Assembly: GCF_015207455.1 (NCBI RefSeq)
Contig: NZ_JADEWV010000028.1
Coordinates: forward strand, 1-46,251
Direction of reading: 5' to 3'
Length of the DNA stretch: 46,251 nt
DNA from: Microcoleus sp. LEGE 07076
Lineage (GTDB): Bacteria > Cyanobacteriota > Cyanobacteriia > Cyanobacteriales > Microcoleaceae
Part shown: piece after piece, positions 1-46,251 of the stretch
Layout: each line of letters starts with the position of its first letter
How positions within the stretch are numbered: position 1 is the first letter of the stretch
Translations under genes and position numbers: made by a program
The notes under the pieces: model-generated
Database searches by the model: none
What the model saw: only the letters and a program-made list of their open reading frames with translations
What the model was told of the DNA's origin: nothing

Positions 1-129
1 TCATAGCGCCATAGTTTTAATCGTAATTTATTAACGCAAAAATTAGGATTTCTTAACTAAAAAATTATAATATTCAATGATTGTTGTCATTTCGGATACA
101 GTTTAAGTTCGTCCCCACGGATAAATCGG

Positions 130-210
130 GGGAAGTTGGCAGTGGGCAGTTGACTGTGGGCAGTTGACTGTGGGCTGTGGGTGGTTGGCAGCGGGCAGTT
201 GGTGGTTGTT
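130..210. repeat. Degenerate GGGCAGTTG short-repeat tract
   Basis: A tract of imperfect tandem repeats built on GGCAGTTGACTGTG and GGGCAGTTGG. It belongs to the short tandemly repeated sequences common between genes of filamentous cyanobacteria. I see no gene in positions 1-449; the final ~100 bases before the next gene are AT-richer and probably hold its promoter. Confidence 0.6.
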
Positions 211-449
211 AAAGCTGCTTCCTGCTGACGATTCATCGCGGCGCTTCCTGTCTCTGCGCTCAGCACAGCCTACATACCTATATATTTGTCAAATCCTCTG
301 ACATTATCCTACTTTCCTCAAATTTCCTCAAAGGTGTGGTATTTACTACCTGCTGGACGGTTGCCACGACATTACACTACCTTGACCTTTTTATTTACGC
401 TTTGTTACATTTATTCACATAGCGCAACAAAAGTTAAGGAAAAATAGCC

Positions 450-677
450 ATGACTATCGTAATCGCCATTTTAATCGTCGGTTGGGTAGCAGCCTCAGTA
501 ATTGGCACTCAAGCATACTTCCTCGGCGAACAGTCGAAGCCCATCCACGATCGCAATTGGAACGATGAGTCTTTTGAACAACTGGCAAAATCGGTGACTG
601 GAACAGAAAGTGACTACAGCGTTCGCGTTCCCGCCTACAGCATGGATGCTTACACCAGCCGCACGATGGGCAATTAG
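450..677 (+). CDS. psb35: Psb35-like photosystem II assembly protein
   Basis: A 75-residue protein with one N-terminal membrane segment (about residues 2-22) followed by a hydrophilic tail containing GEQSKPIHDRNW and a C-terminal SMDAYTSRTM motif. I recognise this pattern as the small cyanobacterial family annotated as Psb35 or Psb35-related, a thylakoid protein linked to the CP47 assembly module of photosystem II. The ATG is preceded by AAGGA about 11 nt upstream. The gene stands alone and is followed by a stem-loop terminator. The family assignment rests on recognition of the motif and not on a search, so the exact role is less certain than the membrane topology. Confidence 0.7.
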   Translation: MTIVIAILIVGWVAASVIGTQAYFLGEQSKPIHDRNWNDESFEQLAKSVTGTESDYSVRVPAYSMDAYTSRTMGN

Positions 678-724
678 TAATATTAAGTAGCAGGCTTGAC
701 TATTTTGAATAACAGGCTTTCTGG

Positions 725-760
725 CCTGTTCCACAAGCAGATTAATTTTTGTGGAACAGG
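725..760 (+). terminator. Stem-loop terminator after psb35-like gene
   Basis: Perfect 11-bp arms CCTGTTCCACA (725-735) and TGTGGAACAGG (750-760) enclose a 14-nt loop. It lies between the convergent psb35-like gene and the toxin gene, so it could serve both directions. The same sequence is part of a repeat that recurs at 1381-1426. Confidence 0.6.
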
Positions 761-770
761 TAATAAATAA

Positions 771-1142
771 TTATCGAAGTGTAATCGGCAAAATTCTCAC
801 CCTAGAGCGCGTTTCATCCACAGAAATGAATGCCCCCGACTCAATTTGTGCCTCAAATTGATGGAACACTTCCACAATCAAACTCTCTATATTAGCAGGC
901 AGCACGTCTTGAATACGTACTTGAATGACACTGGGAGCATCAGCTTGGGTTGCGGCCAGCAGTGCGCCAAAATCTAAATCATGAGTGAATACGGCATAGT
1001 CATTTACTCGCGCCCATTCCATAATAACACGATCTGTGGCACGAGGATCGCCGACTGTAGACCAATGAAGAGACTCTATTCCGTATTTAGTAAATACGAT
1101 AGTCCATTCAGGTGACAGATTCATATCAATCAAAATTTTCAC
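771..1142 (-). CDS. DUF5615 PIN-like toxin
   Basis: A 123-residue protein starting MKILIDMNLSP, with VNDYAVFTHDLDFG in the middle. This is the signature of DUF5615, a Mut7-C/PIN-like fold predicted to act as a ribonuclease toxin. The conserved acidic residues are D6 and the two aspartates of THDLDF. The start is GTG, overlapping the stop of the upstream DUF433 gene as GTGA, so the two are translationally coupled. DUF433/DUF5615 pairs are a standard cyanobacterial toxin-antitoxin arrangement; toxicity itself is inferred from the family. Confidence 0.85.
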   Translation of the reverse strand: MKILIDMNLSPEWTIVFTKYGIESLHWSTVGDPRATDRVIMEWARVNDYAVFTHDLDFGALLAATQADAPSVIQVRIQDVLPANIESLIVEVFHQFEAQIESGAFISVDETRSRVRILPITLR

Positions 1143-1369
1143 GCTATTTTGAGAGGAATTTCTACTTCTTCAACTCGCCAGGCTGCATAAGCAAGCGCTT
1201 CATATATATCTGCTTCTTCCAGGTAGGGATAGGCCTGCAAAATGCTTGACGGTGAGTGTCCCGATGCCATCAGTCCGACTATCGTGCCAACAGTGACTCG
1301 CAAGCCGCGAATGCAGGGTTTTCCTCCCATTACTTCTGGATTCAGAGTGATTCTAGTTAGTTGTTTCAT
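1139..1369 (-). CDS. DUF433 antitoxin
   Basis: A 76-residue protein with the DUF433 core: ITLNPEVMGGKPCIRGLR, then VTVGTIVGLMASGHS, then YPYLEEADIYEALAYAAW. The fold is a winged helix-turn-helix-like DNA-binding domain, and the protein normally acts as antitoxin and autorepressor of a DUF5615 toxin. It overlaps that gene by 4 nt. Its length is normal for the family. The pair is bracketed by related ~50-bp repeats (711-760 and 1381-1426), which suggests it arrived as a cassette. Confidence 0.85.
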   Translation of the reverse strand: MKQLTRITLNPEVMGGKPCIRGLRVTVGTIVGLMASGHSPSSILQAYPYLEEADIYEALAYAAWRVEEVEIPLKIA

Positions 1370-1380
1370 AATTTTAAACT

Positions 1381-1426
1381 ACCAGGCTTTCTGGGAAACA
1401 AGAAGATTTATTTTTGGTGGAACAGG
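1381..1426. repeat. Right-hand copy of repeat flanking the TA pair
   Basis: This stretch shares CAGGCTTTCTGG, an AT-rich middle (GATTTATTTTTGGTGGAACAGG here, GATTAATTTTTGTGGAACAGG on the left) and overall order with 711-760. The two copies are in direct orientation on either side of the DUF433/DUF5615 pair. The segment just beyond (1420-1443) adds a hairpin, AACAGGCCGGACAGCCTGTT. Confidence 0.6.
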
Positions 1427-1456
1427 CCGGACAGCCTGTTCCTAGCTGTTCGGTAA

Positions 1457-4417
1457 CTACAAACTTTTACCTACTAGCGCGGGGAGAGAGTCTTTTTTAC
1501 GAAACTGCAAAGTGTTGTTTACACAGTCGATCGCAATTGTGTCACCTTCAACAAACGCATTTTCCAGAATTTTGTTAGCTAGCGGGTTTTCCAACTCCCG
1601 CTGGATGGCGCGTTTCAAGGGACGAGCGCCGTAAACTGGATCGTAACCGACATCTGTGATGTGGTTTTTCGCCGCATCTGAGAGTTCCAAAGTGATTTTT
1701 TGTTCCGCCAACAAACGCTCGATCCGCTTGACTTGGATGGTGACTATTTGCTGCAATTCGATTTTGCTCAAAGTGTGGAACAAAATTATTTCGTCAACCC
1801 GATTGAGAAATTCCGGCCGGAAGTGCGATCGCAAAGCTGTCATCACCCGTTTTAACATTTGTTCGTACTCTTGGTCTGTCTCCCGTTCTTGAGTCAAGGA
1901 TTTTTCATTGTCAGACTTGTTTTCAGACTTACTTTCAATCTTACTTTCCGTCTTACCTTCACTATCAATATCAACTCGCTGGGCTGACACCTCGACAGTA
2001 CCATCATCAGCAACTTTATAATCTGTCTTGGGAATTGATACCTCCTTCGCTTCATGCTTGCGAGTTGCGGGTTTTTTGGCAGTTTTTTCCTTCTTCGCAA
2101 ACACCTCTAAAATGTGGTCGCTGCCGATATTGCTAGTCATCACAATTACGGTATTTTTAAAGTCAACCACTCGACCTTGAGAATCGGTAATTCTGCCGTC
2201 ATCCAACACTTGCAACAAAATGTTAAATATATCAGGGTGCGCCTTTTCCACTTCGTCAAATAGCACCACCGAATAAGGGCGTCTCCGCACTGCTTCGGAA
2301 AGTTGTCCGCCTTCGTCGTAACCGACATATCCGGGGGGAGCTCCTACCAACCGGGAGACATTTTGCTTCTCCATGTATTCCGACATATCAATGCGGATAA
2401 TCGCATCATCGCTATCAAACAAAAACTCAGCCAATGCCCGCGCTAACTCGGTTTTTCCCACGCCTGTGGGGCCCATAAACAAGAAAGAGCCGATCGGTCT
2501 ACCGGGATCTTTCATACCAGCCCGCGCCCGCCGGATCGCCGCAGCAACCGCCGTTACAGCCTCCTCTTGACCGATGACTTTTTTGTGTAAATGGCTTTCC
2601 AATTGCAGCAATTTTTGGCGTTCCGACTCTAACAATCGGTTGACCGGAATGCCCGTCCATTTCGCCACAATTTCGGCAATATCACCCTCAGTAACTTTTT
2701 CCCGCAGCAGCGAAGAACCTTGAGCTTGCTGTTTCAAAAGTTCGGCTTCCTTGGCTTCGCGATCGCGCACCGCAGTTTCAAGTTTACCGTATTTCAACTG
2801 CGCGGCTTTATTCAAATCGTAAGCTCTTTCTGCCTGTTCGATTTGCACTCGCAGTTGGTCTTCTTCTGCTTTCAATTTATTGATGCCATCCAATAACTGC
2901 TTTTCGCCCAGCCACTGAGAGGACAATTTTTCCTGCTTGACTTTTAAGATGTCAATCTCTGTTTTGATGCGTTCGATGCGGGGGCTGATGGTGGGGCTGG
3001 GAGAACCTTTTCCCTCGCCTTCGATCGACAATTTTTCCATTTCCAACTGCATCACCCGGCGGTCGATCCCTTCGAGTTCCACGGGTTTGGAGGTAATTTC
3101 CATTTTCAAATGGGCGGCCGCTTCATCTACCAGGTCGATCGCCTTATCCGGCAAAAAGCGATCGGAAATATAGCGAAAAGACAGAGTAGCAGCAGCTACC
3201 AGCGCCGAATCGGTAATTTTTACCCCGTGGTGGCGTTCGTAGCGGTCTTTCAATCCGCGCAAAATTGAAACAGTATCTTCCACAGTCGGTTCCCCGACAA
3301 ATACTTGTTGAAAGCGGCGTTCCAGTGCCGGATCTTTTTCAATATTTTTGCGGAATTCATCGAGAGTTGTAGCGCCGATGCAGCGCAATTCGCCTCGGGC
3401 CAACATCGGTTTCAACAAATTTCCAGCATCCATTCCCGACCCGGAACTGCCGCCGCCGCCAGTTCCAACAACGGTGTGCAATTCGTCAATAAATAGGACA
3501 ATTTGCCCGTCAGAATCGATAACTTCTCGCAGAACAGAACGCAATCTTTCTTCAAATTCACCTCGGAATTTTGCCCCAGCAATTAAACTGCCCATGTCGA
3601 GGCTGAACAGTTGGCGGTTTTTCAAAGATTCGGGGACGTCGCCGTTAACAATGCGCTGGGCCAAACCTTCGGCGATCGCAGTTTTTCCGACTCCGGGATC
3701 GCCAATTAATACCGGATTGTTTTTTTGGCGGCGGGAAAGAACTTGGACGACGCGGCGAATTTCTTCGTCGCGGCCGATTACTGGGTCGAGTTTGCCTGCT
3801 TTGGCGGCTTCTGTCAAATCGCGGCCGTATTTGCTGAGGGCGTCGGAATTGGCTTCGCCATCTGCTTGGGGTTTAGGGTTGCGGAGGCCCGCTTTCGCGG
3901 TTTCGGAACTTTTTTCTGAGACTTTAGCGGTGGCGCGGACTGATTTGATTGCTTCTTCGAGTTTTGGTCGATCGATCGTCCCTGGGGCCGATTTGCGATC
4001 GTAACCGGGGCGACCTGGCGGGCCATCGCCCCTAGTCAGCAATCGCCTACCAACTCGTTCATCTTCTACTAAGCCAATTAATAAATGTTCAAGGGCGATA
4101 AAATTATCTTGCCCAGTCTGTCTGGCAGACTCAGCAGCATCTAACATCACGTCTAAGCCGCGACCGAGGTATAGTTGGTCAGCGTTGGCAACTTTGGGCT
4201 GCCGTTTGGCAAAAGCTTCTAACTGTTGCGCTAAGCGGGTCACATCTACTCCAGCTTGGCTGAGAATGCTGTTTCCCAAGGCTTGCTGTTCACAAATGGC
4301 GATCGCTAAATGTTCAACCTCTAGCTGCTGATTGGCAAAGCGGCGGGCTACATCCTGGGATTTGACAATCGCTTCCCAGGCTTCATCGGTAAATTTGCTA
4401 GGGTCTGTTGGCTGCAC
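1457..4417 (-). CDS. clpB: ATP-dependent disaggregase ClpB
   Basis: A 986-residue Hsp100 chaperone that works with DnaK to dissolve protein aggregates in the cytoplasm. Visible parts are the Clp N-domain, nucleotide-binding domain 1 with Walker A GDPGVGKT (K245), the coiled-coil middle domain, domain 2 with Walker A GPTGVGKT (K655), and the arginine-finger region [11 protein letters not shown]. The family is normally about 870 residues. The excess is mostly a Lys/Glu/Ser-rich insert of about 75 residues (roughly 773-848) in domain 2, just after the MTSNIGS motif, plus a shorter linker insert after the N-domain (about 160-195). Flanking motifs are intact. No CIRCE element was seen upstream. 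Confidence 0.95.
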
Positions 4418-4686
4418 GTTGGTTGGTTCCTCGCAATCAAGGGGATTCCTGTGGTTATCCGTTAATATATCGTCTCACAACTATCATAATCTTTAAACAG
4501 GATTGTGAATCTATGAGTGCGGTTAATTCTGCTGAAGTTGCAACATAATTGAGCTTTTGCAAAAGCTTGCAGCCCGCAATCTAGGGAAATTTTTTGTACT
4601 CTGCGACTGCAGCGCGCGATCGAACTTATGAAAATACAGTAGTTCCCCATTCTCTCAACTACTCCAGAGAATCGCCATTCCCCTAA

Positions 4687-4743
4687 GTTCGTAGTGAGGA
4701 CTTTAGTCCGCATTCATGAAGGACTAAAGTCCTCACTACGAAC
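4687..4743. repeat. Perfect 23-bp inverted repeat (dispersed hairpin family)
   Basis: Arms at 4687-4709 and 4721-4743 are perfectly complementary, with an 11-nt loop; the core is GTAGTGAGGACTTTAGTCC. Related copies occur at 36713-36765 and 45401-45596, and a shorter one near 35800. It is probably a small non-autonomous mobile palindrome and could act as a transcription terminator. The rest of 4418-4805 has no convincing gene. Confidence 0.8.
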
Positions 4744-4805
4744 CTTTTTATTGGTATGTTTAACCTTTATAAATTGCCCTAACGTTGTTTGATATTCTAA
4801 AATTT

Positions 4806-6221
4806 ATGCTATTTCCAACTTACCAATTCCTAGTATTTTTTCTAATTATTTTTAGCATAATTATATCCTTGAAGTCCCAAGTCGGTTTATATAAAATCGT
4901 CTTGCTAATTTCCAGTTTATTATTTTATTCATTTTGGAGTTTAGACTTTCTATTACTCCTAGTTTTAGGTACTGCCTACAATTATATCATTCTCCGAGCC
5001 ACCTGCTACGGCAGATATAAAAAACTTGCCTTAATCTCCGGCATAATTTTCAACATAGCCAACCTCGGCATCTTTAAATATTGCAACTTCTTTGTAACAT
5101 CCTTGTTTGAGGTACTCAACCAACTACAAATTCCCGCCAGCATTCAAATGTTGCAAATAATCGCCCCAGTCGGCGTATCCTTCTACACATTTAGAATGAT
5201 TTCCCATTTAATCGACTGCTACCAAAAGAAAATCCCCTGTCCTAAATTTGTAGACTACGCCACCTACATTACCTACTTTCCCCAAATTGCCTCTGGACCC
5301 ATATCGCGGCCTAGGGAATTTTACACCCAGCTAAATTCACCCAAAAAATACGACTATCAAATCGAAGAAGTCATCGTTTTAATTTTGTCTGGACTCTTCA
5401 AAAAATATACTTTATCGAGCTTTTTGTTTAACTTCACCAAACTCCCATTCACAGTTCCCCAGCAATACAGCAGCATCGATTTAATCCTCGCGGCAATTTC
5501 CTATTCATGTTTAATTTACGTAGATTTTAGCGGCTACTCGGATTTAGCTAACGGCATCTCTTGTTTGCTGGGTTTCAAACCCATTGCCAACTTTAATATG
5601 CCATACCGATCGCTCAGCTTGCAAGAATTCTGGAAAAGGTGGCACATCAGTCTTTCCGAGTGGCTGAGAGATTACGTTTACTTCCCGTTAGGCGGCAATA
5701 AATACGGGAAATTAAGGAAGTACGTAAATTTACTGATAACAATGGCGATCGGCGGATTTTGGCACGGCGCAGGTTTAAACTTTATTGTCTGGGGAACAAT
5801 TCACGGTTTAGGATTAATTATTAACCATTTATGTAAAGATATTCCCCAAGCTATTCACCTAAAATTAGACTATTCCTTTCCCCGATTTGCTAAATTTTCC
5901 AGTTGGCTGCTAACATTTAGTTTTGTGACTTGTAGCTGGGTATTTTTCGGCACTCCCAACTGGGAAACTGCAATGAATTTTTTTCAGGGAATTCTGAATT
6001 TTTCCGCTGCAACTTTTCAATTTAACTTTTGGCAATTGTATTTAGTAATTGCCATCATTGGCGCGATCAACATTTGGGGCGAGAGAATTTCCCAACTCTT
6101 GCAAAGAGTATTTTCCTTAAAAAATATTTTCTTGAGAGTTGTCTTAGTTTCGCTGTTCGTGTATGCTATTTTGATGTTGGGGCCGAGCACCGTCCCACCT
6201 TTTATTTACTTTAATTTCTAA
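4806..6221 (+). CDS. MBOAT-family membrane O-acyltransferase
   Basis: A multi-pass membrane protein of 471 residues from the ATG at 4806; a TTG at 4785 would add seven residues. The MBOAT core is clear: FSGYSDLANG, then LQEFWKRWHISLSEWLRDYVYFPLGG split over two motifs, and GGFWHGAGLNF with the presumed catalytic His320. The family includes AlgI and PatA, which carry acetyl groups across the membrane for O-acetylation of polysaccharides. The next gene on the same strand encodes an SGNH-type protein, the usual periplasmic partner, so a two-part exopolysaccharide or cell-wall acetylation system is likely. No strong ribosome binding site precedes either start. Confidence 0.9.
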   Translation: MLFPTYQFLVFFLIIFSIIISLKSQVGLYKIVLLISSLLFYSFWSLDFLLLLVLGTAYNYIILRATCYGRYKKLALISGIIFNIANLGIFKYCNFFVTSLFEVLNQLQIPASIQMLQIIAPVGVSFYTFRMISHLIDCYQKKIPCPKFVDYATYITYFPQIASGPISRPREFYTQLNSPKKYDYQIEEVIVLILSGLFKKYTLSSFLFNFTKLPFTVPQQYSSIDLILAAISYSCLIYVDFSGYSDLANGISCLLGFKPIANFNMPYRSLSLQEFWKRWHISLSEWLRDYVYFPLGGNKYGKLRKYVNLLITMAIGGFWHGAGLNFIVWGTIHGLGLIINHLCKDIPQAIHLKLDYSFPRFAKFSSWLLTFSFVTCSWVFFGTPNWETAMNFFQGILNFSAATFQFNFWQLYLVIAIIGAINIWGERISQLLQRVFSLKNIFLRVVLVSLFVYAILMLGPSTVPPFIYFNF

Positions 6222-6363
6222 AAAAGCAAATAAATCCACCTAATTAAACGTAAAATAGCGATCGCTAAAAAAAATCCTGTATATGTCTTCTTCCTTCTTT
6301 TACCCTGAGCGAAGCCGAAGGGCCTTCTTCGTGATGACGTTGGACGTTCGATCTGGGGGGACA

Positions 6364-6540
6364 GCACTAATGACTAATAACTAATAACCAATAACCAATA
6401 ACCAATAACCAATAACCAATAACCAATAACCAATAACTAATAACTAATAACTAATGACTAATGACTAATGACTAATGACTTCTTCCGACGGACTTACATC
6501 CGTTACATCCGTTACATCCGTTACATCCCGTACATTGCTC
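6364..6540. repeat. Heptamer and nonamer tandem repeat tract
   Basis: From about 6368 to 6479 the sequence is a run of AATAACC/AATAACT and ATGACTA heptamers. From about 6493 to 6530 it changes to tandem copies of ATCCGTTAC. The second tract remains open in the frame of the next gene, adding YIRYIRYIRYIPYI to an apparent upstream extension that is unlikely to be translated. Confidence 0.85.
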
Positions 6541-6569
6541 GTTGCCGAACTTCCTTCTTCCTTCTTCCT

Positions 6570-7550
6570 ATGAAAGATAGAGAAATTTTACTAATAGTTA
6601 CTTCTGTAATTCTCACCTTAATATTTTCCAACTTATCCTTATTTCTCAAAAACTTTGCTTCAACTCCTTTCGCAACTCCCGAAATCAAACAAGCAGCGCG
6701 CCAAATCGAAATCGAGGGTTTCAGGAAATCAGAACAAGATTTTTGGAGCAAAATCAAAGATATCAATTTCGATAGCCTCCCCAAAAAATCCGAAACTTCT
6801 GCCCTCAAAACCGCAACAAAATCGGCAATTGTCCCCCCAAAGCCAGCGAACAAACCCCCTTCACCTAAACCTAAATTAACCGTACCTTATCGCAAATTTT
6901 TATTGATTGGAGATTCGGTAATGTTTGACTTAGGAATTAAACTCCAGTACACTCTTAAGAACAAATACAACATCGCTGATACAAAACTTGACTACAAAGT
7001 ATCCAGCGGATTAAATCGGATAGATTATTATGACTGGTATGCCAGAACCAGCAAAATTATCCAGGATTACCGCCCAGATGTAGTGATAATTTTGTTTGGA
7101 GGAAACGACCCTCAAGATATCATTGATTCTCAAGGAAAATACCGGGCAATCTTGACCCCAGAATGGCAAAAAGCTTATCAAGAAAGAGTAGACAAATATG
7201 CCAAGTTACTTGGCTCCTCCTCCGTGAGAAAAGTGTATTGGATAGGTCAATCTAACTCTCATAAATCGGCGTACATCAAAGCTTTTCCTGTCATGAACAA
7301 TATTTATAAAAGTTCTCAAAAAGCTTCTCCCAAAATTGAATTTATTTCTACTTGGGAAACCTTTGCAAAATCAGGAAAATTTGTTCCGATAGTTGCTGAC
7401 AAATCGGGGAAGCGAGGCTATGTAAAAATTAACGACGGCGTGCATTTTACCTCCCACGGAGCTCAAATTGTCAGCGATGTAATAGTTGACAAAATGGTAA
7501 AAGATAAAATTTTAAAAGTTCCGAAAAAAAGTCAGAAACCGGGTTTCTGA
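6570..7550 (+). CDS. SGNH/GDSL hydrolase-like protein (DUF459)
   Basis: A 326-residue protein with an N-terminal signal anchor (about residues 5-22), a Pro/Lys-rich linker, and an SGNH domain. Catalytic motifs are LIGDSVMFDLG (Ser116, block I), FGGNDPQ (block III) and DGVHFTSHG (block V, Asp and His). This matches the DUF459 group, which often pairs with MBOAT proteins and transfers or removes acetyl groups on extracellular glycans. The frame is open back to 6468, but that extension is microsatellite sequence; the ATG at 6570 immediately precedes a normal signal anchor, so I chose it. The last codons overlap a palindromic CAGAAACC/GGTTTCTG repeat. Confidence 0.85.
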   Translation: MKDREILLIVTSVILTLIFSNLSLFLKNFASTPFATPEIKQAARQIEIEGFRKSEQDFWSKIKDINFDSLPKKSETSALKTATKSAIVPPKPANKPPSPKPKLTVPYRKFLLIGDSVMFDLGIKLQYTLKNKYNIADTKLDYKVSSGLNRIDYYDWYARTSKIIQDYRPDVVIILFGGNDPQDIIDSQGKYRAILTPEWQKAYQERVDKYAKLLGSSSVRKVYWIGQSNSHKSAYIKAFPVMNNIYKSSQKASPKIEFISTWETFAKSGKFVPIVADKSGKRGYVKINDGVHFTSHGAQIVSDVIVDKMVKDKILKVPKKSQKPGF

Positions 7551-7600
7551 CCAAAATCTCAATCAGGATGCCAAAATTATCGCAGAAACCCGGTTTCTTG
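7533..7600. repeat. Pair of AGAAACCCGGTTTCT palindromes
   Basis: Two small palindromes, CAGAAACCGGGTTTCTG (7533-7549) and CAGAAACCCGGTTTCTTG (7583-7600), lie at the convergent end of the DUF459 and gloA genes. Partial copies occur near 34650, 35710 and 41610-41670. They probably act as a bidirectional terminator. Confidence 0.6.
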
Positions 7601-7602
7601 GA

Positions 7603-7998
7603 CTAGGCGGAGCGATTTTCCAGTTGAATTAACTCAACTTTGTATCCATCTGGATCTTCCACAAAAGCAATGACAGTTGAACCGTGTTTCATCGGCCCGG
7701 GTTGGCGGCTGACTTTACCGCCGCGGGTTTTAATTTCATCGCAAGTACCGTAAATGTCGTCAACGCCGATCGCAATATGACCGTAAGCATTTCCTAAATT
7801 GTACTCTGCGACACCCCAGTTGTAGGTTAATTCCAAAACCGTAGTGTCTGATTCGTCGCCGTAGCCAACAAAAGCCAGGGTAAATTTGCCATCTGGATAG
7901 TCTTTTTGCCGCAGCAGTTTCATTCCCAACACTTCCGTGTAGAATTTGAGGGATTCTTCCAGGTTGGCGACTCGGAGCATCGTGTGTAGTAATTGCAT
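7603..7998 (-). CDS. gloA: Lactoylglutathione lyase (glyoxalase I)
   Basis: A 131-residue enzyme that converts the methylglyoxal-glutathione hemithioacetal to S-lactoylglutathione in the cytoplasm. The four metal ligands are in the positions known from the E. coli enzyme: His5, Glu56, His74 and Glu122. The two beta-alpha-beta-beta-beta modules are intact ([17 protein letters not shown] and [17 protein letters not shown]). Having no extra loop, it resembles the Ni/Co-dependent bacterial type. It appears monocistronic. Confidence 0.95.
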
Positions 7999-8094
7999 TT
8001 AGCTCACTCCAAATTTTTTAAGCTTCGATCAATTTTAGCGATTTCTTGCGAAAAAAACTCGCGGGGCAAGCGTCGCATCGGACTTTTTTTTGAT

Positions 8095-8604
8095 TTATCT
8101 TTGTACTTCTACCACACCCCTAAACATATTCATGCCGCAAGTAAATAGGTATCGTCCGGGTTTGTCTGGGGTGAATTCAATAGCCGTTACCTGATTTAGA
8201 GGTAATTCTCGCACAATGTTAAAATCTGGTAACAACACTTTTTCAAGACAACTGTTGGGGTCCCGCCTCAAGAAATTGAGCCGCACTAATTGACCGGATT
8301 TCACAACTACACTAGCAGGCTCGTAACCCCCGTCTACAGTAATATTCAACTCTTGTATCCCCTGAATAGATTCAGCTTGCTGACTTTTTGCTTTACTGAA
8401 CAAAAACCACCACAACTCCAAACCAATTAATGTCAAACCACCGAGGGTGACACCAACTTTCAAACCTAGCGGCTGTTCAATGCTGCGGAATTGATTGGTT
8501 GAATTAGAAGCAGCGACGGGCTCGGCAGCTTGAACTCCCGATGCCATTCCGATCGCAATTCCTAAACTCGCGAGAGTTCCCCACATCTGACGATGGTGCA
8601 ACAT
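8095..8604 (-). CDS. Membrane-anchored cupredoxin-like protein
   Basis: A 169-residue protein with a hydrophobic segment near residues 8-26, a second one (LKVGVTLGGLTLIGLELWWF), and a C-terminal cupredoxin-like domain. That domain ends in RYLFTCGMNMFRGVVEV, where Cys and Met are likely copper ligands. The frame is open to 8706, but the ATG at 8604 has a good GGAG site (AGGAGTAATTAAAGAA before ATG) and lies 20 nt after the copA stop, so the upstream extension inside copA is rejected. Position directly behind copA suggests the domain, facing the lumen or periplasm, accepts or buffers copper moved by the ATPase. That role is inferred. Confidence 0.8.
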   Translation of the reverse strand: MLHHRQMWGTLASLGIAIGMASGVQAAEPVAASNSTNQFRSIEQPLGLKVGVTLGGLTLIGLELWWFLFSKAKSQQAESIQGIQELNITVDGGYEPASVVVKSGQLVRLNFLRRDPNSCLEKVLLPDFNIVRELPLNQVTAIEFTPDKPGRYLFTCGMNMFRGVVEVQR

Positions 8605-8623
8605 TTCTTTAATTACTCCTAAT

Positions 8624-10879
8624 TTATGCCAGAGACTTTGGTTTAAAATTACGCAAGCGCAAAGCATTAGTAAGTACGGAAACTGAACTAAAAGCCATTG
8701 CTGCACCGGCGATAATTGGACTTAGCAGCCAGCCTAAAATCGGGTACAGAACGCCCGCTGCGATCGGAATTCCAGCGATGTTGTAAATAAAGGCAAAAAA
8801 CAGATTTTCGCGGATGTTCCGCATGGTGGCGCGCGAAAGTTGAATTGCTGTAACTATGCCTTGCAAGTCTCCAGAAATTAGAGTAATATCGCTAGCTGCG
8901 ATCGCAATATCAGTCCCTGTGCCGATCGCAATTCCCACGTCAGAAGCGGCCAAAGCCGGTGCATCGTTGATCCCGTCTCCCACCATCGCGACAATTTTCC
9001 CTTCCCCTTGCAGGGCTTGGATTTTAGCTGCTTTTTGGTCTGGTCTAACTTCCGCAAAAACGCGATCGATACCAACGGATCGGGCGATCGACTCCGCAGT
9101 CGATCGGTTGTCCCCAGTCAGCATCGCCACCTCCAAACCCAGTTTTTGCAGCGCTTTCACCGCCTGCGCTGACGACGGTTTTAGAGCATCAGCAACGCCC
9201 AGAATTGCCTCTATTTTGCCCTCAGATGCCATCCAAACCACCGTTTTGCTATCACCTTCCAAAGCTTTCGCGCGCAGTTCCAGATATTCAGTATCGCAGC
9301 CTAATTCCTGCATCCACCTCAGCGTTCCCAGGGCGATCGACTTTCTGGCTACAATCCCCCGCACGCCACTTCCGGCAACGGCATCAAAATCCCGAACATC
9401 TGTTAAACTGACCTCTTGCGATCGAGCGTATCTAACAACAGCTTCTGCCAAAGGATGCTCCGAATTTCGCTCTACAGACGCAGCCAATTGCAGCAACTTT
9501 AACTCATTGCTATTCTCCGTTCCTTTAATTGTGACAAAATCAGTAACAGTCGGCTTGCCTTCCGTGAGAGTTCCCGTTTTATCTAACACAATAACTTGAA
9601 TTTTATGAGCCAACTCTAAACTTTCGGCTCCTTTAATTAAAATCCCATTTTCTGCACCTTTTCCAGTGCCAACCATCACAGCAGTCGGAGTCGCCAAACC
9701 CAAAGCACAAGGACAAGCAATAATCAGCACCTCCACCATTGTAATCGTTGCCAAAGTAAAGTTTCCCGTCGCATTAAACCAGACTACAAAAGTAGCTAAA
9801 GCGACCGCAATTACAGCCGGAACAAACCAACCAGTCACCTCGTCTGCCAACTTTTGAATAGGTGCCTTTGACCCCTGGGCATCCTGCACCATCTTGACAA
9901 TTTGAGCTAAGAATGTATCCTTGCCAATCTTAGTAGTGCGAAACTTAAAGCTGCCCGTTTTGTTAATTGTCGAGCCGATAACATCGTCACCAACTTGCTT
10001 TTTGACGGGCAAACTTTCCCCCGTTACCATTGCTTCATCTATGGTTGAATAGCCTTCAATTACCTCTCCGTCTACGGGAATTTGTTCGCCGGGCCGCACC
10101 TGGACGACATCGCCAATTTCCACTTGGGCGATCGCCACTTCCAACTCTTGCCCGTTGCGAACAATCCGAGCCGTTTTCGCTTGCAAACCCATCAGTTTCC
10201 GAATTGCCTCAGAAGTCTCTCCCTTCGCTCGATTTTCTAGAGTTTTACCCAACAAAATTAAGGCAATAACACTTGCCGCCACTTCATAATAAACACTCGG
10301 TATCAAACCCTTAGCTATGAAAAAACCAGGAAAAAACGTCACAAATACAGAATAGAAGTAAGCAGAACTTGTACCTAAAGCAATCAAAGTATCCATCGTC
10401 GCCAGTCGGCGTTTTAAGGCTTTCCAAGCTCCCGTATAAAATGAGTTGGCACACCAGAATTGTACTGGTGCTGTCAGCACTAATTGTAGCCAAAAATTGT
10501 GCAACCAGCCAGGAATAAATGGCAAATGTAAGCCAGTCATAGCGGGAATCGAACCCACAAATAATATGATGCTAATAGTCCCTGCTACGTATAGTTTTCG
10601 CTGCAAAAGCTGAGATTTAGCTTGGCGATTTTTTCGTTCGCTATCATCCTCTGTCACCGCCATTTCTGGAAGTGGAAAAGCTTCATATCCCGCAGCATCA
10701 ACAGCTTCTTCAATTGTTGATACACTGGTTTTCTGAGAGTCGTATTGAATGCTTGCTTGTTCCATGCCAAAATTGACATGACACTCAGTTACGCCGGGAA
10801 CAGACTGAATTGCTTGTTCGATAGAGGAAGCACAAGAAGCACAACTCATGCCCCGCAATTTAAGTGTGAGATTGTCCAT
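8624..10879 (-). CDS. copA: Copper-translocating P1B-type ATPase CopA
   Basis: A 751-residue heavy-metal ATPase. The N-terminal HMA domain has GMSCASC (residues 9-15). The transmembrane metal site is CPCALG (Cys389-Pro-Cys391). The phosphorylation site is [11 protein letters not shown] (Asp433), followed by the SEHPLAEAV histidine-proline motif and [10 protein letters not shown] hinge. The CPC plus one CxxC domain fits Cu(I) export (P1B-1). It is upstream of the cupredoxin gene, in the same operon. A copy of the ATTTCAT direct-repeat box lies about 155 nt before its start (11034-11051). Cyanobacteria have two such pumps (CtaA and PacS types), and sequence alone does not say which membrane this one serves. 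Confidence 0.95.
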
Positions 10880-11033
10880 AGGGGTTACTCCTAAACTAAA
10901 TAAGAGTGGAGGTTGCCAAGGTATTTAGTAATTGGCATAACCTACTTGACCAATTACATAGGAGAATTGCTCTCTAAATGAGTAGTGCGGTGGCTGGACG
11001 CTACATTTGTAATATTCAGCATTTCACCCTAAG

Positions 11034-11051
11034 ATGAAATTAGGATGAAAT
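11034..11051 (-). promoter_or_regulatory. Copper-regulon box 1 (upstream of copA)
   Basis: Read on the minus strand this is ATTTCATCCTAATTTCAT, two ATTTCAT half-sites 11 bp apart, the spacing of tandem OmpR-family regulator sites. It lies between the atx1 stop and the copA start, oriented toward copA. Matching copies are at 11494, 12758, 16601 and 26237. Confidence 0.8.
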
Positions 11052-11095
11052 AGCTGTATTGCTAAAGTTAGAAACCGCTGACGTTTGTCTTAACA

Positions 11096-11290
11096 TTAAT
11101 CGACTGGATAACCAGCAGATGCGATCGCTTTTCTAACCTCACTTTCCGATTTAGCGGTTTGAACCGTGACCGCTTTTGTCTTGAGATCCACCTCAACAGT
11201 GGCGTCTGAGTCCACTGTTTGGACTGCTTTTGTGATTGTAGTCGCACAAGCAGAACAAGCCATTTTGGGAACTTTTAATTGTAGAGTCAT
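11096..11290 (-). CDS. atx1: Atx1-like copper chaperone (HMA domain)
   Basis: A 64-residue single HMA domain with the ferredoxin-like beta-alpha-beta-beta-alpha-beta pattern and the metal site MACSAC (Cys12 and Cys15). Cyanobacterial Atx1 delivers Cu(I) in the cytosol to CopA-type ATPases, and copA lies just downstream on the same strand. The loop lacks the more common Gly-Met-Thr. The ~200 bp between this gene and the DUF305 gene holds a GAGATTTGAGATTT repeat and box 2; no other gene is visible there. Confidence 0.9.
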   Translation of the reverse strand: MTLQLKVPKMACSACATTITKAVQTVDSDATVEVDLKTKAVTVQTAKSESEVRKAIASAGYPVD

Positions 11291-11493
11291 AATTTAAACC
11301 TCAGCAGAAACTACTCTGCTCAATAAATGAATTAACTTCATTGTAAACTCTCCTGCTTACAGGAGAGTCAAGTCAAATTGAGATTTGAGATTTGAGATTT
11401 ATACCGATTCTACTTGTAGGGTAAGCATTGCACGCCTTACGTATTTATTTAAATGATGGCTAAGTAATAATTATTTACAAATCTGAATCAAAA

Positions 11494-11511
11494 ATTTCAT
11501 CCTAATTTCAT
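11494..11511 (+). promoter_or_regulatory. Copper-regulon box 2 (upstream of DUF305 gene)
   Basis: Perfect ATTTCATCCTAATTTCAT, ending 54 nt before the ATG of the CopM-like gene. This is the position expected for an activator bound next to the -35 region. Confidence 0.85.
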
Positions 11512-11565
11512 TTATATGTGAAAACATCAAGATAAATGGTAGTTTTAAGAATCTAACTAAAGTCT

Positions 11566-12276
11566 ATGAAATCAATCTCATTACAAACAGGCTTTGCAGT
11601 GCTGACATTAACCGCCCTCACCAGCGGCGTGCTAGTAGCTTGTTCAAAAGCTCCTTCCAGCGAAACCCAAGCGCCAAATATTACGGCAGCAACCCCTGCT
11701 AGCAGCCAGCAAAATATGGCACAAGGTGGCGGCATGGGTGGGATGAATCATGGCATGGATCATAGTATGTCTATGGATTTAGGCCCGGCTGATGCCGACT
11801 ATGATTTGCGATTTATTGATGGCATGAAAGTACACCATCAAGGTGCTGTAAACATGGCTAAAGAGGTGCTGGCAAAATCCAAACGTCCTGAAATGAAAAA
11901 ACTGGCTACTAATATAATTGCCGCTCAAAACCGCGAAATTAATCAAATGACAGAGTGGCGAAAAACTTGGTATCCCAAAGCCAGCAGTACGCCAATGGCT
12001 TATCACGGTAAAATGGGTCACATGATGGCAATGACTCCAGAACAGATGCAAAGCATGATGATGAGCATGGATTTAGGTGCTGGTGACGACCAATTTGATT
12101 TGCGGTTTCTGAATGCCATGATTCCCCACCACGAAGGAGCTTTGGTGATGGCCGAAGATGCTTTAAAAAAATCGAAGCAGCCAGAAATGAAAAAATTATC
12201 TCAACAAATTTTGACTTCACAAAAGCAAGAAATTGAGCAAATGAAAGAGTGGCGCAAAGCCTGGTACAAACAGTAA
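11566..12276 (+). CDS. copM: CopM-like lipoprotein with two DUF305 domains
   Basis: A 236-residue exported protein. The N-terminus ends in a lipobox-like LVAC (Cys26). Two DUF305 four-helix units follow, each with DLRFxxxMxxHHxGA (DLRFIDGMKVHHQGA, then DLRFLNAMIPHHEGA), and a Met/His-rich stretch (GGGMGGMNHGMDHSMSM) precedes the first. Met and His side chains in this family bind Cu(I) outside the cytoplasm; Synechocystis CopM is the reference. Box 2 sits just upstream, so copper induction is likely. A decayed copy of the last ~24 codons follows at 12348. Confidence 0.88.
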   Translation: MKSISLQTGFAVLTLTALTSGVLVACSKAPSSETQAPNITAATPASSQQNMAQGGGMGGMNHGMDHSMSMDLGPADADYDLRFIDGMKVHHQGAVNMAKEVLAKSKRPEMKKLATNIIAAQNREINQMTEWRKTWYPKASSTPMAYHGKMGHMMAMTPEQMQSMMMSMDLGAGDDQFDLRFLNAMIPHHEGALVMAEDALKKSKQPEMKKLSQQILTSQKQEIEQMKEWRKAWYKQ

Positions 12277-12347
12277 TTTAGCATCACAAATAAAATGTGA
12301 GATAAAGCTACAATATCAGTGACATAAGTCACAGTAGGTCAAGAGTT

Positions 12348-12418
12348 CAGGAAATACTTGCTTCACAAAGACAAGGAATTGAGGACATGAAAAAGTGGCA
12401 GCAAGCTAGCTATCAAGA
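12348..12418 (+). pseudogene. Relic of a second DUF305 gene 3' end
   Basis: The frame beginning at 12348 reads QEILASQRQGIEDMKKWQQ and then ASYQEG. It lines up with QQILTSQKQEIEQMKEWRK-AWYKQ, the last residues of the DUF305 protein upstream. There is no start, no upstream domain and no stop at the matching place. It is best explained as the tail of a tandem DUF305 duplicate whose body has been deleted. Confidence 0.7.
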
Positions 12419-12553
12419 AGGATATAGCTGTCAGCATTTTTCCGACTGCACAGCACTTTCATTTTTTTACGTGAGAATACTCTTGACAATTGAGAACGCA
12501 TCCGTCTAAAGTATGAAAGTCACTCAAAAGCTCTCATAACAGGGGAATAATTA

Positions 12554-12751
12554 ATGAGCTCGAACAGCTTGGAATTAAGCACTACTTATCTACCAAATTC
12601 AGTGTTAGAGCAGCTAGCGCTCGCATTGACAAAGGAAATGGAAGCGCCAGCAGAGAACGCTACACGAGTAAAAAAGTTACAGCGCCATCCCTTTTCATTA
12701 GGCACAACTTATCTGAACATTTTGGAATCGGGAGGGCATCTGGGTTGCTGA
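12554..12751 (+). CDS. Small hypothetical protein
   Basis: A 65-residue frame with ATG preceded by AGGGGAATAATTA, a plausible ribosome binding site, and by TTGACA at 12483. The product is soluble, with a helix around VLEQLALALTKEMEA. I do not recognise the family. It lies between the DUF305 relic and cusB, in a decayed stretch, and may be a chance frame; the ribosome binding site is the main reason to list it. Confidence 0.35.
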   Translation: MSSNSLELSTTYLPNSVLEQLALALTKEMEAPAENATRVKKLQRHPFSLGTTYLNILESGGHLGC

Positions 12752-12757
12752 GGTGAA

Positions 12758-12775
12758 ATTTCATCCGAATTTCAT
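12758..12775 (+). promoter_or_regulatory. Copper-regulon box 3 (upstream of cusB)
   Basis: ATTTCATCCGAATTTCAT, one base different from the consensus in the spacer. It ends 165 nt before the chosen cusB start. Confidence 0.75.
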
Positions 12776-12940
12776 TTGGCTGTACAAGACTAGGTTGAGG
12801 AGAGTAGTTTTAGCTCTTGGTCATTGCTTAGCGATCGCTTCTGGGAAAATTCTAATAAGTATACCCGCTGAATTCGGTTTACTTAGTTTGGCAAAGTACC
12901 AATCGCTAAACCTTTGGCACTCAACCGGATCTTAAGGAAA

Positions 12941-14893
12941 ATGCCAACGATGATATTTCACAAATATACTCAATCTCCTGCTATTATTAGCAGTTGTTCA
13001 GTAACTTTGTTCAGCCTGATTTTGCTAACTTCTCCCGCCCCTGTTTTAGCCCACGCGGGACACGGAGATGAATTTCACCAAAGTGGCGAAACAACCCAAA
13101 TTCCGGCTGCTATTTCTGTCGATGCTGAAACCTCGAAGCGAATCGGAATCAAAGTCGAGCCGGTGAAAGCTCAGCGGTTGTCTGTCGGGATTAAAACTAC
13201 CGGACAAATTGAAACTCTGCCAAATCAAAAAGTAGAAGTTCGGGCTCCCGTTAGTGGGACTGTGGTTGAGTTGCTCGTCAAACCGGGGGACAAAGTATCA
13301 AAAGGTCAACCTGTTGTTGTTTTATCGAGTTCGGAATTAGGCCAATTGCGGGTTGAGTCTCTGTCGAAACGAGCCGAAGCTGAAGGCGATTTGCAGCAGG
13401 CGCAGGCTGACTTTAGGTTAGCTGGAGAAAATTACGATCGCCAACTGCAAATATCAGACGCAGAAATCACCCAAGCCAAAACTCAACTGACAGCAGCAAC
13501 TCAGCAATACCAGCGAGAGCAAGAATTAGTAAACAAGCGTTCGGTTGTGAAAGTTAGTAAAGAAAACTATCAACGTCAAGTTGAAATAGCGCAAGCGGAA
13601 ATAGCGCAAGCCGAAACAGAATTAACTGTTGCCAAAGAACAGCTCGATCGCGACAAAGAATTAGTGGCCGCAGGGGCGATCGCGCGGCGGACAATGCTGG
13701 AATCGCAAGCCCACTTCGCCCAAGCAAAAGCCGCTGTTGCTAAGGCAAAAAGCCGTCCCGAAGTTATCAAAGCCGAAACCGAAATTAAACAAGCCGAAGT
13801 AGACCTCCCGATGCGCGAATTGCGCGATTCTCAAGGCAGAGTTGCCGAAGCGAAAGCTCTACTCACCAAAGCTTTGAGCCGCCGGGAAGTGCTAGAAGCA
13901 GAGGCCCAATTAAAACGCGCTAAATCTGCGGTAGAAGTAGCTCAGTCCCGAATTAACCTCAGCAATTCAGCTTATCAAGCGCGCCTGCAACAACTGGGAA
14001 TTACCGCTAACGATCGAGGGCTTGTTACCATTGTCGCTCCGATTTCCGGCACTGTTGCCGATCGCGAAATCACTCCAGGCGAATCAGTCAACTCGGCTGA
14101 AAAACCGCTGATGAGCATATTAAACGATAGCAGGGTTTTTGCCACAGCAAATATTTACGAAAAAGATTTAAATCAGATAAAGATTGGTCAGGTAGTCAGG
14201 GTTAAAATTACAAGTTTGCCCGATCGCACTTTTACGGGAAAAGTTAGCTTCATTGGGTCGATTGTAGGAGAAGAAACGCGGGTAGTTCCAGTGAAAGCCG
14301 AACTCAATAACTCTGAAGGAGAGTTAAAGCCGGGGATGTTTGTAGAGTTGGATATCTTAACTGACAAAACAGCAACAGATGTTTTGGCAATTCCGGCTGC
14401 TGCTTTAGTTGAAGCCAACGGCAAAAAAATGGTTTACATTCAAAATGGCAATGCCTTTCAGTCAGTTGAAGTTGAAGTTGGTCAAACTTCTGGGGATTTA
14501 GTAGAAATTAAAAGCGGTTTGTTTGAGGGAGATGCGATTGTTACGCAGCGCGCACCTCAACTTTATGCTCAATCTTTGCGGGGCGGCAGTAAACACTCAA
14601 AAACTGAGGACAAGAAGGAAGTAACTCCCAAAGTAACAGAGGTTAATTTGAATAATTTACCAGTTCCTTTGTGGGCGGGAATTGGGGGAGGAATTGCGAT
14701 CGCATCCCTAACTTTTGCCGCCGGTGCCTTCTGGGGAAATCGGCGCAAATTACCAACTATAGCAGCGGATTCTAAAAACAATGCTTTTTCCGTCTCCTCC
14801 GCAGCACTAAATGCGAGTACAGTAGATGAATTGCCGCATGATGACAACCACCGCGTTAAAAATCAGGAGGCAGAAGTCAAGATTTCAAAGTAA
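12941..14893 (+). CDS. cusB: RND efflux periplasmic adaptor (CusB/CzcB type)
   Basis: A 650-residue membrane-fusion protein linking an RND pump to an outer-membrane channel. It has a signal sequence ending near APVLAHA, a HAGHG motif, a lipoyl-like half domain (VRAPVSGTVVELLVKPGDKV), and a very long Ala/Gln/Glu-rich coiled-coil hairpin (about residues 130-330). The second lipoyl half (VAPISGTVADREITPGE) and beta-barrel follow. The C-terminus carries an extra membrane-like segment, LWAGIGGGIAIASLTFAAGA, not usual for adaptors. A TTG at 12914 and an ATG at 12950 are alternative starts; AAGGA upstream suits 12941 or 12950. Box 3 suggests copper control. The pump gene is 1.9 kb downstream, separated by an unrelated minus-strand cassette. 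Confidence 0.88.
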   Translation: MPTMIFHKYTQSPAIISSCSVTLFSLILLTSPAPVLAHAGHGDEFHQSGETTQIPAAISVDAETSKRIGIKVEPVKAQRLSVGIKTTGQIETLPNQKVEVRAPVSGTVVELLVKPGDKVSKGQPVVVLSSSELGQLRVESLSKRAEAEGDLQQAQADFRLAGENYDRQLQISDAEITQAKTQLTAATQQYQREQELVNKRSVVKVSKENYQRQVEIAQAEIAQAETELTVAKEQLDRDKELVAAGAIARRTMLESQAHFAQAKAAVAKAKSRPEVIKAETEIKQAEVDLPMRELRDSQGRVAEAKALLTKALSRREVLEAEAQLKRAKSAVEVAQSRINLSNSAYQARLQQLGITANDRGLVTIVAPISGTVADREITPGESVNSAEKPLMSILNDSRVFATANIYEKDLNQIKIGQVVRVKITSLPDRTFTGKVSFIGSIVGEETRVVPVKAELNNSEGELKPGMFVELDILTDKTATDVLAIPAAALVEANGKKMVYIQNGNAFQSVEVEVGQTSGDLVEIKSGLFEGDAIVTQRAPQLYAQSLRGGSKHSKTEDKKEVTPKVTEVNLNNLPVPLWAGIGGGIAIASLTFAAGAFWGNRRKLPTIAADSKNNAFSVSSAALNASTVDELPHDDNHRVKNQEAEVKISK

Positions 14894-14934
14894 AATTTTT
14901 GTTTAATCGAGCACTTATAACTACATGAAATGAC

Positions 14935-15450
14935 TTAAAAAGGGGGAATAGCAGATGGTAAACCAACTCGCATAAATAAACGTGAAAATGCCTGAGAAAA
15001 GTGATCTAGGTAGGGAGATTTTAACCGCCAGCGATCGTTTAAATTACTAGCGTGTTTCAACACATATTCGTAAGGCAAGGTTTGGATATCTCTAAAATCT
15101 ACAACCAGTGCTTCTTTATTATTATCTGGGTTCGTTGGTGATGCCAGCAGGTGCAAACCTTCTATTCTCCCTCTTAAAACTTCATTCCATTTTCCTTTTT
15201 TCTTAAATGCTTCGTTGTTTTCCTCAAATTCTGAAATATGGTAAATTGCACACAGCACTACCTGAGCTACTTTTTTATTGTCCAAATCGCAGCTTTGGGT
15301 TAGAATAATTAAATCTACTTCATTAATTTCTATTTGTACGTTTTGAATTTCACTATTTTTGCCAAAACTTGTTGGGTCAAATACTGGTCTTGGTACGAGA
15401 CACCCAGGCAGGTAATCACCTTGCCTGAGAGTGGATTCATTTATCTGCAC
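14935..15450 (-). CDS. Hypothetical protein, third gene of TIGR04255 cassette
   Basis: A 171-residue soluble protein starting at GTG, 15 nt after the stop of the 97-residue gene. It contains LRQGDYLPGCLVPRP near the start, VDLIILTQSCDLDNKKV in the middle and a C-terminal RLFMRVGLP. The Gln-Ser-Cys-Asp element is the most distinctive piece and could be a functional site, but I do not recognise an assigned function. It is the last gene of a minus-strand operon with the TIGR04255 pseudogene and the 97-residue gene. Confidence 0.7.
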   Translation of the reverse strand: MQINESTLRQGDYLPGCLVPRPVFDPTSFGKNSEIQNVQIEINEVDLIILTQSCDLDNKKVAQVVLCAIYHISEFEENNEAFKKKGKWNEVLRGRIEGLHLLASPTNPDNNKEALVVDFRDIQTLPYEYVLKHASNLNDRWRLKSPYLDHFSQAFSRLFMRVGLPSAIPPF

Positions 15451-15467
15451 CCAGAAAGGCTCTACGA

Positions 15468-15761
15468 TTATTCTTCATCGAAGATATACGGCAGAGGTTT
15501 TTTACGCCCTTTGAACTGAGCTCGCATGATTACTCGTTCCGATCGCTTTGGTGGTACTGGATTGTAGTCTATTTCGCCACAGCTTTCTAGAGTTTGTAAG
15601 TATTGTTTTACAACTGTTAAATTCTGCAATAATTGAGCGGTTAGTGCTGCAATTTCTCGTCCTTCAGGACTTTGTAATTGAGCTGTGGCTTTTGGCTCTA
15701 ACACCAGCAATCTTGGTGACGATAAAACGCCATTAGGACGTAGGGGGGTAATTGTAGCCAT
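15468..15761 (-). CDS. Hypothetical protein, second gene of TIGR04255 cassette
   Basis: A 97-residue protein with a helical centre (EIAALTAQLLQNLTVVKQYLQ) and a basic, Pro-rich C-terminal part ending FKGRKKPLPYIFDEE. Its ATG shares one base with the stop of the TIGR04255 frame (TAATG), so translation is coupled. Family not recognised. The coupling and position suggest that it works with the TIGR04255 product. Confidence 0.7.
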   Translation of the reverse strand: MATITPLRPNGVLSSPRLLVLEPKATAQLQSPEGREIAALTAQLLQNLTVVKQYLQTLESCGEIDYNPVPPKRSERVIMRAQFKGRKKPLPYIFDEE

Positions 15762-16498
15762 TAGTTAATCAACTCCCTTGTGTGTTCTGTAATACAAGCT
15801 TCAAAAGCTCTGTTTTTTTGTTCGTGCATTTGTTCTAAAATCTGCCAAAGCTCTATTTCATCAGAAGAAATATCTCCTTCCAGAAATAGATCTAAATCCA
15901 ATATTATAGAAACAAAATTAGGTGTGGGAGGTGGAACTATTGCTTGATTGATCACAAGCATTGTTCCCAAGTGTTCTTGTGGAATTTGTAGCTGCATAAA
16001 GTAGCCACTTAATCCTTGCGGCAAGTCAGGAGAAACTTCCGGAAATGTCCTCAAATACTCTTTTATATCGCCAATCGGCAAAGGAATATCTAGCCTGTTA
16101 ATATACCTGAGTGCTTAACGAACAATTGCTTCTGGATATGTCAGTGACTGATAGATATTCCACAGTCGCTTTGCTTCATCCCGAAAATTTTCCCAACAGT
16201 CGTAAGGGGCAAGCCAACTGAATGCGAAAGCATCTAAACGCAGTTGAAGAATCTGTTTTGGGTCGTCACCGGAGGCTCTATAGCCAATAGGAGACTGGCT
16301 TGCTGTTGCCCCAACACTAGCACCTGCCATCATTTGTCCCTGAAAAAGTAACACTTCTTCACACTGAGGATACTCAGCCTGAATGCTTGAGTACACCTGC
16401 GCCAAATTGTCAAGTTTAACTCCTGGTGGAAGTTTAACTTGTATATCAATTAAGGCTTCGGTGATTGGGGCGTGCGAGTAGTGTTTTGGTGCTTGCAT
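15761..16498 (-). pseudogene. TIGR04255 family gene with in-frame TAA
   Basis: The ATG at 16498 opens MQAPKHYSHAPITEALIDIQ, the typical start of the TIGR04255 family (sporadically distributed, about 250 residues, function unknown). The frame stops at TAA (16115-16117) after PEAIVR and continues without a shift as ALRYINRLDIPLPIG, then LRTFPEVSPDLPQGLSGYFM, to a normal end at 15761. A single TTA-to-TAA change would explain the stop (expected RLALRYINR). Without it the protein would be 245 residues, the usual family length. Alternatives are a sequencing error or translation as two pieces; a TTG at 16081 could restart the second half. Confidence 0.75.
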
Positions 16499-16600
16499 AA
16501 TAACTATTGTAAGCTGCTTTGTCAAAAAGAGCAACACTGGTTATATCATTTAAGATTTGAGATTTTAGATGACTTATTAATCAAGGTGGGAAGTCAAAAT

Positions 16601-16618
16601 ATTTCATCCTAATTTCAT
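16601..16618 (+). promoter_or_regulatory. Copper-regulon box 4 (upstream of RND relic and cusA)
   Basis: Perfect ATTTCATCCTAATTTCAT. It ends 64 nt before the vestigial RND start at 16683 and 190 nt before the intact cusA start. The short distance to the relic matches box 2 and box 5, so the box may originally have served the lost gene. Confidence 0.8.
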
Positions 16619-16682
16619 TTGAGGGTGTCAATCTAAATTGAATGGCTATTTAACCGTCAACTGTCAACTGTCAACTATTTAA

Positions 16683-16751
16683 ATGTTCAGCACAATTCTC
16701 AGATGGGTAATTAACCGCCGCTGGGTATCAGAAGTCAAGAGTTTGAAGTGA
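16683..16751 (+). pseudogene. Vestigial N-terminus of an RND transporter gene
   Basis: A 22-codon frame, MFSTILRWVINRRWVSEVK plus three residues, resembles the first 15 residues of the downstream pump (MLNSILKWSIAQRWL). Similarity ends after RRWV and a stop follows at 16749. It looks like the remnant of a second RND gene or a deletion scar. It is too short for certainty. Confidence 0.55.
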
Positions 16752-16808
16752 AAAATTGCTTCTTAACTGAGGCAAAATTTTAATAATTATAAATTCATTG
16801 TCTAAAAA

Positions 16809-19800
16809 ATGCTTAATTCAATCCTCAAATGGTCGATCGCTCAACGTTGGTTAGTTGTAATCGGTGCAATTATAGTCACTGTTTTGGGTAGTTATAATTT
16901 AACTAAAATGCCCCTTGATGTTTTTCCTAATTTTGCCCCGCCTCAAGTAGAAATTCAAACAGAAGCCCCAGGATTAGCCCCTGAAGAGGTAGAGTCTTTA
17001 ATTACCTTACCAATTGAGAGCGCAGTCAATGGAACTCCGGGGGTAGAAACTGTGCGCTCCTCTTCGGCGGTAGGTATTTCAGTTGTCAAAGTAATTTTCA
17101 AAGCCGATACAGATATTTATCGAGCGAGACAATTAGTTGCTGAACGTTTACAGCAAACGCGATCGAAGTTGCCTCAAGGTGTTGAAGAACCACAAATCTC
17201 TCCTGTTTCTTCTCCGATAGGCACAATTTTAATGTATGCCTTTACCATAAAAGCAGAAGAAAATCAGCCAAGAACTGATTTAATGGAAGTGCGAAGATTA
17301 GTCGATCGAAATGTTACCAACAGATTACTGGCTGTGCAGGGAATATCACAGGTGATTGCCTATGGAGGCGATGTCAGAGAGTATCAAGTTTTAGTAGATC
17401 CAGTCAAATTAACTGCATTGAATATCTCTTTAGAAGAGGTGACAAAAGCAGCAGAGCAATCAAATACCAATGCGTCTGGGGGATTTTTGATTACACCCGA
17501 TCGCGAAGAAATCATTCGCGGCGTAGGTCGGATTGAAACCATTCAAGAATTGGCAGAATCAGTAGTAATATCTAGGAATGGAAAACCCATCAAACTGCGC
17601 GATGTGGCAGAGGTAAAGTTAGGAGCAGCACTAGCTAGAGGAGATGGTAGTGTCAACGGTCAAAGGGGAGTCATTTTACTGGTAAACAAGCAGCCTCAAA
17701 TCGATACTCCAACTGTAACCAGAGCCGTTGAAAAAGCAATGGAGGAAGTGCAGGCCGGATTGCCGAAAGATGTGAAAGTAGAAGTGACTTTTCGCCAAGA
17801 AAGTTTTATTGATTCGGCGATTGAAAATGTGCGAAATTCCCTGCGAGATGGCATTATAATTGTTTCAGTAATCATGGTAATGTTTTTGATGAATTGGCGC
17901 ACAACTGTAATCACTCTTAGCGCAATTCCCTTGTCTATTTTGATCGGAATGTTAATTTTATCATGGTTTGGAGAAGGCATAAACACTATGACTTTGGGCG
18001 GATTGGCAGTAGCGATTGGTTCAGTTGTGGATGACTCAATTGTCGATATGGAAAACTGCTATCGAGGATTGCGAAAAAATCAATTAGAGGGCAAGCCTAA
18101 AGACGATTTTGAAATTGTTTACCGCACTTCGGTAGAGGTTCGCACCAGTGTAATTTTCTCTACGGTAATCATTGTGATTGTATTTGCGCCGATTTTCTCT
18201 TTGACAGGAGTAGAAGGACGGATCTTTACCCCAATGGGAGTGGCTTACTTAGTTTCTATTCTTGCCTCTACTTTTGTTGCAATGACTCTTTCACCTGCCC
18301 TTTGCGCTATCTTATTAGCAAATCGTAAATTGCCATCGGATGATACTTGGGTTTCGGCATTAAGTCAACGGCTTTATCGTCCAGTTTTGAATATGGCAAT
18401 TAATCGTCCTAAATTAATCTTGTTCCCCGCGATAGCTGCTTTTATTGCTTCATTAATTGTGCTTCCCTCACTAGGAAGAGTATTTTTACCCGAATTTCAA
18501 GAGCGGTCTTTAGTTAATACAATGTTACTTTATCCTGGGAGTTCTCTGTCTGCTACTAATGACATGGGACTTTCAATGCAGAATGCTCTCAAAGACGATC
18601 CTCGATTTACCGCTGTACAATTGCGATCGGGACGTGCGCCCGGTGATGCTGATGCAGCAGGGGTAAATTTAGGACATTTGGATGTAGAACTCAGCGATAT
18701 TGGTATTAAGAATCGAGAACAAAGTATTGCTAAAATTAGAGAGGAATTTAATAAATTACCCGGTGTGGCTACTAGCGTGGGAGGCTTTATTTCCCATCGT
18801 ATGGACGAAGTGCTTTCAGGAGTGAGAAGTGCGATCGCTGTGAAAGTTTTTGGTACTGATTTGACAGAATTAAGAGCTATTGGTAAGGAAGTAGAAACGG
18901 CGATGAGTCAAGTCGAAGGTATTGTTGATTTGCAGTTAGAACAACAAATTCCTATTCGTCAGTTACAGATTAAATTTGATCGCGCTTTGGCGGCACGTTA
19001 CGGACTTAGCATTGGAAGTATTACAGAAACTCTAGAAACTGCATTGAATGGAAAAGTCGTCTCTCAAGTCCTTAAAGAACAGCAGTTATTCGATCTGTTG
19101 GTGTGGTTGAAACCGGAAAATCGCAGTAATATTGATACTATCCGCAACTTGTTAGTTGATACTCCTTCGGGACAGAAGATCCCACTAGCACAAGTCGCAA
19201 AAATTGAATACGGCACTGGCCCTAATACTATCAACCGCGAAAATGTTTCTCGTTTCTTAGTTGTGGCTGCGAATGTGTCAGGACGAGATTTACGCTCAGT
19301 TGTTAATGAAATTAAGACCAAAGTACAACAGCAGGTAATTTTGCCTTCAGGTTATTTTATTCAGTATGGCGGACAATTTGAATCGGAAGAACGAGCAACC
19401 CAAAACCTACTTATATTTGGTAGCTTAGGAATAGTAATTATTGCAGTGCTGATGTATTTTGCCGTAAAATCTTTTGGAAGTGCGATTATGATTATGATTA
19501 ACTTACCCCTGGCATTAGTAGGAGGTATTTTCTCTATTGCGATCGGTAGTGGCATCATTTCTGTAGCTTCACTTGTGGGTTTTATCACTTTATTTGGAGT
19601 CGCGGTTCGTAACGGTTTGCTTTTGGTGGATAATTTTAATCAAAAAGCAAGCAAGGGAATGCCTTTCAAGGAAATAATTAAAGAAGGTGCAATGGAAAGA
19701 TTGGTAGCCATTTTGATGACAGCTTTTACCTCGGCTTTAGGCATGGTTCCCCTGGTAGTTGGTACAGGCGCGGGCAAAGAAATTTTGCAACCTCTGGCAG

Positions 19801-19907
19801 TTGTGGTGTTGGGTGGGTTGTTTACTTCTACGGCCTTGACGTTACTGGTTCTGCCAGCTTTGTATTCAATGTTTGGGAAGTTTTTATTTAATAAAACGAG
19901 TTTATGA
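16809..19907 (+). CDS. cusA: Heavy-metal RND efflux pump (CusA/CzcA type)
   Basis: A 1032-residue inner-membrane proton-driven pump with the duplicated RND layout: one N-terminal helix, a large periplasmic loop, six helices, a second loop and six more helices. The fourth helix carries DDSIVDMEN (Asp408, Asp409, Asp413, Glu415), the acidic cluster used by heavy-metal RND pumps for proton coupling. Together with the CusB-like adaptor, copper ATPase and DUF305 protein it most likely exports copper or silver. Cobalt, zinc or nickel cannot be excluded from sequence alone. No outer-membrane factor gene is present here, so a TolC-like protein elsewhere is implied. Confidence 0.9.
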   Translation: MLNSILKWSIAQRWLVVIGAIIVTVLGSYNLTKMPLDVFPNFAPPQVEIQTEAPGLAPEEVESLITLPIESAVNGTPGVETVRSSSAVGISVVKVIFKADTDIYRARQLVAERLQQTRSKLPQGVEEPQISPVSSPIGTILMYAFTIKAEENQPRTDLMEVRRLVDRNVTNRLLAVQGISQVIAYGGDVREYQVLVDPVKLTALNISLEEVTKAAEQSNTNASGGFLITPDREEIIRGVGRIETIQELAESVVISRNGKPIKLRDVAEVKLGAALARGDGSVNGQRGVILLVNKQPQIDTPTVTRAVEKAMEEVQAGLPKDVKVEVTFRQESFIDSAIENVRNSLRDGIIIVSVIMVMFLMNWRTTVITLSAIPLSILIGMLILSWFGEGINTMTLGGLAVAIGSVVDDSIVDMENCYRGLRKNQLEGKPKDDFEIVYRTSVEVRTSVIFSTVIIVIVFAPIFSLTGVEGRIFTPMGVAYLVSILASTFVAMTLSPALCAILLANRKLPSDDTWVSALSQRLYRPVLNMAINRPKLILFPAIAAFIASLIVLPSLGRVFLPEFQERSLVNTMLLYPGSSLSATNDMGLSMQNALKDDPRFTAVQLRSGRAPGDADAAGVNLGHLDVELSDIGIKNREQSIAKIREEFNKLPGVATSVGGFISHRMDEVLSGVRSAIAVKVFGTDLTELRAIGKEVETAMSQVEGIVDLQLEQQIPIRQLQIKFDRALAARYGLSIGSITETLETALNGKVVSQVLKEQQLFDLLVWLKPENRSNIDTIRNLLVDTPSGQKIPLAQVAKIEYGTGPNTINRENVSRFLVVAANVSGRDLRSVVNEIKTKVQQQVILPSGYFIQYGGQFESEERATQNLLIFGSLGIVIIAVLMYFAVKSFGSAIMIMINLPLALVGGIFSIAIGSGIISVASLVGFITLFGVAVRNGLLLVDNFNQKASKGMPFKEIIKEGAMERLVAILMTAFTSALGMVPLVVGTGAGKEILQPLAVVVLGGLFTSTALTLLVLPALYSMFGKFLFNKTSL

Positions 19908-19909
19908 TT

Positions 19910-19960
19910 CGGCGGTTGAAACCGTGTCTAAACAAACAAAGTCGGCCTGCGCCGACTGGT
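19910..19960. repeat. CGGCGGTTGAAACCG repeat with GTCGGCCTGCGCCGAC hairpin
   Basis: A short repeat ending in a perfect 7-bp hairpin AGTCGGC-CTGC-GCCGACT, placed right after the cusA stop, where it can terminate transcription. A second copy is at 34566-34615. The remaining intergenic bases to 20189 contain an ACACAGAG microsatellite and GATCGATCGG-rich sequence, with no gene. Confidence 0.65.
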
Positions 19961-20189
19961 TTATAAATTGGATGAGTAACCCGGATTTGGGCTCGTATCA
20001 TATCGTTTGCGCTTGCATCGGAATGATTTAACCACAGAGAACACAGAGTACACAGAGGGAGAGAATATATATCTGAATCATTCCGATGCTACCGGATTTG
20101 ATATCATGTCCGATCGATTACCCGCGATCGATCGGACACCATATCACCTCTAGCGGGCCGGCACAGAATCAAACAGCCCTAGCGGTTAA

Positions 20190-22178
20190 TTAGACTGCAC
20201 GTTCTGTCAATTTTGTCAAGACGTTGTTCGATCGCTCCACAAAATCTTTCATTCCTTCAGCATCGAAACCCTTCTGGGCCATCAAAGCCAAGTCATAAAC
20301 GTGGTGACAAATCATACTCGCCAACTGCGCCGAGGGAGACTCGCCGCCACTTTGAATAATCGCACCTTGACTCAAATTAGCCAGATTTTGAATCAGCGGG
20401 TGAGACGTATTCACCAGCAAAACGTGTTCTTCGGGGAATTCGGCCGCTTGCTGCTGCAATAGCGCCGTCATATCCCGCATCCGGCGCAAAGCTTCCGGTA
20501 ACAGGACGATCGCAGGTGGCGCCCCCTCTGCAGAGTCAGCCTTCAAAGCTTCGGTGCGGATGTTCACTTTCGGCTTGTTGAGAGCATTTTGGAACATTTC
20601 TTTAACTTGTTCGCTGCGAGTTTTATTGGTCGCCGGATCGACTATTTCCGCTTCTTTTTCTTTGTCAATTAGCGTGTCGTCGATGTCAGAATCAACCCGC
20701 GAGAATTTAACATCCGAATATTCTCGTTCCAAGAAACTGATAAAGTGCGTGTCGATGAAAGAATCCATAAACAGCACTTCCAAACCTTGGCTTTTGTGCA
20801 GGGCGACGTAAGTTGCTTGAGAAGCCGGCTCTGTGCAGTAAAACACGCGATTTTCGTGGCGTTTTTGATTGCGTTCCAAATACTCTTTCAGCGTGGTGTA
20901 AGGCTGCGTCGAACCGGAACTTTCCGACTTTGGAGTCACATCTTGCCACAAATCTCCTTCCTCGGTTTGCACCTGCACTTCGGGAGTTGCAGTTTCTGGT
21001 TTTTCCGATGTTGGCTCGTAGGTGCTGCGGTAGATTAAAATATCTTCGATTTGCTTTTTGAACTTGTCGTCGTTGAGGGCTCCGAATTTGACAAAAGTGC
21101 CGATATCTTGCCAGCAGCGGATGTACTCATCGCGATCGTCCCGGTAAAGTTCCTTGAGGCGATCGCCCACTTTTTTCGCAATATAATCAGCAATTTTCCT
21201 TACAGTGCGGTTGCTTTGCAAAGAACTCCGAGAAACGTTCAGCGGAATGTCGGTACTGTCAATCACGCCCCGCAGCGGCATCAAGAATTTCGGGATAATT
21301 TCTTCGCAGTGATCGCTGACAAAAACCTGGTTGCAAAATAGCTTGATATTGCCTTGGGTAACATCGACATCGGGCCGCAGTTTCGGAAAGAACAGAATCC
21401 CGTTAACAATAAAAGGATAATCTGTATTCAGGTGTACCCACAGCAGCGGTTCCTCTTGGAACGGGTAAAGGTAGCGGTAGAGTTCCAAATAATCTTGTTT
21501 CTGCAAGTTGCTGGCTGATTCCCGCCAGATTGCTTTGTGTTTGTTGAGTTCCTCTCCCTCAAATTTGATCGGAACTGGCATGAAATCGCAGTAGGTTTTG
21601 ACTAACTGCTTGACCCGGCTGGCTTCTACATATTCGAGTTCTTCATCCTGGAGTGTGAGAGTAATTGTAGTGCCGCGTTCTGTGCGGGTGGATTCTGATA
21701 GTTCAAAAGCGGGGGAACCGTCGCAAGACCAGTGTACTGCTTGGGAACCTTCTTTGTAGGAAAGAGTGTCAATGTCTACTTTCTGCGCGACCATGAAAGA
21801 AGAGTAGAAACCGAGTCCGAAGTGACCGATAATTGCATCGTCGCCGCTACCTTGGTATTTTTGAATAAATTCTTCGGCGCTGGAGAAAGCGACTTGGTTG
21901 ATGTATTTTTTTACCTCGTCGGCGGTCATGCCGATGCCGTTATCGGAAATTGAGAGGGTTTTGTTTTCTTTGTCGATCGCAATGTTGATTTGTGGTTCGC
22001 CAATGTCGCCGCTGTATTCGCCCGTTCGAGAAACCATTTTGAGTTTGGCAATGGCATCGACGGCGTTAGAAATTAGTTCCCGCAAGAAGACTTCGTGGTC
22101 TGTGTATAGCGACTTCTTGATAATCGGGAAAATATTCTCGGTATGGATAGAGATTGTTCCCTGTTCTAAAACTGTCAT
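20190..22178 (-). CDS. htpG: Molecular chaperone HtpG (Hsp90)
   Basis: A 662-residue Hsp90. The N-terminal GHKL ATP-binding domain shows LISNAVDAIAKL and DNGIGMTADE, then the GHFGLGFYSSFMVA lid motif. The middle domain has LNVSRSSLQSNRTV with the catalytic-loop arginine, and there is a normal C-terminal dimerisation domain, without the MEEVD tail of eukaryotes. The cytosolic chaperone refolds stress-damaged proteins and in cyanobacteria supports phycobilisome and tetrapyrrole enzymes under heat. No CIRCE element was noticed upstream; the intergenic region is filled by microsatellites. Confidence 0.95.
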   Translation of the reverse strand: MTVLEQGTISIHTENIFPIIKKSLYTDHEVFLRELISNAVDAIAKLKMVSRTGEYSGDIGEPQINIAIDKENKTLSISDNGIGMTADEVKKYINQVAFSSAEEFIQKYQGSGDDAIIGHFGLGFYSSFMVAQKVDIDTLSYKEGSQAVHWSCDGSPAFELSESTRTERGTTITLTLQDEELEYVEASRVKQLVKTYCDFMPVPIKFEGEELNKHKAIWRESASNLQKQDYLELYRYLYPFQEEPLLWVHLNTDYPFIVNGILFFPKLRPDVDVTQGNIKLFCNQVFVSDHCEEIIPKFLMPLRGVIDSTDIPLNVSRSSLQSNRTVRKIADYIAKKVGDRLKELYRDDRDEYIRCWQDIGTFVKFGALNDDKFKKQIEDILIYRSTYEPTSEKPETATPEVQVQTEEGDLWQDVTPKSESSGSTQPYTTLKEYLERNQKRHENRVFYCTEPASQATYVALHKSQGLEVLFMDSFIDTHFISFLEREYSDVKFSRVDSDIDDTLIDKEKEAEIVDPATNKTRSEQVKEMFQNALNKPKVNIRTEALKADSAEGAPPAIVLLPEALRRMRDMTALLQQQAAEFPEEHVLLVNTSHPLIQNLANLSQGAIIQSGGESPSAQLASMICHHVYDLALMAQKGFDAEGMKDFVERSNNVLTKLTERAV

Positions 22179-22205
22179 ACTTCTTCGCTAGGTATTTTTT
22201 AAGAG

Positions 22206-22412
22206 TCAGCAGTCATTAGTCATTAGTCAGTAGTTATCAGTTATTGGTTATTGGTTATTGGTTATTGGTTATTGGTTATTAGTCAACTATCAACTATCAA
22301 CTAAGAGGGCCCGCACGGGGCACCGCCCCTACCAACTGACAACTAAGAGGGCCCGCACGCACCATCCACCGCCCCTACCAACTGTCAACTGTCAACTGTC
22401 AACTGACTAATG
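22206..22412. repeat. Mixed heptamer repeats upstream of htpG
   Basis: Successive tracts of AGTCATT, TTATTGG (at least five units), ATCAACT and GTCAACT, with two copies of GAGGGCCCGCACG separated by about 40 bp. No gene is visible between 22179 and 22498. Confidence 0.85.
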
Positions 22413-22498
22413 ACTATTTATTGATTTTGGGCGATCGCGCTACCTTTTGCCAAAGGGATTACCACAAAAAAATGATTCGGTTTCCCCCACATCATAAC

Positions 22499-23863
22499 TC
22501 ACAAAGGCAACCGCAGCAGAAAGGTGCTGCCAAAACCCACTTGGCTGCGGGCGCTGAGGCTGCCGCGGTGTGCCCGGGCGATGGTTTGGGCGATCGCCAA
22601 TCCGAGTCCCGAACCGCCGGTATGGCGCGATCGATCGCTGTTGACTCGGTAAAATCGATCGAATATGCGCGCTAAATCTGCCTCCGCTATCCCAAAGCCG
22701 GTATCTTGGACCTGAATTATCGCCTCCTGGTGACTGCAATCTAAAATCGCTGTTACTTTTCCCCCAGCCGGAGTGTATTGAATGGCATTGACAATTAAAT
22801 TAGTAACTAAACGGTAAAGTTGATCGGCATCGCCAACAACCTTCAATTGCTGCTGTACGCGGATTTCGGATATTAGCGCTACCTCGGAGGATCTCGCCAC
22901 AACTGCCAATTCCTCGACTAAATCGCTAACCAAGTCGTTCAAACAGCAAAGTTGAGGGCGATCCTCTTCGAGGGCTTCGCTAACGGATTTTGCTCCATCG
23001 TTGGTTTGAGAGTCCATGCGTGCTAGCAGTAATAAATCGGTAACTAACTGAGTCAATCTGCGGTTTTGGCGATCGATCGTCCGCAAAATTTCTCGTGCTT
23101 CTTTTTCATCTAATTGAGGCATCAACAAAGCCGATTCTACAGTTGCTTGAGATGCCGCTAAAGGCGTCCGCAATTCGTGGGCAGCATCCGCTGTAAACTG
23201 TTGGATTTGTCGGTAGGAAGCATAAATCGGTTTCATTGCCAATCCTGCCAATAACCAGCTAGAAAAGGCGATCGAAATCAATGCAGTCGGCAATCCTAAT
23301 TTCAAAATCAATTTAACTGTATTGAGATAATTGTGGAAATCTTGCAAGCTGCGCCCTACTTGAAAATATCCCCAATCTTCCTGGGTTTTAGTGTGCAGAG
23401 CCACAGAAATTTGATGGTAAATATTGCCTTTTATGTCAGTTATAGTTTGCCAGTATTGGGGATTGAATGTCGGCGGCAATGTTGCGGGATAAGTCCCTGC
23501 TGTGGCAATTAAATTACCTGAATAATCGAACAAACGAATATAGTAATAACTTTGGTCGAGCGCCGTTAAAATATGTCGATTGGGCTGCGATTTTTTCCAG
23601 CCGTTAACCCCAGTAACGCGGAGGTTAGGCAAAAGTTCGTTAACTATTGGTTCGAGTTTTCCAGGCTGCTGCAATTTGATTTCGAGGCTGTCGTGCAGCG
23701 TCCCGGCAACTGATGCTAATTCCCTGTCTATGGCTACCCAGTGAGCGTGGGCGATCGCCTTGTATACCCCAAATCCTAACAAGCTCAAAATTAAACCCAT
23801 GACTGCGGCATAGGAAATCGCTAAGTGCGATCGAGTTCGGTTAAATAGTTTATTTTGATTCAT
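22499..23863 (-). CDS. rppB: RppB/NrsS-type sensor histidine kinase
   Basis: A 454-residue membrane kinase. It has an N-terminal helix (YAAVMGLILSLLGFGVYKAI), a ~160-residue periplasmic sensor, a second helix (LPTALISIAFSSWLLAGLAM), HisKA with FTADAAHELRTPLA (His229), and the N box (LVTNLIVNAIQYT), G1 (DTGFGIA) and G2 (GGSGLGLAI) motifs of the ATPase domain. In Synechocystis the related RppB/NrsS and CopS kinases sense redox, nickel or copper. The partner regulator is 228 bp upstream on the same strand. Given the copper genes nearby and the shared box, metal sensing is plausible but not shown. Confidence 0.85.
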   Translation of the reverse strand: MNQNKLFNRTRSHLAISYAAVMGLILSLLGFGVYKAIAHAHWVAIDRELASVAGTLHDSLEIKLQQPGKLEPIVNELLPNLRVTGVNGWKKSQPNRHILTALDQSYYYIRLFDYSGNLIATAGTYPATLPPTFNPQYWQTITDIKGNIYHQISVALHTKTQEDWGYFQVGRSLQDFHNYLNTVKLILKLGLPTALISIAFSSWLLAGLAMKPIYASYRQIQQFTADAAHELRTPLAASQATVESALLMPQLDEKEAREILRTIDRQNRRLTQLVTDLLLLARMDSQTNDGAKSVSEALEEDRPQLCCLNDLVSDLVEELAVVARSSEVALISEIRVQQQLKVVGDADQLYRLVTNLIVNAIQYTPAGGKVTAILDCSHQEAIIQVQDTGFGIAEADLARIFDRFYRVNSDRSRHTGGSGLGLAIAQTIARAHRGSLSARSQVGFGSTFLLRLPL

Positions 23864-24091
23864 TTAAACTTACATTTTGCACAATTCCTTCTACTGGTTC
23901 CCCGACTATGCCAATTAGTAACAACTTAAGACTGAAGCGCATAATAAATGTCGCTTTTATTCTAGTCGAGCTCCCCCTCGCATCCCCCTTAATAAGCAGG
24001 GTGGATCTAGATTTCGATACAAACAAGAGAGACTATCCCTTTGAGGTTAACTGGAAACGAGATATAATCCGCCGCCGTTGCCCGCCCTAAT
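23864..24091. other. Intergenic spacer with fragment of CCCCCTCGCATCCCCCTTA repeat
   Basis: The spacer between the kinase and regulator holds one half of a repeat (CCCCCTCGCATCCCCCTTA, about 23969-23988) whose complete hairpin form is at 30333-30389. A 60-codon plus-strand frame here has no supporting features. Confidence 0.5.
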
Positions 24092-24781
24092 TTAATTTTT
24101 CATCCGGTATCCGATACCATGTACGGTTTCAATCAAATTCGCGCAGCCAAATGATTCTAGTTTGCGCCGCAACAAGCGCACTTGAGCTGCTACCACATTG
24201 CTAAACGTATCTGCACTAGCCTCCCATAGCTGATTCCGAATTTGGTCAGTGGTAACAATTTGGTTGGGATGTTTCATAAAATATTCTAGCAGTTGAAATT
24301 CTTTGTTTGTCAGAGAAATTATCTGGTTTTTACCATTTTTATCGAGATGACAAGCAGTGCGATTTCCGCAGTCTAAAATTAGATTGCCGATTTGTAGCTG
24401 TTGGGGCTGAATTTGGGGCGATCGCCTCTGCAAAGCCCGCAACCTTGCTAACAGTTCCGCCATCCCGAAGGGCTTGACTAAATAATCGTCAGCCCCCGCA
24501 TCCAATCCAGCTACTTTATCTTCCATCCTATCTTTTGCCGTCAGCATCAAAACTGGCAATGCGCTATTTTTTGCGCGCAATCTCCGCAGCAATTCCAATC
24601 CTGACAATCCCGGTAGCAACCAGTCAAAAATAGCCAGATTGTATTGAGTCCAATGACTATCTAAATATTCCCAAGCTTCACAGCCATCCTGCGCCCAGTC
24701 AACTATATATTTTTCGTGCTTCAAAGTGCGATCGATCGCTTTTCCTAAATCTGGCTCGTCTTCAACTAACAAAACTCTCAT
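24092..24781 (-). CDS. rppA: RppA/NrsR-type OmpR-family response regulator
   Basis: A 229-residue regulator starting MRVLLVEDEPDLGKAI. The receiver has Asp53 in LAIFDWLLPGLSGLELL as the phosphorylation site and the VKPFGMAELLARLRALQRR linker. A C-terminal winged helix follows (TNKEFQLLEYFMKHPNQIV, then NVVAAQVRLLRRKL). The tryptophan after the phospho-Asp (DWLLPG) is typical of the RppA/NrsR/CopR branch. The frame extends upstream to 24838, but receivers begin at this Met, so I set the start at 24781. It is the best candidate in the window to bind the five ATTTCAT direct-repeat boxes; that link is inferred. Confidence 0.88.
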   Translation of the reverse strand: MRVLLVEDEPDLGKAIDRTLKHEKYIVDWAQDGCEAWEYLDSHWTQYNLAIFDWLLPGLSGLELLRRLRAKNSALPVLMLTAKDRMEDKVAGLDAGADDYLVKPFGMAELLARLRALQRRSPQIQPQQLQIGNLILDCGNRTACHLDKNGKNQIISLTNKEFQLLEYFMKHPNQIVTTDQIRNQLWEASADTFSNVVAAQVRLLRRKLESFGCANLIETVHGIGYRMKN

Positions 24782-24884
24782 AACTCTCAAATTTCTAGGG
24801 GGGAAACAATAATAATCTTGCCCCCTCCCCTGATTCAAGGGGAGGCTTAGGGTGCGGTGCTTTGTATTTTTGCAACAGTTCTCT

Positions 24885-25355
24885 TTAGTAGGTTTGAATT
24901 AAAACTATACCCAGGGGAATTGCTGCATTTATTCCCACCATTTTACCAGATATCGCGGACATCCAATTGCGAGTGTTACCAGGAGTGTCAACACCCCGTA
25001 TATCAATTGATATAGTGGTATCAGGAGCAACAGGTTGCGCGAAAACCACTATCGCTTTTCAGTCATTAACCGAAACTTGAGACTCGATTTTTTGACCAGA
25101 TTTATTTGTAACCTCAATTGGGCTACGCATTCTGATATCTGCCGGAAAATTAATTGTCAGCGCTGAAACACATTTTCCCTGAACCTGAACTTTAAAATGA
25201 TGGGTAGCACCCTGACAACGAGCTTTGTTGGGATGTACACCACTGTGTATCAAGTGACGAACATTCACATTTCGCATTGCTCATCCTGCAACTATAGGGG
25301 AGGCATTAGATGCTAGCACAAATGTCAAGACAGCAGCGTAAATTAACTTTTTCAT
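24885..25355 (-). pseudogene. DUF2808-like exported protein gene with two in-frame TGA codons
   Basis: From the ATG at 25355 the frame reads a signal peptide (MKKLIYAAVLTFVLASNASP), then TGA (25281-25283). It continues as AMRNVNVRHLIHSGVHP through HHFKVQVQGKCVSALTINFP, then a second TGA (25059-25061) after SQVSVND. It goes on as KAIVVFAQPVAPDTTISIDI and RGVDTPGNTRNW to TAA at 24885-24887. The late part looks like DUF2808, a cyanobacterial exported domain. No frameshift is needed; only the two TGAs interrupt 157 codons. Most likely a recent pseudogene or base errors. Confidence 0.7.
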
Positions 25356-25685
25356 TCCGGTACTTACTGAAAAATTGACTAATTTATTATGTTATTTATT
25401 AGCTTGATTTTCAGGGATGAAATTGCGATTGAACTTTCTATACTAAAATTAGTAGGTACAAAGATATTCTGGCGATAATCCAACTCAAAATCAACCCTGT
25501 TCATCAAATAAGCTGTTGCAGCATTTAAACTGTATGCCAAAAAACAATAAAAATCTTGTGGGCCGTTGCTCTGAGCAGCGCCCTGAACATACAATGTTTA
25601 TTTGTTCGACAGCTTAAACTGGGTTGATACTGTTCGACATAGTTGACATAACCCATAACCAAGACTGCATTAATCAATTAGCTAT
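25356..25685. other. Intergenic region without convincing gene
   Basis: A 71-codon minus-strand frame (25379-25594) is present, but it is Asn/Ile-rich, has no good ribosome binding site and no recognisable domain. I found no repeat or regulatory motif strong enough to report. Confidence 0.4.
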
Positions 25686-26189
25686 CTATTGCTTAAACGT
25701 AAAGCGACCATCAACTTTTTCTCCGTTAATATCCGCATTCATTTTCACAGCATAACTTCCTGCCTCTTGACCTGGAAACAGAACAGTGTAATGTTTGCCA
25801 TCAGGGTCGTATTTGAGTGCTAGATTTTGCTGTTTGCCATTAGGTAACTGCACTTGAGCTGTCACTTTTGCATTGGGAACTGGTTCGTGTTTGTCGCCTT
25901 TTTGCAAATAAAAATCTAAATGAGTTCCGGTAGCTTCTTTCTCAGCTAAAAACTCTAAGTGGTAAGCTCCAGACTCAACAACTTGACCTCCTTTAGATGC
26001 GTTAGGATGACCAGTTTTATCGGCTGCGACTGGGGCAGCACTAGGAGCAGAAGATGCAGGTTTAGAGGCGACTGGAAAGGATGTTAAGCTGCTATTTGCA
26101 TCACTTTTTTCGTCGCCTTTGCCACAAGCCCCCAAAAATAGTAATCCGACAGTGCCTAGAACAATTAAATTTGATTTGATGGTTTTCAT
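25686..26189 (-). CDS. Copper-regulon lipoprotein, YtkA/FixH-like
   Basis: A 167-residue exported lipoprotein starting MKTIKSNLIVLG, with lipobox LGAC (Cys20), an Ala/Ser/Pro-rich linker, and a C-terminal beta-rich domain. The domain includes GAYHLEFLAEKEATGTHLDF, PNAKVTAQVQLPNGKQ and AGSYAVKMNADINGEKVDGR. The pattern of polar beta strands with PNAKVTAQV recalls the YtkA/FixH-like domain found beside metal efflux systems. The start was chosen at 26189 because a normal signal peptide begins there; the frame is open to 26234. Box 5 lies 47 nt upstream, which ties it to the copper genes. Confidence 0.75.
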   Translation of the reverse strand: MKTIKSNLIVLGTVGLLFLGACGKGDEKSDANSSLTSFPVASKPASSAPSAAPVAADKTGHPNASKGGQVVESGAYHLEFLAEKEATGTHLDFYLQKGDKHEPVPNAKVTAQVQLPNGKQQNLALKYDPDGKHYTVLFPGQEAGSYAVKMNADINGEKVDGRFTFKQ

Positions 26190-26236
26190 TTGATGTAATT
26201 TTTGGGTACAATTATTCCGAATAATAACACCCAAAG

Positions 26237-26254
26237 ATGAAATTAGGATGAAAA
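26237..26254 (-). promoter_or_regulatory. Copper-regulon box 5 (upstream of lipoprotein)
   Basis: Minus-strand TTTTCATCCTAATTTCAT, with one mismatch to the consensus at the first base. It lies 47 nt upstream of the lipoprotein ATG, a spacing close to that of box 2. The remaining bases to 26518 have no gene. Confidence 0.78.
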
Positions 26255-26518
26255 TTTACCGAATGCAGAAGTTTTTCGATCTTTCCTAGTTCTTAAATTT
26301 TGGTTTTGGGTGGCTGCGCCTAACCAAGCGACTGCGCCCGATCGCAAATGCGTAGCCTATGCTAGTAGTAGTAAGATGTACGGCCAATCTTAATATCATG
26401 TTCAAAAAATCATGCTGCAAGCGAAGTGTTAAGTAAAGTATCTGAAATCAACAACCGATCGCCAATATTTATGAAATCAGTATAATGTATCTTATTCAAC
26501 TTTACTGTCAACCTTAAC

Positions 26519-28405
26519 ATGATTCCCCAGCCGCCAGAAAACCATCACCAAGCTTTACTCCAAAAGCAATCCCACTTGAAACTTGCCCCCAATTGGTTGC
26601 AGCGACGGCTCAGCCGCGCCCCAATTCGCTGGAAAATTAGCTTAGGTTATTTACTGGTATTGAGTCTTGCGGTTTTAGGAACGATTATCGGACAGCTAGT
26701 TGGAAACTTCTACACCAGAAAAGCTTGGGATAAACTCAACCTAGAATAAGAGGAGGCACAGCATTTAAGCGAACTAAAAATTGCTGTAGTTGAAACTCAA
26801 TCCCACCAACAAAAGCTAGTCATTGTGATGGGAGATCCAGAATCATTTAACCACGAAAAGGATGAATACTTCAAACACAACCAACAAGTCAATCAGCTTT
26901 TTTCCAAATTAAAAATTCTGGCAGAGCGGAATCTCAACAAAGACGACCCAGAAATAGTAGAGTTGAATCAATCTTTACAGACTTATGACGCGACTCAAAC
27001 AGCATACACTCAACAACTAGATCGACTGCTGCAAGGAATCTATCAAAAACATTTTTTGCCACAAAAAGTTAAAGCCTCGCAGCAGTTACTTTGGGATTTT
27101 ACCAAAAGCCAGTCGGCAATACATTTTAACCAACTTTCAGAAGATTTAACTAAACTTGTTAAACTTGCTGATCAAGGACAGGATCGAGCCGAAATTGGTA
27201 TGGAACACGCGCGGGACATTCTCAAAGAAATAAGTATTGCTAGTTTTCTACTTTCTGCGATCGGCTCCACTATTTTTGCATTATACATCAGTCGGATGAT
27301 TTCTCAACCTATAAAAGCATTGACTCAAGTTGCTGAACAAGCAACTAAGGAATCCAATTTTAGCCTCCAAGCTGCTGTTACTACGGACGATGAAGTCGGA
27401 AAATTAACGATTTCTTTCAACAGTCTAATTCAATCGATAAAATATCATATTCAAGCACTAGAATTCTCCAAGCAAAACTTGGAAAAGCGCGTGGAAGAAC
27501 AAACTGACGAACTTTCACAAAAAAATCACGAGTTACAGTCAGCTTACAATCAACTTGCAGATGCCTTGCAAAATCTTCAACAGACTCAAGCCCAGCTAAT
27601 TAAATGCGAAAAAATGTCTAGTTTGGGTCGAATGGTATCAGGTATCGCTCACGAAATCAACAATCCGGTCAGTTTTATTTACAGCAATTTAGAACACGCT
27701 AGTAACTACGCTCAAGACTTACTGCGATTAGTGGAATTGTACCAGAAGCAATATCCTAACCCTAATGGTGCTATTCAAGCTGAAACTGAGGCAATTGACC
27801 TGGATTTTCTGGCTGAGGATTTTTCTAAACTTATAGATTCAATGAAAAATGGTGCTGACAGAATAAAACAAATTGTTCTGTCTCTGCGTAACTTTTCTAG
27901 GTTGGATGAATCACAGCTAAAATTTGCCAATATTCACGAGGGAATTGACAGCACCTTGGTAATTGTCAATCAGCGCTTGGAGTCAAAAATTGCCGTGATT
28001 AAAAACTATGGAAATTTACCCAAAGTCAAGTGTTATGCAGCGCTTTTGAATCAGGTATTTATGAATATAATCGACAATGCGATCGTGGCTCTTGAGGAAC
28101 GAAAATTTGATATTAAAAGCTCAAGCGATGGGATCGATCGACCTACCATCTGGATTCATACGGAAACAATAGATACCGAGCTGGTTAGAATCGGAATTAG
28201 AGATAACGGTACTGGGATAGCGCCAGAGTTAAAAGCTAAAATATTTGACCCTTTTTTCACGACTAAAGATGTAGGAAAAGGAACAGGTTTAGGACTAACT
28301 GTTTGTTATCAAGTGATTGAAAAGCATAAGGGTAATCTAGAGGTTATTTCGGAACTGGGAGAAGAAACGGAGTTTTTGATAACGCTGCCAATTAAACCGT
28401 CTTAA
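26519..28405 (+). pseudogene. Histidine kinase gene with one in-frame TAA
   Basis: The ATG at 26519 starts a kinase with a first membrane helix (ISLGYLLVLSLAVLGTIIG). The frame stops at TAA (26747-26749) after DKLNLE and continues unshifted as EEAQHLSELKIAVVETQ to 28405. Beyond it are a ~130-residue sensor region, a second helix (ISIASFLLSAIGSTIFALYI), HAMP, a coiled coil, and HisKA with MVSGIAHEINNPVSFIYSNL. The ATPase domain has NIIDNAIVAL, DNGTGIAP and GTGLGLTV. Everything needed for activity is intact apart from the stop. GAA or CAA to TAA is the simplest cause. A shorter product from the GTG or ATG near 26822 would lack the first helix. Confidence 0.85.
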
Positions 28406-28474
28406 AATTCGAGATAAACACGATACAAGGCAGCACCAAGCCAGAATTTTACCAATTTTTATAGGTTTTGCTCA

Positions 28475-28513
28475 ATCTTTCCAAGTTCTTGACATTTATC
28501 ATCTAGAGTGAAA
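28475..28513 (+). promoter_or_regulatory. 39-bp upstream element, copy A
   Basis: A 39-bp element with AAGTTCTTGACATTTA and ATCTAGAGTGAAA as its conserved blocks. It is nearly identical to copies B (28796) and C (30621). It ends 29 nt before the ATG at 28543. TTGACA resembles a -35 hexamer, but no good -10 follows at the usual distance. Confidence 0.7.
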
Positions 28514-28542
28514 TCACAAACCTGCATGGAAAGGATTTGAAG

Positions 28543-28851
28543 ATGCAAACTGCCAACAAAACCTCTGTAGTTGACAATCGAAGCGACGGCGAGACTAATG
28601 ACGACTCGCTTGGTTTGGCTAGTGTCAGCAAAGATACTATTACTCACGGGCAGGCAAAGGATGTCGTTCCACCATGTAGTAATAAATTAGATGGCATAAT
28701 GTGGAACGATCGGCTTGAGGCCGAGATAGGTAACGACTTGCTCTGCGGCGAGGAAGGTAATGAAAAATCACTAGAAAAATTTCCAGCTAAAACAAATCTT
28801 GTTAAGTTCTTGACTTTTGTTATCTACAGTGAAACTGTAAGCCTAGATTAA
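28543..28851 (+). CDS. Small acidic hypothetical protein
   Basis: A 102-residue soluble protein. The ATG at 28543 has AAAGGA upstream; a TTG at 28537 is less likely. It contains NRSDGETNDD, very like the GDGETNDD tail of the PepSY protein encoded next, and later a Gly/Asn/Asp-rich segment (EIGNDLLCGEEGNE) that faintly recalls RTX calcium-binding nonapeptides. The 3' end contains copy B of the 39-bp element. It may be a decayed or rearranged relative of the PepSY gene. No function can be assigned. Confidence 0.5.
   Translation: MQTANKTSVVDNRSDGETNDDSLGLASVSKDTITHGQAKDVVPPCSNKLDGIMWNDRLEAEIGNDLLCGEEGNEKSLEKFPAKTNLVKFLTFVIYSETVSLD
28796..28834 (+). promoter_or_regulatory. 39-bp upstream element, copy B
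   Basis: The most diverged copy, with AAGTTCTTGACTTTTG and ATCTACAGTGAAA. It ends 31 nt before the PepSY ATG and overlaps the 3' end of the small acidic gene. Confidence 0.65.
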
Positions 28852-28865
28852 AGAAGTTTCGCACC

Positions 28866-29363
28866 ATGAAAACCTCAACAAAAATCGCTCTAGTGACAGC
28901 TTTAGTCGGTACTTTAGGGTTGAGTGCATTAGTCCGCGTGTACGCTGCGCCAGCACAATCTCAGATTGCCGTCATGCCCGATCGCACCAGCAGCAAAGCA
29001 GCACCTGAAGCCAGTGATGGCGACGGCGAAAAGAACGATGATGCCGAAGACAAGCAAGCATCAAGTCGCCTGCAATCTCTAGCTAAAGTTACGCCGCAAC
29101 AAGCGCGATCCGCAGCGGAAGCTGCTAAAGGCGGCACAGCAAGTCGCGTTAAATTAGAAAACGAAGACGGCAATGTTGTGTATTCAGTTGCGATCGGCAA
29201 ACAGGAAATAATAGTGGATGCGGGTAACGGTAAAATCCTCTACACGCAAAGCCCAAAAGATGAGGGCAATAAAAGCGTTTCTCCCCGCAGCAGCGTTCAA
29301 TTTTCCGAGGCGGCTGGCGGCGATGGCGATGGCGAAACCAATGATGACGCCAAGACGAAGTAA
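28866..29363 (+). CDS. Exported PepSY-domain protein
   Basis: A 165-residue protein with a signal peptide (about residues 1-27, ending VRVYAAPA), an acidic segment with SDGDGEKNDDAED, one PepSY unit and an acidic tail GGDGDGETNDD. The PepSY unit is VTPQQARSAAEAAKGG, then RVKLENEDGNVVYSVAIG, and KQEIIVDAGNGKILY. PepSY domains are small periplasmic modules often encoded beside two-component systems; they may restrain proteases or act as sensors' accessories. The two DGxxNDD motifs could bind divalent cations. AAGAAG lies 9 nt before the ATG. A DUF347 gene follows in the same direction. Confidence 0.82.
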   Translation: MKTSTKIALVTALVGTLGLSALVRVYAAPAQSQIAVMPDRTSSKAAPEASDGDGEKNDDAEDKQASSRLQSLAKVTPQQARSAAEAAKGGTASRVKLENEDGNVVYSVAIGKQEIIVDAGNGKILYTQSPKDEGNKSVSPRSSVQFSEAAGGDGDGETNDDAKTK

Positions 29364-29403
29364 ATTCCGAACAAATTCGCTTTCTTGAGGCAACAAATAG
29401 AGT

Positions 29404-29430
29404 AGGGCGGTGTCTCTGAATGCCCGCCCT
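29404..29430 (+). promoter_or_regulatory. Hairpin between PepSY and DUF347 genes
   Basis: Seven-bp arms AGGGCGG and CCGCCCT around a 13-nt loop, 40 nt after the PepSY stop. No T run follows, so it looks more like an attenuator or mRNA-processing hairpin than a full terminator. Confidence 0.45.
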
Positions 29431-29482
29431 TATGATGCGATCCAATCTTGTTTCTATCGAAAAATTAAGAAAGAAAAATATC

Positions 29483-30250
29483 ATGAATAAGATCCAAAAC
29501 AGGGTTCCAGAGGTTACAGGTTCCTTCTGGATTATTAAGGTTCTGGCAACCACAGTAGGTGAAACTCTGGCTGATTATCTGTCAGTCAACCTGAAGTTTG
29601 GTTTAAGCGTTACATCCTATGTGATGAGTGGCGTGTTACTAATTGCGCTTTTGAATCAGTTTATGCTTAAACGATATGTTCCAGTAAGTTACTGGATTGT
29701 AGTCGTTTTGATGAGTATCACTGGCACACTAATTACCGATAGATTGGTAGACGAGCTGGGAGTTAGCTTGATGACAACTATTATAGTTTTTAGTGTTGTC
29801 TTGTTTGCAGTTTTTGCGTTCTGGTATTTAAACGAAAAGACCTTAGCTATGCACTCCATCAACACAGCTAAAAGAGAGATATTCTATTGGGCAGCTATTT
29901 TATTTACATTTGCCTTGGGCACAGCAACAGGAGACTTTTTAGCAGAGGCGTTGAAGCTTGGTTATGCACAATCAGCATTAGTATTTGGCGTTTTAATTGC
30001 GATAGTAGCCGTTGGTTATTATTATTTCAGAATGAATGCAGTCTTGGCATTTTGGATAACCTACATCTTGACTCGTCCGCTTGGAGCATCTACTGGCGAT
30101 TTATTGTCACAACCTACTACAAATGGTGGTTTTGGTTTTGGTACGATCGGAACCAGTATGCTTTTTCTTTCTATAATCGTGAGTCTGGTTATTTACTTAA
30201 GCCTTAAGCAAAAGAAACTAGCCCCAATGCCGATCGACCAACAAAACTGA
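29483..30250 (+). CDS. DUF347-repeat membrane protein (COG4705), copy 1
   Basis: A 255-residue protein of about eight to nine membrane segments built from four DUF347-type units. Each unit has a small-residue plus acidic motif: VGETLADYL, TGTLITDRL, LGTATGDFL and LGASTGDLL. The repeated Gly-x-x-x-x-Asp within membranes suggests a transport or ion-binding path, but the family has no firmly established substrate. The frame is open to 29420; I chose ATG 29483 because the paralogue at 30690 starts at the same point (both lead into a TGSFWIIK/TAFFWIMK segment). It probably shares the promoter of the PepSY gene. Confidence 0.82.
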   Translation: MNKIQNRVPEVTGSFWIIKVLATTVGETLADYLSVNLKFGLSVTSYVMSGVLLIALLNQFMLKRYVPVSYWIVVVLMSITGTLITDRLVDELGVSLMTTIIVFSVVLFAVFAFWYLNEKTLAMHSINTAKREIFYWAAILFTFALGTATGDFLAEALKLGYAQSALVFGVLIAIVAVGYYYFRMNAVLAFWITYILTRPLGASTGDLLSQPTTNGGFGFGTIGTSMLFLSIIVSLVIYLSLKQKKLAPMPIDQQN

Positions 30251-30332
30251 TTAGCGATCGAATCATCGGATTACCTTGACTATTGCAAGTCAGCCAGGGC
30301 GTGTTTTTAAACTCCTCCTTCAGATTGATATC

Positions 30333-30389
30333 CCCCTCGCATCCCCCTTAAAAAGACCAACTTTAAGACTCTTTCCCTTTTTAAGGGGG
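30333..30389. repeat. CCCCCTTAAAAAG/CTTTTTAAGGGGG hairpin element
   Basis: Perfect 13-bp arms at 30343-30355 and 30377-30389 surround a 21-nt loop, preceded by CCCCCTCGCAT. Half of the same element occurs at about 23969. It may terminate the PepSY-DUF347 transcript. The rest of 30251-30620 contains no supported gene; an 87-codon frame there runs through the repeat. Confidence 0.65.
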
Positions 30390-30620
30390 GCAGGGCGGTT
30401 TGATTCGATCGGGAAATCATCGTTTTGTAGGGGTAGTGCCCCCGTGCCTACCCCCTCCACCGACGATCGAATGTTTCAAATCTCAGGGCCAGGCGCACGG
30501 CTCATAGGTCGAATGAAACCGCTGGCTGGGGATCTTTAGGTTTGAAAACATGCCCTAGGCATCAGCAGTTGTTTTACCGTGGAATTGCCACATTACCGCT
30601 GATAAATACAAACGCAATCG

Positions 30621-30659
30621 ATCTTTCCAAGTTCTTGACATTTACGATCTAGAGTGAAA
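30621..30659 (+). promoter_or_regulatory. 39-bp upstream element, copy C
   Basis: Differs from copy A at only a few positions (TTTACGATCTAGAGTG in place of TTTATCATCTAGAGTG). It ends 30 nt before the ATG at 30690. Confidence 0.72.
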
Positions 30660-30689
30660 CTGCCAAAGTACGATAACCCGATCGCAAAA

Positions 30690-31445
30690 ATGAGCAAACT
30701 TCCACAAATCACTGCCTTTTTCTGGATCATGAAAATCTGTGCAACCACTCTGGGAGAAACCGCAGGAGACCTTTTATCCATGACGTTAAACGTAGGCTAT
30801 GCGGTGAGCTCCACGATATTGATTGGAGTGTTCTTAGCGAGTCTTGTGTCTCAATTGATGTCGAAAAGCTATAACCCATTGCTTTATTGGACTGTCATCC
30901 TTTCAACCAGCACGGCTGGTACAACGATGTCAGATTACATGAATCGTACTTTAGGGCTTGGCTACACTATCGGATCTACGATTTTACTTACTCTTCTCTT
31001 GGCTACTTTGGCATACTGGCGATTCAGTATTGGATCTCTATGTGTTAAGAACGTCAAAACGCCTAAAATTGAACTGCTTTATTGGACTGCAATTTTATTT
31101 TCAAATACTTTGGGTACTGCCTTGGGCGATTTCCTAGCCGATACTTCTGGACTTGGATTTGCAGGAGGAGCATTTCTAATTTCTAGTTTGCTTGCAGTAG
31201 TATTAGCCGCGCATTATTTTACCCAAATTTCCGAAGTCTTGCTGTTTTGGGTGGCGTTTGTCCTCACCAGACCATTTGGCGCAACACTGGGGGATGTTCT
31301 GACTAAATCACACGAAAAAGGTGGTCTAAATTTTGGTACGATCGGCTCATCTATAGTTCTTCTTTCAATACTTGGAGTCTGTGTCGCGTTCACAACTTTC
31401 AAGCAGAGAAGACTAATCGGGCCTGAGTCTTATAACAATGAATAA
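30690..31445 (+). CDS. DUF347-repeat membrane protein (COG4705), copy 2
   Basis: A 251-residue paralogue of the upstream DUF347 protein with the same four motifs: LGETAGDLL, AGTTMSDYM, LGTALGDFL and FGATLGDVL. The two proteins are similar along their length, so they arose by duplication and may form a heterodimer. The frame is open to a GTG at 30654 inside the 39-bp element, but ATG 30690 (MSKLPQITAFFWIMK) matches the paralogue start. Unlike copy 1 it has its own 39-bp element directly upstream. Confidence 0.82.
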   Translation: MSKLPQITAFFWIMKICATTLGETAGDLLSMTLNVGYAVSSTILIGVFLASLVSQLMSKSYNPLLYWTVILSTSTAGTTMSDYMNRTLGLGYTIGSTILLTLLLATLAYWRFSIGSLCVKNVKTPKIELLYWTAILFSNTLGTALGDFLADTSGLGFAGGAFLISSLLAVVLAAHYFTQISEVLLFWVAFVLTRPFGATLGDVLTKSHEKGGLNFGTIGSSIVLLSILGVCVAFTTFKQRRLIGPESYNNE

Positions 31446-31592
31446 TACAAATCTGGCTCGGTCATCCCCTTGATAATGCGGTATCGTGTGTCGCTACTTT
31501 ATCTTTGTACGGAAGCGAGAATTATTGCAGGCGACGCACCCAACTTTTAGGAGATAGTAAAGGGTGTATTATATCCGGATTTGGTATTAGAT
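31446..31592. repeat. MITE-like element, diverged copy
   Basis: This shares ATAATGCGGTAT...GTGTCGCTAC and a terminal CCGGATTTGGTATTA with the element at 37626-37772. The left end (ACAAATCTGGCTCGG) is a weakened form of the terminal repeat. The remainder to 31691 has no gene. Confidence 0.5.
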
Positions 31593-31691
31593 GGTGTCCA
31601 CTAAATAAAAATTCATAGGGTAGCTTGATGTTTGCCCAACAACAAGCTACTCTTTGGTATTCGCTCAATTTGAGCAAAGTAAAAAGAAATA

Positions 31692-32375
31692 CTAGACTTG
31701 TCTGGTTTGCAACTTCAGCATTGTGATGCACAGCATCAGCCAAATATAGCCGACTCCGTATCCAGCTATTATATCTGTCGGCCAGTGTACTCCTATATAG
31801 ATCCGACTCAGACCGATAGCGGCGATCGTCACAACAGCTAGACTATAAATAAGTTTAGAAAACTTGGGAAAGTGACTAGAAAGCAGGTAAGCTAGAAACC
31901 CATACATCACAAAACCTCCTAAAGCGTGACCGCTAGGAAAACTAAAAGATGTTTCAGGAATTAAACTCGGAAAAATATGAGGACGCGGCTTAGCAAAAAC
32001 TAACTTCATGCCAGTATTCAGAATTAAGGCTCCCAAACAAGCAAGGGCAAAAAATTTCGCTTCTGAACGGTGATGCTCCCACCAAAGAATTCCCAAGGTG
32101 ACGGCCACAATAACTACTACTACACTGGCATCGGCAAGCTGAGTAATTGTCAGCATCACAGCATTTAAAGTCGGATTTGTATACCCGTGTACCCAATATA
32201 TCCAAGCAGTATCAAACCCAAAAGCTTGTTTTTCTAAGACTTCTTCAAACAGCCATGCTAAAATCAAAATAATCGAAAAACAACTAGCAAGTCCCACGAC
32301 ACCAATTGTCACGATTAAAGTAATTATATGAGGGTTGATATGCTGCAACCAAAATTGGTAAAACTTGCGTAACAT
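31692..32375 (-). CDS. PAP2-family phosphatase
   Basis: A 227-residue, six-helix membrane phosphatase. The three PAP2 motifs are present: KLVFAKPRPH, PSGHALGG and SRIYIGVHWPTDIIAG, with the catalytic His in the last two. Members dephosphorylate lipid phosphates such as phosphatidate or undecaprenyl pyrophosphate on the outer face of the membrane. It lies upstream of, and on the opposite strand from, the DUF347 genes, and just downstream of the kinase gene on the same strand. PAP2 genes commonly accompany envelope-stress two-component systems. Confidence 0.88.
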   Translation of the reverse strand: MLRKFYQFWLQHINPHIITLIVTIGVVGLASCFSIILILAWLFEEVLEKQAFGFDTAWIYWVHGYTNPTLNAVMLTITQLADASVVVVIVAVTLGILWWEHHRSEAKFFALACLGALILNTGMKLVFAKPRPHIFPSLIPETSFSFPSGHALGGFVMYGFLAYLLSSHFPKFSKLIYSLAVVTIAAIGLSRIYIGVHWPTDIIAGYGVGYIWLMLCITMLKLQTRQV

Positions 32376-32504
32376 AATATATCTAACTTTAGTAACTTAA
32401 AACAATCTACACTCAATAAAATATTTTGTCAATGATTTGCGACTTTCATAAACAATCAAAAATCCAGATTATTTTAATTAAAAAAATGTTAAATAACTAG
32501 CCAA

Positions 32505-33764
32505 TTAATCAGGCGAATTATCAGATATTTTCACAGATGGCAATCGCACTGTGAAGCAACTACCAACTGCTACCTGACTGGTGAGGGTAATTGAGCCGCC
32601 GTGATTTTGGGCAATGGCTTGGGCGATCGCCAATCCCAAACCAGAACCCCCTTCCCAATAGGAACGAGATTCATCCGCCCGCCAAAACCGTTCAAAAATC
32701 AGTTTAATATGCTCTGGTGCTATTCCCGCACCCGTATCCCGCACGCTAACAATTAAATAGGCACAGACTAAGTTAGCTGTAACTTCAACTGTTCCTCCTG
32801 AAAGCGTGTAATGGAGTGCGTTTTCAATCAAATTAGCAAACAGCCGTGTCAGTTGTCCCGCATTTCCTAGCAAGTACATATTCTCGGTAATTTCTGATTT
32901 TAAATTAATGTTTTTAGCACTGGCTTCAGGCTGATACAGTGATAACAAGTCGAACATAATTGCAGTTAAATTGACTGAAAATTCGGACCTAATATGATGT
33001 TTTTCTGCCCTAGCTAACACCAGTAAATCTTCAGTCATGCGGGTCATTTGATTCGCAGCACTAACAATAGCTTGAAACTTTTCTGCATCTGATTTTCTCA
33101 TTGCCTTTGGATACTTCAATGCTACTGCTGCATTACTTTTGATCGCCATTAAAGGACTGCGGAGTTCGTGAGAAGCATCGGCAGTAAACTGTTTTAACCG
33201 TTGAAAACTCTCTTCTATTGGCTGCACAGCTTGCCGAGTTAAAATTACTCCGCTAAATCCGCTGAGAATTAAAGCTATAATAATACTACTCCCCAGTATC
33301 CAATCTAATTTAGTTAAAGTTTCGTCAACTTCTTCTAAAGATTGACTGACTCTTATATACCCGATAAATTTGCGATCGTCGCTTCCCATGATTGGTAATA
33401 TCACCGCTTGGATTCGAGTTTTTCTCGTTTTAATTATTAGCTGATTTTGATTCGGAGAGAAAGGCAAGTTTAGGACAATATTTCCTTGCTTTAAAATGGA
33501 TTTTCCGTTAATATCAAACCACTCCAGACCTTGATTTTCATGAATCAACTGTTGTACAATAAAGTCAGTTTCAACTTTGATGCGTCCATTTTCAAATTCT
33601 GCATTAGTAGCGGCTCCTTGTCCTAAAGTAGTTAGTCTATTTGTTAACTGTTCGGTGAGACTGCGCGCGAACAAAAGCCGAACTCCAGCGGCAAAAATTA
33701 GTAAAATTGAGGTAAATACTGTTAGATAAGATAACAGCAGACGCCAGCGGATTTTAGCAAACAT
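32505..33764 (-). CDS. Sensor histidine kinase of second two-component pair
   Basis: A 419-residue kinase from ATG 33764; the frame is open to 33782. It has two membrane helices (LLLSYLTVFTSILLIFAAGV and LGSSIIIALILSGFSGVIL) around a ~130-residue periplasmic sensor. HisKA has FTADASHELRSPLMAI (His199), and the ATPase motifs are LFANLIENALHYT, DTGAGIAPEH and GGSGLGLAIA. It is encoded 62 bp after its regulator. The PepSY and DUF347 genes next door are the likely targets. The stimulus is unknown. Confidence 0.88.
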   Translation of the reverse strand: MFAKIRWRLLLSYLTVFTSILLIFAAGVRLLFARSLTEQLTNRLTTLGQGAATNAEFENGRIKVETDFIVQQLIHENQGLEWFDINGKSILKQGNIVLNLPFSPNQNQLIIKTRKTRIQAVILPIMGSDDRKFIGYIRVSQSLEEVDETLTKLDWILGSSIIIALILSGFSGVILTRQAVQPIEESFQRLKQFTADASHELRSPLMAIKSNAAVALKYPKAMRKSDAEKFQAIVSAANQMTRMTEDLLVLARAEKHHIRSEFSVNLTAIMFDLLSLYQPEASAKNINLKSEITENMYLLGNAGQLTRLFANLIENALHYTLSGGTVEVTANLVCAYLIVSVRDTGAGIAPEHIKLIFERFWRADESRSYWEGGSGLGLAIAQAIAQNHGGSITLTSQVAVGSCFTVRLPSVKISDNSPD

Positions 33765-33826
33765 AATTTTACAAATCTGCAACAGTAAGTAGAATATTAA
33801 TAATTTGTTTCTAAAAGTGGGAATTT

Positions 33827-34504
33827 TTAGTTAGTGCCGTTGAGACGATAACCAATTCCATAAACTGTTTCGATTAAATTTTCTGAACTTCCGGCTGCTT
33901 TTAGCTTGCTTCGCAAATTTGTAATGTGAGTCTTGACAGTGCCTTCTCCAGAGGACTGATCGAAATCCCACAATTTATCTAAAATTGCTGCACGAGTCAA
34001 AACTTGAGCGGGGTTTCTCAAAAAGCATTCTAATATCATATATTCTTTTGGTGTTAAAGATAAAGGTTGATTGCCGTAAGTGACGGTGCAGCTACTGGGA
34101 TTGAGTTGCAAATCGCCGTGGATTAAAATCAGCGGCTTGGTTTCAGGAATTCTGCGAGATAAAGCTCTGATTCTTGCTGTTAATTCTTCTAATTCAAAAG
34201 GTTTAACTAAATAATCATCAGCCCCCGCATCGAGTCCGACGACTTTATCTGAGGTTGTATCGCGTGCTGTCAGCATCAAAATCAGAGTGTTGGACTTAGC
34301 TGCACGCAGACGCTTGCACAGCGCAATCCCATCTAATTTGGGCAGCATCAAATCTAACAAAATTAGGTCATAATTAACTGATTGGATGTAATCCCAACCT
34401 TCGATGCCGTCACTTGCTATATCGACGGCATGGTTTTGATGTCTTAAATCTTCGGCTAGAGGTTTGGCAATGCGATCGTCGTCTTCAATTAGCAAAATTC
34501 TCAT
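33827..34504 (-). CDS. OmpR-family response regulator of second pair
   Basis: A 225-residue regulator. The receiver starts MRILLIEDDDRIAKPLAEDL with phospho-acceptor Asp51 (LILLDLMLPKLDG) and Lys in LVKPFELEEL. The winged helix includes LTPKEYMILECFLRNPAQVL and TVKTHITNLRSKL. It differs from the RppA-like protein at 24092, so it is a separate system. The nearby 39-bp elements are its most plausible binding sites. Confidence 0.9.
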   Translation of the reverse strand: MRILLIEDDDRIAKPLAEDLRHQNHAVDIASDGIEGWDYIQSVNYDLILLDLMLPKLDGIALCKRLRAAKSNTLILMLTARDTTSDKVVGLDAGADDYLVKPFELEELTARIRALSRRIPETKPLILIHGDLQLNPSSCTVTYGNQPLSLTPKEYMILECFLRNPAQVLTRAAILDKLWDFDQSSGEGTVKTHITNLRSKLKAAGSSENLIETVYGIGYRLNGTN

Positions 34505-34565
34505 AGGTTTATGTCCAAAAAAGTTCAGGTTAAATTTACCTGTCGAGAGTCATACCCTCGATCGC

Positions 34566-34615
34566 TCGGCGGTTGAAACCGCTGCTTGTCAAACAAAATC
34601 GGCCTGCGCCGATTA
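34566..34615. repeat. Second copy of CGGCGGTTGAAACCG repeat
   Basis: Matches 19910-19960, including the hairpin AATCGGC-CTGC-GCCGATT. A small palindrome (GGAAACCCCCCGGTTTCC) follows near 34650. No gene lies between 34505 and the IS end at 34734. Confidence 0.65.
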
Positions 34616-34733
34616 AAGCAGGCGGACGAAAGTTTGTGTAAACGCGCTTGGAAACCCCCCGGTTTCCTATCTTATCGAATTTCTGTGTCTGTGTTCGATC
34701 GCACTTCTTCGACTTCCGGCGGCAAAACACGAT

Positions 34734-35683
34734 TATAGTCATTTCAAATAACTATGAGACACTAGACTACACAATAAGCACAAATAATTTCATCAAGAGA
34801 TGTGCCAGGAGACGCATACATTTTAGCTCTCTTTAATGCACTAAAATCATGCTCAATATCATTTAAGTCAGGAGAGTATTTTGGTAAAAATATTATCTGA
34901 TGACCCGCCTCCTCAACCAATAGTCTAATGACCGTCTTACGATGAATGGGTGCATGATCCATAATTAATATAGATGGAATTGTTAAATCTGGTAACAAAT
35001 ATAAAGATAACCATCCTTCAAATCCTTCTGCATTCAAACTACCCATAAAGAGCATTGGTGCAATGCCAGTCCTTCTTTCCTTTTCTCCTTGCTGCTACTA
35101 AAATTTCTCTTTTTCCCCGTTTTCCTGGTCTTTGACCATAGACTTTTTTTCCTCTCTTTGAAAGAGCACAAACACAACCTTCAAATTCCTCAAATCCTGA
35201 TTAGTCAATAAATACAATGCTTTTAATGGCATAAATTTTAATTAATTCTCTCAGATTTCTGTAGTAATTTATTCTTTTTTCTCTATTTATTTCTTGATAG
35301 CGAAGTTTTTTATTTTGGTAATTTTCAGTTTTTTTAAGGCATAGCAGATGGCACTCGGTCTGACCGAGAAAGTTCTTGCTCTTTCTACTAATCTTGCTGA
35401 ACGGATTTTTTTCAACATCTTTTTTGAGGGCTTCCCAATCTAGCTTTCGTTGACGGTGTTTGACCTGAGTTGGCCGAAGGTCTTCCCTACCTAACCATCT
35501 ATAAATTGTTGCTCTTCCTACCTTAAATATGGCAGCCGCTTTCGTTATAATCCCTCCATTTTCCACATAATTGACTACTTTTTCTCTTAGGTCTAGACTG
35601 TAAGCCATTTTTTTCTAATTAACTATTTTTATCGATTTTCTCACGAGCTTACCTCTGTATCACATTTATTTGAAATGACTATA
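34734..35683 (-). mobile_element. Degenerate IS630-type insertion sequence
   Basis: Perfect 17-bp inverted ends: TATAGTCATTTCAAATA at 34734 and its complement ending at 35683. They begin and end with TA, the target dinucleotide of IS630/Tc1-type elements. The 950-bp length is normal for the family. The single transposase gene inside is broken, so the copy cannot move by itself. Confidence 0.85.
34762..35608 (-). pseudogene. IS630-family transposase, disrupted
   Basis: The N-terminal part (MAYSLDLREKVVNYVENGG and ATIYRWLGREDL) is the helix-turn-helix. The frame then reaches KSIVFID followed by TAA at 35201-35203, where the family has Asp-Glu-Ser-Gly-Phe, so GAA became TAA in the DDE core. It continues as SGFEEFEGCVCALSKRG and GQRPGKRGKREILVAARR. 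A frameshift near 35085-35100 then moves it to IAPMLFMGSLNAEGFEGW, with MDHAPIHRK and FLPKYSPDLNDIEHDFSALK carrying the remaining catalytic residues. The segment after EALKKDVEKNP also looks shifted. Confidence 0.85.
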
Positions 35684-35869
35684 CTTCGTTGCTGTCGGTA
35701 AAAATCGTAAAAACCCGGTTTCTCAAGATGCGCGAGTGCCCATAAACCTCGGTTAGCCCGATAGTCCAACCGGGGTTGAAACCCCTGTCTCATCGAAAAA
35801 GTCCTCGCTATGAGGACTAAAGAGTTTTTCATTTTTATGTCGGATTTTCAGTCGGTTTCAACTCACATC

Positions 35870-35980
35870 TTGCACCATTCTCGCTCGCACAGGCTCTCCG
35901 GCCCGTTCGACAACAACTGCATTTTCTTGTGGGGTGGGCAGGAGAGCCCGCCCATAAACAGCTTATTGAGAATGGTGCAA
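35870..35980. repeat. MITE-like palindromic element, tandem copy 1
   Basis: Terminal inverted repeats TTGCACCATTCTC and GAGAATGGTGCAA bound 111 bp, with an inner inverted pair GGCTCTCC / GGAGAGCC and a GGTGGGCAGGAGA core. The copy at 36003 has the same structure; the period is 133 bp. Confidence 0.75.
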
Positions 35981-36002
35981 CATCTGGGTTAAAACTGATA
36001 TC

Positions 36003-36111
36003 TTGCACCATTTTTAAGAACGGGCTCTCCGGCCCGTTCCACAAAAGATCAACTTTCTTGTGGGGTGGGCAGGAGAACCCGCCCATAAAAAACTTATTGA
36101 AAATGGTGCAA
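36003..36111. repeat. MITE-like palindromic element, tandem copy 2
   Basis: Same element with ends TTGCACCATTTT and AAAATGGTGCAA. Both copies are followed by CATCTGGGTTAAAAC, so the unit was duplicated with its flank. The ends have changed in a complementary way (CTC/GAG to TTT/AAA), which suggests that pairing is maintained. Positions 36112-36453 hold short GTTTGAACCCC-type repeats and no gene. Confidence 0.75.
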
Positions 36112-36453
36112 CATCTGGGTTAAAACCGACTTTCGCCAAAAGCCCCGTGGGTTTGAACCCCTGGCGGGGGCGACACCACTTTGCTATTAGTTGCTAAGCT
36201 GTGTATGTACTAGGGATATTTTTTTAAGGGCGATGGAATGTAAGGTTTGTTTGATATTTGTTGAGGCGATATTTTGGACAGGCTGGTTAACCAACCATAA
36301 TTGTTAAAAACGCACAATCCAATCAACCCGCCCCCAACCAACTGCGACTGACTGAAGGGGACCAGAGTTTACTAAGGGGGGAAGGCAGATTTTCGGCTGC
36401 TGATTGCTCTATAATTAGGGGTTGTGTCAAAAAATGATAATCTGGAGGGCAAT

Positions 36454-36690
36454 ATGTCGCGGAAATGTCAGCTAACGGGGAAGAAGGCGAATAACGGTTT
36501 TGCGGTTTCTCACTCGCACCACCGCACTCACAAGTTGCAAGAAGCAAATTTGCAGTGGAAGCGGATTTGGTGGCCGCAGGAAAAGCGCTGGGTAAGGTTG
36601 CACCTTTCTACCAAGGCAATTAAAACCTTGCAACACAAGGGTCTGGAAATTATGGCGAAGGAAGCAGGAATTAACCTGTACAAGATGTAA
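36454..36690 (+). CDS. rpmB: 50S ribosomal protein L28
   Basis: A 78-residue basic protein, [20 protein letters not shown], then [21 protein letters not shown]28 is part of the large ribosomal subunit. Length and sequence fit the cyanobacterial/chloroplast form. The frame extends to 36424, but GGAGG sits 5 nt before ATG 36454, which fixes the start. It stands alone and is followed by a hairpin repeat. Confidence 0.95.
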
Positions 36691-36712
36691 GAAACTTCTT
36701 GGCGAAGAAAAA

Positions 36713-36765
36713 ACTAAAGTCCTTGCTACAAACCAGTTTTTTAGGTTCGTAGTAAGGACTTTAGT
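36713..36765 (+). repeat. ACTAAAGTCCTTGCTAC hairpin after rpmB
   Basis: Seventeen-bp arms at 36713-36729 and 36749-36765 with one mismatch, the same family as 4687-4743. It is close enough to the rpmB stop to act as its terminator. Confidence 0.7.
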
Positions 36766-36772
36766 CCTTGCT

Positions 36773-37391
36773 CTATATCCACTTTCTACATTGTAGTAAA
36801 TAAGTAGTCATCTCGCCTTTGCCTTTAACTTCAATTGCGCCGCGGTTTTCAAAGAAATACTTTTCTCGCAAGTCCTCATAACTTGCAGATGTTAGTTGTA
36901 TACTAGCCAACTGACTGTTACCAATGACAGCAAGCATATTACAGAATAGATTTTATTGACAATTGTTGTATTGACATTATTTTGTGGATGTCCTACTGCT
37001 TTTTTGTGGCACCAAATCACCAACAGAGGAGTAAAAATTAAAACTCCCAATGTATCTCCAAGATACCAATTCCACCGAATAGACCAATATTCGCTCCAGT
37101 CAACTAGATTAGTTATACACAGGCGCAGCGTTCCGAGAGTGCAGTTTATTTGAGTGGAAACTACAGCGCCCCAAAAGATTAAATTGACTGCATCTATCAG
37201 CCGAGCGAGGAGCGTAAATTGACCTTTTGCAGCAAAGCAAATGCACAAAAAGCTTGCAAACTAGCACAAAAATCACTAATTGTTGCACTTGTCAAGGATA
37301 TGTTGAGGTTAATAGTTTCGTAAAAAAATACGCCTAATGCTATTTCAAATATTGGGGCAACCACGGGGGGTTTGCCCCTACTTTGAATCAA
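36773..37391 (-). pseudogene. Relic of a MASE1-nucleotide cyclase gene
   Basis: The minus strand first shows a MASE1-like membrane piece, EIALGVFFYETINLNISLTS (in 37197-37391). It continues in another frame as LIDAVNLIFWGAVVST and WNWYLGDTLGVLIFTPLLVI (36892-37248). Immediately after, in a third frame, is SIQLTSASYEDLREKYFFEN and RGAIEVKGKGEMTTYLL, ending at TAG 36773. That last piece is the typical C-terminus of class III adenylate/guanylate cyclases. The catalytic body is missing, so an internal deletion joined the sensor to the last ~40 residues. The N-terminus runs into a 53-bp tandem repeat. Confidence 0.75.
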
Positions 37392-37549
37392 ACTCTTTCA
37401 AATATTGGGGCAACCACGGGGGGATTGCCCCTACTTTGAATGAATCATTTTCAAATATTGGGGCAACCACGGGGGGATTGCCTCTACTTTGAATCAAAGT
37501 CTTTCAAATATGGGGGCAACCACGGGGGATTGCCCGCACTACGTTTGAC
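37343..37549. repeat. Four tandem copies of a 53-bp repeat
   Basis: Units begin with TTTCAAATATTGGGG at 37343, 37396, 37449 and 37502, an exact 53-bp period; the last is partial. Each contains an inverted pair GGGGCAA / TTGCCCC around CCACGGGGG. There are no unique spacers, so this is not a CRISPR array. Confidence 0.9.
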
Positions 37550-37625
37550 CTGTTTGTTGACACCACAAAAGGCACTTCTGCGTCCTCTATCTCTGTCATG
37601 TACCTCATTTACCACCAAATCTGCT

Positions 37626-37772
37626 AATACCAAATCCGAGAAACGCATCGCCTGTATAATGCGGTCTGGTGCGTCGCTACTCCATCGTTGTCAATAGCTA
37701 GAATTGTCGATCGCAGCGCACCCGGAGTTTACTCTTGGCATCAAGGGGTTACTATAGCCGAATTTGGTATCA
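37626..37772. repeat. MITE-like element with TACCAAATCCG ends
   Basis: About 147 bp with inverted ends AATACCAAATCCGAG and CCGAATTTGGTATCA and an internal inverted GTGCGTCGC / GCAGCGCACC pair. A diverged copy is at 31446-31592. No transposase is encoded. It lies between the 53-bp array and proS; 37773-37832 has no gene. Confidence 0.65.
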
Positions 37773-37832
37773 ATGCACAAAAGCTTACCTGTTGATGTAG
37801 TGCGAAGTTCGCAGATCAATAGTTACAAAATC

Positions 37833-39638
37833 TCATTTTATAGCTGCATCAATCCACTCTTTCAAAGTAGAACTTACTTCATCAATGAGAATTTCATGGG
37901 ATTTGTGAGTAGCTCTTTCCACGACTTCAACCTTGCCTGCTTTCAGCGAACGACCTGTAACAATGCGATAGGGAATGCCGATTAAATCAGCATCTTTGAA
38001 TTTAACTCCGGCTCGTTCGTCTCGGTCATCTAGTAATGTTTCAATACCAGATTGGTTGAGTTCAGTGTAGAGTTTTTCGGCGACTTCTACTTGTTGGGCG
38101 TCGGAAATATTGGGGATGCTAATAATGGCATGATACGGCGCGATCGCCACTGGCCAGATTATCCCGTCTTTGTCGTAGGATTGTTCTACCGCAGATTGAG
38201 CCAGCCGTGACACGCCGACACCGTAGCAGCCCATAATTAAGGGCATTTCTTCGCCTTGTTCGCTGGTGTAGGTGGCGCCCATTATTTGGGAATATTTTGT
38301 GCCTAATTGGAAGATGTGGCCGACTTCGATACCTCTGGCGCTTTGCAAGGTTTGTTCCGGGTTGTGCAGGGCCCGATCGCCCTTTTTTGCCGTTCTGACA
38401 CCCACAACCGTTGTAGGTAGCGGAAATTCTTGATTCCAATTAGCTCCCACAACGTGGTATCCTGACTCGTTAGAACCAGTCACAAAGTTTGTTAGGTCAA
38501 CTGCGGTGCGATCGACCAAACGCAAAAACTTAGAATTTACCTCCTTGCTCCCACCAATATAATCATCAGCAACATCCGGAGCCATATAACCCAGAGGCAA
38601 AGATTTAGCCGCCCATTTCCGCTGAGCTTCCGCATCAGGAACCGTCAAAAATAAAACACTTTTAGCTTGATAATTGCCCGCCAACTTCGTCAACTCATTC
38701 AGCAACTTTACCTGATTCACATCTTGGTCGCCGCGAATACTTACCAATACCAACACAGTCGTGCCATTATCGTAAACAGCCTCATAAAGCACATTTTTGA
38801 CAACTTGCGTCGCAGAACAATTCAAAAACTTGCAAAGTTTATCAATTGTTTCAGTTCCCGGTGTTTCCCGCTTTTCAAAAGTTGCAAACTGCGACATTTC
38901 CGCATCAGTCGGCATCGATACAGCCTTCTCCACATTAGCAGCATACTGACCATCTTCAGTATAAAGAACTTCATCCTCACCCGCTTCTGCCAGCACCATA
39001 AACTCTTGAGAACCAGAGCCGCCAATCGCACCAGAATCAGCATCTACCGCTCGGAATTCCAAGCCCGAACGGCGCAGCATATTGCTATATGCTCGGGCCA
39101 TATCCTGATAAGTTTTTTTCAGGCTTTCTTCGCTCGCGTGAAAAGAATAGCCATCTTTCATAATAAATTCCCGGCCGCGCATCAACCCAAAGCGCGGGCG
39201 AATTTCATCGCGAAATTTATTTTGAATTTGATAGAGATGCAAAGGCAACTGCCGATAGGAACGAATCATATCCTTAGCAATTGTAGTAATTACCTCTTCG
39301 TGAGTTGGGCCCAACCCCAACTCAGTATCGCGGCGGTCTGTGAGAGAAAACATGATACCTTCAGCTTGAGTGTACGTATCCCAGCGACCGGATTCCCGCC
39401 ACAAATCGGCCGGTTGCAGTTGCGGGAGAAGGCATTCTTGAGCGCCGGTAGCATCCATTTCTTCCCGCACAATTTGAGAGACTTTTTTGAGAACTCGCCA
39501 CATCAAAGGCAGATAAGCGTAAATACCGCTACCGATGCGTCGGATGTATCCCGCACGAAGTAATAGCTTGTGGCTGGGAATTTCTGCTTCTGCAGGGTCT
39601 TCCCGCAGGGTGACGAAAAGCATTTGAGAGAGTCGCAT
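37833..39638 (-). CDS. proS: Prolyl-tRNA synthetase
   Basis: A 601-residue class II synthetase of the bacterial type. Class II motif 1 lies near [18 protein letters not shown], motif 2 near [19 protein letters not shown] (residues ~135-153), an editing insertion occupies the middle (~225-405), and motif 3 is the [10 protein letters not shown] region. The C-terminal anticodon-binding domain contains [20 protein letters not shown]. It charges tRNA-Pro in the cytoplasm. The start [19 protein letters not shown] is the family norm. A 298-codon antisense frame inside it is a shadow. Confidence 0.96.
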
Positions 39639-39723
39639 ACCTGATTTCCTTAAATTTCCAGATGATTGTAATCTCAGATTAACTTCTGATATTATCAGAA
39701 ATAAGCCAGATTTGATTAATTCT

Positions 39724-40038
39724 ATGAATAAACTTTGGAAAAATTATCAAAAAGGTATGACAGCATTTGATAATTGTCACCATCCTACTCTGCAATCTCA
39801 GTGGATTGCATTACAAGATGAAATTGGAGAATTTGTGCGAGAACCTAACTTCAGCGAAATTTGGGATATTCTTCATGCTGCTGGTCGATTGCTGTACAAA
39901 CTAATCGGAATTCCTTTACATCTGGTAGCCTATCCTACTGTTCGCAAACACAGCGAACGTTTTGAGGAGTACGGCTGTATTCGCAGCCGGCGCAACTGTG
40001 AGGGTAAATGCTGCAAACAGTTGACGGTTGACAGTTGA
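39724..40038 (+). CDS. Hypothetical protein
   Basis: A 104-residue protein from ATG 39724 (a TTG at 39712 is less likely). It has a helical body with [20 protein letters not shown] and [20 protein letters not shown], then a short Cys/Arg-rich tail ([13 protein letters not shown]). The final residues KQLTVDS are coded by an AGTTGACGGTTGACAG microsatellite, so the original C-terminus may have been altered. Divergent from proS. I do not recognise the family. Confidence 0.6.
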
Positions 40039-40039
40039 T

Positions 40040-40108
40040 AGTTGATAGTTGATAGTTGTCATTACCCATTACCAAATCTAAAATCTAAAATCTAAAATCT
40101 AAAATTGC
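40040..40108. repeat. Microsatellite tract before Rpn-like gene
   Basis: Tandem GATAGTT heptamers followed by four TCTAAAA heptamers, directly before the ATG at 40109. Confidence 0.8.
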
Positions 40109-41076
40109 ATGACCCGATTCATTCACGACCAATTTGCCAAACAGTATCTCAAAGAATTATTAACTCCTCTGGGCAATGTCGAAACCAGCCGCGACATTGC
40201 TGGAGAAGTGAGGCAGATTGACGTTTTTTTGCCCCGAAAGCGGAACCGGAAGTCGAAGCAACAGCCCTCGGCATTTTGGGTCAAATCGCAACAAAACCCG
40301 CTGTATTGGAACCATTCCGCAGTCCTGTTCAAACCGGAGAAATTCGCAGTTGTTTGGGCAAACTATTTGATGTCCACGCCGAATATGAACGAGTCGCCAC
40401 TAGAGATAATACCCGGATTGCAGAGGCAGACTTGCCTCAACTTTGGATACTGTCACCGACGGTTTCCGACGCTATGTTAGCTGGATTTGGAGCGATTCCC
40501 GAACCCGAAAATTGGGTAAATGGAGTTTATTTTCTGAGTCCGTCTCTGAAAGCAGCAATCATTGCCATTCACCAACTGCCCCGCACTCCCGAAACGCTGT
40601 GGCTGAGGGTTTTGGGGAAGGAAAACGTGCAAAAGCAAGCTATTGCCGAATTGAGAGAATTACCCTCTGATAATTTCTTTCGGTTGAGCGCGTTAGAATT
40701 GTTGTACAACTTGCGAACGATTTTAGAAGTCCGCCAAGACATAGATCGAGAAGATCGGGAGTTAATTATGGAACTGTCACCCCTCTATTTGCAACGGCTT
40801 GAAGATGCAACTCAACGAGGTATGCAGCAAGGTATCCAAGAAGGTATCCAGCAAGGTATTCAGCAAGGTATCCAGCAAGGTATGCAGCGCGCTCAACGCC
40901 TGATGGTTGAGAACCTGTTACAAGTAAAATTTAGTGAGATTGATGAAGAATTAGCCCAAATAATCGAGCCTTTGATTCAACTAGAACCCCTGGAGCGCAC
41001 GCGGCTGATTATGCAGCTCGATCGCTCTGAATTACTAGCTCGTTTCGATGCGTCTAAAAACCAACCGGAATCCTAA
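40109..41076 (+). pseudogene. Rpn/PD-(D/E)XK-like protein gene, frameshifted in T7 run
   Basis: The first frame gives MTRFIHDQFAKQYLKELLTP and EVRQIDVFLP, the typical start of a cyanobacterial Rpn-like (PD-(D/E)XK) family with the Glu-x-x-x-Asp-Val core. After the T run 40224-40230 the homologous sequence moves to another frame (APKAEPEVEATALGILGQIA) and runs to 41076. Eight T instead of seven would restore one frame of about 322 residues. A GMQQGIQEGIQQGIQQG tetrapeptide tract (40819-40889) precedes a C-terminal helical domain. A sequencing error or transcriptional slippage in the T run could also explain it. Confidence 0.75.
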
Positions 41077-41160
41077 CTCAGCAGCGCACTCTACAATCTG
41101 TAGGGGGCGCTAAATATCACTTTAATATTTATTATATATCGAGAAAATCGGGATTTAATT

Positions 41161-41442
41161 ATGGAACTGTCACCGCTCTATTTACAACGGCTGGAAGAAG
41201 CAACTCAGCGAGGTATCGAGCAAGGTATTCAGCGAGGTATCGAGCGAGGTATGCAGCAAGGTAAACGCGAGATTATTGAGACTGTATTACAAGTAAAATT
41301 TGGCGAAATTGATGAAGAATTAGCCCAAATAATTGAGCCTTTGATTCAACTAGAACCTCTTGAAATCACGCGACTGAGTATGCAGCTCGATCGCCCGGAA
41401 TTACTAGCTCGTTTTGCTCCCAAAAATCCAACGGAATCCTAA
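41161..41442 (+). pseudogene. Partial duplicate of Rpn-like gene 3' end
   Basis: A 93-codon frame, MELSPLYLQRLEEATQRG, then QVKFGEIDEELAQIIEPLIQ, repeats the last third of the preceding gene (its residues from MELSPLYLQRLEDATQRG to the end) with a shorter Gln-Gly repeat. Similarity extends a little upstream (ATCGAGAAAATCGGGA against ATCGAGAAGATCGGGA). It lacks the nuclease-like N-terminal part. It may be translated as a short helical protein, but duplication debris is more likely. Confidence 0.65.
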
Positions 41443-41923
41443 TTATCTAGCGCACTCTACTATATTTGGGGTGCGATCGCACTTTACTAAAATTGATAAT
41501 TGGTAGCTATCGCCCCCGCCTCAAACTTGTCTTTTTTGGGCGAACTCTACTGCTAGCGCTGGCATCAAAACTGAAATGAGTTTTGCTGGAGGCATCAAGA
41601 CTCCCCGAAACCGGGTTTTTTACCCTTACAGCGGGTGACAAGAAGGATTTTTGTAAAAACGCGGTTTCTGACCCCTCATGCGTTAGTGTTAATTTCTGAC
41701 TTTAGAGGGATTTATTTTTTAGCTTCAAGAGCCATAATCAGCAGTAAGGATGAAATAAATAAAGAACAAATCTACTACTCATCCCGATTTCACGAATCAA
41801 GGCTTCCGAAAGATCAAGCCTGACGAAAAAAATCACCATCTAAAAAGTTCAAACTCCCCTAGGTAAAAGTTAGGGGAAGATTTCCATATGCCTGAACAAG
41901 TATCAAATTTTAGGAGGTAAATT
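41443..41923. other. Intergenic region with CCCCTA/TAGGGG hairpin
   Basis: It contains diverged GAAACCGGGTTTT repeats (about 41608-41670). A small hairpin, CCCCTA (41856-41861) and TAGGGG (41871-41876), lies about 50 bp before the next gene and could influence its expression. A 62-codon frame at 41635 begins in the repeat and is not supported. Confidence 0.5.
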
Positions 41924-44900
41924 ATGTTTGAAAGCGAGTTATTAATGTCGCTGTACAGTGCCAAATTCAATATTGCCCAAATGCCAGTGGAAATAGATGT
42001 TCCGTTTGACCACCCCGATATCGGAGGGCTGATGTTTCTAAGTCCTCAGTTTTTCGTGGCATTAATCGCCGGAGTCATTATGGCTTTCGGCTTCCAATTT
42101 CTGTTAACAAATTTCTCTATAGCTGCCAAAATTTCAAATTGGGACGAGGCTTTACCCGACGACGATGACGATGATGACGAGTTTGAAACTTTAGGAAATA
42201 AAGTTCGGAAGATTGAAGGTTTGGTAGGCGGTTGGATTTTAGTCACAGTTAACCTGGCTTTATTTTTAGCTTGTTTTCTTGCGGTCAAACTAACTTCAAT
42301 AGCCTCGGTAGATGGAGCGGCAATTATTGGTGTGGTCATCTGGGCTGCGTACTTTTTAACCTTGGTATGGCTCGGTTCTAGCGCCGTCGGTTCGATGATT
42401 GGTTCCTTGATAAAAACTGCTTTTTCAGGCATTCAAGGCGTCATGGGTACTGCCGGTTCGGCGATCGGCGCCAAGATGGCGGGCGACCAAATGGTCAATA
42501 CTGTGGAAGCATCGGTGGCTGCTGTCCGCCGCGAGTTGAGTTCGGCTGTAGACCCGGAGAGCATTCGCGAAACACTGCAAGATTATGTGGGCTCTTTGCA
42601 GTTGCCGAAGTTAGATGTTAAGGAAATTCGCGGTCAATTTGAAAACTTGCTGGGGGATGCAGATATCAAATCTCTGGCGGGAAGTGATGTTTTAAAAAAT
42701 GTTAACCGCCAGACTTTTGTGGATTTAATTAGCAGCCGAAGTGATTTTTCTCAAGATGAAATAAATCAAGTTGCTGACCAACTAGAAGGCGTTTGGAAGC
42801 AAACATTTGGCAAGCAGCAAGAAAACAAAGACCCGAATTTAGAGTTGGTTGATTTTCTTAAATTTGCGGCTCCTGATTTGCTGAAGTCTGACGAACTCAA
42901 CGCCAAGCTGTCTCAAATTATGGAAACTGGGGAAAACAAATCGGAGTCCAGCGGGGGCATGAACCGAGCGATGCAGTTGGGTGTAGAAGCTCTGGTTGGC
43001 ACAGTTTTGTCGCGGACGGATTTGTCGGATTTGGATGTTGAAAAAATCTCTGGTCAGTTGCAGCAACTAACTGGAAAAGGGAAGGAAAAAGCTAAGTCTT
43101 TGAGCGATAAGGTGGGCGATAAATTGCCTGCTCTGCCTTTCAATACAGCTAAGGCTGATGTGGAAAATTATTTGCTGAATACTCAACCTTGGCATCTCAA
43201 CCGAGAAACTATCAAGCAGGAATTTAGGGATGTCATTTACGATCCTGAAGCTTCTCCGGGGGCGGTTTTGCGCCAGTTAGAGATGTTTAATCCTGAGTAT
43301 TTTGTTGGGATTTTGGGCCGCCGCGAGGGGTTTAGTCAGGAACAGGCGACGGAAATTGCCGAACAGCTTGAAGGTGTCCGTCAAGAAGTTTTGGGAATTG
43401 TTCGAGATGCTGCGGGTGAGGAACAGTCTCAAGATTTACGCAGCCGAGTTGAGAATTATTTGCGATCGACCGGTAAGGAAGAATTGAATCCTGAAGGTAT
43501 CGAGAAGGACTTCCAAGCGCTTTTGGACGATCGCGATGCTGGTTTTGAGGCTTTGCGCGATCGCCTGTCGCAATTTGACCGCGATACTTTGGTGCAGTTG
43601 CTCGGCCAGCGGGAAGATTTCAGTCCAGAGGAAGCCGATCAGTTAATCGGGCGGCTGGAAAGTTCGCGCGATCGCGTAATTTCCAAAGCTCAAGAATTGC
43701 AAGATCAAGCGAAATCGAAAGCACAAGAATTGCGCCAAAAGGTGGAAGACTATCTCCGCAATACTAACAAGGAAGAACTGAATCCTGAAGCGATCGAACG
43801 CGAGTTTCAAACGCTGTTAAGCGACCCGGAAGCGGGATTGAAAGCGTTGAGAGAACGCTTGTCTCAATTCGACCGCGATACGTTGGTGCAGTTGCTTTCA
43901 CAGCGCCAAGACCTCAGCGAAGAACAGATCGATGGGGCGATCGACAAAATCGAATCCGTCCGCGACAACATTATCCACGCACCGCAAATATTTGCAGATA
44001 AAGCTAAAGAGCAGTACGAAGAAATTACTGGCAAAATTGGCGAGTACCTGCGAAATACAAACCTGGAAGAACTAGATCCTGAAGGCTTGAATCGGGATTT
44101 GACCAAATTGTTTGAAAATCCGAAAGAAGGCGCTTTGGCGCTTCGGGAAAGGCTGTCTCAGGTCGATCGCGAAACTTTGGTCAAGTTGCTTTCGCAGCGG
44201 GAAGATTTGAGCGAAGAACAGATAAATCGGACGATCGACCGCGTGCAAGATTCGATTCGCACCCTTGTGAAATCACCCCGCCGCTTGGCATCTCGCGCTC
44301 AAAAAAGAGTAACGGATTTCCAAGGAAGTTTGGAAAATTACTTGCAGAATACCAACAAGGAAGAACTCAATCCCGAAGGCATCAAACGCGATTTGCAGTT
44401 GCTGTTTAACGAGCCGGGAACGGGGATACAAAGTTTGGGCGATCGGCTCAAGCACTTCGATCGCGGTACGCTGGTAGCATTGCTGTCGCAGCGGGAAGAC
44501 ATCTCCGAAGAGGAAGCCAACCAAATTGCCGATCGTATCGAATCTGTCCGCAACGAATTTGTCGAACAAATTCAAATGGTGCAAGACAAGTTCCAGTCGG
44601 CAATTGACAGTATTTTCACAAAAATTCGGGATTACCTCAATTCGCTCGATCGACCAGAACTCAACTACGAAGGAATTAAGCGAGACTTCCGCAAAGTGTT
44701 TGACGATCCGCAGGCCGGATTTGACGCTATTAAAGAGCGTTTAGGCGAGTTCGATCGGGAAACTTTAGTTGCAGTCATCAGCTCTCGCCCCGATATTTCA
44801 GAAGCCCGAGCTCACAAAATTATCGACCAAATTGAAGGAGCCAGGGACAGCGTTCTGTCGCGTTCTGAACGCCTGCAAACAGAAGCCAAAAAACGCATTA

Positions 44901-45058
44901 AAGAGATCAAGAAAAAGACCAAGCAACAAGCAGAAGATGCGCGCGAAGCCGCAGCAACTGCTGCTTGGTGGCTGTTCGGTACGGCCCTAACTTCTGTGGT
45001 TGTTTCGGCTCTGGCTGGAGCAATAGCAGTCGGCGGTATTTCGGGTTTGTTGAACTAG
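41924..45058 (+). CDS. Large membrane protein with about eight ~98-residue helical repeats
   Basis: A 1044-residue protein with AGGAGG 7 nt before the ATG. TM1 is about 41-63, followed by a loop with seven Asp (79-85), then TM2 about 102-124, TM3 about 131-151, and a Gly/Ala-rich segment to ~190. Repeats then begin at about residues 217, 315 (degenerate), 413, 508, 606, 705, 803 and 901. The consensus is YLxNTNxEELNPEGI, then FDRDTLVxLLSQREDLSEE, then a charged coiled coil. The C-terminus is a Lys-rich helix and a Gly/Ala-rich membrane segment (GTALTSVVVSALAGAIAVGG). I do not know a named family. It may be a structural scaffold anchored in a membrane at both ends. Confidence 0.85.
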   Translation: MFESELLMSLYSAKFNIAQMPVEIDVPFDHPDIGGLMFLSPQFFVALIAGVIMAFGFQFLLTNFSIAAKISNWDEALPDDDDDDDEFETLGNKVRKIEGLVGGWILVTVNLALFLACFLAVKLTSIASVDGAAIIGVVIWAAYFLTLVWLGSSAVGSMIGSLIKTAFSGIQGVMGTAGSAIGAKMAGDQMVNTVEASVAAVRRELSSAVDPESIRETLQDYVGSLQLPKLDVKEIRGQFENLLGDADIKSLAGSDVLKNVNRQTFVDLISSRSDFSQDEINQVADQLEGVWKQTFGKQQENKDPNLELVDFLKFAAPDLLKSDELNAKLSQIMETGENKSESSGGMNRAMQLGVEALVGTVLSRTDLSDLDVEKISGQLQQLTGKGKEKAKSLSDKVGDKLPALPFNTAKADVENYLLNTQPWHLNRETIKQEFRDVIYDPEASPGAVLRQLEMFNPEYFVGILGRREGFSQEQATEIAEQLEGVRQEVLGIVRDAAGEEQSQDLRSRVENYLRSTGKEELNPEGIEKDFQALLDDRDAGFEALRDRLSQFDRDTLVQLLGQREDFSPEEADQLIGRLESSRDRVISKAQELQDQAKSKAQELRQKVEDYLRNTNKEELNPEAIEREFQTLLSDPEAGLKALRERLSQFDRDTLVQLLSQRQDLSEEQIDGAIDKIESVRDNIIHAPQIFADKAKEQYEEITGKIGEYLRNTNLEELDPEGLNRDLTKLFENPKEGALALRERLSQVDRETLVKLLSQREDLSEEQINRTIDRVQDSIRTLVKSPRRLASRAQKRVTDFQGSLENYLQNTNKEELNPEGIKRDLQLLFNEPGTGIQSLGDRLKHFDRGTLVALLSQREDISEEEANQIADRIESVRNEFVEQIQMVQDKFQSAIDSIFTKIRDYLNSLDRPELNYEGIKRDFRKVFDDPQAGFDAIKERLGEFDRETLVAVISSRPDISEARAHKIIDQIEGARDSVLSRSERLQTEAKKRIKEIKKKTKQQAEDAREAAATAAWWLFGTALTSVVVSALAGAIAVGGISGLLN

Positions 45059-45095
45059 ACTTTCAACAAGTTTCAATTAAATTTCTCCTGATTCT

Positions 45096-45125
45096 AGGCT
45101 GGCTGTTTGCCAGCCTATTTTCTTG
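45096..45125 (+). terminator. Rho-independent terminator
   Basis: Perfect arms AGGCTGGC (45096-45103) and GCCAGCCT (45109-45116), 5-nt loop, then ATTTTCTT. It follows the large repeat-protein gene by 37 nt. Confidence 0.85.
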
Positions 45126-45180
45126 TGCATTCGCAAAATAAAGGTTCGCAGCATCGGACATCACTGTTGAGTATTCGTAG

Positions 45181-45376
45181 GGTGCGTCGCTCGAAAAAGC
45201 CCTTGCATTCAATGGACAATATTAGGGCGACGCACCTTAAACAGGGGCAGACTCGTGGAAACAGCCGGCCCGTGATACTCTCGCCCAACACTTGTGGTGT
45301 AGCACTATTTTGATAACAGGTGCGTCGCCACGATATTGTCCATTAAATACGAGGGATTGTTAAGGGCGACACACCC
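45181..45376. repeat. Two GGTGCGTCGC-bounded elements in opposite orientation
   Basis: The first (45181-45236) has perfect 10-bp inverted ends GGTGCGTCGC / GCGACGCACC and contains AATGGACAATATT. The second (45319-45376) has similar ends and carries the complement ATATTGTCCATT, so it is inverted relative to the first. No gene lies between 45126 and 45400. Confidence 0.7.
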
Positions 45377-45400
45377 TATAAATACTACTGTAGAAGGTTG

Positions 45401-45596
45401 GTAGTGAGGACTTTAGTCCGCAAAAATTAAGAAGGACTGAAGTCAGATGCGGAGAACCATACTGTAGTCTGCAAAAATTAAGATGGACTGAAGTTCTCAC
45501 TAGAAAAAAATTAAGAAGGACTGAAGTCCGAACGATCAAACCTGAGTGTAGTCCGCAAAAATTAAGAAGGACTGAAGTCAGATGCGGAGAACCAGT
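45401..45596. repeat. Nested GGACTTTAGTCC/GGACTGAAGT repeats
   Basis: Begins with GTAGTGAGGACTTTAGTCC, the arm of the 4687 hairpin family. A ~45-bp unit (AGTCCGCAAAAATTAAGAAG, then GACTGAAGTCAGATGCGG) occurs at 45415-45459 and 45550-45594, with two diverged units between them. The remaining bases to 45815 have no gene; the last ~100 should contain the promoter of the carotenoid protein gene. Confidence 0.75.
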
Positions 45597-45815
45597 GCGC
45601 TCTCAAACTAATTAACCTGAGACATCTCGCATCATCCTTTAGTTTTAACTTCCTAGCACCTTCGGAGCCTCCACCACCAATTAATTACTGTTGGGGATCA
45701 TCTCTACCTTCAGCAAGATTCTAGCCTCCCTATTTATTTGCTAACTTTTATTAAGTAGCAAAACAAGTTTTTGCGATCGGCAAACTGAGCAATACATATT
45801 ATTTTGGAGACTGAA

Positions 45816-46251
45816 ATGACATTTTCTACTAGCAGCGCTTACGACCAAGGAAAAGCAGATATGCAGAGCTTGAGTGTAGACGACCAATTAGGTTTGCTGT
45901 GGTTTGTTTACACCAAAATGGGCAAGTCAATCACGCCAGCGGCTCCCGGTGCTTCCGGTTCCGAAATCGCTGAGGGTTTGTTCGAGCAAGTCAAGCCGCT
46001 GCCCCACGAAGAACAACTACAAGTAATGCGCGACATTGCCTCAAAAACTAATACAGAAATCAGCCGGATGTACGGCTCGATGAGCCCAGAAACCAAGCTG
46101 GCTTTTTGGTATTTTCTAGCAGTAGGAATGGATGAAGGCACAATTATTCCTATGCCTCCAGACTATGAACTTCCCGAAGCTGGAAAAGCTTTATTAGGAA
46201 AGATTGAGGGCATGGACTTTCAGAAGCAAATTGATTTCCTGCGCGGTACGG
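45816..46251 (+). CDS. Orange/helical carotenoid protein N-terminal domain (partial)
   Basis: The first 145 residues of a carotenoid-binding protein, cut by the window edge. The all-helical N-domain is clear: LSVDDQLGLLWFVYTKMGKS, then AAPGASGSEIAEGL, then DIASKTNTEISRMYGSMSPE and KLAFWYFLAVGMDEGTIIPM. Trp29 and Tyr32 correspond to Trp41 and Tyr44 around the carotenoid in OCP1, so the N-terminal arm is about 12 residues shorter. It could be a full OCP (OCP2 or OCPX type) or a stand-alone helical carotenoid protein, depending on sequence beyond the window. Either quenches excess light energy or singlet oxygen. GGAG precedes the ATG by about 8 nt. Confidence 0.88.
   Translation, partial: MTFSTSSAYDQGKADMQSLSVDDQLGLLWFVYTKMGKSITPAAPGASGSEIAEGLFEQVKPLPHEEQLQVMRDIASKTNTEISRMYGSMSPETKLAFWYFLAVGMDEGTIIPMPPDYELPEAGKALLGKIEGMDFQKQIDFLRGT

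Follow-up and report, generated by a model that had tools for sequence, protein, structure and literature searches.

A probable CopR-type operator with an extended -10 promoter in a copper island of Microcoleus

The closest described system to the locus considered here is CopRS of Synechocystis sp. PCC 6803 (copMRS, copBAC), in which CopR is reported to activate the copM and copB operons in response to copper (PMC4182526, PMC13421787), activation of the cop promoters on its plasmid pSYSX being reported also in PMC4284471. The CopR pattern has been printed as TTCATN4-5TTCAT, and the same source describes ctaA, pacS and atx1 as not controlled by CopRS (PMC4182526); in the portions of the literature covered by our search, the half-site pattern appears in print for Synechocystis only. 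A transcription start for copM has been reported 26 nt upstream of its start codon (PMC4890671). Three copM homologues of Anabaena sp. PCC 7120 are likewise reported to be copper-induced (PMC4335983), and the PHO box is described as two 7-nt direct repeats 4 nt apart, bound head-to-tail (PMC4415409).

We analysed a stretch of 46,251 nucleotides from the filamentous cyanobacterium Microcoleus sp. LEGE 07076 (hereafter the window), which contains five copies of an 18-bp repeat laid out as ATTTCAT-N4-ATTTCAT (7+4+7, half-sites 11 bp apart; Table 1). We consider it highly probable that this repeat is the site of a CopR-type RppA which, made responsive to copper by RppB/CopS, would activate five promoters. 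Chance expectation, specificity, the pSYSX operator, homology to CopR and the pattern seen in split operons all lead to this reading of the repeat as the activator operator of a copper island. A scan of the window with ATTTCATCCNAATTTCAT at up to three mismatches returned 5 matches against 0.10 expected by chance, and none of 100 dinucleotide shuffles of the window reached 5. A first-pass annotation had placed the copies in intergenic DNA, oriented toward copA, the DUF305 gene, cusB, cusA and a lipoprotein gene; its coordinates, strands and mismatch counts are all correct (sites 3 and 5 with one change), each operator faces the gene stated, and no site lies within a called ORF of at least 70 aa, while site 3 is covered by a mechanically called frame of 60 aa (12753-12935). 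From operator to start codon the distance is 154 bp for copA, 54 for copM, 190 for cusA and 47 for the lipoprotein gene (ATG 26189), and for cusB either 165 bp (ATG 12941) or 168 (start 12944).

Table 1 Operators and genes of the copper island (positions within the window)
Feature	Position	Strand	Remarks
Operator 1 (ATTTCATCCTAATTTCAT)	11034..11051	-	faces copA; extended -10 TG..A...T; hexamer 11018-11023
Operator 2	11494..11511	+	faces copM (DUF305); -10 hexamer 11522-11527
Operator 3 (ATTTCATCCGAATTTCAT)	12758..12775	+	faces cusB; -10 hexamer 12786-12791
Operator 4	16601..16618	+	faces cusA; -10 hexamer 16629-16634
Operator 5 (TTTTCATCCTAATTTCAT)	26237..26254	-	faces lipoprotein gene; -10 hexamer 26221-26226
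Decayed operator	25417..25434	-	3/14 positions changed, second half-site intact; basis L031 (-653), L153 (-637), L102
copA	8624..10879	-	P1B copper ATPase with N-terminal HMA domain
copZ-like HMA chaperone gene	11096..11290	-	64 aa; same strand as copA and 5' of it, with operator 1 in between
copM	11566..12276	+	DUF305; NCBIfam CopM family metallochaperone
cusB/copB	12941..14893	+	RND periplasmic adaptor; searched from 12944
cusA	16809..19907	+	intact CusA-family heavy-metal RND pump; 73% identical to pSYSX CopA
rppB (CopS-type)	22499..23863	-	likely sensor histidine kinase; 51% identity to pSYSX CopS
rppA (CopR-type)	24092..24781	-	OmpR-family response regulator, likely binder
DUF2808 gene remnant	24888..25355	-	two in-frame stops; 73% identical to gene of relative G012
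Lipoprotein gene	25686..26189	-	homologue of the protein behind pSYSX CopA, which by gene order is the published CopC

The repeat is highly specific to the island. Within three mismatches, ATTTCATCCNAATTTCAT occurs at 43 places in the 6,793,430 bases of the genome, where the 4 exact matches and 1 one-mismatch match are exactly the five window sites, a single place (C170:10675) carries two mismatches and 37 carry three. The looser ATTTCAT-N4-ATTTCAT has 4 exact places, all in the window, and 6 with one change, namely site 5 and five elsewhere. The genome scan with up to two mismatches that had been proposed as a check thus yields the five window sites and one place inside an ORF, and the many copies at unrelated genes that would have spoken against a regulon are absent from this genome. 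As extra targets we rejected both C170:10675, which sits within a 465-aa ORF, and a composite operator-promoter site with two mismatches on contig C69, which has no same-strand ORF of at least 70 aa within 600 bp downstream; composite sites with three mismatches number 18 in the genome. Five near-identical copies, all within one 15-kb stretch, could also be what is left of a dispersed repeat, or of a cassette that was copied inside the island, and have no regulatory role. We regard this as extremely improbable, given that the flanks diverge while operator and -10 are kept, that relatives and Synechocystis have sites at the corresponding promoters, and that the genome holds no further copy within one mismatch.

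An element overlooked by the first-pass annotation lies 3' of the repeat, with TG at +8/9, A at +12 and T at +16. Judged by its sequence, this is an extended -10 promoter whose hexamer starts 10 bp downstream of the repeat, so that operator and promoter form a 34-bp unit, ATTTCAT-N4-ATTTCAT-N7-TGnnAnnnT. At operator 3, TA replaces TG, with A+12 and T+16 retained. We mapped 36 regions (the window and L102-L136) selected for lipoprotein, regulator or operator; with L136, a contig of the same genome, excluded from these counts, A+12 is present in 100 of 101 sites, T+16 in 97 of 101, and the full TGnnAnnnT in 81 of 101 at the expected offset, against 0-1 at 18 of 19 other offsets and 10 at the remaining one (+18). 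The reported copM start maps to +25, which leaves 8 nt behind the -10 hexamer; a hexamer at +16 to +21 was rejected because that start would then be only 3 nt away, and because conservation falls on +8/9, +12 and +16. Of 102 mapped sites, six lie inside ORFs that were called mechanically: one (in L136) in a 465-aa ORF, the other five in copM or copZ frames that are probably too long; when sites were tallied by next gene, 4 of those five were booked under cusB though they stand before copM.

PhoB sites occupy the -35 region, with the -10 hexamer 10 bp downstream. The position of the present repeat would suit equally a repressor that covers the -35 region, blocks polymerase and is released by copper. 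We consider such a repressor very improbable, since a repeat at the -35 place before an extended -10 is the activator layout of the PHO box, and CopR itself is reported as an activator (PMC13421787). The first-pass annotation took the 11 bp between half-sites as what tandem OmpR-family dimers need; two half-sites suit one head-to-tail dimer better than tandem dimers.

The window's regulator pair scores well above the NCBIfam cut-offs for RppA (NF041734, 411.9 bits against 250) and RppB (NF041735, 674.4 against 400). RppA is 65.8% identical to pSYSX CopR, itself annotated as rppA, and the two are identical over the 15 residues SNVVAAQVRLLRRKL which, from knowledge of the family, we take to be the recognition helix. 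RppA also groups with CopR in a 14-row group (support 99/97), apart from RR2 (33827-34504, in the same island) and its other paralogues. Among 290 genomes, 105 have RppA (E<=1e-75) and an exact operator, 32 RppA only, 27 the operator only and 126 neither, the operator thus being absent from 32 of 137 genomes with RppA and present in 27 of 153 without it; because the genomes counted are kin, tests on them overstate independence. In named genomes retrieved with CopR, an operator with at most one change was found at 22 of 25 cyanobacterial loci and 0 of 4 others; S. salina has one close RppA plus one at 45%. The suggestion that the RppA-like regulator is a candidate binder is strengthened by this homology, shared helix and co-occurrence, and very probably the five operators are read by the neighbouring CopR/RppA.

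That another OmpR-family regulator reads them, either RR2 or a paralogue on contig C23, is quite improbable. Orthologues of RR2 do sit behind a second, operator-bearing cusA in relatives (L103, L110), and the C23 paralogue has a recognition helix, SNVLAAQIRLLRRKI, similar to that of RppA. However, we rejected RR2 as binder for its strongly different helix and on co-occurrence: the operator occurs in 23 of the 29 genomes that carry both regulators, in 82 of the 108 that carry RppA but lack an RR2 orthologue (E<=1e-94), and in 2 of the 9 that carry RR2 but lack RppA. The neighbours of the C23 paralogue (3.7 kb viewed) resemble, by eye, a phosphoesterase and a glutathione transferase. In favour of the CopR-type RppA as binder, at 10 of 30 loci an exact operator stands no more than 270 bp upstream of its orthologue. 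The other 20 loci lack one there, and within 700 bp upstream of the window's rppA we found no operator with fewer than 3/14 changes; autoregulation is consequently uncertain here.

The copper regulon proposed in the first-pass annotation, which was essentially right, has a parallel on pSYSX, where the same operator stands before copM (exact) and copB (1/14 changed; positions 7336 and 10043 of L167), whose operons are the ones reported as CopR-activated. The island is thus clearly a further instance of a system already described, to which it adds a few members. CopM scores 130.6 against its NCBIfam model (NF049983, cut-off 90), and the gene behind operator 4, previously read as a cusA/RND relic, encodes an intact 1032-aa CusA/CzcA-family pump (TIGR00914, E 1.9e-250). 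In the mapped regions, cusA carries its own operator in 13 of 14 cases when split from its upstream partner and in 0 of 13 when contiguous, the corresponding figures for the lipoprotein gene being 6 of 10 and 0 of 19 (L134-L136 excluded, cusA ORFs of at least 900 aa only, and 'split' covering also partners beyond the edge of the fetched stretch). The four split lipoprotein genes without an operator are those of L114, whose operator lies at -352, past the cut (seen in L083), of L108 and L128, each a second copy that immediately follows a first one, and of L126. With the operator as sole criterion for retrieving loci, there were 35 sites among the matches listed (28 loci), 20 of them near a copper-set gene; A+12/T+16 was present in 20/20 of these and 6/15 of the others, and those six would be unknown targets or chance.

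Of the 29 lipoprotein genes mapped, 19 follow cusA at a distance of at most 400 bp; the lipoprotein gene of the window stands apart from cusA. Its own operator probably brings it into the copper response, as had been proposed, but 'unannotated' does not describe it, as a homologue (58% over 100 aa) exists in the known copBAC operon. A profile search of the PDB with the protein returned no copper protein by sequence; the structure model, in which the final 100 residues are predicted with confidence, has as its closest solved fold Helicobacter pylori CrdA (Foldseek E 2.2e-4, target TM 0.71), an entry titled copper resistance determinant (9ll2). In relatives, DUF2808 genes stand 3' of an operator, and the decayed operator of the window matches the place of the exact operator before such a gene in relative G001.

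The DNA itself shows the sites, their promoter geometry and conservation, their specificity within the genome, their co-occurrence with RppA, and an operator and a helix that match those of Synechocystis CopR; from these we infer RppA binding, its phosphorylation, activation and copper as the signal. Under the proposed mechanism, copper (most likely periplasmic or lumenal) would be sensed by the kinase RppB/CopS, which would phosphorylate RppA; one head-to-tail RppA dimer would then occupy both half-sites, standing in for a -35 box, and bring RNA polymerase to the extended -10, turning on copper export and capture through copA, copM, cusB, cusA and the lipoprotein. Perhaps rppAB is transcribed by read-through from operator 5. 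The operator might be rightly identified and the signal not mainly copper, RppAB resembling Synechocystis NrsRS (also RppA/RppB) in sensing nickel or photosynthetic redox: the name RppA spans both kinds, with PMC13421787 giving RppA as the nrsBACD regulator, and TTCATN4-5TTCAT is reported also between nrsRS and nrsBACD (PMC4182526). This is unlikely, as the targets are copper genes (the P1B copper ATPase, CopM and the pump akin to pSYSX CopA) and one of the copper-induced Anabaena CopM homologues is reported in the same gene arrangement (PMC4335983).

With these results, a short half-site pattern becomes a defined operator plus promoter from which copper-regulon members may be predicted across cyanobacteria. 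The predicted regulon gains a CopC-like lipoprotein that carries an operator of its own and, beyond Synechocystis, the copper ATPase and the DUF2808 proteins of relatives; a single regulator and a single metal suffice to test each of them directly. More tentatively, and with some doubt on our part, the 34-bp unit may be a class-wide cyanobacterial mark of copper defence, naming DUF2808 proteins (dedicated periplasmic copper handling), the CopC-like lipoprotein (copper chaperone of CrdA-like fold) and HtpG (partner in a copper-sensor operon); were this true, the unit could serve in the search for further copper genes.

Compared with known systems, the island has in common with Synechocystis CopRS the operator at matching promoters and a homologous regulator with an identical recognition helix, and CopM, CopB, CopA and the downstream lipoprotein of Synechocystis are all homologous to proteins of the window. 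The island differs in placing a copper ATPase gene under the operator and in being divided into five split units with copM not joined to rppAB, to which relatives add DUF2808 genes; the TTCAT spacing, moreover, is N6 both in the window and on pSYSX, as opposed to the printed N4-5. At the Anabaena copM (all7633) locus, as far as it is described, copM lies opposite a metallochaperone and a copper ATPase and 5' of two RND genes, as here. The lipoprotein and CrdA share 12% identity, and their putative kinship is by fold only. With the PHO box of PhoB, finally, the operator shares a 7+4+7 repeat at the -35 place and a fixed distance to the -10, whereas the half-site (CTGTCAT there, ATTTCAT here) and the signal differ, and the conserved extended -10 TG belongs to the operators described here.

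The operator, a direct repeat of the form ATTTCAT-N4-ATTTCAT, occurs in the window at exactly the five positions reported in the first-pass annotation, whereas shuffled sequence would give 0.10. All of these sites fall outside ORFs of at least 70 aa, and each faces its named gene from 47-190 bp upstream of the start codon. A scan of the 6.79-Mb genome, which the same annotation had proposed, finds ATTTCATCCNAATTTCAT with up to three mismatches at 43 places, the window sites being the sole ones with 0-1 mismatch. Four genome places match ATTTCAT-N4-ATTTCAT exactly, all among the five, and the fifth site differs by one change, as do five further places elsewhere in the genome.

Features of the copper island, in window coordinates
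Feature	Position	Strand	Remark
Operator 1	11034	-	faces copA
Operator 2	11494	+	faces copM (DUF305)
Operator 3	12758	+	faces cusB
Small ORFs	14935-16537	-	split cusB from cusA
Operator 4	16601	+	faces cusA
htpG	20190-22178	-	Hsp90-like, named by eye; directly behind rppB
rppB	22499-23863		CopS-type kinase
rppA	24092-24781		CopR-type response regulator
Broken DUF2808 gene	24888-25355	-	two in-frame stops; between lipoprotein and rppA
Lipoprotein	25686-26189
Operator 5	26237	-	faces lipoprotein
DUF347 repeat protein	30654-31445	+	within island
Second kinase	32505-33782	-	same island; paired with RR2
RR2	33827-34504	-	same island; second response regulator

Conservation extends beyond the repeat: when 50 non-redundant sites of the mapped regions are aligned, T+8, G+9, A+12 and T+16 (counted downstream of the repeat) are conserved as well. 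A+12 is present in 100 of 101 sites, T+16 in 97, TG in 85 and the full combination in 81, and the full element at control offsets 1 to 19 occurs at 0 or 1 sites, except for 10 at +18. In the window, A+12 and T+16 are present at every one of the five sites and TG at four. The second A and last T are key positions of the -10 hexamer, and the element reads as an extended -10 (TGn, then a hexamer with these two positions fixed), 10 bp behind the repeat. Searching our genome for repeat and -10 element together yields 24 places at up to three mismatches, of which only the window sites have one or fewer. The sole other match with two mismatches lies on contig C69 (L257, 13431-13464), where no ORF of at least 70 aa follows on the same strand within 600 bp downstream. 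For Synechocystis plasmid pSYSX, PMC4890671 puts the copM transcription start 26 nt before the start codon; assuming that the annotated codon is meant, this maps to +25, an A, with 8 nt between it and the hexamer. With the start there, the repeat would span about -42 to -23, the position of the -35 box.

Among 39 genomes of the genus and order, our own included, the operator (up to two mismatches) occurs in 37, the reversed control pattern also occurring in most, at lower numbers; the lipoprotein is found in 27 and a close RppA (E<=1e-60) in 33. The 36 regions mapped contain 102 sites, and the gene that follows on the same strand is cusB (30, four of which actually precede copM), copM (13), cusA (13), the lipoprotein (6), rppA (6), copA (3), another gene (24) or none (7). 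Where cusA is split from cusB (more than 400 bp away, or cusB outside the fetched stretch) it has its own operator in 13 of 14 cases, versus 0 of 13 when contiguous; for the lipoprotein, relative to a position behind cusA, the counts are 6 of 10 and 0 of 19. Operon splitting with an own operator is a natural experiment, and the window has both splits. ORFs similar in size to the window's small ORFs (178-180, 97 and 257-258 aa) stand at the same place in three relatives (G011, G012, G013), and in each of them cusA is preceded by an operator.

Over 290 genomes of the class, the exact repeat occurs in 132, at 345 places versus 20 for the reversed pattern, and RppA (E<=1e-75) in 137; both are present in 105, RppA only in 32, the operator only in 27 and neither in 126 (Fisher p 5e-25, uncorrected for kinship). 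In a sample of 28 loci listed for the operator alone, the fetched stretch contains a gene of the copper set (13 proteins) for 20 of the 35 sites, one counted solely via a kinase match, and A+12 and T+16 are present at all 20, versus 6 of the 15 others. Tandem overlapping ATTTCATTATA units at one locus (L251; genome G312, contig C43) yield four exact matches that arise from simple repetition and lack A+12/T+16; such false positives need to be filtered out. Synechocystis CopR as query gave 29 named loci, and the operator (up to one change) accompanies 22 of the 25 from cyanobacteria and 0 of the 4 from other phyla.

RppA had been suggested as a candidate binder, and its 65.8% identity to Synechocystis CopR, with an identical recognition helix (SNVVAAQVRLLRRKL), argues for this role; the helix of RR2 is quite different. 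When genomes are grouped by regulator content (38 of them with an RR2 orthologue at E<=1e-94), 82 of 108 having RppA without RR2 carry the operator, as do 23 of 29 having both and 2 of 9 having RR2 without RppA. Of 30 rppA loci, 10 have an exact operator no more than 270 bp upstream of the gene; for the window rppA there is just a decayed copy, with changes at 3 of 14 positions, which lies 653 bp upstream and precedes the DUF2808 remnant. RR2/kinase orthologues in relatives (L103, L110) stand behind a second, operator-bearing cusA that is absent from the window. As in the window, homologues of htpG lie directly downstream of rppB on its strand in six relative regions (L104, L111, L114, L118, L121, L131); this arrangement is absent from others, e.g. 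L102, L103 and L120.

Operators in relatives also lie 44-90 bp upstream of genes of 155-162 aa, three of four tested being DUF2808, and on plasmids of Anabaena cylindrica and Gloeocapsa, too, genes annotated as DUF2808 are downstream of operators; the gene broken in the window is open in the same-genus relative G012. A full-text literature search for DUF2808 and copper gave a single paper, whose matching passage does no more than list All7597 of Anabaena as a DUF2808 exoprotein. A multicopper oxidase relative follows an operator at locus L235 (58% to the pCHRO.01 reference); two other such matches reach only 23%. The lipoprotein has a counterpart on pSYSX, the small protein encoded behind the pump, with which it aligns at 58% over 100 residues. 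Its predicted fold, confident for the last 100 residues, is most similar to that of Helicobacter pylori CrdA, followed by FetP/FtrA and, further down, by CopC copper proteins (11-25% identity), in a list that also includes DUF4426 and unrelated beta-sandwich proteins.

We consider the finding sound: a CopR-type operator and promoter, as predicted from sequence, delimit a copper island made up of five transcription units. The layout (7+4+7) is that of the PHO box, described in the review PMC4415409 as two 7-nt direct repeats, 4 nt apart, bound head-to-tail by PhoB. On pSYSX the gene row is copM, rppA (CopR), rppB (CopS), adaptor, pump and small protein, the last presumably, from gene order, CopC (slr6044), the third gene of copBAC (PMC4284471). 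Operators ATTTCATCCTGATTTCAT upstream of copM and ATTTCATCTTGGTTTCAT upstream of the adaptor gene copB are both followed by TG..A...T, with no further one at up to three changes in 16.7 kb. PMC4182526 gives a putative CopR sequence, TTCATN4-5TTCAT, and regards CopRS control in Synechocystis as apparently limited to copMRS and copBAC; in the pSYSX sequence, TTCAT units are six nucleotides apart. The kind is already known from Synechocystis; new here are copA and DUF2808 as predicted members, the promoter element, and the way operators track the splitting of operons.
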